Shown here: in pieces, positions 1 to 64,000 of the stretch | Position numbering within the stretch: position 1 is the first letter of the stretch | Layout of the letters: each line of letters opens with the position of its first letter | From: Symbiodinium natans | Taxonomy: Eukaryota > Sar > Dinophyceae > Suessiales > Symbiodiniaceae | Length of the DNA stretch: 64,000 bases | Assembly (NCBI GenBank): GCA_905221605.1 | Contig: CAJNDS010002113.1 | Location: forward strand, 957,001-1,021,000 | Reading direction: 5' to 3' | Notes under the pieces: model-generated | What the model was told of the DNA's origin: nothing | Database searches by the model: none | The model's input: the letters and a program-made list of their open reading frames with translations, nothing else | Translations under genes and position numbers: made by a program

Positions 1-21
1 CAGGGCGGTCTCCCTCGCAGG

Positions 22-269
22 GTTGAAGCCCGCGTCAAGCAAAACGCCTTGATGTCGGACTTGCTGAAGCTTGCCGCGCAGAAGCTCGCAAAAACAAAGC
101 GCTCGCCGTGCAGGAGGACAGCAGGTTCCTTCTTGTCCATCTGACGGGGAGAAAAGGACGGCGCCCCATATTAACAGTGCCAGAAAACTTTGCTGCCGGA
201 GACAGTTTTCCAGTGGAAGTGGCGTTGCAAGACGGTCAGTGTGTGAGGACCGATGTGCCTCGGTCTTGA
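22..269 (+). CDS. 3' part of an unrecognised coding unit, with an apparent frame change
   Basis: Two overlapping open stretches look like protein. One, from base 22, includes 'NALMSDLLKLAAQKLAKTK'. The other, in a different frame, includes 'RFLLVHLTGRKGRRPILTVP' and 'AAGDSFPVEVALQDGQ' and stops at TGA 267-269. Both are open around bases 85-113. The switch could be a splice (the AG before GAGGAC at 114 is a possible acceptor), a frameshift in a pseudogene, or an assembly indel. The first frame is helix-like and the second beta-like. The unit starts outside the window and I do not recognise the family. No telomere repeats occur nearby, unlike most of the window. Confidence 0.45.
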
Positions 270-973
270 TTGGGGATGTGATGGATATTGATATGACAGT
301 GCCTGCTAATATTGAAAGGTGTAAAATTTTATTGACATTGAATGGCTGCTAGTTCTGTTTTTTTTGCGTCGTTTTGGCCCGTGGTGTTGGGCTGTGCAGG
401 GTTCTTGTCTTTGCGGGTGGTTGTTCCAGAAGCTGGTTCGGCGCTGTGTGTCAACTTGGTCCGTCGAGGCGCCTCCTGACCGTGGTCGTCAGGCAGGACT
501 CATTCCCGTGAACCTTTCTGTGGGAGTCTACTTGGTTTTGACGCTGCTAGGCATGATTTCCGATTCCGACATGGCCTACCGGCCTACCTAGATGTTTAGC
601 TGCTTTTTCGTGGCTGGTTATTTGAGTTGATGCATTTTGATTACCGAGATTGGCAGCGTCATGTTAGGCCGAATTTTGAGGTCTTGACCTCCGGAGTTGA
701 CGCAGGGCTCAGCTTTGCAGGTACAAACATTCTGCACACATTTGTGACAGATGCGCAGGTTTTTCAGGTGTAAATGGAGCCCAAGATTTCAGAACTGTTT
801 CTTAGGAGGAGATTGGCTTAATCTATGTGGATTTGTTGAGGTACCCCTGTTTGACCGACAGCCATGTGGGTCTAGAGTCAAGAGCAATTCGCACAGTTTG
901 CATGCATCATTTTGCCAGAACCGCATTATGACCGGCTCACACCGTAGTTGCGTGGTTGATTTGCGCCGCCAGA
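270..973. other. intergenic or 3' flank, nothing recognised
   Basis: Unique-looking sequence with T-rich patches and no telomeric arrays. Open frames of 75-116 codons are present, but they lack convincing composition. Nothing further can be supported. Confidence 0.4.
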
Positions 974-1465
974 CTTGGCGATGTTTATGGATCGGTTGGT
1001 TGGTGGGGTTTTGTCTTGGATCCTCAAACTGGAGCATAGATGGTTGGTGGCTGGGTTGTCTTAGCCATGATCATGATGGGTCCGCGCATTGGCAGGGATA
1101 GTTGGCGGTATGGGCTGGAGAGGCAGGGGTGACCAGTGGGCATGGAGAGAAAACAAGATTTCTAAACATTCTCTTCTTTCATTCGACCCAAAGCAGTCTC
1201 GTGGAATCCAAAACTGCCGTTTCTTTTCGGAAAAAACGAACATGAAAACACACAATCAAGCAGAAATGACCGGACTGGGAGGGAAAAGCTGCCGAATGGA
1301 ACGAGGAAGCTTTTTTTCCGCAGTAGTAGCGCGTTAAGTAAACGCAAAAAAGGCCATACAAGTTTTATGAAAGTTCCAACACAACCCCAAAAACAATCAA
1401 GCTGAAAAGCCAAGAACCTTAAACCCTGTTCACCCAAACCCTAACATTCTACTCGAAAAGCCCTA

Positions 1466-1723
1466 ATGTTGACTTCGCATTAATAAACCCCCCCCCCTCC
1501 CCCCCCCCCTTCATTGATCAATCTCTCCGGCCAGGGCCTCCTCAATAATGTTCGCCTAAATCCTGGTAGGACGTACTACTAGTTTTAGTATTAGGTAGTA
1601 GCACCACGCCCGTAAAAACCGGATTTCCCGGGTCGGATTTTACAATTGTGGCGGGCTACACTATTGTGTTCCGGCAGCGGGATTTTACAATTGCGGGTGG
1701 ATCCACTAATGTGAAGTCAACAT
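1466..1723. mobile_element. MITE with TA target-site duplication
   Basis: The ends are 17-bp inverted repeats with one mismatch, beginning ATGTTGACTTC and ending GAAGTCAACAT. TA flanks both sides (1464-1465 and 1724-1725). The matching place in the opposite arm of the inverted repeat (2988-2989) has a single TA and no element, which defines the insertion exactly. The element is 258 bp and non-coding and contains a C-run. A TA duplication is typical of Tc1/mariner-type DNA transposons (Stowaway-like MITEs). The family assignment is inference. Confidence 0.85.
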
Positions 1724-2338
1724 TATCACGTGCTTCGCTGGTGCTTCGGGGTCCTCGGCTTTTAGAGTTTGTGGGGTTGAGGATTTTCAGCCTTATCAAG
1801 GGTTTAAGGGCTTTTTTGTTTTGGCCAAGTTTGTCAGGATTGTGGGTTGTCAGGCTTAAGGGCTTCGCGCCTTCGGGTTTTGGGGTTCATAGTTTTTTGT
1901 GTTTAGGGCTAGTGACACTGTGGCCCGACTCCCCAATGCGATTTTTCATTCAGATTTAATCTGTAAGAATTGGAGCTAGCCTAATGTAGTTGCTCATCAC
2001 ATACTTCACAATATGTACGAACACACCTCGTCTTTGACCCTTGCCCTTGCAATCTGCCAAGCCAACAGCCCCAGAACCCAGCTACTCAGGGCTTAGTTTA
2101 TTCTTGTACCAGTAGCTTCAGCCCCATGCCACCTTGCGTTTCCCCTGGAGCGCCCCTGTCAAGCCGACGTCATGTGGCGAATGGAGTCATCCTCACTTCT
2201 GCGGCCGTTGCGCGTCGCAGGGCCCTCGAAGCACTGTTGAGAGCCTTGAGGGTTCAACTGGGATCAGGGTTTAGGGTTTAGGGTTTAGGGTTTGGGGTTT
2301 AGGGGTTAAACCGAAAACCATATACTGATCAAAGCGGT

Positions 2339-2525
2339 TGTGTGCCGAAAGGCGCCACCGAATGGGTTTTGCGCCGAAAGGTGCTACCCGACAAGGCGGT
2401 TGCAGCGCCTTTCGACCGCATGGGTACTGTGCCGAAAGGTTACCATATAAGCTCTAAACTCTTGAAATCTGTGGTTGTGCGCCGAAAGGCCCCACCACAC
2501 GACGCGAGCCGTGCCGAGAAGGCGC
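2339..2525. repeat. imperfect GCCGAAAGG tandem repeats
   Basis: Five diverged copies of a unit built on GTGCCGAAAGG lie within about 190 bp, in the spacer of the inverted repeat. Function unknown. Confidence 0.5.
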
Positions 2526-3626
2526 GACCCTGAGCCAACGGGATGTCCTGTCTCTCTCGGCCTCAGCTCCAGCGCGTCCGCACCGGCCTCGGCAGATTCG
2601 ATTCTGCGACAGGGGCGCGCGAATTCACTGACACTGACTGTCTGCACTGCACTGGCGCCAGATCACACGGCACAAATATTTTTCACATCCTGGCAGCGCC
2701 AGCCGCTCTCTGAGTCTGGAGTCTGGAAGAGTAAGACCTGCAGAGGACATGACAGAATCAACAACAGTGAACTTGAACGCGGCCGCCGCAGAATGAGTTG
2801 TCTTGAGCCTGAAGGTCTGAAGCCCTCTAGCCTTAACCCTTCCATGCAGACCACAAAGCCTGACAACCCACAATCCTGACAAACTTAGCCAAAACAAAAA
2901 AGCCCTTAAACCCTTGATAAGGCTGAAAATCCTCAACCCCACAAACTCTAAAAGCCGAGGATCCCGAAGCACCAGCGAAGCACGTGATAGGGCTTTTCGA
3001 GTAGACTGTTAGGGTTTGGGTGAACAGGGTTTAAGGTTCTTGGCTTTTCAGCTTGATTGTTTTAGGGTTGTGTTGGAACTTTCATAAAACTTGTATGGCC
3101 TTCTTTGCGTTTACTTAATGCGCTACTACTGCGGAAAAAAAGCTTCCTCGTTCCATTCGGCAGGTTTTCCCTCCCAGTCCGGTCATTTCTGCTTGATTGT
3201 GTGTTTTCATGTTCGTTTTTCCGAAAAGAAACGGCAGTTTTGGATTCCACGAGACTGCTTTGGGTCGAATGAAAGAAGAGAAGGTTTAGAAATCTTGTTT
3301 TCTCTCCATGCCCACTGGTCACCCCTGCCTCTCCAGCCCATACCGCCAACTATCCCTGCCAATGCGCGGACCCATCATGATCATGGCTAAGACAACCCAG
3401 CCACCAACCATCTATGCTCCAGTTTGAGGATCCAAGACAAAACCCCACCAACCAACCAACCCATAAACATCGCCAAGCAGAAGTGGACTCTCACACCAGA
3501 CCATCACTAAGGCAGTCATTCCAAACTTCGCGATGTCGCCCTACTCTAAGCGGCGTGTGTTTCTGAAGGGAGCTTGGAGAGTGGCTTGAGGTTGTTTGCT
3601 GGTGTTTTTGCTGGAATCCATTGGCA

Positions 3627-3800
3627 ATGGTGGACGTCGGAGGATTTTTGAAGGACCCGCCGCTAGCCGCTAGCGTTTGCGTTGCTGCAGTAGATTTTTT
3701 TCACGATTTTAAGAGCTTGGAACGTTGTTCCATGAGCACTTCCGAGCTTCGTTTTTCATGTGACACCGCTCCTGGAATCAGCGGGCCAGTTCTAGTATAA
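3627..3800 (+). CDS. small open frame, candidate first exon
   Basis: ATG at 3627 opens 57 codons ending at TAA 3798-3800, starting MVDVGGFLKDPPLAASV and containing 'DFFHDFKSLERCSMSTSELR'. It precedes the spliced pair at 3851-4101. A donor-like GTATAA overlaps the stop, but splicing there does not keep frame with the next exon, so the link is unresolved. Product unknown. Confidence 0.35.
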   Translation: MVDVGGFLKDPPLAASVCVAAVDFFHDFKSLERCSMSTSELRFSCDTAPGISGPVLV

Positions 3801-3850
3801 TTCAAATTAGATAATACTTTTTTATATCTGTGTATTAATTTTATTTTCAG

Positions 3851-4101
3851 GAGGAAGTGTTTTCTTAACTTTATTTTCCTTATTACGTTGGTAAGTAAAC
3901 ATTTTCTGGCTTATCGTCAAGCATGTCCTTCATACTTTTTTTAAACTTTCTTTTGTTAATATCTTTTTGTCATATACTTTTTACAGGAGTTGCAATCTTA
4001 ATCTCCTTGACCGCTTGCATATGTTGAAAGTCCACCATTTTGACGCCTTAGAATTAGTTCCGTCTTCCTCTGACATCTCTTTTCATGAATGTTTACTATA
4101 A
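3851..4101 (+). CDS. two exons joined by a canonical 96-nt GT-AG intron; terminal exon
   Basis: Exon 3851-3890 follows a classical T-rich acceptor (TTTTATTTTCAG). It ends at GTAAGT (3891), and the intron ends TTTTTACAG at 3986. Joining the two gives one open frame, 'GSVFLTLFSLLRW' followed by 'SCNLNLLDRLHMLKVHHF', to TAA at 4099-4101. The start is hydrophobic, possibly a membrane segment. The introns are AT-rich with ordinary splice signals, unlike the telomere-repeat introns downstream. Family not recognised. Confidence 0.5.
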
Positions 4102-4589
4102 GCTTAGGGCTGAAAGGGCCAGGGATTTAGGGGGTTTGTGGTTTACGTCTGCCCCCCCTGCCCCGCCCCCCCACCGCGCAGGAAATCGGCCTGTCTCTGC
4201 CGGGCCCCAAACGTACAAACCAAACTCCAAACCCAAAGTCCCTCATTCCGGGGTGTACGGTTCAGGTCTTAGCTGAGTCGGATGTGTCTTTTAAGAACCA
4301 AGACCCGGAACTTAAACTCCAAACCCGAAACCCGAAACCCTAAAACAGAGTTCTGTGGGTCCTGAACTGCCCGGTTCAGCAGCTCCGGATCGAGCAGTGT
4401 TATGGTAGCGCTATATTTACGGCTCTGATATACGTAATACCCATCCACCCAGAGAATCCCATATTAAGAAACTATAAAGCATCTTATATAACAAAGTTCT
4501 ACTGACGAAGGTTACGACTACAGAACAATTCGTTCTTAAGCTTCCTCATAGCGTCACACAAAGAAGATGATTATCACAAGAGAAAGAGT
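4102..4589. other. non-coding stretch
   Basis: Contains scattered degenerate telomere-like words and no supported exon. Confidence 0.4.
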
Positions 4590-4930
4590 GAAACCCGAAA
4601 CCCCAGGCCTTGAGGCCCTGAAGCCCCAAACCCCAGGCCTTGAGGCCCTGAAACCCTCAACCCCAACCCTTGAGGCTTCCAGGCCACGCCTTGAGGCCCC
4701 GAAACCCCGGCGCGGAAACCCGAAAAAACCCCGCCCGTGAGTGAGGCAAAAATTCCCGCCCAAAACGCCCACAGCGAGGCAAAAAGGCCCACGAACCAGG
4801 GAAATATGCGCACGAACCAGGCAAATGCCCACAAGCAGGCAAATTTTGCCCACAAGCAGGCAAAATCCGCAAGCAGGCAAATGCCCATAAGCAGGCAAAT
4901 GTTGCAGCAAATTTTGCCGCCCACTGTTTC
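4590..4930. repeat. two adjacent minisatellites
   Basis: From 4590 to 4735 there are copies of a unit around CCAGGCCTTGAGGCCCTGAA, itself palindromic at AGGCCTTGAGGCCT. From about 4755 to 4905 there are roughly eight copies of an 18-bp unit like GCCCACAAGCAGGCAAAT. Open frames on both strands here are repeat artefacts. Confidence 0.7.
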
Positions 4931-5029
4931 GGGTTGAGGGTTTATTAGGGGTTACGGTTTAGGGTTCAAGGTTCAAGGTTCAGGGTTCAGGGTTCAGGGT
5001 TCTTGACCCTAAACCCTGTTTTCGTGCAG

Positions 5030-5110
5030 GCCGCCGGCCAGAGCCTAGAGGAGGAGCTGGCAAAGCTCCGCAAGACCTCCGAGGAGGCTCGGCAAAGCGA
5101 TGTGGCGGAT
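5030..5110 (+). CDS. exon, coiled-coil protein
   Basis: Follows TTTTCGTGCAG and reads 27 codons in phase 0 with 'SLEEELAKLRKTSEEARQ', a charged heptad-like helix. It ends at GTGTCG. It is nearly duplicated by the exon at 8779, so the protein probably grew by exon duplication. First exon seen of a + strand series; the gene start was not found. Confidence 0.65.
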
Positions 5111-6027
5111 GTGTCGGGGCTTTAATAGGGGCTTCAACAACCCACATAATCTGGGGGCCTGGAAAATTAGAATAGGTTTTCTTCTGGTGGGGGGGGGGGG
5201 GGTATGATAGTATAAGTATAGAGGGGCAATAAGGGGATGTTATTAGCAATTATTCCGAGCCCTATAGTATACACAAGGATCCTGCTGTTGGGGTATCAGG
5301 GCCCCGATAAGCGTTTACGTGGCTTTTCGGGCCCTTACTTCAGGGAGTTTAGGGTTCCGGGTTTGGGGTTTTAGGGTTTAGGGTTTAGGGTTTAGGGTTT
5401 AGGGTTTAGGGTTTCAGGATTTTTTATAGGGTTCAGGGAGTGTAGGGCTTCAGGGCATTCCGAGTTTCAGGGCTTTGGGGAGTTGAGGGCTTTGGGGGTT
5501 TAGGGAGTGTGGGGCTTTATGGAGTTTGGAGGGGTCGGTGGGGGGGTAAGTAGGGAAGTTTAGGTAAGCTTAGGGAGTCTTAAGGAGTAGTAGAGAGTAC
5601 CCCCCCCCCCAAACCAACCCTAAACCCTAAACCCTAGACCCTAGACCCGAGACCCGAGACCCTAGACCCTAGACCCCAGACCCCAGACCCCAGACCCCAG
5701 ACCCCAGACCCCAGACCCCAGACCCTAGACCCTAGACCCTACTTTAAAGAACCTATAGTCTCCCGGGGTGCCAGCTTGCGAAGCGCCCTCGGGATTTTGC
5801 TTCGACTCGACGGGTTCTATGGAGCGATGCTTGAGCTCTAAGCACTTGCTGAATCTCAATGGGTGTAGTGTATAGGGTTTAGGGTTAGGGTTCAGGGTTT
5901 AGGGTTTGGGCTTTCGCGTTTAGGGTTTAGGGTTTAGGGTTTAGGGTTTAGGGTTTAGGGTTTAGGGAAGGTTTTAGGGAACCCTAAACCCTCAACGCTC
6001 GCTCCCAGCTTCTGAGCCATCCTGCAG

Positions 6028-6088
6028 GCGCTGGCGCAGGAGGCCGGGCGGGCGCAGGCGGCCGAAAAGGCACTCCAGGACCGTGAGG
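6028..6088 (+). CDS. exon, coiled-coil protein
   Basis: Acceptor CATCCTGCAG, then 'ALAQEAGRAQAAEKALQDRE', rich in Ala/Glu/Gln. It is followed by a degenerate donor and a TTTAGGG array. Confidence 0.6.
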
Positions 6089-6501
6089 GTTGTAAAGGGG
6101 GTTTAGGGTTTAGGGTTTAGGGTTTAGGGTTTAGGGTTTAGGGTTTAGGGTTTAGGGTTGAGTGAGGTCTTCCCTATTCCTTATACGCCCTACACCCCCA
6201 ATACGAAGGCAAATTCGACAGCCAGACGCCCAGATCCAGCAAGTTCTGGGAGGGGGCAGGGCGCGGTGAACCAGTGTAGTTCTCTCATGATGGCTTCTTT
6301 TTTGTGTGGTCCACCCTAAACCCTAAACCCTAAACCCTAAACCCTAAACGCTAAACGCTAAACGCTAAACGCTAAACCCTACACCCTACACCCTACACCC
6401 TAAACCCTAAACACTAACCCTAAACCCTAAACCCTAAACCCTAAACCCGAAACCCGAAACCCTAAACCCTAAACCTTACAAGGGCACGTAGAAGATCATA
6501 G

Positions 6502-6582
6502 CTCGGCCCCGCGATGTGGAAGAGGACAGCCTTGACGATGCTCAGAAGGCCAGTTCGGCGCTAGCTGAGAAGGCCGGGACTG
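6502..6582 (+). CDS. exon, coiled-coil protein
   Basis: Acceptor GATCATAG and donor GTTAAA. The helical-type frame includes 'DVEEDSLDDAQKASSALAEK'. The upstream flank is CCCTAAA and the downstream flank TTTAGGG. Confidence 0.5.
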
Positions 6583-6781
6583 GTTAAAGGCTGGGTTTAG
6601 GGTTTAGGGTCTAGGGTTTAGGGCTTGGGGCATAGGGTTTAGGGTTTAGGGCTTAGGGCTTAGGGCTTAGGGTTTAGGGTTTAGGGTTTAGGGCTTAGGG
6701 CTTAGGGTTTAGCAATTTGTGTTACCGAAAGCTCGAAACCCTAAACCCCGAGCCCTAAAACCGAAGAGGGTTGATTCGGCT

Positions 6782-6882
6782 GAGACACACACACACACAC
6801 ACCCACACACCCACACACCCACACACCCACCCGCCCAACCACCCACCCACCCACCCACGCACGCACGCACGCACGCACCCAC
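6782..6882. repeat. CA-rich microsatellite
   Basis: (AC)n passes into CCCA and CGCA tetramers inside an intron. The open frame across it is low complexity. Confidence 0.8.
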
Positions 6883-7431
6883 CGGAGCCTACACGGCCCT
6901 GACGGGGCTCCCTAAGCCTCTATTTCCAAGCCACCCTAAACCCTAAACCCTGCCTGAAGGCTCAGGATTTAGGCTTTAGGGTTTGGGGTTACAAGAACCC
7001 CAAGTAGGACTAAAAGTTGACTATGCTCGGTTGGGCTAGAGTGACCCGAAACTTGTATCTACCCATGAACTTCCAAGAAGTCCCCAGGAGGCCCAGAGCC
7101 CTTAATGTGGTTTAGGGTTTAGGGTTTAGGGTTTAGGGTTTAGGGTTTAGGGTTTAGGATCCTGGTACTGACAGGGTGGGCCTGGATAGTGTTGCCAAAG
7201 AGCTGGCAAGTTGTCCCAAACCCGAAACATCCCCAAACCATCTCGAAGCCCCAAAGCCCTCAACGCCAAACCCTGGTCCTAAACCCTAAACCCTAAACCC
7301 TAAACCCTAAACCCTAACCCTAAACCCTAAACCCTAAACCCTAAACCCTAAACCCTAAACCCTAAACCCTAAACCCTAAACCCTAAACCCTAAACCCTAA
7401 ACCTCGGCCGTGCCTGCCAAGACCTCGAAAG

Positions 7432-7479
7432 CAGGTGCAGGAGGCCCAGACGAAGGCGGAGCAGGCAGAAGCCGAGGCG
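7432..7479 (+). CDS. 48-bp micro-exon, coiled-coil protein
   Basis: Reads QVQEAQTKAEQAEAEA between a CCCTAAA array on the left and GTTGAGGG plus TTTAGGG on the right. The start may lie a few bases upstream. Confidence 0.55.
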
Positions 7480-7732
7480 GTTGAGGGTTTGGAGTTTAGG
7501 GTTTAGGGTTTAGGGTTTAGAGTTTAGGTGCGCCCTTACCCCGCACCCCTATAATATTGGCAGTTCTCTAGATACTTCTTCCCTTTTGAGTCCAGCCAGC
7601 AAACCCAAACGCTTCTGTCCCTACTGAAGAGCTCGAAGCTTCAACCCTAAAGCGTTCTCTGAAATCCCCTGTTAGGAGTCAGTCCAAACCCTAAAACCCT
7701 AAACCGAAGCCCTAACGCGAACTCCGCGGCAG

Positions 7733-7807
7733 GCAGCCATAGCCCAGGAATCGGTCTCGCACGCCGCAGCCTCCTCCGAAGCAGAGAAGAAGGCGCACGA
7801 AAGTGAG
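7733..7807 (+). CDS. exon, coiled-coil protein
   Basis: Acceptor CCGCGGCAG, then 25 codons containing 'AQESVSHAAASSEAEKKAHE'. The intron starts directly with GTTTAGGGTTTAGGG, so the telomere word itself supplies the GT donor. Confidence 0.65.
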
Positions 7808-8195
7808 GTTTAGGGTTTAGGGTTTCGGGTTTCGGGTCTCGGGTTTAGGGTTCAGCTCTTCAGCATTTCCAGCGAAAGGGATAGGGGTCAAAGTAAGAAT
7901 AAAAAAGGATGAAAAAACAAAAAAGGATCAGAACATATAACAAAGGGGGATCAACAAATGCTATCAAAAGGGTTCAATAAGAACATGTACCCTAAGCCCA
8001 ACGCCCTAAGCCCTAAGCCCTAACCCCTAAGCCCTAAGCCCTAAGCCCTAAGGCCTAAGGCCTAAGCCCTAAGCCCTAAGCCCTAAGCCCTAAGCCCTAA
8101 GCCCTAAGCCCTAAGCAATCGCTGGCCTAAGCCCTAAACCCCAAACGCTAAACCCTAGACCCTCAACCCTAAAACCCTAAAACCCTAAACCCTAC

Positions 8196-8482
8196 GAGAC
8201 AACAAAGTGCACCAGTGGAGCGTGATGAGGAGAACATGGTTTGGAATTGTCCGAGGCATGGGTTGAAGTATCATCGTCTTGGATGCGGGAAACTCACCGA
8301 TGCTGAGGAGGTCACTGAAGTTCACAAAGTGGTGGCCATCAACCGTGGATACAGCCAATGCAAAGTCTGAAAAGCTTGATGATGGTGAGCGAGCCATGTG
8401 GCTACGGATGCGACTGAAATGGAGCTGCATGGCGCAGCATGGGAAGCAAACTTGCGGTACCGATGGTGAACCTAAACCTTAA
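8196..8482 (+). other. unassigned 280-bp unique stretch between CCCTAAA arrays
   Basis: An open frame starting MDAGNSPMLRRSLKF runs to about 8480, but composition does not separate it from its reverse-strand frame. It could be an exon or intron filler. No function can be given. Confidence 0.25.
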
Positions 8483-8778
8483 ACCCTCGATTTCTCCTTT
8501 TTTTGTCCCTTTGTGCTGTTTTGTTCCGGCTGAAACCTGTATGAACACTGCCTGAACAGAACCTTGAACCCTAAACTCCAAGAAGTCTTGCAAAGTCTGA
8601 CAAGCCCGAAGTACATAAACCCTAAACCCTAAACCCTAAACCCTAAACCCTGAGCTCTAGACCCTCAACCCTAAACCCTAAACCCTGAACCCTAAACCCT
8701 AAACCCTAAACTCTAAACCCTAAACCCTAAACCCTAAACGCTAAACCCCACACCCTAAACCCTAAACCCTAAACCCAG

Positions 8779-8868
8779 GCAGCAGACAAGAGCCTGGAGG
8801 AGGAGCTCGCGAAGCTGCGGAAGGAGTCCGAGGAGGCCCGCGCGCGGCTTCCGCGCACCAAAGTCAGG
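8779..8868 (+). CDS. exon, coiled-coil protein (paralogue of the 5030 exon)
   Basis: Follows CCCTAAACCCAG. Contains 'KSLEEELAKLRKESEEARAR', matching the 5030 exon along most of its length. A long TTTAGGG array follows. Confidence 0.7.
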
Positions 8869-9819
8869 GTAGGGTATAGGGTTTAGGGTATAGGGCTTAG
8901 GGTTTAGGGTTTAGGGTTTAGGGTTTAGGGTTTAGGGTTTAGGGTTTAGGGTTTAGGGTTTAGGGTTAGCAATTGAAGGGCTTAGGGTCTAGCATGCGGC
9001 ACCAGACTTCTTCAAGGTGGGAATTGGTGGATCGACTCACATTTGGTGCGCATGGGGTTTCAAGGGATGCAGGCTCGTACCCTTAAGGTTGTACCCCCTA
9101 ACAGTTCCCCTTGATAGATTCCTAATATGGCCCTTATAGGGTTTCGGGTTTCAGGTTTAGGGTTTAAGGTTTAGGGTTTAGGGTTCCCAAAAACCCAAAG
9201 GGTACAACCTGAAGGGTCCAAGCTGCAACCCCCAGAGGCTTCGTATCGCCATACGCTGCTTCTGGATTTTCTTTAGGGTTTAGGGTTTAGGGTTTAGGTT
9301 GAGAGTTCCACAGTGATCACTTTGATGATCCTGCAATTGAGGGTCATGACCCTAAACTCTAGAAGGAAACACACTCCAAACCCTAAGCCCTAAGCCCTAA
9401 ACCCTAAGCCCTAAACCCTACACCCTAAACCCTAAACCCTAAACCCTAAACCCTAAACCCCATGTATGTGTTGTCGGGTTGTTCAAGCCAAGGGCTACAT
9501 GAATGCTGCGTTTAAGGTTCTGCGGGGAGTAGCGTGCCTACCCTTAAGGAAGACCGTTTCTGAATTTCATGCCCTATACAGCTCCTAAAGCCTAAACCCT
9601 AAACACGGGGTTCCGATTGCTAAACCCTGCACCCTAATCCCCGTGAGATCCTAAACTCCAAGCCGCAAATGAAACCCTGAACCCTACGGCCCAAACCCCC
9701 AACCCCTAGCGGAACCCCGAAGCCCAAGCCAATCCAAGCCAAAACCCTGAATCCAAAAACCCTAACCCTAAGCCCTAGACCCTAAACCCTAAACCTTAAA
9801 CCCTAAACCCCAGACACAG

Positions 9820-9884
9820 GAGTTCGGCAAGCTGCGGGAACAGCTCCAGAAGGTCGAGCAGACGGAGAAAGAGGCCAGGCAGAC
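9820..9884 (+). CDS. exon, coiled-coil protein
   Basis: Acceptor CCCAGACACAG, then 'EFGKLREQLQKVEQTEKEAR'. The donor is GTGCCC and the charge pattern is heptad-like. Confidence 0.65.
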
Positions 9885-10011
9885 GTGCCCCCCTCCCCCC
9901 CCCCGCACACGAACACCCTAAACCCTTGGGTTTAGAGTTTAGGGTTTTGGGTTCAGGGTTCAGTTCCCTTCAGCTCATGATTCTTCCGGGGGCTTCTTTG
10001 TAGTCACAGAA

Positions 10012-10121
10012 ACATGAGCATAAGCAGAAGCGCAAGCATAAGCAGAAGCATCAGCAGAAGCATCAGCATCAGCATCAGCATCAGCATCAGCATCAGCATC
10101 AGCATCAGCATCAGCATCCAC
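10012..10121. repeat. AGCATC hexanucleotide microsatellite
   Basis: AGCATA/AGCAGA copies grade into about ten near-perfect AGCATC copies within an intron. Confidence 0.85.
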
Positions 10122-10179
10122 ACACACACCAAATCCTCATGGAGACGGATCCGAAAGCCCCTTTTCGTGGTAATTACAG

Positions 10180-10297
10180 GGCCCTAATAATCCTGAGGGT
10201 CCATGTACCTGCATAGCATATATTTGGGCCTTAAAGGGGTTCTCATATAGTAGCTTTAGGGCCCAAGTATGTGCCAGATAGGTACATAGACCCTTAC
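10180..10297. mobile_element. family A inverted-repeat element (diverged)
   Basis: Carries GGGTCCATGTACCT on the left and AGGTACATAGACCCTTA on the right, with GGGCC..AAGTATG in the middle, as in the copies near 44.6, 45.3, 53.9 and 59.2 kb. Confidence 0.6.
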
Positions 10298-10328
10298 ATT
10301 GCCATAGCAGCCCAAAGCCCCTAAACGC

Positions 10329-10416
10329 TTGGAGGCATCAGCCGCTGCCACCGAGAAGGAGGCGGACCTGAAGAAGGAGAAAGACAAGGAGCTGGAGCAG
10401 CAGAAGGCCGCCTCAG
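10329..10416 (+). CDS. exon, coiled-coil protein
   Basis: Reads 'LEASAAATEKEADLKKEKDK' then 'ELEQQKAAS'. The array following is a twelve-copy TTTAGGG run. The 5' limit is uncertain: the preceding CTAAACGC is itself telomere-like, and an AG at 10340 is an alternative acceptor. Confidence 0.6.
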
Positions 10417-10936
10417 GGTCCAGGGTTTAGGGTTTAGGGTTTAGGGTTTAGGGTTTAGGGTTTAGGGTTTAGGGTTTAGGGTTTAGGGTTTAGGGTTTAG
10501 GGGGTTCCTGGGCTTCAGGGCAAGTGCGTCTTTGCGGAAGGAAGTTGAGAGCAACAGTTCCGAGACAAGCTGCAGCCATACCACCACCCGTGCGGCCAGC
10601 CCTCCAGACACTAAACCCTAGTCAATGAGCCCTATGAACCCTACACCCTGAAACCTGGACCTTGTAAACTCCTGAACCCTACACCCTAAACCTTAGGCCC
10701 TTTAGCCCTGCCAACCCTGCGTCCTAAACCCCTGAACCTGAGCCGAGAACCCGAAGCCGTAAACCCTAGAACCTCAGAATCCTAAAACCTAAGCCTTTGT
10801 CATAGTAGGGTGGCATTTAAGATTTTTAGGTACTTACACTCAATAAGGAATAGAAATTTAAAGTTTTAAACCCTGAGCCCTGAACCCTAAACCCTAAACC
10901 CCTTAAACCCGTAAACCCTAAAACCCTGAGCCCTCG

Positions 10937-11033
10937 AGAGAAGGCCGACCTGGAGGATCTCCGCAAGCGCCTGGCAGATGCCGAAGCCAGCGGCGAGACG
11001 CTGAAGAAGCCACCTGGGCCTGCAAATCGGGGG
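10937..11033 (+). CDS. exon, coiled-coil protein
   Basis: After GAGCCCTCGAG it reads 'EKADLEDLRKRLADAEASGE' then 'TLKKPPGPANRG', and the next bases are GTTTAGGG. Confidence 0.6.
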
Positions 11034-22975: not shown

Positions 22976-23870
22976 GGGTTTAGGGTTTAGGGTTTAGGGT
23001 TTAGGGTTTAGGGTTTAGGGTTTCGGGCTAGGGCTTAGGGTTTTGGACTCAGGGCTTCAGGTTTAGGGTTTAGGGTTTAGGGTTTTGACCCTAGGGTTTA
23101 GGGTTTAGGACTTAGGGTTAAAGGTTTAGGGTTTTGGGTTTAAGGGTTAGAGGCCCTAGGGTTTAGGGTTTAGGACTTAGGGTTTAAGGTTTAGGGTTTT
23201 GGGTGTAAGGGTTTTGGGTTTTGGGGTTTAGGGATTTAGGGTTTTAGAGTTTTAGGGTGTTCGGGTTTTAGGGTGTTCGGGTTTTAGGTGTTTGAGGGTT
23301 TTGGGGTTTAGGGGTTTAGGGTTTTAGCGTTTTAGGGTTTTAGTTTTTTCCGGGAACCCGATTTTTTGGTCCAATTTTGGGGAGTCGTGTGGGGGGTAAG
23401 GTTTAGGGTTAGTTCATTGTGGTTGCTTCCTTTGTTGGGTGAGGGGGGGGGGGAAGTGAGGGCTTGGTTGTTCAGGTTGCAGGTTTGAGTTCAGGGTCTT
23501 GGTGTCGGGAGTGTGGCTTCCTATATCTGCTTGCCGCTGAGCATCGCTCTGGGCCCTGCACGGCCCTGAACCCTAAACCGGCCACAACCCTACATCCTGA
23601 ACCCTAAACCCCTAGGCCCTAAACCCTAAACCCTAAACCCTAAACCCTAAACCCTAAACCCTAAACCCTAAACCCTAAACCCTAAACCCTAAACCCTAAA
23701 CCCTAAACCCCCAAGGGGCTCCATGCCGCCTCGCCTCTGACAGGACTTAGGCTTCGAACAAGGGGGTAGCTCGCCCCAGCCTGAGCATCCGCCACGACTC
23801 ACTTGCTGTTGATCAGTAGAGAATGGGGGAATGAAGTACCGTAAACAATCCCTTAACGGGTAATTATGTC

Positions 23871-23902
<32 letters not shown>

Positions 23903-25170
23903 ACGTTTTCTGCATATATATATACATATATATATATATATACATGTATATCTATACAGATAGGGCCCTAATTCCCTCATTCCCTGCTAACCAACAGAAA
24001 GGTCAGGGTTGGCGTAGCTGGGGCTGACTTGGAATGAGTTCTAAAGTTCTATAAGGGCCGTAATCCTAAACCCTCAACCCTAAAGCCTACAACCCATGTC
24101 AACCCATGGAAGATCGAGTTTCTAATGCAGAGACGTGGACATGGTACTGCTTCGTTTGCCTCCTTTCACTGGGGGGGGAGGGGCAAGCAGGGCATGGCGA
24201 TCTGCTTAGATGGTCTGTTCTTTGAATTGTCGTCAGCACCCTAAACTCTAAACTCCAGGGAGAAGTTGCTTGTTTCTTGGAGCTGCACTTGAAGCCTTGG
24301 GGGCACGCAATAAACTTCATGTCTGCGACTGTAGGTCTAGACCCTAAACTCTAAACGCTGGCCTAATTGTCTTAGGGGTCGTTCTGTTGCACATTCTGGA
24401 TCCCTGCTTTCGGGTTTTTTCTTGTACTGTTTTGGGGAATCCTCGTTAGCGTCACCAGAAAATCAGTTCCATGTCGTTCATGGAACCCTAAACCCTAAAC
24501 CCCAAACCCTAAACCCTAAACCCTAAATCCTAAACCCTAAATCCTAAACCCTAAACCCTAAACTTTAAACCCTAAACCCTAAACCTTAAACCCTAAACCC
24601 TAAATCCTAAACCCTAAATCCTAAACCCTAAACCCTAAACCCCAAACCCTAAACCCTAAACCCTAAATCCCAAACCCTAAATCCTAAACCCTAAACCCTA
24701 AACCCTAAACCCTAAACCCTAAACCCTAAACCCTAAACCCTAAACCCTAAACCCTAAACCCTAAACCCTAACCCTAAACCCTAACCCCTACAGCCAGCCT
24801 CGAACCCTGAAATGCCTTAGAAGCCTGAAGCCCTGGAGGCCCTATCCCCTAAGCCTTCAACCCCTCTGGACCACGAAATCCTGAAGCTCTAGCTCCCGGG
24901 AGCCAGCCAATGACATACAGCCTGATGTCGTTAAAGTTAATACGCCGAGCATGTTTGCCCAGCACTGGCAGACCCTAAACCCTAAACCCTAAAACCCTAA
25001 ACCCTAAACCCCAAACCCTAAACCCTAAACCCTAAACCCCAAACCCTAAACCCATGCAGGTGTACGTGCACATGCGCCGTCTTTAGATCGGATCTGTCGG
25101 GGCCTTGGCTTCCAAGAAGGGATCTCGATACCTCGAAGCCTGGGCTCTAGGTAACTGTGCAAGGGTAGTT

Positions 25171-25395
25171 GCATGGTCCCTTAATCTGGGGTTTAGGGTT
25201 TAGGGTTTGGAGTTTAGGGTTTAGGGTTTAGGGTTTAGGGTTTAGGGTTTAGGGTTTAGGGTTTAGGGTTTGGGGGAAGTCGATTTTGTATGGTCCCTTA
25301 GTATGGCCCTTTGCCTTCTTTAACGGGTTCTAAGGTATGGGTCCTTGTGTTTTATAGCGGGCCCATGTTCAGGGGCCATGTCACGACCCTAAGAA
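25171..25395. mobile_element. family E element interrupted by a telomere array
   Basis: The left half ends ATGGTCCCTTAATCTGG and the right half starts ATGGTCCCTTAGTATGG. Between them lies a TTTAGGG array (about 25190-25272). The interruption has a duplicated flank. Confidence 0.6.
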
Positions 25396-25683
25396 ACTGG
25401 GGAATTAAGCTACCGGGAGGAGGACACCAGACTATTTTCTATGGAAGGATACCATACTGTTTACTGGCAACTTAACATATGTTCGCAGGGAGAGCCCTAA
25501 ACCCCAAACCCTAAAAGCCTCAAATTTGCATCGGATTAGGGTTTAGGGTTCAGGGTTTAGGGTCGTGAGTTGGTAGAGCTGCGCTAAGACGGGCATAGAC
25601 GGGCAAGAGGGCTCCAACCCACAAATGGCTTTAGGGTTTTGAGCTTTTGTTTGTGGGCTCTTCTTCATGAGGTTCTACCTTGG

Positions 25684-25812
25684 ACCCCTAAGGTTGCACC
25701 CTTGGGTTTGGGGACCCTGTTTCAAGATCCTCTAAGGGAATATGAGGGCATACTAGGAGTGCATCACTGTAATTTCAGCGGAACCTTAAAGAAGTACAAC
25801 CTTAGGGGTACG
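25684..25812. mobile_element. palindromic element, CCCCTAAGGTTG ends
   Basis: Left end CCCCTAAGGTTGCACC and right end GTACAACCTTAGGGG are inverted copies. A likely relative is at 9070-9215. Confidence 0.5.
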
Positions 25813-25965
25813 AGTCTCACTCTATCTCTCTCTCTCTCTCTCTTTCTCTTGCCTGCCTGGACCCAAGTTTGCACTAGAGTTGGAGTATAGCCTGCGCGTG
25901 GGCAGAGTTGGTGCAGCTTGCATTCCCACCGCAGCCTACCGTGCACCCTACCTAGCCACAATTCT

Positions 25966-26043
25966 AAGGGCAGTTACATGGTCCCTGGGCCCCTCGCATT
26001 ATTTAACGGGAGTATATGTGAGGAGACCATGAAACTACCCCAA
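25966..26043. mobile_element. short family E element
   Basis: GGGCAGTTACATGGTCCC and GGAGACCATGAAACTACCCC face each other over a short centre. Confidence 0.6.
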
Positions 26044-26079
26044 GAACCATCCGCACCCCATCCCAAACCCAAGCTTTAG

Positions 26080-26131
26080 GTGTCGCATGTCCGAGCCAGA
26101 GAAGCTCTACGACTTCAGAGGCTTCCTTTGG
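26080..26131 (+). CDS. short exon candidate
   Basis: After AAGCTTTAG one frame reads 'CRMSEPEKLYDFRGFLW', then GTTTAG. Confidence 0.45.
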
Positions 26132-26476
26132 GTTTAGCCCCGTCGCAGGTCTAGGGCTGGGTCAGGGGGATTAGGGATTAGGGTTTGGGGTTTGGGGTTT
26201 AGGGTTTTGAGGTGTGGTTGTAGGATTCGGAGTTTAGGGGTTTCGGGTTTGGGGTTTTTTGTCGTTGGGATGATCTGTGCAACGACGGCCTAGTTTGAAA
26301 GGGCCCATAAGTTAGAGTTTCCCTCGTGTGGGCGCCCTAAATCCTGAACCCTAAACCCTAAACCCTCAACCCTAAACCCTAAACCCTAAACCCTAAACCC
26401 TTACCCTAAACCCTAAACCCTTACCCTAAGCCCTAAACCCTAAACCCTAAACCTTGTTCAAAGCCTCTCCTTGCAG

Positions 26477-26540
26477 CCCCGTAGCGATCGTTATACGTTC
26501 GTCGCCAAAACATCCGCAGGACTCGGCCGATGAAACCCAA
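26477..26540 (+). CDS. exon candidate
   Basis: After TCCTTGCAG one frame reads 'PVAIVIRSSPKHPQDSADE'. No clear donor. Confidence 0.35.
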
Positions 26541-26721
26541 TCCTAAACAAACCCTGAAACCCTAAAACCCTTGACTGTATCCCCCTTGGGATTTTTTTTA
26601 TTTTTGTTTATGTAAAACCCAAGAGGATATTAAAAGCATGAATTTTATTAAGGTTCTAAGGGGAGTATAGTTTACGCATGCCTCAATAAGCCCTATAAAC
26701 CCTAAACCTTAAGCCCGAAAC

Positions 26722-26820
26722 CTTGGGATGTTCCCTCTTGTAACAGTCCTTAATAGGGATTATGAGTACCCCCTATTATATTTGTCAAGGACCTTTTAGT
26801 ATAAGGGTGAACATCCCAAC
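26722..26820. mobile_element. family B inverted-repeat element
   Basis: TTGGGATGTTCCC on the left and GGGTGAACATCCCAA on the right, with AACAGTCCTTAATAGGGAT and its complement inside. Siblings at about 29.2, 36.2 and 37.8 kb. Confidence 0.8.
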
Positions 26821-26837
26821 CTAAACCCCATGTCAAG

Positions 26838-26914
26838 GCACCATTGCCTTGAGCCACATCGCCGAGCTGCGCGCTCAGGCAGCGTATTTCCAGGACCGGC
26901 GGATGCTGTCGTGA
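26838..26914 (+). CDS. terminal exon, helical C-terminus
   Basis: Acceptor CCATGTCAAG, then 'TIALSHIAELRAQAAYFQDR' and RMLS, then TGA at 26912-26914. It ends the exon series that precedes it, although one gene cannot be proved for the whole 5-26.9 kb run. Confidence 0.6.
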
Positions 26915-27781
26915 CGGCCACTGGGTGAGCCCTAAATCGATCTTCTGGCAAAGCTGAAGCCCGAATTTCACCTCGAACTCTCCCCTTTTCGGCTCAGGGC
27001 TTTCGCTGAGAGTTGCGGATCACTCTAATCTTATGAGATTTTTTGTGGGAGGCACTGACGTGGGTCTAAAAAGGTTATTTATCATTCCGTTCTGGATTTT
27101 GAGGATCGTTGGATTTTGTGTTGTGGATTAGGACTTGGATTCTGAGCATCCTTGGTCTCTGGATTCCTTTGTCTGGCTTGGATTTGGACATCATTGGTTT
27201 CTGGATTTCTTTCGCTGCTCGGATCTTCGCGCCTTCTATGTTTGATCTGCTTGTGTGAGCTTGGCATTGTCGGTGTGCCGGTTTGTGATGCATGTATATC
27301 GAGAAGTTGGACGACCCACCGCCTCTTTGCTCTACCTCTACCTCGCTTCCACTCCTTGTATTCAGCCGGTGTGTGCGGTATACATGTCTTCATGCATTTT
27401 GCTGATGATGGACCTGATGGGGGAGGGTGCGTGTGTTTTGTTGCTGCAGCTACAGATACTCGGTTTGCAGGCCCCCGGTAGCCCTGGATTTACAGCGCTT
27501 CCATAATCTCAGAACGCAGCCCCGAATCCAGGCCCGCCCTGGAATCATAGAAAAAATGATCTCTGGAATCCAAGCCCTCGCCTGAAACGATAAAACGAAC
27601 GATAAAAAAATGATAAACAAAACGATAAAAAAACGATAAACAAAATGATTAACAAACGATAAAAAATGATAAAAGAAATGATAACAGTCCGGCAAAAGTG
27701 CGCGTTTCTAGCTTTCCAGCTTGCCCGCCCTGCCCGCCCTCCGCCCTGCCCGCCCTCCACCCTGCACCCCCCCGCCCCCCG

Positions 27782-27813
<32 letters not shown>

Positions 27814-27882
27814 CCCCCGCCCTGCCCCCCGCCCACCGCCGCTCTGTTTTGTAGGATCGGCATGGCGGCAGGTGAGCCAGTG
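26915..27882. other. 3' flank and low-complexity DNA
   Basis: 27075-27250 has degenerate copies of a TGGATTTC/TTGGATT motif. 27400-27480 is T/G-rich. 27585-27690 repeats AACGATAAA/AATGATAAA about twelve times. 27720-27840 is (CCCGCC)n and a long C-run. A reverse-strand frame (27082-27393) contains 'WKRGRGRAKRRWVVQLLD', possibly a decayed retroelement, which could not be confirmed. Confidence 0.45.
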
Positions 27883-28066
27883 ATGCACTGGTGTACTCAC
27901 TGATTTCAAACGCAAAAGCTCCCCTCTGGCCCAGACACGGCCCAACTCAGAGTTATTGCGAAGAAGAACCGCCTGAAAGCGTATCTTCAGGGGAGGTCTG
28001 TCAATACATCGAAGAGGAGAAACTGCCCAGCTTCTTATTCAATAGGGTCTATGCCGGGAACGCAAA
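27883..28066 (+). CDS. exon, unrecognised protein
   Basis: The open frame includes 'SYCEEEPPESVSSGEVCQYI' and 'EEEKLPSFLFNRVYAGNAK'. It either ends at TAA 28068-28070 or is spliced at GTAAGT, which overlaps that stop. The 5' limit is uncertain because an in-frame TGA lies just upstream of 27883. Confidence 0.5.
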
Positions 28067-29594
28067 GTAAGTTTCGACATAGACCACACCCTCTGCGGAA
28101 AATGATACAGCAAACCCATAAACATATCGTGCGGACAAAACGAATGATAGCAAGAACGTTCGAAGTAATGTTGGAACTGATCCTGCCCCAAATGCAAAGG
28201 ACCAAAGTAATGATGGAACTGACCCTGGCCCAGATCCTGGAAAAAATGATAAAAAACCTATAGCTGGTTTTCCAATCTGTACCACCCAAAAAATCTTATA
28301 ACTCTAATCCCTCAACCCTGAACCCTCAACCGCGGGTTTCGGGGTTCGGGGGGGCTTTGTCTGGGGAGTATCGGCTCTGGCTCAAATGATCCTCTTTTTT
28401 TTGCGACCCTTTGTTGTTTGTTGTATTTAGGCACTTTTCAGGTGGGTAGTTCAGCCTCCATATAGAACCCTTTTACAACCCCTTCTTGGGTATGAGAAAC
28501 TATTTCTGGCTAGAACGGGATATCCGCATTCTGGCAACCTATAGTTTGAGTTCCCAACAGTCACCTTCGCAGACCTTCAAGCCTGGAACGCATAGGGGGT
28601 GGGGGCTGGTGTGGATGAGGCATCGGGGTGGGGGGGGGGCGGGGCGCAAGACTTCTCCACTATGATAACTTGCAGTATTTGAATATATTTTTTTTGAAAA
28701 CTATGTTGGTGATTCATGCTGATATTACCATGATCTCCACTGCTAGCAGAATCAGCGCTTCTACTTGTTTACCGACCATGTTGATGATAGTTTCTGATGC
28801 TTTTCGTATTAACACTATGTCTAGCATTACGATGATGGCGATTTTTCTGCTTTTGATTATTAGGTCGAGCATTGCCATTGCCATTGCTACTATGATTGCT
28901 GCTATTGCAACTATGAACTCGCTGTTGTTCATACTGCCTCTGCTTTTCTAGCATGGTTACTGCAAATGGTGGCATTCTTGCTTGCTATGTTTAGTTCTGC
29001 CTGATTGTGAGGACGGTGTGGACGGCAATGTGAGCTGGAACGGTCTCAGGCCGGAGTTTAGAGTGTCCTACGCCCTAAACACTACGCCCCACACCCTAAA
29101 CCCTAAACCGTAGGGTTTTGGGTCTTGTTTCTGAACCCACGACCCAAAATGGGCCCAGTCTAGCCCTGAACTCTCAAACCTAGCCACGCTTCAACCGGCA
29201 GAATCCCTGAGCCCTTAAGTCTTAGGTTGGCATGTTCCCCCTTATACTAGCAGTTCTTAGTCGGGATTGTTTCGTACCCCTGCTACAATCCCTACTAAGA
29301 CCCTAAACCCTGACCCTAGACCCTAAACCCTAAACCCTAAACCCTAAACCTTAAACCCTAAGGACTGTTAGTAAGTGTTAGGGAAGCTACATGGCCCCTT
29401 AATTCCGTTAGCCGAAGTCGGGTTAAAGGGGTTGGGGCTTTAGGGCCTTAGGGCCTTGGGTCCTTTAAACCCTAAACCCTAAACACTAAACGCTAAACCC
29501 TAAACCCTAAACCCTAAACCCTAAACCCTCAACCCTAAACCCTAAACCCTAAGAGTTTGTTGAGCGAGAGTTGTCTCGTCCCTGCAATGTGCAG
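28067..29594. other. low-information stretch
   Basis: 28690-28930 is an interrupted trinucleotide-like tract (GATGAT, GCCATT) open on both strands, so neither frame is trusted. Elsewhere there are CCCTAAA arrays (29300-29370, 29466-29550) and a family B element. Confidence 0.4.
29223..29390. mobile_element. family B element split by a telomere array
   Basis: The left part (GGCATGTTCCCCCTTATACTA.. to ..CCCTACTAAGA) and the right part (GGACTGTTAGTAAG..) are separated by about 60 bp of CCCTAAA repeats at about 29301-29361. Confidence 0.6.
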
Positions 29595-29649
29595 GTGGGA
29601 CGACATACGAAGTAGAGACGACGCCTCCGAGTTGCAAAGATGGGATTTT
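29595..29649 (+). CDS. exon candidate
   Basis: After AATGTGCAG it reads 'WDDIRSRDDASELQRWDFV', followed by GTTGGG and TTTAGGG words. It is flanked on the left by CCCTAAA. Confidence 0.5.
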
Positions 29650-30039
29650 GTTGGGGTGCAGGGTTTAGGGTGTTTTTTTGGCTTGTTTAGGGCTTCAGGG
29701 GTTCAGGGTTTAGGCTTAGGGGTTTGGGGCTTTGCGGACCCGCCCCCCCCCCCCCCGCCTGCAAAGGCTGCACCCTGACAGCCTTTATTGTGGGCCTAAA
29801 GGGTTCAGGGTTTCGGGTTTAGGGTTTAGAGTTTAGGGTTCAAAAAAGGCATCCCCCCTCCCGAGAAACGTTGAAAAACCCAGAAATACAACCGCAGAAA
29901 AGTTTCAGGTGGAACCCCTCGAATTTTCATAGGATGACGATTCCATTTTGGGTACCTTCGGGGGGGGCAGGAGAGGAGAAGAGGGACCCCCCAACCCCAA
30001 ATGTGAGCATGAAAAGGTAAAGGGGGGCGGCCACATCTG

Positions 30040-30298
30040 CTTGTGGGGCTTGGGGTTTGGGGTTAGGGTTTGGGGTTTAGGGTTTGGGGTTTAGGGTTTA
30101 GGATTTAGGGTTTGGGCTGTAGGGGTTTAGGGTTTTGGGGTTTAGGGGTTTAGGGTTTAGGGTTTAGGGGTTTAGGGGTTTAGGGTTTAGGGTTCAGGGG
30201 TTAGGGTTTAGGGTTTCGGGTTTCGGGTTTGGGGTTTAGGGGTCTAGGGTTTAGGGTTTAGGGTTGAGGGTTGATAGGGTTTAGGGTTCGGGGCTTAG
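30040..30298. repeat. degenerate TTTAGGG array
   Basis: Mixed TTTAGGG, TTTGGGG and TTTAGGGG words over about 260 bp. Confidence 0.9.
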
Positions 30299-30599
30299 GG
30301 AAGCCCAGGTGCTGATGTGGCTGCAGCATGGTCTCCTTCCAGTGCTCTGGAATGAGGCAGCCTGATCTTTCTGAAGCCCTAAACCCTAAAGCCTACACCC
30401 TACACACTAAACCCTAAACCCTAGACCCTAGACCCTAAACCCTAAACCCTAAACCCTAAACCCCGAACCCCTAAACTGGGTTGCCCTAAGCCCTAAACCC
30501 TAAAGCCGGAAAGCCCTATAAACCTTAAACCCTTTAAACCCTAAACCCTTTAGACCCCAGGATTGAGACCTGAAAACCCAGAGCCGATGGGTACTTCAG

Positions 30600-30637
30600 G
30601 CTGCTTCCGCCATGGTGTGTGTAGCGTCGAGCTTCGG
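30600..30637 (+). CDS. micro-exon candidate
   Basis: Acceptor GGTACTTCAG, then AASAMVCVASSF, then GTTTAG. Confidence 0.35.
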
Positions 30638-30711
30638 GTTTAGGATGCTAGTGTTTAGGGTTTAGGGTTTAGGGTTTAGGGTTTATTTAGGGTTTAGGGT
30701 TTAGGGTTTGA

Positions 30712-30815
30712 AGCAGAATTTCAAGGCATATTCCCCAACTGAGCCCTCCGAGTCGAAGGGGTAGAACTTCTGAAACACAAGCACTGCGACTGGAGGTTGC
30801 GTAAAGCACCGCAGC
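30712..30815 (-). CDS. exon candidate, strand uncertain
   Basis: The reverse strand reads 'VAVLVFQKFYPFDSEGSVGE' then YALKFCF, which looks protein-like. The + strand also offers 'KQNFKAYSPTEPSESKG' and a stop. It directly abuts the foldback element. Confidence 0.35.
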
Positions 30816-30822
30816 CTATAAA

Positions 30823-32787
30823 CAGGGTTGTCATCGGGCGGTTCGGTCGATACCAATACTTCTGCGGTATTATGCGGTGTGGTATTGCTCTTATTGCGGC
30901 GTGTGCGGTTGGTTGCGGTTCGGCCCCTCCCACAGGCCCCTCCCACCCAAGCCCCTCCCCCACCCCTCCCACCTAAGACCTCCCACCTTAGACCTCCCAC
31001 CTAAGCCCTCCCCACTCCCACCTAGGCCCCCTCCCCCCTCCTCCCCCCTAGGACCTGCCCGAAGACCCGCCCTTTCCTCCCACCTAAAGGGTTCCCCCCT
31101 CTCCCCACCTAAAACCTCCCACCCCAGACCTCCCACCTAAGACCTCCCACCTCACCTTCGACCTCCACCCAAGCCCTCCCCTTCCTCCCACCTGCCCTCC
31201 CCACTCCCACCTAGCCCCCCCTCCCCCTAGACGTCCCACCTTCGACCTCCCACCCAAGCCCTCCCCTTCCTCCCACCTAAGGGCCCTCCCCACTCCCACC
31301 TAGCCCCCCCTCCCCCCTCCTCCCCACCTAAAACCTCCCACCTAAGACCTCCCACCAAAGACCTCCCACCGAGACGTCCCACCTTCGACCTCCCACCCAA
31401 GCCCTCCCTTCCTCCCACCTAAGGGCCCTCCCCACTCCCACCTAACCCCCCCTCCCCCCTCCTCCCCACTTAAGACCTCCCACCTACACCTCCCACCCAA
31501 GACCTCCCGACCTCCCACCTAAAACCTCCCACCCAAGACCTCCCACCTAAGACCTCCCACCTAAACCCCCCCTTCGCCCTCCCACCAAAGACCTTCCACC
31601 GAACTCCCACCTAAGACCTCCCACCAAACACCCCCCCAAGACCTTTCACCTAAAACCTCCCACCTAAGACCTACCCCTCTTGTACACCCTCCCCTCGCCA
31701 CACCCCTCCCCCACTCCCACCTGGCCCCCCTCCCTCCCACCCAAAACCTCCCACTACGACCTCCCACCCAAGATCCCACCTGCCTAAGCTCCTAAACCCT
31801 TCCTTGCCCTCCAGCCGCTGTCCGCCCAGGCCTTCCCAACCCCCCCCCCCCCTCCCCTTTCCTTTCCCACAAAGGCTGGTGGGGCAGGGTGGGAAGGGCC
31901 CACCAGCCTAGGTGGGAGTGGGGGTTGGGGAAGGGTGGGGGTGCAGGTGGGAGGTTTGGGGAGGGGTGGGGTTAGGTGGGTGGGAGCAGGGGTTGGTAGG
32001 TGGGAGTGGAGGGGGGGTTAGGTGGGAGGGGGATAGGTGGGAGTTGGTTGGTTGGGAGGGGGGGTAGGTGGGAGTTGGTATGCGTGTAAGTGGGCAAGGA
32101 GTTGGTAGTTGGAGGGTGCTGGGTGGGAGTGGGAGTTGGTGGGTAGGAAAGTGGGTAGGTGGGAGGGTAGTGGGAGGGGGTAGTGAGGAGTGGGAGGGAG
32201 GGTGGGTAGGTGGTGGGAGGTGGCGGGTAGTTGGTGGGAGGGGGTTAGGTGGGAGTTGGTGGGGGGGTTAGTGGGAGGGGGTTAGGTGGGAGTTGGTAGG
32301 TGGGAGGGGGAAAGGTGGGAGTGGATGGGAGGTGTCAGTTGGTGGGGGGGTTGGGGTGGGGAGGGGGGGTAGCAGGTGAGGGGGTTGGAGGGGGGAAGGT
32401 GGGAGGGAGAGGGGGGGTAGTGGGGGGGGTAGGCGGGAGTGTGTTGCTTGGTGGGAGGGTTGAGGGGTTAGGTGGGAGGAGGGGGTTGTGGGGAGGGGGG
32501 TAGGTGGGGGTTGGGAGCGGTTAGATGGGAGTTGGGGGGTGATGGGAAGTTAGGTGGGAGGGGGTTGGGCGGGAGTTTGGAGGGGGGTGTGGGGGGGGGG
32601 GGGGCTCGGTGGGGGTAGGTGGGAGGGGGCGGGAGTGGTGGGAGGTTTGGGGGGGAGGGGGAGGGGGGGGGTGGGGGTGGGGGCGTGTGCAGCGATGCCG
32701 CGGTACGGCGCGGCATGTGTGCGATACTACCGGTTCGGTATGCGGTGCGTTGCGGTTTGCGATATTTGTATTGTTGAAACAGCCCTG
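30823..32787. mobile_element. foldback-type element made of facing C-rich and G-rich minisatellites
   Basis: Terminal CAGGG/CCCTG ends are flanked by ATAAA on both sides (30818-30822 and 32788-32792). Inside the ends are diverged GCGGT-rich subterminal regions. Then come about 900 bp of a 14-bp-type unit CCTCCCACCTAAGA (about 30930-31795) and about 800 bp of its reverse complement, GGTGGGAG with TTAGG (about 31895-32690). One strand is therefore C-rich then G-rich, able to form a giant hairpin and G-quadruplexes. CAGGG termini resemble hAT ends, but no transposase is present. Confidence 0.75.
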
Positions 32788-32811
32788 ATAAACCCAAAAC
32801 CCTAAAGCCCG

Positions 32812-32930
32812 AAATCCCTAAACCCTAAATCCTAAACCCTAAACCCTAAACCCTAAATCCTAAACCCTAAACCCTAAACCCTAAACCCTAAACCCTGAAC
32901 CCTGAACCCTGAACCCTGAACTCTGAACCC
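32812..32930. repeat. CCCTAAA array with CCCTGAA block
   Basis: About 17 copies. The last five are the CCCTGAA variant. Confidence 0.9.
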
Positions 32931-33090
32931 AGCCGTGCATCTTTCTGTGCTGTGGAGATCTGGTTCATGGTTTAGGGTTGTTGTATCTAACCCTGAACCC
33001 CAAACCCTATAAACCCTATAAACGCTCTAAACCCTATAAACTCTATAAAGCCTATAAACCCCAAACCCTAAACTGTGGCCGTGCCTGCAG

Positions 33091-33124
33091 CCTTGTCCAT
33101 GCCACCTTAGCACAATCTCCGCAT
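33091..33124 (+). CDS. micro-exon candidate
   Basis: Acceptor GTGCCTGCAG, then LVHATLAQSPH, then GTTTAGGG. Very short. Confidence 0.35.
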
Positions 33125-33239
33125 GTTTAGGGTTTAGGGCTTAGGTTGTAGGAGTTTAGAGGTTAGGTCTAAAACCCGAAGCCCTAAACCCTAAACCCGA
33201 AACCCTAAACCCTGAACCCCCCCGGGTGTTCTGGTGCAG

Positions 33240-33338
33240 GTTGGCAGGGACACGCCTGTGCACGTGGCCAACATGCCCGGATCCTGGCGGTTTCGTTCGG
33301 GCGTGGCTTCGGGCGTGGGGCGGACAAAGGCTTCAGGG
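33240..33338 (+). CDS. exon, unrecognised protein
   Basis: Acceptor TTCTGGTGCAG, then 'VGRDTPVHVANMPGSWRFRS' and GVASGVGRTKAS, with a TTTAGGG array after it. Confidence 0.55.
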
Positions 33339-33435
33339 TCTAGTAGGCTTTAGGGTTAGGGTTTAGGGTTTAGGGTTCGGGTTTAGGGTTTAGAGTTTAG
33401 CGTTTAGGGTTTAGGGTTTAGGGTCTCTGCTACAG

Positions 33436-33520
33436 ATCCCCCAAGCCGCGGCATATGCTCCCCAGTTTCATGTGCCTGGGTCTTACACAACTGCGCCCTC
33501 AGCCCAATACAAAGCCCATA
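33436..33520 (+). CDS. exon, Pro/Ala/Tyr-rich protein
   Basis: Acceptor CTCTGCTACAG, then 'IPQAAAYAPQFHVPGSYTTA' and PSAQYKA. Its low-complexity P/A/Y/Q character recurs in the exons at 36654 and 38034. Confidence 0.6.
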
Positions 33521-44677: not shown

Positions 44678-45253
44678 AACTCCGCAGCAGGACAACCGAA
44701 TTCCTAAATCCCGCATTCATCCTGAAGCCCTATAGTGTGTGAAGTCTGAACCCTGAACCGGGAAACCCCCAGGTGGATTCGTTTAGGGTTTAGGGCTTAG
44801 GGTTTGGGCTTTAGGGTTTCGGGTTTAGGGCTACTAGAACGGTTCATAAGGCGCATTTTGGGCTTAGGGCTGTGGGGGTTTTGGAGTGTGGAGGAGGGGT
44901 ACTTGGGCTCCGAAGATTCGGGGACGTAAGGTCTTAGGTTGTTTTTATGCGGGCCTTGGGGATTTAGGCTTGCAACTTCGGGGTGCAGAAGCTAGGCGGA
45001 TTCTTTTGGATTCCTTGGGGGTTGAGGGATGTAAACCCTAAACCCTTAGCTCTTAACCCTTAAACCCCACACCCTAAGCGCCCTATAGCCCTAAACCCCC
45101 GGAGCCCATGACAAGACCCCAGTAGCCTCTGAGCTCCTAAACCCTAAACCCTAAACCCCAAACCCTAAACCCTAAACCCTAAACCCGAAACCCTAAACCC
45201 TAAACCCATGCAGCAAATGCAACGGTCCACGCATATCCCGGCATCATATATCA

Positions 45254-45359
45254 CCCTAAGCCATGTACCTTATTATTCTGTACTTAGGCCCTAAAGTCCT
45301 TAAATTGGAGGTACTTTAAGGCCCAAGTATTCCCTATATAGGTACATGGACCCTTAGGG
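45254..45359. mobile_element. family A element
   Basis: CCCTAAGCCATGTACC to GGTACATGGACCCTTAGGG. Its upstream 50 bp duplicates the upstream flank of the 44564 copy. Confidence 0.8.
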
Positions 45360-45884
45360 TTCCCTTATGGTCCCTTTGTATCCTAGGTAGGATAAGGGGG
45401 AACCTTAAAAGGGAGCCCCTTCTGAACCCTCTTCTGGCTCTCTTAAACAGGGATCTTATTCAGAGGGTCTGTATCCCCAAGGGTCCTCCTAATCCTATCC
45501 CCTATTGTAATTATACTATACTAATCCCCAAAACCCTATTAAAATCATTTCGGCCCCTATATTACCGACTGTCCGCCCCTTTGGGGGCTTTCGGGTTCAG
45601 GGCTTTAGGGGGCTTTATAGGGCTTTTCAAGGCTTTAGGGTTTTAGGGTTTAGGGTTTAGGGCTTTAGGGCTTTAGGGCTTAGGGTTTAGGGTTCAGGTT
45701 TTTGGGGTTCAGGGATCTAGGTAGGATCTTGGAGACCCAATCTCATCGAATCAGCCGTGAGCCCCTATGCCCTGAAACCCGAGCACCCTCAAGCCCTTGA
45801 ACCCTTAGGCCCTAAACCCTGAAAGCCTGCAGCTCTATCCATAGAAGGCCAGAGTTGTTAAAGCCCTAAACCCCAACAATCCCC

Positions 45885-46030
45885 CAACAAAAATGACATC
45901 CAATAGCCCTTTCAGGGCCTGATGCTCTTCACTCTGCTGTTCTCTCAGAGCTTCAAGGTGCCCCAGCCCCGCCGCGGGTTTTGCCATTTTCTTAGTCGTA
46001 ACGTAGGTCGCCTTGAACCTTTTTTGGGTA
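45885..46030 (-). CDS. exon candidate, strand uncertain
   Basis: The reverse strand reads 'KMAKPAAGLGHLEALREQQS' then 'EEHQALKGLLDVIFV', helix-like. A shorter + frame ('SGPDALHSAVLSELQGAPAP') also exists. Confidence 0.4.
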
Positions 46031-46779
46031 TTCGAACCCCCATCTAATCCCAAAGGTGAGCAAACCCCAAACCCTAAACCCAAACAATCTGATTACTCTT
46101 TTTGGTCTTAAATTCTTGGGTCTGCACGCCTTTTTTCGAGGTGTCACTGATTCCCTTTGTTTTCAGGGTTTAGGAGATTCTTAGAAGCCCCTTTAAGCCA
46201 AAAAGAGCACCCTTTCTAGTCCTAGTTGGTCCGAGCCAACGCTAACCCTAAACCCTTCTTGTAAGTAGCAAGCCCCTTGGAACCAAAAAGGGCGCCCTTT
46301 TAATTCCTAGGTGATTCTTGGGCCTAGAGTCAGTCTGGGAACTTTTGGGGGCTTGGGAGAAGGAATTGAGGTTTAGTGTTTTGGGGTTTACGCTACATTT
46401 GGGTTTTCAGGGTATTGGGGTTTTAGTTTCGGGTACTAGGTTGTAAGGTTGTAGGGTTTTAGGGTTTTAGGGTGTCAAATTTGGCTTGATTTGCCGTAAA
46501 GGTTAGAGGCTACCGGTTCTGCATCACATACCATTTCTGTAGAAGCGTAGCAGTATACCTTTTGGGTTATATATATATATATGTGTATATATATATATGC
46601 TACCCCCCCCCCAGCGACCTACCCTTTTTAGGCCTTTTTAGGCCTTTTTAACAAAAAATAACAAAGAAGGCCCAAAAGTCGCGTAGTTAATCACCGGGTA
46701 ATGAAGGACAGCTACTGGGACACCCACCTCACAGACCCCGATAAGCCAGCATTGGAAGAATCTACATTTTGAATCTGAA

Positions 46780-48290
46780 GCGGACAATGCTGTTTTTAGA
46801 TGTTTAGATCAATGTTTTTCTGTGCAAATTGTGCGTTTCAAGGGCAATTAATGTTTTGTTGAGCAACTAATTTATTTATACAATTGTGTTTGTACGAGGC
46901 AAAGTATTAATCAAATAGTGAAACATTTTTCTTGGTTCTATGCGAATTTAGCTACTAGAGTAATTATTAAGCAAAGAACCCAATTTGACTCAAGTGAATA
47001 CTATTTAAAGGAGCACACTCAACCAAGATACGAAATAAACACCATTCTCAACCAACAAATGGCAAAGTGTGCGTTTAAAGTGCAAATACTGTATTTATAC
47101 AATTGTGTTTGTACTAGGCAAAGTATGCTCTCTGAAAAGTCCACTGAAGTACCTTATGTTTACATATTCATGAATCGTTTTTGTTTTTGAACTAATCATT
47201 TTCTGCGAATTTAGCTACTAGAGTAATTATTAAGCAAATAGCCCAATTTGACTCAAGTGAATACCATTAAAGGACCATACTCAACCAAAATACGAAAGAA
47301 GCACCATATTCAACCAAAATATGGCAAAGTGTGGTTTAAAGGGCAAATAGTGCTTTGTTGAGCAACTAATGCATTGAAACAGTTGTGTTTATACCAGGCA
47401 AAGTATTATTGAAGTACTACCTGCAAAGTCAAATGAAACACCTTATGTTTACATATTCATGAAACAATTTTTTCGAAGTATTCATTCTATGCGAATTTAA
47501 CTACTAGAGGAATTCTTAAGCAAATAGCCCAATTTGACTCAAGTGAATACTATTTAAAGGACCATACTCAACCAAATACGAAATAAACACTTGCGGAAAT
47601 GGAAACGGTTCTACCTACATAACAATGAGACAAAGATTGCTGAAGTATTCACTAAAGACCACTTATATACTATGTCTGAAAAGCACAATTTGCATGAGCA
47701 AGCTTAAAAGTGCACAATAATGGAAATAGAAGCGGTTCTACTTACATAACGATGAAACAAAGATGTCTGAAGTATTCAAAAAAAACCACATATATACTAT
47801 GCTTGAAAAACGCAACTTGCACAATCAGGCTTAAAAAATGCACAAGAATCCTAGAAAAGTACTTAGCGAAGGCCATACACAAGCAAATTCACAAATACAT
47901 AAAAACATCCAAAAGCGCAAGCTTTTCAGGAGAATCTCTGGAAAAGTTTGGATTATAGGGTTTTGGGGTATTCCTGGACGAGTAGGAGTCACTTTTTAAG
48001 CAAACAATTCTATTTAATAAATGCTTTTTCTCAAGACAAGTATTGCAAATGCTGCTTCTAGATAATTAATTGCATTTACCAGGCAAATATTATCCGTGCG
48101 AATTGAGCTACCAGAGCACCAAGTAATGGCTGAATAAGGTCTACTACACTTGAGTACAACCAAAAGATGCACTAAACACTAGCGGCTCTACTTACATAAT
48201 AACGAAACAAATAGTTCTGAAGCACTAGAAAGACCACTTGTATACTATTTCTGAAAAGCACAATTAGCATAAGCACACTTAAAAATGCGT
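46780..48290. repeat. AT-rich tandem repeat island, ~265-285-bp unit
   Basis: The landmark GCGAATTTAGCTACTAGAG appears near 46942 and 47207. Diverged copies lie near 47491 and 48108. CAATTTGACTCAAGTGAATA and TACGAAATAAACAC recur with the same spacing. No telomere arrays inside, and AT content is well above that of neighbours. A satellite or multimeric mobile DNA is likely. Confidence 0.8.
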
Positions 48291-48310
48291 AGTTGTTGCC
48301 TCGTGACCGT

Positions 48311-48622
48311 GAAGGCGAACCAAAAAGCCAAAATACCAAAACCAAAAAACCAAAAATACCAAAACCAAAAAAACCAAAAAAACCAAAACCAAAAAAACCA
48401 AAAATACCAAAAAAACCAATTTTCCGGGACTCTTGGAGAAGCCTCATAGGGATTTCCTGAGAGTCCCGGAAAATTGTTTTTTTTTGGTATTTTTGGTTTT
48501 TTTGGTTTTGGTTTTTTGGTTTTTTTTTGTTTTGGTTTTTTTGTTTTTTTTGGTTTTGGTTTTTTGGTTTTTTTGGTTTTGGTTTTTTGGTTTTTTTGGT
48601 TTTGGTGTTTTTGGTTTTTCCA
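48311..48622. repeat. large hairpin, (CCAAAAA)n facing (TTTTTGG)n
   Basis: The CCAAAAA-rich left side and TTTTTGG-rich right side enclose a perfect 16-bp stem (48418-48433 against 48460-48475, core CCGGGACTCT) with a 26-bp loop. The Phe/Leu/Val-rich open frames are artefacts. Confidence 0.85.
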
Positions 48623-48754
48623 CTGTCCCGTGTATGCGATTTTAGTTGTATTTTAGTCTACGCCCTAGGAAATACGCTATCTTGCACACCGAGTTTGCTT
48701 GCAGTGCAGCTGGGTGACTTGAGACAAGGCGAAAAAGGGTAGGTCACTGGGGGG

Positions 48755-48785
48755 GGGTACCATATATATATATATATATATCGTC
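48755..48785. repeat. (AT)n microsatellite
   Basis: Follows GGGTACC and precedes a CATAATTGAAA context, shared with a TA tract at 15142-15175. Confidence 0.75.
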
Positions 48786-48905
48786 TGACCATAATTGAAA
48801 GGTTAACCTCTTTTGCCCAGGGTACTCAGCAACCAGGGAAAGGAATCGGCACAGATGCGGGCGAGAAGAGGGTTCAGGCTTCAGGGTGTTCTCTCCCGCC
48901 GACAG

Positions 48906-48965
48906 TCGCCCTCAGTGGCCGATGCTCCTGCGGATAGCCACTCTCGGGCCTCCTGTTGTAGCTAA
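48906..48965 (+). CDS. terminal exon candidate
   Basis: Acceptor CTCCCGCCGACAG, then 'SPSVADAPADSHSRASCCS', then TAA at 48963-48965. Confidence 0.5.
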   Translation, partial: SPSVADAPADSHSRASCCS

Positions 48966-49045
48966 GCCCGAAACCACTCCTGCAGGAGCTTGGCGTTTAG
49001 GGTGTAGGGTAGCAGGGCGCGGGTTTAGGGTCTTGGAGCCCTATT

Positions 49046-49205
49046 GAGGTGCATGTTGAGGGTAATACATGGTCGATTAATATGGCCTTACCTTTCTTAA
49101 AGAGCTCTGCAGGATGGGCCCTTGGCTTGTAGGGGTGCATATGCGAGGTACATAAGGGCTCTCAAATGAAGGGTCCATACTAAGGGACCTCGGAACTACC
49201 CCTAA
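49046..49205. mobile_element. family E element (longer variant)
   Basis: AGGGTAATACATGGTC on the left and GGGACCTCGGAACTACCCC on the right, with GGGTCCATAC and related words inside. Confidence 0.5.
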
Positions 49206-49368
49206 GCCCTCCAAGAAATGGCTTGATTATGGTACTATGGAGGGACGGAGGGCTACATTTTTTTACGGGAATCAAGGGCGTGAACAGGTTTAGGATGCTG
49301 GGTCTGGCCTACTTGAAAGTCAATTATGCATGTTGGGTTTAGGGTCTAGAGTTGTGGGCACAAATCCC

Positions 49369-49451
49369 GTGAACTTGGGGTCGTGCCCATGGTCACGCCG
49401 CTCGACGCCGACCATTTCAACCGGCTTCAAGGAACGAACTCTTTCAAGCGC
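49369..49451 (+). CDS. exon, unrecognised protein
   Basis: Open frame 'LGVVPMVTPLDADHFNRLQG' then TNSFKR. Splice sites not clear. Confidence 0.5.
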
Positions 49452-49538
49452 CCAAACCCTACACCCGAAACCCCAAAACCCTAAACCCTAACCCTAAACC
49501 CTAAACCCCCAACCCTTAATCCTACACTGGCTCTACAG

Positions 49539-49559
49539 AGCAGCACCCAAGAAGTCAAC
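49539..49559 (+). CDS. 21-bp micro-exon candidate
   Basis: Acceptor CACTGGCTCTACAG, then SSTQEVN, then GTAAGT. In frame with the exon at 49582 if the 22 bases between are removed. Confidence 0.4.
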
Positions 49560-49581
49560 GTAAGTTTTCTTTAATACTCAG

Positions 49582-49628
49582 AAAAGCAGCCCCGAGGCCG
49601 GAATAGAAGCCCAAGGGAGCCCTCCAGG
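49582..49628 (+). CDS. exon following a 22-nt intron candidate
   Basis: After TTTAATACTCAG it reads KSSPEAGIEAQGSPPG, then GTTGAGGG. See the finding on the ultrashort intron. Confidence 0.45.
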
Positions 49629-49799
49629 GTTGAGGGTTAGGGTCTGGGGGTTCCGCCGCCCTTCTTGAAGAACCCAAAGCCCCAAAGTCCCATAACCCCC
49701 TAAACCCTAACCCCAAACCCCAAACCCCAAACCCTAAACCCTAAACCCTAAACCCTAAACCCCAATTTATAAACCCTTACCCCTAAACTCTCGCCACTG

Positions 49800-49879
49800 T
49801 TGCCGTGCCATGGGCCCCCCCCTCGAGCAAGGGCTCATTGAGGCGGCGCCGTTGCCGCATCAGCCGGGCACTCGGCAGG
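49800..49879 (+). CDS. exon candidate
   Basis: Frame 'CHGPPLEQGLIEAAPLPHQP' then GTRQG, intron start GTTTAGGG. A second frame is also open. Confidence 0.45.
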
Positions 49880-50194
49880 GTTTAGGGTTTAGTGTTTAGG
49901 GTATAGGGTTTAGGGTTTAGGGTTTAGGGTTTAGGGTTTAGGCCGGGTTAGGCTCCTTAGACTTGGACACCTTGGGATCCCCCCCTCCCCCCAAACGTTC
50001 CTCCACCCTAAGCCCTAAAGCCCGTACATTTGAAGTGCCGAAAAACCCTTTAAGGTTTAGGGTTTAGGGTTTAGGGTTTAGGGTTTAGGGTTTAGGGTTT
50101 AGGGTTTAGGGTTTAGGGTTTAGGGTTTAGGGTTTACCCCAACCCCCAAACATCCCTAAATCCCAACCCCCTAAGCCCTAAACCCTACACCCTC

Positions 50195-50305
50195 CTTGGT
50201 AGCCAAGCAGTGCCCTTTTTGCCTTTTTGTTGGTTCTAGGTTCACTGCATAAAGCAGCCAGCCCACGAAAGGATAAGCTTATGATGGTATGGGTGCTGGG
50301 CTACG
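50195..50305. mobile_element. family D introner-like element
   Basis: CCTTGGTAGCCAAGCAGTGCCC to GGTGCTGGGCTACGA, between CCCTAAA arrays. Confidence 0.7.
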
Positions 50306-50424
50306 AACCCTAAACCCTAAACCCTAAACCCTAAACCCTAAACCCTAGATCCTAAACCCTAAACCCTAAACCCTACACCCTAAACCCTAAACCCTCAAGC
50401 CTAAACCCTAAACCCTAAACCAAG

Positions 50425-50522
50425 CCGGCGAAGCCCTGCGAGCAGGCCCGAGCGCCGACAGGGTGCCCTGTCGTGCTGCGGCATGCGCCCGCGGGCGGAG
50501 GCCTACTTTGTGCATTCTTTTG
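50425..50522 (+). CDS. exon candidate
   Basis: Directly after CCCTAAACCAAG and before GTGAGG. Two GC-rich frames are open, for example 'EQARAPTGCPVVLRHAPAGG'. Confidence 0.5.
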
Positions 50523-50539
50523 GTGAGGAGAGTTGTTGG

Positions 50540-50645
50540 TTTGGGGATTAGGGTTTAGGGTTTAGGGTCTAGGGTCTAGGGTCTAGGGTCTGGGGTCTGG
50601 GGTCTGGGGTCTAGGGTCTAGGGTCTAGGGTCCAGGGTCTAGTTG
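50540..50645. repeat. TCTAGGG/TCTGGGG variant array
   Basis: Homogeneous blocks of telomere variants: TTTAGGG first, then TCTAGGG, then TCTGGGG, then TCTAGGG again. Confidence 0.9.
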
Positions 50646-50950
50646 TTTGAGGGGTTTGCGGGTTTTTTAGGTTTTAGGGTTCAATAAGGGAGGGGGTTCA
50701 TGGGAGGAAGGTACGTTTGCAATGCGAAGGAAGCTTAGGGAGCCTTAGGGAGTAGTGGGGAGTTTTAGGGAACCTTGGGTTACATAGCCCCCCCCCCCCC
50801 CCGTTGAATCCCCCTCCCTTAAGAACCCCCGAAAATCCGTTAGGTTTTCAAACGGGGCAGCTACGGGATCGGGTTTTTGGGCCAGGGGGGTTGTAATATT
50901 AGGGGCGGGGGGTATTCATATCATTAGCGGAACGGTTTTATCTGGGTCCC

Positions 50951-51240
50951 TTGTTCCAAGTGCTTTCGCGGTTTTTATTTAGACCTTGTTGCATGGAATT
51001 GCTGAGTTTGTGGGCGTCACGGAGTTCCAAGCTTGCGATGTCCCCCGCAGCAAAAGCGAAAGCAAACCAAAACCCCCCAAACCCCCAAAACCCTTCCAAA
51101 CACCCCACCCTCCCGAAAGAACCCAAACCGCTTTCTGCAAAAGCAAAAAACAAAACCCGACAACCCCCCCCCCCCCCCAAACCCGACAAAACCCGACAAA
51201 ACTCCGGACACAAACCCTATACAATGTCTCTAAGCCTTAA
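50951..51240. other. C/A-rich stretch open in several frames
   Basis: Low-complexity CCAAAACCC/CCCGAC repeats give overlapping open frames on both strands. None is trusted. Confidence 0.4.
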
Positions 51241-51338
51241 CCCTAACCCTGAAACCCTAAACCCTAGCCGAAAACCCTAAACCCTAAACCCTAAACCCTA
51301 AACCCTAAACCCTAAACCCTAAACCCTAAACCCACAAG

Positions 51339-51380
51339 GAGGAGAAGCCGGCCCCCAAAGTTGAGCCGAAGCCCGAGGAG
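51339..51380 (+). CDS. 42-bp micro-exon
   Basis: After CCCTAAACCCACAAG it reads EEKPAPKVEPKPEE, then GTGCGG. A charged Pro-rich linker. Confidence 0.55.
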
Positions 51381-51926
51381 GTGCGGATGAGGGCCTGGGG
51401 TTGGGGGTCTCGGGTTAGGGTTTAGGGTTTAGGGTTTAGGGTTTAGAGTTTAGGGCTTAGGGTTTAGAATGTAGGGTTTTGGTTTTTGGGCTCAGGGGTT
51501 GGGGATTACAGGGTCTAGGGTTTAGGGTTCAGGGTTTAAGGATTACAGGGGTTAGGGGGTGACGAGGTCAGGGTTTAAGGTTTACAGGTTGTAGGGTCCA
51601 GGAGTTATGAGGCCTAGGGTTTCAGGTTTAGGGGTTTCAGGGTGGGGGATTGGAGGGTCGAGGGTTTAGGGTCTGAGCGTTCTCATGGGGGGGTTAGGCT
51701 TTGTACTAAGGAATCTTGGGCTGTTTGGTGTTGCAGGGTCGCGTGTTTGTGTTTTACCAAATCGAACTTGTAAGGCTGTAAGGAGCGGGAATGGATATTA
51801 AAAGTTCGAGGGGTGCTGTGTCATTCGGTCACCTGCGCTTTTTTTCACGGATGGAGTTAGGGATAGTTTGAATTGCTGGTGTTTCCTGAAATTGAAGCGA
51901 ATCTGTCATATATATATATATACATA

Positions 51927-51960
<34 letters not shown>

Positions 51961-52403
51961 GTTCCCCTGAACCCTCAACCCCCAAAGGCCCAGACTAAAC
52001 CCAAAACAACAATACAGATGTAAGTATATATATATAGATATAGATAGATAGATAATGTCTTAAGAATCACAACTAGTAATAATTCTAGTAATTCAAACAA
52101 CATTAATAATAGCAATCAGAATAATATCAACTTAATAATGGTAGTAATAACAATAATGATACTAATTTGAATGATGTATCCTCTTAAGGTTGTCATTGTG
52201 GATGTGGGTTGAGGCGGCATCTTGGGTGTGGAGCTCATGGGCTCAGGGGTTCGTGCCTCACTTTCTTACAGCCCGGCGCGGCGTCTCTTCCATCTTATCC
52301 TAAGCCCTGGAGCCTGAACCCTGAACCCTGAACCCTAAACCCTAAACCCTACACCCTATAGCGCCTAAACCCTTAATACGATCCTAAGCCCTAAGCCCCG
52401 CAG
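51381..52403. other. no supported exon
   Basis: Degenerate TTTAGGG to 51670, (AT)n plus (CT)n at 51908-51957, and AT-rich GATA/ATA tracts at 52020-52165. Confidence 0.5.
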
Positions 52404-52462
52404 TTGGACTCGACGGTCTCCGACCCCCAGCCCTTCAACCCTCAGCTTAGAAGCTCCAAGTG
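52404..52462 (+). CDS. exon, unrecognised protein
   Basis: Acceptor AGCCCCGCAG, then 'LDSTVSDPQPFNPQLRSSK', then GTTTAGGG. Confidence 0.6.
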
Positions 52463-52763
52463 GTTTAGGGTTTAGGGTATAGGGTATGGGGTTTGGGGTT
52501 TAGGGTTTAGGGTTTAGGGTTTAGGGTTTAGGGTTTAAGCTCAGGCTGATACTCAACCAAGAACCCTGAGGTAAAACCCCTCAACGCGACAGCTTCCACA
52601 GAAGGACTCTTAGAATTAAGGCTGGGTACGGGGGTTCGGCCTATATGGTGAAGCGATGTTACCGCGATCTAAACCCTAAACCCTAAACCCTAAACCCTAA
52701 ACCCTAAACCCTAAACCCTAAACCCTAAACCCTAAACCCTAAACCCTAAACCCTAAACCCTAG

Positions 52764-52876
52764 ACTTGGAGGATGATGCAGACAAGAAGGGGCCCAAGAA
52801 GGTCATCTGGGATACAGCTGACCTCATGCCACTCTGCTTAGCACTGGTCTTCAGTCACGAAATCTTCTTTTCTTTT
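52764..52876 (+). CDS. exon with a hydrophobic segment
   Basis: Follows a CCCTAAA array ending CCCTAG. Reads 'LEDDADKKGPKKVIWDTADL' then 'MPLCLALVFSHEIFFSF', then donor GTAAAG. An acidic/basic linker runs into a membrane-type helix, suggesting a membrane protein. Confidence 0.6.
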
Positions 52877-53229
52877 GTAAAGCCCTAAACCAACCCTAAA
52901 CCTTAAAGCCCTAAGCCCTAAACCCTAAACCCTAAACATTATAAACCCTAAACCCTAAACCCTAAACCCTGCCTAGACGAGTAAGTCACAGAACTACCTT
53001 TCAAAGGGGAAAATAAAGGGGAAAGTACTCCCTTTTACAATGGAAGTCGCCTTACCCTCAAAAAGTAATGGGCCACATTTCCCCTTTTGTTAGAGTAGAG
53101 TAAACACTGAACTCCACAAGCGGTTCGGATGTGCTTTCGAAATCAAGATTCATCAGTTGAGTGACCCATGCTGGGCAGCGACATGAGGGTTGTTCCATAG
53201 GTTTAGGGTGTAATCAGGGTTCAGGGCTT

Positions 53230-53342
53230 ACCTTGGGGGCGACATGAACCCTAAAGGGGTTTATGGTCCATATACTTTAACGGGGGATGGAAGAGCATAG
53301 GGTATATGACCCCAAATCGTAGTTCGTTTAGTTCTCAGGGTA
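53230..53342. mobile_element. family C element (diverged)
   Basis: TACCTTGGGGGCGACATGAACCC with GGTTTATGGTCCATATAC and GGTATATGACCCCAAAT inside, as in the 57.8 and 59.1 kb copies. Confidence 0.65.
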
Positions 53343-53619
53343 CGATGCCCTAGACCCTAGACCCTAGACCCTAAACCCTAAACCCTGAACCCTAAACCCT
53401 AAACGCTAAAGGGTGAGCAACCGAGGTTTATGGTAGAATCTGTGTGCTTCGGGGCTCATGGGTGGCATGGTGGCGGACGGCGGAGGTTTGCGGGCAGGGT
53501 AGCTCCAAATTGGACTCTCAGAAGAAGTACTGCGGTCTAGGGCTGGGTTTAGGATTTAGGGTCTAGGGTATCCAGAAAGGGACCCGATTTCGAGCAACCC
53601 CTCCAACATGTGCGTGCAG

Positions 53620-53666
53620 TGCATGCCACAAGAAGAACCAATCCGTTGAAGCCGTTCCACGCCACG
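53620..53666 (+). CDS. short exon candidate
   Basis: Acceptor TGTGCGTGCAG, then ACHKKNQSVEAVPRH, then consensus-like donor GTGAGC. Confidence 0.45.
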
Positions 53667-53786
53667 GTGAGCTTCACCGGAGGGCGCTAAACCCTGAACC
53701 CCAAACCCCAAACCCTAAACCCTGAACCCTGAACCCTGAACCCTAAACCCTAAACCCTAAACCCTAAACTGTGGCTGAGCCGACAG

Positions 53787-53825
53787 CACTTGGATTTTGA
53801 CCCGATTGTCAATGGAGGCTTGTAG
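53787..53825 (+). CDS. possible terminal exon
   Basis: After GAGCCGACAG it reads HLDFDPIVNGGL, then TAG at 53823-53825. Confidence 0.4.
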   Translation, partial: HLDFDPIVNGGL

Positions 53826-53911
53826 TGCTGCAGCGACGGCTGAGCCAAAGAAGACCCTAAACCCTAAACCCTAAATCCTAAGCTGAGCCCAAAACCCCTG
53901 GCGCCTGGTAC

Positions 53912-54012
53912 TCCTAAGGGTCCATGTACCTTATGTACTTGGGCCTTAAAGTCCCTAACTAGGAGATACTTTAAGAGCCAAGTATTCCCTATTCAGGTAC
54001 ATGGACCCTTGG
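53912..54012. mobile_element. family A element
   Basis: TCCTAAGGGTCCATGTACC to GGTACATGGACCCTTGG, close to the 59.2 kb copy. Confidence 0.8.
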
Positions 54013-54413
54013 CAGTAAGGCTTAGTACACGCGGGCGGAAGCTTCATGGCCTTCTATGGCCTTCGGTCAATTCGGCGAGGCGTTTGTCCGAGACGTCAAA
54101 GCAAGACAAGCAGAACCGGGAGGCCTTCGATTTTTGGTCTCAAGACTTGCAACAAGGGGTGTCTTGGCCATGTCTCCAGGTCCACTGAACTAGCGTTGAC
54201 GTGCATTGCGCCCTCCAAACTACATCGGCGTTAAGAGGCGCACGCTCACTCCGCCCTTTCGGTTCTTGCCAATATATTCAAAGGCCGGATTACACAGATG
54301 ATGCATTTGAGGCCGCGCGCTCACGAACACGCGCGCTCCGAATCTAATACATCCACTGGTGCTTTCAAGGTGTGCGCTGCTTCCTTGAGCTCTTGCTAGG
54401 TGTTTCGCTGCAG

Positions 54414-54522
54414 CTGTTTTGAACATCAGAGCGCTGCCATACGTCCGCCGAGCAATTGCAGTAGGAAACCCGATGAGCACTCTGAGTGATGAGGCTAGTG
54501 ATGGGCCTAACTCCGAGGCCAG
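54414..54522 (+). CDS. exon, unrecognised protein
   Basis: Acceptor TGTTTCGCTGCAG, then 'VLNIRALPYVRRAIAVGNPM' and 'STLSDEASDGPNSEA', then GTGGGC. The upstream 400 bp has no telomere repeats and may contain more coding sequence. The reverse frame (54220-54480) is judged weaker. Confidence 0.6.
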
Positions 54523-54689
54523 GTGGGCCCCCTAAACCCGAATCCCTAAACCCTAGACCCTAGACCCTAGACCCTGAACCCTAAACCCTAAACCCTAAAC
54601 CCTAAGCCCTAAACCCTAAACCCTAAACCCTAAACCAAGCTTTGTAGAGTTTTGCGCAGAGACTTGACCACACTTAAAGCCGATTGCAG

Positions 54690-54747
54690 GTGGAGGAGGA
54701 GGAGGAGAGCCAACCTCCTCTGATGCTGTTGTTGCAGCCAAGATGCA
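54690..54747 (+). CDS. exon candidate
   Basis: Acceptor CCGATTGCAG, then 'GGGGGEPTSSDAVVAAKMQ' in one frame, then GTGTTTAGGG and a ten-copy array. Confidence 0.5.
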
Positions 54748-55054
54748 GTGTTTAGGGTTTAGGGTTTAGGGTTTAGGGTTTAGGGTTTAGGGTTTAGGGT
54801 TTAGGGTTTAGGGTTTAGGTTTAGTGTTTGGGGTTTAGGGTTTAGGGTAGACATACCCGGAAGCTAGGTTCATAATTAGCCTTCACCCTATCCAACAATA
54901 TCGTAACAGAATACTCGAACAATTGAAGTATATATTCACATTCTCATTCTGTCATTTAGTAGTATGAGCACTTGCTTATATGGGCGTTATCCGCAAACCC
55001 TTGTCTTCTTTTTTTTCATGGCGAATATTTTATATAGATTTCTGCTTGGTTTTT

Positions 55055-57520
55055 AGTATCCGCGAAAGGCCCGCGAAAGCGCGGCGGAAGGCGCCGCGAA
55101 AGGGATAATCTGGTTGATAAAATATCATGCCCCTTAACCCTCAAACCCCAAGCAAGTGCGTTTAGGGACCGCCCCTAAACGCACCCGTGCTGCAGGTTTC
55201 AGCCTATTTGTGGTTCATACTGATAGAATATCCTGCCCGCATGCGTGTGCGTTTAGGGACCGCGCCTAAACGCACTCATAGTGCAGGTTTCAGCCTATTT
55301 GGGGCTCATATTGATAGAATATCCTGCCCCTTAACCCTCAAGCCCCAGCGAGTGCGTTTAGGGACCGCGCCTAAACGCACCCATTGTGCAGGTTTCAGCC
55401 TATTTGGGGTTCATACTGATAGAATATCCTGTCCCCAAAGCCGCAAACCCCAATGCGAGTGCGTGTAGGGACCGCCTCTAAACACACCCATAGTGCAGGC
55501 TTCAGCCTATTTGGGGCTCATATTGATAGAACATCCTGCCCCTTAACCCTCAAGCCCCAGTGCGAGTGCGTTTAGGGACCGCCTCTAAACGCACCCGTTG
55601 TGCAGGTTTCAGCCTATTTGGGGTTCATACTGATAGAATAATTATCCTGTCCCTTAAGCCTCAAACCCCAATGCGAGTGCGTTTAGGGACCGCGCCTAAA
55701 CGCACCCATTGTGCAAGTTTCAGCCTATTTCGGGTTCATACTGATAGAATATCCTGTCTCTTAAGCCGCAAACCCCAATGTGAGTGCGTTTAGGGACCGC
55801 CTCTAAACGCACCCATAGTGCAGGCTTCAGCCTATTTGGTAGAACATTCTGCCCCTTAACCCTCAAGCCCCAATGCGAGTGCATTTAGGGACCGCGCCTA
55901 AACGCACCCATTCTGCAGGTTTCAGCCTATTTGGGGTTCATACTGATAGAATAATTATCCTGTCCCGTAAGTCTCAAGCCCCAGTGCGAGTGCGTTTAGG
56001 GACCGCCTCTAAACGCACCCGTTGTGCAGGTTTCAGCCTATTTGGGGTTCATACTGATAGAGTATCCTGTCCCTTAAGCCTCAAACCCCAATGCGAGTGC
56101 GTTTAGGGACCGCGCCTAAACGCACCCATAAGTGCAGGTTTCAGCCTATTTGGGGTTCATACTGATAGAATATCCTGCCCCTTAACCCTCAAGCCCGAAT
56201 GCCAATGCGTTTAGGGACTGCCCCTAAACGCACCCATAGTGCAGGTCTCAGCCTATTTGGGCTTCACACATACTTTGTTTTGCTCCCCGACGAATGCGTT
56301 TCAAACGCACCCATATGGGGCTTAGGGGGTTTTATGCCTGATGCCTGAAAGCATTCGGGGATCAGTGGCAAAGTGCGTTTCGGAAGGCTTCAAAAATGCA
56401 CACTAATCCCTGTCGAGTGCAAAAACGCAGGCTTGGATGGTTGATGGCACGTGCTGGAGAGCAAGATCTCCGCGACTGACCGCGAAAGTGCTCCCTGATT
56501 TCACGCTGTTTCTGAGAGGAAGCGCGCGCTGAAAATGGCGAAAGGCACGCGAAAGGTCCGCGAAAGGGACGCGATTGGGCGACAGGTCCTGGAAAGGTAC
56601 TGGCCAGCCGTGCTTCCAACTTCCATTGAATCTGGCTGATAGAATATCATGCCGATTAGCCCTCAAACCCGAAACGAGTGCGTTTAGGGACCGCGTGCAA
56701 ACGCACCCATGGTGCAGGTTTCAGCCTATTTGGGGTTCGTACTGATGGACTCTCATGCCCGTGCAGTGCAAACGCACCCGTGGTGCAGGTTTCAGCCTAT
56801 TTGGGGTTCGTACTAATGGACTCTCATGCCCCTGCACACCTCAAACCCAAGTGAGTGAGTTAAAACTGCACTATGGGTGCGTTTAGGGGCGGTCCCTAAA
56901 CGCACTCGCATTGGGGTTTGAAGTGTTCAGGGGCATGAGAGTCCATAAGTACGAACCATAAATAGGCTGAAACCTGCACTATGGGTGCGTTTAGGGGCGG
57001 TCCCTAAACGCACTCGTTAAGGGGCAGGATATTCTATCAGTATGAACCCCAAATTGGCTGAAACCTGCACAACGGGTGCGTTTAGGCGCGGTCCCTAAAC
57101 GCACTCGCATTGGGGGTTTGAGGCTTAAGGGACAGGATATTCTATCAGTATGAGCCCCAAATAGGCTGAATTCTGCACTATGGGTGCCTTTAGGGGCGGA
57201 CCGTTTGTCCAGAAGCGCTGCTTTCAGCACATTGATTCCCCTTCTTGGGATGAGAAAGCAAAGTGCGTTTTGAGGGTCCTGGAAAACGCACACTGGAGCT
57301 TGTATTTGGTTTTGTCGACCACTTGTCCACAAGCATTGAAACCAGCACATTGATTCCCCTTCTTGGGGTGAGAGGGCAAAGTGCGTTTTGGGGGGCTTGG
57401 AAAACGCCCCCAGCTTCCCTGCTGTTTGTACTTGGTTATGTCGACTACATCATCGACGAAAACTCTATGATAGTTTTACGTCTCCGCGAAAGGGCGCGAA
57501 AGGTCCGCGAAAGGCGCGGC
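55055..57520. repeat. CGCGAAAGG motif clusters around the satellite
   Basis: Clusters of (C)CGCGAAAGG lie at about 55060-55110, 56535-56575 and 57483-57520. The outer two bracket the array, and a CAAAGTGCGTTTTG motif repeats at 56370, 57260 and 57375. Confidence 0.7.
55147..57195. repeat. palindromic satellite array with an orientation switch
   Basis: About eleven forward units of roughly 91-111 bp start near 55156, 55247, 55352, 55459, 55566, 55677, 55784, 55879, 55990, 56097 and 56205. Partial units follow at about 56294, 56678 and 56766. Each full unit has an 11-bp-stem hairpin, GTGCGTTTAGG...CCTAAACGCAC, followed by TTTCAGCCTATTTGGGG. After about 56866 the units are reverse complement. 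The regular open frames are artefacts of the period. Confidence 0.9.
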
Positions 57521-57715
57521 GCTTGGTGCTTTCCTGGGAACAAGAAAATCAGACAACCCCCATATACTAGTATAAAATATAGTATTCTAACAATATGAGG
57601 TTATAACCTTAAACATATAGTATAAGAATCAAATAATATACCAAAAAAGCAAGATCAAACATGGTAATATAGCACAAACCCTACGCCGTACTCTTTCCAA
57701 GGCAACTCTGCGCAG

Positions 57716-60189
57716 TCAGCGCCGTCGAGGGCGCTGACATCGGCCTTCTACCCGCGGTGACCTTCGCTCTGCAGCATGACTTGCACTTGCGACTGGTGCA
57801 GATTGCAAAGATCCTTGGGGACGAGACCCTAAAAGGGTTTATGGTTCATATACCTGGGAATTATAGTAGTAATGGGTATATGACCCCAATTTTAGGGTTC
57901 ATTTGGTCCCCAAGGATGAGTGTGGCCCAGGCCGTGACTCAGGCAGTTGCAGGACCTGTATGGGGCGTGCTGGCAGACCGTCGGGTGTGCCGCCGGAAGA
58001 CCTTGCTTGCTATCGGTGCTTTCATCCAAGGTGTGTGCACCATAGCTCTCGGTTGGACAGAGGACTTAGCCGCGATGGTCATCATCCGAAGCATCAATGG
58101 AGCAGCGCTGGCAAGCCTTAAACCTATTTGCGTGGGCATCGTTGCCGACACGACCTCGGAGAATTCGCGCGGCAAGATCAACGGTTACCTGGTATTTTCT
58201 ATGATACTTGGCACGATGGCTGCGACATCGATCTGTGCGCCATTGGCCCGTGCCACAATATGCGGCATTCAGGGCTGGCGAGTGGCCTTTGCCTTTACAG
58301 GAGCTATCGCCATTTTCACATCCATGCTTATCTCCGTCTTCATGTATGAAGCCCGGCATGAGAAATCTTGGGACAAGGAAGCCCGCCAAAAATGCACCGG
58401 CGTGGGCCGAGAATTTTCAAAATTCTTTGGCTACTTCCGAATGCCAACATTCGTCGTCATGATTGGACAGGGGCTTTTTGGATGCATTCCTTCAAACGCT
58501 TTCAACTACGCTACCCTCTACTTTCAGGTGGCTGGCCTGCCAGACGCTTGGTCTCCCAGTGGTGCCCTAGACCCGAAACCCTAAACCCGAAACCCTAAAC
58601 CCTAAACCCTAAAACCTTAAACCCCAAAAAGGGTGCCCTTACTACAATATGGCTGCTGGGCTACCAAGGACAAGCAAGCCGCCGCGCTCATGACGGCATA
58701 CCAGGCATCCTCGGCCTTTGGACATCTGCTGGGAGGCTGAGGGTTTAGGGTTTAGGGTTTAGGGTTTAGGGTTTAGGGTTTAGGGTTTAGGGTTTAGGGT
58801 TTAGGGTTTAGGGTTTAGGGTTTAGGGTTTAGGGTTTAGGGTTCCTTTTTCTACTTGGTTTCTGTCGGGTTCTTCGGGGGAATGAGGGGATTAGGTACTG
58901 TACCATATATCCCCCATCTATATATACATATATACTGCGAGAGAGCCTTTGAGGGATTCTATGTGGCACTTGAAAGATTAGTTGGTCGGATTGGTCGTAC
59001 GTAGTCTTCAATTGCGTGAGAACCAGTAAGTTGTTTCTTGCTGTATACCTTGGGGACCAAATGAACCCTAAAATTGGTGTCATATACCCATTACTACTAT
59101 AATTCCTATTCAGGTGTATGAACCATAAACCCTTTTAGGGTTCATCTCGTCCCCAAGGTAAGGGTCTATTGAAGTCCTTACCCTAAGGGTCCATGTACCT
59201 AAATAGGGAATACTTGGGCCTTAAAGTACCTCCTATTCAGGGACTTTAGGGCCTAAGTACATAATCATAAGGTACATGGACCCTTAGGGTTAAATTTTCC
59301 TTGGACTGCTGAAATGAATGGGAGCGAGGTTTCACACATTTGTTGTTTGGCCATCAGTTCTTGGACTTGTGCTTTGGCACGTTGTTTCTATCCTTGCTGC
59401 GTTTTCACAGGGGATATGCACGCATTCCTTGCCCATCTTTTTCTCCCCGGATGGTTGATGCGGGGCGGCCCACAACCCACTATAGTGTTTTGGGCTCAGG
59501 GTTTAGAGCATGTTGAGTAGTGTGAACTAGCTTCTAAGCATTGTGCAATTCCTGGAGGTATCATTGGCGATGCGCTGGCTAGAAGGTGTCCCTACCATGG
59601 CCGTGCTTTTACGGCAAACATATCAGTGTTATCCGGAATACCCTGCGTCTTCCTCATCTTCATGACGCAGCCCTCAGAGGAGTATCGACTCATGTGGTAT
59701 CTGTCTTTGCTCATACTTATGGGGCTGACATCAACATGGTGCGCGACAGGGGTAAACCTCCCCTTGTTGTCAGAGATCGTGGATCCAGCATCTCGAAGCG
59801 GGATTATGGCATGGGAGACCGCCATGGAATCGGCGATCGCAGCCTTTGCAGGTAACGCAGCTGTCGGATATCTGGCCCAAGGCGTGTTTGGATACGATCT
59901 CGTTGATGCAGGTTCTCAAGCTGAAGGCCACCACAATGCCGAAGCTCTTGGGAAGACATTGGCTTTAACGTCTGTGTTACCATGGAGCATATGCCTGTGC
60001 TTCTACGTCTTCTTGCATTGGGCCGTTCCATACGACAAACGGCGCATAGAGGAGGAGAAGGCGAAGTACAAGATGGTCAGCGAAGGCTCACTTTCAGAGA
60101 TCACTCTTAACACTGACGAGTCTGACGGATTCGTCTTGGACAACGGGAAAGAAGAGGATGAGAACCTGGAGTGGCTGAAGCAGTGTTGA
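57716..60189 (+). CDS. MFS transporter (Spinster-like type), three exons, start outside the recognised exons
   Basis: Exons are 57716-58545, 58672-58735 and 59558-60189. Exon 1 opens 'SAVEGADIGLLPAV', a start typical of protist MFS proteins. It carries the MFS loop signature 'WGVLADRRVCRRKTLL' (G-x3-D-R-x2-R-R) after the second membrane segment, and later 'FVVMIGQGLFGCIPSNAFNY'. Exon 2 gives 'KQAAALMTAYQASSAFGHLL'. Exon 3 opens IIGDALARRCPYHGR, followed by more membrane helices and an acidic C-terminal tail, with a stop at 60187-60189. The role is likely transport of a small organic solute across a membrane; the substrate is unknown. The first Met is not in exon 1 and probably lies upstream of the satellite. 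Intron 2 starts GC and ends AG. Exon 1 contains an in-frame 105-bp insertion (57811-57915) that is a mobile element. Confidence 0.9.
57811..57917. mobile_element. family C introner-like element inside MFS exon 1
   Basis: CCTTGGGGACGAG to TTTGGTCCCCAAGG is flanked by AT on both sides. Removing 105 bp restores 'LVQIAK' joined to 'MSVAQAV', which fits the MFS fold better than the 35 extra residues. It has no stop codon in frame, so unspliced RNA would still be translated. Confidence 0.85.
58546..58671. mobile_element. family D introner forming MFS intron 1
   Basis: GCTTGGTCTCCCAGTGGTGCCC to ATGGCTGCTGGGCTACCAAG with GAC directly repeated at both ends (58543-58545 and 58669-58671). The interior gained CCCTAAA repeats. 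Precise removal joins GLPD to KQAAAL in frame. Confidence 0.85.
59046..59160. mobile_element. family C element, inverted relative to the 57.8 kb copy
   Basis: Its reverse complement matches 57811-57917 almost throughout, apart from about a dozen differences including a small indel. TA flanks both ends. Confidence 0.9.
59181..59289. mobile_element. family A element with TTA duplication
   Basis: CCCTAAGGGTCCATGTACC to GGTACATGGACCCTTAGGG with TTA on both sides. A three-base TTA/TAA duplication is typical of PIF/Harbinger-type MITEs. Confidence 0.85.
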
Positions 60190-60630
60190 AGCCATCAGCC
60201 CGTTCACCCTCGGATGGAGGGTGCCCTGGGTTCTTGTCGGTTTTATATGCGTGTGGACATAACGGGCGTGCAGCAAGAACAGCGAGCGCCAACCACGCGT
60301 AGTGAAGGTTGTACAGGTTCCTCGAAAAGCATGGGAAAACGCAAAAAAAATACCGAACAATAAAACCACTCCCTCTAATTTTTCAAGGATGACTACAAGC
60401 CCTAAACCCCAAACCCTAAGCCCTAAAGCCTAAACCCAAGCTAGGTCAAAGCCGTATTGACTTTGCTTGAACATGAAAAGCAGCTAACGAACCATGCCAA
60501 TGGCATCGAGCCCCAACATTCGCCAGAACCCTTCAAAAAGGGCATGGCTTCTGTAGCTCATGATCATGTTTGCTGACTGGATGGACTATTGCCCTAAACC
60601 CGAAACCCTAAACCCTATAAACCCTATAAA
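60190..60630. other. 3' flank of the MFS gene
   Basis: No telomere arrays until about 60400, then a few CCCTAAA words. No supported exon. Confidence 0.5.
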
Positions 60631-60640
60631 CCCTGAGATC

Positions 60641-60754
60641 ACAAGGTGGTGGGATTTCTACAAGCGCCGCTGGTCCACGCTGTGGCTGATGCGGACGATG
60701 TACAACCGCTACAAGAGTGTCCTGGAGCCTTTTTTTGGAATCCTCGAAGAAGAA
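60641..60754 (+). CDS. exon, unrecognised protein
   Basis: After AAACCCTGAG it reads 'ITRWWDFYKRRWSTLWLMRT' then 'MYNRYKSVLEPFFGILEEE', and GGTTTAGGG follows. Aromatic and basic. It could belong to the ABC1-like gene further right, which is inference from order only. Confidence 0.6.
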
Positions 60755-61000
60755 GGGTTTAGGGTTTTGGGTTTAAGGGTTAAGGGTTTAGGGTTTAGGC
60801 CGGGATTTAGGGCAATAGTCCATTCAGACTCATCCAAGCTGACTCAGTTCGAAGAGTGTCAAGACACAGCAGCCAGCCTTTGGCATCGTACGGCGAATGA
60901 GAATACTTGCAGATGTAGGGCGACGAAGGTTGTAGGATCTCATGGGGTTTGTAGACTTGTCCGTTTGATAGCGTTACTCCAACTTGAACGCTCAGCCCAT

Positions 61001-61193
61001 CTTAATTGTGTGGTTCCGCACCGGGGTGCTAGGGACTTTCATTCGCATCCTCCTCTACGCCCCAACTGCCGAAGCCCTAAACCCTCTGCCCGCACAGCGC
61101 GAAGCCCTAAACGAGGAGCAGACAGAAGGCCTACCAGAAGGACCGGAAAGAGAGGCTATCTGGCAGGCGACGTGGCTTGAGACGATATTGTGG
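61001..61193 (+). CDS. exon with telomere-like codons, unrecognised protein
   Basis: Acceptor GAACGCTCAG, then 'PILIVWFRTGVLGTFIRILL' (hydrophobic), then 'YAPTAEALNPLPAQREALNE' and 'EQTEGLPEGPEREAIWQATW', then GTTTAGGG. GAAGCCCTAAAC occurs twice in frame (EALN). Either part is a hidden intron (GAAGCCC...GCACAG) or the telomere word has become coding. Confidence 0.6.
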
Positions 61194-61698
61194 TTTAGGG
61201 TGTCGGGTTTCGGGCTTGGGGGTAGGGTACAAACGCCACACATTCAATAGGGTGGAGGGTCTAGGCTTTTGAAGGCTTAGTGCTTCCAAACTTGGTTGTG
61301 TCGGACGTTTACAGTTTACATCATATTGTCTTTAATGTATACAGGGGTCATATGGGGAGGGTTTAGGGTTTGCGGATAGGGTTAAAAGATCATCGGCGGA
61401 AGGCTTGGGATTTAGGGTGGGGTTGAAGGGCTGCAAGTCAGTCTTTTAACTTGAGATTTGCCTCCCGATCTTATGCCAGTTTTGCGAGGCTGAGACTATC
61501 TTGGCGTTTAGGGCTGAGGGACCCCAAACACCTAACCCTCAACCCCAAAGCCTATATTCCCAAACTTAGGGTTTAGGGTTTCGGGTTTCGGGTTTAGAGT
61601 TTTGGGTTGGAGGGCTACGCGTTGCGACGACCGGACTGAGGGACTAAAGGCACCCTACATGAAGGTTGTCTGTCATAATCACGTTCAGGATATAAACC

Positions 61699-61832
61699 GT
61701 ATGTATGTATGTATGTATGTATGTATGTATGTATGTATGTATGTATGTATGTATGTATGTATGTATGTATGTATGTATATTACTTATTTATTCATTCATG
61801 TATTTATTTATTTATTTATTTATTCACTTATT
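61699..61832. repeat. (GTAT)n then (TTTA)n microsatellite
   Basis: About 20 GTAT copies followed by TTTA/TTCA tetramers. Tyr/Val/Cys/Met frames are artefacts. Confidence 0.95.
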
Positions 61833-61974
61833 TGTTTACATGTACACATGTTATACGTATGTAGGCCAAAATCCTGTTCAATTTTCATGTGGTCCACAAG
61901 TCTAAAGTAGGAAGTTGCAAGTCGTCAAGAACCTTCCTCCCCAAACCCTAAACCCCAAAGCCCTGAACCCCGGC

Positions 61975-62140
61975 CTAAACCCTAAACCCTAAACCCTAAA
62001 CCCTAAACCCTGAACCCTGAACCCTGAACCCTGAACCCTGAACCCTGAACCCTGAACCCTGAACCCTGAACCCTGAACCCTGCACCCTAACCCTAAACCC
62101 TAAAACCTAAACCCTAAACCCTAAACCCTAAACCCCATCT
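61975..62140. repeat. CCCTAAA array with a pure CCCTGAA block
   Basis: Roughly a dozen consecutive CCCTGAA units sit between CCCTAAA units. Confidence 0.95.
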
Positions 62141-62316
62141 GGGCGACTAGATTTGGGGTCCCTTGTGTTCGTGGGGGTCCCTTGTTTTCGTAAATCTCCC
62201 AAAGTGCCCCTAAACCCTAAACCCTAAACCCTAAACCCCTAACCCCTAAACCCTAAACCCTAAACCTTAAACCCTAAACCCTAAACCCTAAACCCTAAAC
62301 CCTAACTTCTCTAAGG

Positions 62317-62384
62317 AGTGCCACATGAAGAGTGCTGTGGAGCTCAAGCACCATGCGGAGACGCGCCCGCATTTAACGCCGCAG
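62317..62384 (+). CDS. exon, unrecognised protein
   Basis: After ACTTCTCTAAG it reads 'ECHMKSAVELKHHAETRPHL' then TPQ, then GTCTTT. It could precede the ABC1 exon in the same gene. Confidence 0.55.
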
Positions 62385-62682
62385 GTCTTTCCCTTTTAGG
62401 GTTTAGGGTTTAGGGTTTAGGGTTTAGGGTTCAGGGTTCAGGGTTTAGAGCTTCGGGTCTGTCGAATGAAGCTACCCAAGTGTCTTTTTGGTACCCATGT
62501 CACTATCCATGGACTTCTCTTGGTAAGGCCCGAGGGGATGTTCACGCCTCCAGGGCGAGCTCGGAAGCGGTAGGTGTGAGAATTATGGCCGTCACAACGA
62601 GGTCACATAAGTATATTGAGCAATATTGAGCTGCGCTTGAGGACCTAAACGAGTGGCTGAATGAAAGCAGCATTCAAGCACG

Positions 62683-62735
62683 CAGGTCCTCCAACGGCTC
62701 ATCTTGAAAACTGAGAAGGATGGAACGCGCCTCAA
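62683..62735 (+). CDS. exon candidate
   Basis: After AAGCACGCAG it reads VLQRLILKTEKDGTRL, running into CCCTAGA words. Confidence 0.4.
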
Positions 62736-63145
62736 CCCTAGACCCTAAACCCCAAAACCGAAACCCTAAACCCTAAACTCTAAACCTTAAACCCTAAACC
62801 CTAAACCCTAAACCCTAAACCCTAAACGCCCCTAAACCCTAAGTCCTAAAGCCCCATTAGCCTGTGAATCCTGAACAGTTGGAGCAAGTGTTTCGGCTTA
62901 GTACTCAGGGCCACAATAGCCCGAAACCCCAGCATCCGTGAGGCGTTGAGGTCTCGACCTTGCACCCTAAACCCTAAACCCTAAGTCCTAAACCCTACAC
63001 CCTAACCCTAAAACCTAAACTCTAAACCCTAGACCCTAAACCCTAGACCCTGAACTCTACACCCTAAACCCTAAACTCTAAACCCTAAACCCTAAACCCT
63101 AAACCCTGAACCCTAAGCCGTAAACCCTAAACCTTGCCGTCCAAG

Positions 63146-63232
63146 GAAGACGCCAAGGGCCTCTTTATCAAGGCTGGCCAGGTCATGAGCGCCATGGTCG
63201 GCACGCTGCCGGACGCCTTCACCAAGGAGTTG
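63146..63232 (+). CDS. exon of an ABC1/ADCK (UbiB-type) atypical kinase-like protein
   Basis: After TGCCGTCCAAG it reads 'EDAKGLFIKAGQVMSAMVGT' then LPDAFTKEL. The K-x-G-Q motif (KAGQ), followed about ten residues later by LP and a short helix, is the hallmark of the N-terminal extension of ABC1/ADCK/UbiB proteins. Many of these act in mitochondria or plastids in quinone or lipid metabolism. Only this exon is clear; kinase-core exons would lie beyond the window. Confidence 0.7.
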
Positions 63233-63346
63233 GGATGTAGGGATATAGGGTCGGAGGGTTATGTGGTTTTCGGGTTCTACTGGGTTTAGGGTTTAGGGTT
63301 GAAGGTTTGGGGTTTGGGGTTTAGGGTTTTAGGGCAGTATGGTCGG

Positions 63347-63458
63347 CTTGGTAGCCCAGTGGTACCCTTTGCCCTTTTTTTGGGTTCTGGGTTCCCTTAT
63401 AAAGTAACCAACCCCAAAAAGGGTGCCCTTTTTGTAATCTGGTTACTGGGCTGCTAAG
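63347..63458. mobile_element. family D introner-like element with TCGG duplication
   Basis: CTTGGTAGCCCAGTGG to GGTTACTGGGCTGCTAAG with TCGG immediately on both sides (63343-63346 and 63459-63462), in the intron after the ABC1-like exon. Confidence 0.9.
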
Positions 63459-63462
63459 TCGG

Positions 63463-64000
63463 AGGGTTATGTGGTTGTGGGGTTATAGGGCTAGTGAGCT
63501 GTGGCATTATGGGAGGGCATAGCGTTATACTGGCTTTAGGTTTTGCGTTTGGAGTTTTCATGGGACAGGAGGAGCACTTCGGAAAATAGGAACTATATAG
63601 GCTAATATATATACATATATATGTATGTATATATATATAGGGGTTACAAAGGGGCAAAAAAAAGAAGCGTCCCTTCCAGGGGCCCCTCCTTATACCCCTT
63701 AAGTTTCGCGTTCGAGTTGAGGCCGCCCTCAGAGCTTTACAATGCTGCGGAGTTTGGCGTTTGTTTCGTATACGGCTGCATGAGAAACTCGGCATCGAAA
63801 AGGGGGCGCCTAAACCCCATGTAGCAAGCTAGATCTGACGGTGCCCTTTTGCTGGGGCCCTGGTGAAGGAGGGCTTTTTGCTGTTCCTGGTGAGTGTATT
63901 TCAGCTTTGGTTCTATCGGTGAGTGAGAATAATTAGTGTTTTTTTTCGGGCATGCCCTCAATAAAAACTAGGACCCAGAGTAGGCCCTTTTTTTGGGAGG
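63463..64000. other. window end, nothing certain
   Basis: A (TA)n tract at about 63605-63640. A + stretch near 63717-63810 is open ('VEAALRALQCCGVWRLFRIR') but lacks clear splice sites. Confidence 0.4.

What the first reader, a model, noticed from the sequence alone, without database searches (positions are those of the whole stretch)
5030..63233. Introns bracketed by inverted telomere repeats
Many exons have CCCTAAA repeats just before the acceptor and TTTAGGG repeats from the donor onward. In several cases the donor GT belongs to GTTTAGGG itself (7808, 12144, 17874, 30638, 38560, 52463). Each intron RNA would thus start with UUUAGGG repeats and end with CCCUAAA repeats, able to pair and bring the splice sites together. 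The pattern recurs over ~58 kb and at least several genes, so it looks like a systematic way of making or keeping introns. Possible sources are telomerase repair of breaks, telomere-seeking retroelements (Penelope-like), or an introner family with telomeric ends.
Basis: partly seen in the sequence, partly recalled or inferred. Interest (0 to 1): 0.92.

Follow-up and report, generated by a model that had tools for sequence, protein, structure and literature searches.

The report
Exons capped by telomere repeats
In a dinoflagellate alga many small exons sit between telomere repeats that point outward like the two ends of a miniature chromosome, which suggests that telomere-type DNA repair or selection has repeatedly reshaped its introns.

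Summary
The core observation is real. The window comes from a 759-Mb genome of a Symbiodiniaceae-like dinoflagellate. In 18 introns defined only by protein homology (15 of an ABC1/ADCK1 kinase gene, 3 of an MFS transporter gene), the first 200 nt hold 94 TTTAGGG against 5 CCCTAAA, and the last 200 nt hold 75 CCCTAAA against 10 TTTAGGG. Eleven of 18 have the full bracket. Genome-wide, CCCTAAA-to-TTTAGGG pairs 90-120 nt apart are 2.2 times commoner than the reverse order (260,354 against 118,934). The arrays are enriched near exons; deeper in introns they have no polarity.

Three corrections apply. GTTTAGGG is not the donor in the verified kinase gene (0 of 15; donors are GA, GC and one GT). Pairing across an exon is about as strong as pairing across an intron. 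The pattern is patchy: three short introners and a chaperonin gene lack it, and a weak motif-blind exon test did not replicate on seven new loci.

Best reading: introns born as TIR introners later gained telomeric arrays at the exon-side ends of breaks, like healed chromosome ends. One exon has an isolated extra copy that includes both arrays. The mechanism is inferred; splicing selection is a serious rival.

The parts
57703..57810 (+). MFS transporter exon (homology-defined)
   Evidence: tblastn with P0121, P0122, P0127; P0121 72% identical to the spliced query
57811..57914 (+). 104-nt intron that looks like a TIR introner (CTTGGGGAC...GTCCCCAAG, read by eye), no bracket
   Evidence: insertion relative to P0121/P0122/P0127; part repeated at 59048-59106 at 98%
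57915..58554 (+). MFS transporter exon
58555..58667 (+). 113-nt introner-A intron with a CCCTAAA-type array inside; polarity does not fit the bracket
58668..58737 (+). MFS transporter exon, followed by 14 TTTAGGG
59554..60180 (+). last MFS transporter exon
60647..60725 (+). ABC1/ADCK1 kinase exon; the gene continues to 73832, i.e. into L002 (L002 position = coordinate - 64000)
   Evidence: tblastn with P0002
61116..61166 (+). ABC1 kinase exon, bracketed
62313..62360 (+). ABC1 kinase exon, bracketed
63146..63229 (+). ABC1 kinase exon (KGLFIKAGQ...), bracketed
61946..62299 (+). CCCTAAA array (21 exact units, interrupted) before the exon at 62313
62395..62429 (+). TTTAGGG array (5 units) after that exon
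62743..63131 (+). CCCTAAA array (19 exact units, interrupted) before the exon at 63146
52772..52825 (+). Apparent first ABC1 exon, separated from the rest by the MFS gene; CCCTAAA on both sides
   Evidence: tblastn with P0002, E 2e-4; counts; left out of the 18-intron count
38868..38976 (-). Isolated extra copy of an ABC1 exon (original at L002 9160-9234) with both telomeric arrays; homology stops where the arrays stop
   Evidence: 95.65% over 92 bp; alignment including arrays
63346..63458 (+). Introner A copy without a telomeric array
34863..34980 (+). Introner A copy without a telomeric array
5030..12144 (+). Coiled-coil-like gene, inferred: short open exons, several of them bracketed (for example 8800-8846, 10944-11017, 12060-12137)
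   Evidence: sequence, motif-blind predictions; no homolog tested

Best explanation
The genome belongs to a Symbiodiniaceae-like dinoflagellate in which at least some introns arose as small TIR introners. Later, breaks in introns were healed with telomeric repeats. The 3' DNA end on each exon side was extended with TTTAGGG, as telomerase does at a chromosome end, and the two sides were then rejoined, often with other DNA between them. Each exon therefore carries telomere arrays pointing outward: CCCTAAA upstream and TTTAGGG downstream, whatever the gene's strand. The RNA consequence, UUUAGGG near donors and CCCUAAA near acceptors, would be a by-product. Shown: the polarity, the near-exon enrichment, introner copies with and without arrays, and one exon copied with its arrays. 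Inferred: telomerase, the breaks, two-sided healing, and the order of events.
For: Polarity on both sides of exons in homology-defined genes (C5, G5, C3, G3 = 5, 94, 75, 10). Clusters within 200 nt of exons 32 concordant to 5 discordant (p 7e-6), interior 32 to 28. Density 40-44 per kb within 50 nt of exons on the concordant side, 0-20 per kb per strand beyond 200 nt, so more than the mere loss of badly oriented arrays. The C-array-exon-G-array order is the order of a linear chromosome. Introner A occurs without an array (63346, 34863) and with a TTTAGGG array in place of its inner segment just inside the left TIR in ABC1 intron 73231-73415, which keeps TIRs and a GAAG direct repeat. By reading, the array's far end joins at a GGGTT that the array-less copies also have, in register with the array, as reported for telomeric insertions at breaks in mammals (PMC7215372, passages). 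Head-to-head joins GGGTTTAGGG-N{0,12}-CCCTAAACCC number 8,380 genome-wide, reversed control 0 (the opposite order was asked but not answered). One exon was copied about 34 kb away, inverted, with homology ending at the array ends.
Against: Two-sided healing should put G and C arrays next to each other; usually hundreds of bases lie between them, so filler or later insertions must be assumed. Six of 32 informative intron ends in the homology set have the wrong polarity. The register of array starts is only weakly biased towards GGGTTT, and G-rich flanks could explain it. No telomerase RNA-derived sequence at junctions was looked for, and no empty orthologous intron from a relative could be fetched. 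A chaperonin gene and several loci show few or no arrays, and the motif-blind test failed on seven new loci.
Confidence: 0.38

Rival explanations
1. Splicing selection and RNA structure. Telomeric arrays spread through introns in any orientation, and those harmful to splicing were lost. TTTAGGG before an acceptor offers a decoy UUUAG|G in every unit, whereas CCCTAAA has no AG or GT; G-runs after a donor may enhance splicing of the weak GA and GC donors; paired ends may help to define introns or exons.
For: Acceptor-side CCCTAAA (11 of 18) and donor-side TTTAGGG (15 of 18); donors are mostly non-canonical GA/GC; strong duplexes are possible; the interior is unpolarised. That G-runs act as intronic enhancers is recalled, not looked up.
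Against: Loss of badly oriented arrays alone does not explain the several-fold enrichment near exons. CCCTAAA after a donor adds no decoy site, yet it is rare there. Pairing across exons is about as strong as across introns, which would favour exon looping as much as intron removal.
Confidence: 0.27
2. In-place expansion from seeds. Introners carry telomere-like G-rich and C-rich stretches near their two ends in inverted orientation, and replication slippage or unequal exchange expanded them, giving the polarity automatically.
For: The array-less introner A copy at 63346 contains GGGTTCTGGGTTCCC in its left half and AACCAACCCC further right; in one intron a G array sits at the first place, in another a C array next to the second (by reading).
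Against: In four kinase introns the array begins only 5-7 nt after the donor, where an 18-nt TIR should lie. The arrays are overwhelmingly the exact telomere unit (774 TTTAGGG against 31 TTTGGGG for the heptad between two units, eight sources), more than drift of a seed would suggest. Other simple repeats are far less prominent (impression from reading, not counted).
Confidence: 0.2
3. An introner or other transposon family whose terminal inverted repeats are telomeric arrays, so that new introns arrive bracketed.
For: The arrays are inverted repeats near both intron ends and start only 5-7 nt after the donor in four kinase introns. Telomere-bearing transposons exist in ciliates (PMC4724952, passages).
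Against: No shared body seen in a self-comparison of 84 kb; the recognisable short introners lack brackets; direct repeats at the splice junctions are only slightly longer than with shuffled partners (3.65 against 3.17 nt, 63 of 2000 shuffles reach it).
Confidence: 0.12

Closest known systems
Symbiodiniaceae/dinoflagellate introners (TIR, short target duplications)
   Same: TIR introners are present; by reading, the donor comes from the target duplication (GA) and the acceptor from the element, as described for S. microadriaticum (PMC9860276, passages)
   Different: The passages seen do not describe telomeric ends; here the telomeric arrays are on other introns or were added inside an introner
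Introns with inverted repeats at both ends (Amoebophrya introners; Prorocentrum cordatum)
   Same: Inverted repeats near both intron ends, proposed in Amoebophrya to form hairpins (PMC7789003, PMC10666404; passages)
   Different: There 8-20-nt repeats; here long arrays of one telomeric motif shared by many introns, so pairing is not intron-specific
Short interstitial telomeric sequences inserted at DNA breaks (mammals)
   Same: Telomeric arrays inserted at breaks, possibly by telomerase, with small deletions and in-register joins (PMC7215372, passages)
   Different: In human and horse their placement is described as compatible with random insertion; here the arrays are very many and, where tested, polarised away from exons
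Oxytricha TBE transposons
   Same: Telomeric repeats in inverted orientation in the element's terminal repeats (PMC4724952, passages)
   Different: There the element ends with the outward polarity of a chromosome; here the exon, not the intron, has it, and no transposase-bearing body was found

Membership tests
TIR introner | Terminal inverted repeats at intron ends | tested here: met
   Three of 18 introns (57811-57914, 58555-58667, ABC1 73231-73415), by reading. TIRs were not searched for systematically in the other 15; one of them (70473-70857) holds an introner-A left end near its 3' end.
TIR introner | Target-site duplication that supplies a splice site | tested here: inconclusive
   GAAG, GAC and GAT at the three introners (GAC by reading); over all 17 resolved introns direct repeats average 3.65 nt against 3.17 shuffled (63 of 2000)
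TIR introner | Many introns share one sequence | tested here: not met
   For the bracketed introns: only dispersed repeats shared within 84 kb. Introner A itself has several copies.
Interstitial telomeric sequence | Internal tandem arrays of the organism's telomere unit | tested here: met
   1,788,098 and 1,787,600 matches to two units, reversed control 257 and 280. That the chromosome ends are TTTAGGG comes from a review of other dinoflagellates (passages); the ends of this genome were not examined.
Interstitial telomeric sequence by break repair | Empty orthologous site showing a break or deletion | tested here: inconclusive
   Introner A copies without an array serve as a paralogous empty site for one array; no orthologous site was available
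Telomere-bearing transposon | Repeated body with transposase between telomeric ends | tested here: not met
   No common body in this sample; transposase genes were not searched for, and the genome as a whole was not searched

The most novel reading that the evidence does not exclude
Exons in this genome behave as telomere-capped cassettes. Breaks in introns are healed on the exon sides by telomerase, and the resulting arrays act as joining points by which single exons are copied and moved, a telomere-based exon shuffling.
Probability: 0.17. Interest if true: 0.95.

Novelty: new variant of a known kind. Interest (0 to 1): 0.77.

Why it matters
How introns are gained and lengthened is an open question, and dinoflagellates gain them fast. 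A widespread, polarised mark of telomere repeats around exons would tie intron growth to telomere-type end healing, or show that a simple repeat has been recruited into splicing. It would also help to locate exons from DNA alone and give a natural test of how repeats with opposite splicing potential are tolerated on each side of an exon. If exon copies with arrays prove common, it is a new route of exon shuffling.

Tried and rejected
Telomeric-ended introner family: self-comparison of 84 kb with telomeric units masked found only dispersed repeats and one exon-cassette copy (the same one, eight sources). Foldback origin of array pairs: variant-unit profiles are little more alike across exons (0.28, n 11) or introns (0.38, n 11) than between unrelated arrays (0.23, n 174), and unit counts correlate 0.38 across exons and -0.04 across introns; inconclusive. 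Start register of arrays: weak excess of GGGTTTA (36 of 141 with four or more units), explicable by flanks. Open-frame content does not separate C-to-G segments from shuffles; GC and a codon score do in the first set (p 6e-4) but the codon score only weakly in the new loci (p 0.077). Motif-blind exon prediction in 13 sources: 59 concordant to 16 discordant ends (score above 8), 32 to 8 (above 10; 85 exons, 125 of 170 ends without motif), 1 to 2 (above 15; 29 exons, 55 of 58 ends without motif); outside the window's contig 28 to 11 and 13 to 4. On seven new loci it gave 16 to 12 (above 8) and 4 to 4 (above 10), so it did not replicate. Its sensitivity in cross-validation was 2 of 15 exons at score 10. 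Pfam on nine kinase exons: three matched ABC1 in profile order (one over the cut-off, two under it), six matched nothing. Rfam on 124 kb: no match. A bracketed segment at L002 5688-5743 has no counterpart in the homologs and is probably not an exon; I had included it in the query, which also lacked the exon at 70858. Symbiodinium natans was considered because of its assembly size (0.76 Gb), but the best proteins found are only 75% and 72% identical, so the species is left open. Rows left out of the 18-intron count: the 52826-60646 interval (C 8, G 0 at its 5' end; C 2, G 0 at its 3' end), because the MFS gene lies in it, and two upstream MFS introns known only by reading (one with CCCTAAA at both ends, one with 11 TTTAGGG at the donor and none at the acceptor). 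L014 is all N and was left out.
Full report
WHAT THE WINDOW IS. Two consecutive TTTAGGG units occur 1,788,098 times on one strand and 1,787,600 on the other, against 257 and 280 for the reversed control. About 30% of the window with its two 10-kb neighbours is telomere-like at up to 3 mismatches in 14. A spliced ABC1/ADCK1-type kinase finds Durusdinium trenchii (67%) and Symbiodinium CCMP2592 (75%) as best named relatives; a spliced MFS transporter finds a sequence labelled 'Symbio' (label cut in the listing) at 72% and Effrenium voratum at 59%. So it is a Symbiodiniaceae-like dinoflagellate; the species is open.

THE OBSERVATION. The window holds 534 TTTAGGG and 548 CCCTAAA. Runs mostly alternate, with C-to-G gaps around 110 nt and G-to-C gaps broad. 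Shuffling the run labels within each sequence gives 29.9 +- 4.2 C-to-G gaps of 80-140 nt; 65 are seen in 13 sources. In seven loci fetched later, 9.4 +- 2.4 are expected and 25 seen. Neither was reached in 5000 shuffles. Genome-wide counts of array pairs 90-120 nt apart are 260,354 in the C-to-G order and 118,934 in the G-to-C order; these count unit pairs, so one exon can count several times. In 264 kb held locally the C-to-G excess runs from 90 to 180 nt and is gone by 250 nt, and at 0-12 nt the G-to-C order is commoner (5 to 1).

TEST WITHOUT THE MOTIF. Proteins of relatives were aligned to the DNA to fix exons independently. Pfam on nine kinase exons taken singly recognised ABC1 in three, in profile order (27-60, 100-128, 182-202), one above the cut-off. 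Of 18 introns, 15 are TTTAGGG-dominant in the first 200 nt (half the intron if shorter), 2 CCCTAAA-dominant and 1 empty; in the last 200 nt 11 are CCCTAAA-dominant, 4 TTTAGGG-dominant and 3 empty; 26 ends fit and 6 do not (p 5e-4). By clusters in the kinase gene (16 intervals, including one later dropped), 32 fit and 5 do not within 200 nt, while deeper in the introns it is 32 and 28. Density falls from 40-44 per kb within 50 nt of an exon to 0-20 per kb per strand beyond 200 nt. The arrays are therefore both enriched near exons and polarised there.

WHERE IT FAILS. The chaperonin gene in L021 has short introns; none of the four gaps between five segments that I recognised holds the motif (the first segment is confirmed by PF00118, the others by eye). 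Motif density per 10 kb ranges from 1 to about 270 (an all-N stretch left out). A motif-blind codon-score exon predictor gave 32 fitting to 8 misfitting ends in 13 sources at score above 10, with 10 to 0 in L013, where all five predicted exons lie on the minus strand of another contig; above score 15 it was 1 to 2 with 55 of 58 ends empty. It found only 2 of 15 known exons in cross-validation and gave 16 to 12 on the seven new loci. The spacing result replicated there; the exon-prediction result did not. C-to-G segments are richer in G+C (0.606 against 0.535; new loci 0.586 against 0.523) and in codon score (p 6e-4; new loci p 0.077).

SPLICE SITES. In the kinase gene donors are GA (8), GC (6) and GT (1) of 15, acceptors AG, mostly before G. 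TTTAGGG starts 5-58 nt after the donor in 14 of 15 introns. CCCTAAA ends 4-34 nt before the acceptor in 10 of 15; in one it ends 165 nt away and in four it is absent. None of the 15 donors lies in GTTTAGGG. Of the three MFS introns one has a GA donor, one had a tied solution on GTTTAGGG and one was unsolved.

INTRONERS AND ARRAYS. An element of about 110 nt, here called introner A, begins CTTGGTAGCCCAGTGGTA and ends much like TTACTGGGCTACGAAG. It occurs without an array at 34863 and 63346, appears by reading to form an intron at L003 3654-3830, and forms the last kinase intron but one (73231-73415) with a TTTAGGG array in place of its inner segment right after the left end. In the MFS gene (58555-58667) a CCCTAAA-type array sits in its middle. 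The three recognisable short introners are among the ones that do not fit the bracket. This suggests, from few cases, that introns are born without brackets and gain arrays later.

EXON COPY. The kinase exon at L002 9160-9234 has a second copy at 38877-38968 on the other strand, 95.65% identical over 92 bp. The alignment continues through the CCCTAAA array on one side and the TTTAGGG array on the other and stops where the arrays stop. It is the only clean case in the eight sources compared; the genome-wide search for more did not complete.

HOW IT MOST LIKELY WORKS. CCCTAAA-exon-TTTAGGG is the order of a linear chromosome with a telomere at each end. If a break in an intron is healed on both exon sides by telomeric synthesis and the ends are then rejoined, every exon ends up capped this way regardless of strand, and arrays deeper in the intron have no rule. 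That predicts both the donor side and the acceptor side. Splicing selection explains the acceptor side well, because TTTAG|G is a decoy acceptor, and the donor side only with an added enhancer effect; loss of bad arrays alone does not explain enrichment near exons. Seed expansion within introners explains two cases directly but not arrays that begin 5-7 nt after a donor. RNA pairing of intron ends is possible but pairing across exons is about as strong.

WHAT IS KNOWN. Seven literature searches that joined telomere terms with introns, introners or dinoflagellates listed no title on telomere arrays at intron ends; one search listed 20 of 58 papers and one search listed 12 of 3,160, so a paper could have been missed. 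Three more searches served other points. Only open-access papers are held; I did not see the main dinoflagellate introner study itself, only citations of it. Papers were seen as search listings or as passages, none in full.

Noticed in passing
52772-52825 and 54400-60200: The apparent first ABC1 exon is separated from the rest of the gene by an MFS gene on the same strand: a nested gene or a displaced exon.
   Followed up: partly
L002 5688-5743: A C-array/55-nt/G-array bracket between two kinase exons with no counterpart in homologs, so brackets also occur without a known exon.
   Followed up: partly
5040-5091 and 8789-8840: Two exon-like stretches of the coiled-coil gene are 83% alike over 52 bp: possible exon duplication within the gene.
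   Followed up: no
55151-57449: Minisatellite-like region with units of roughly 110 nt, part inverted, many units carrying a single TTTAGGG; unrelated to the brackets.
   Followed up: no
22633, 44558, 45211, 53913, 59178, 71361: A MITE-like repeat of about 110 nt scattered through the region (71361 is in L002).
   Followed up: no
L015-L019 (C1992): A GroEL-like gene with a 682-codon open frame on a contig of this assembly, unlike the split genes here; possibly organellar-type, transferred or contaminant.
   Followed up: no
974-1412 and 3041-3477: A 439-bp inverted duplication at 95% identity.
   Followed up: no
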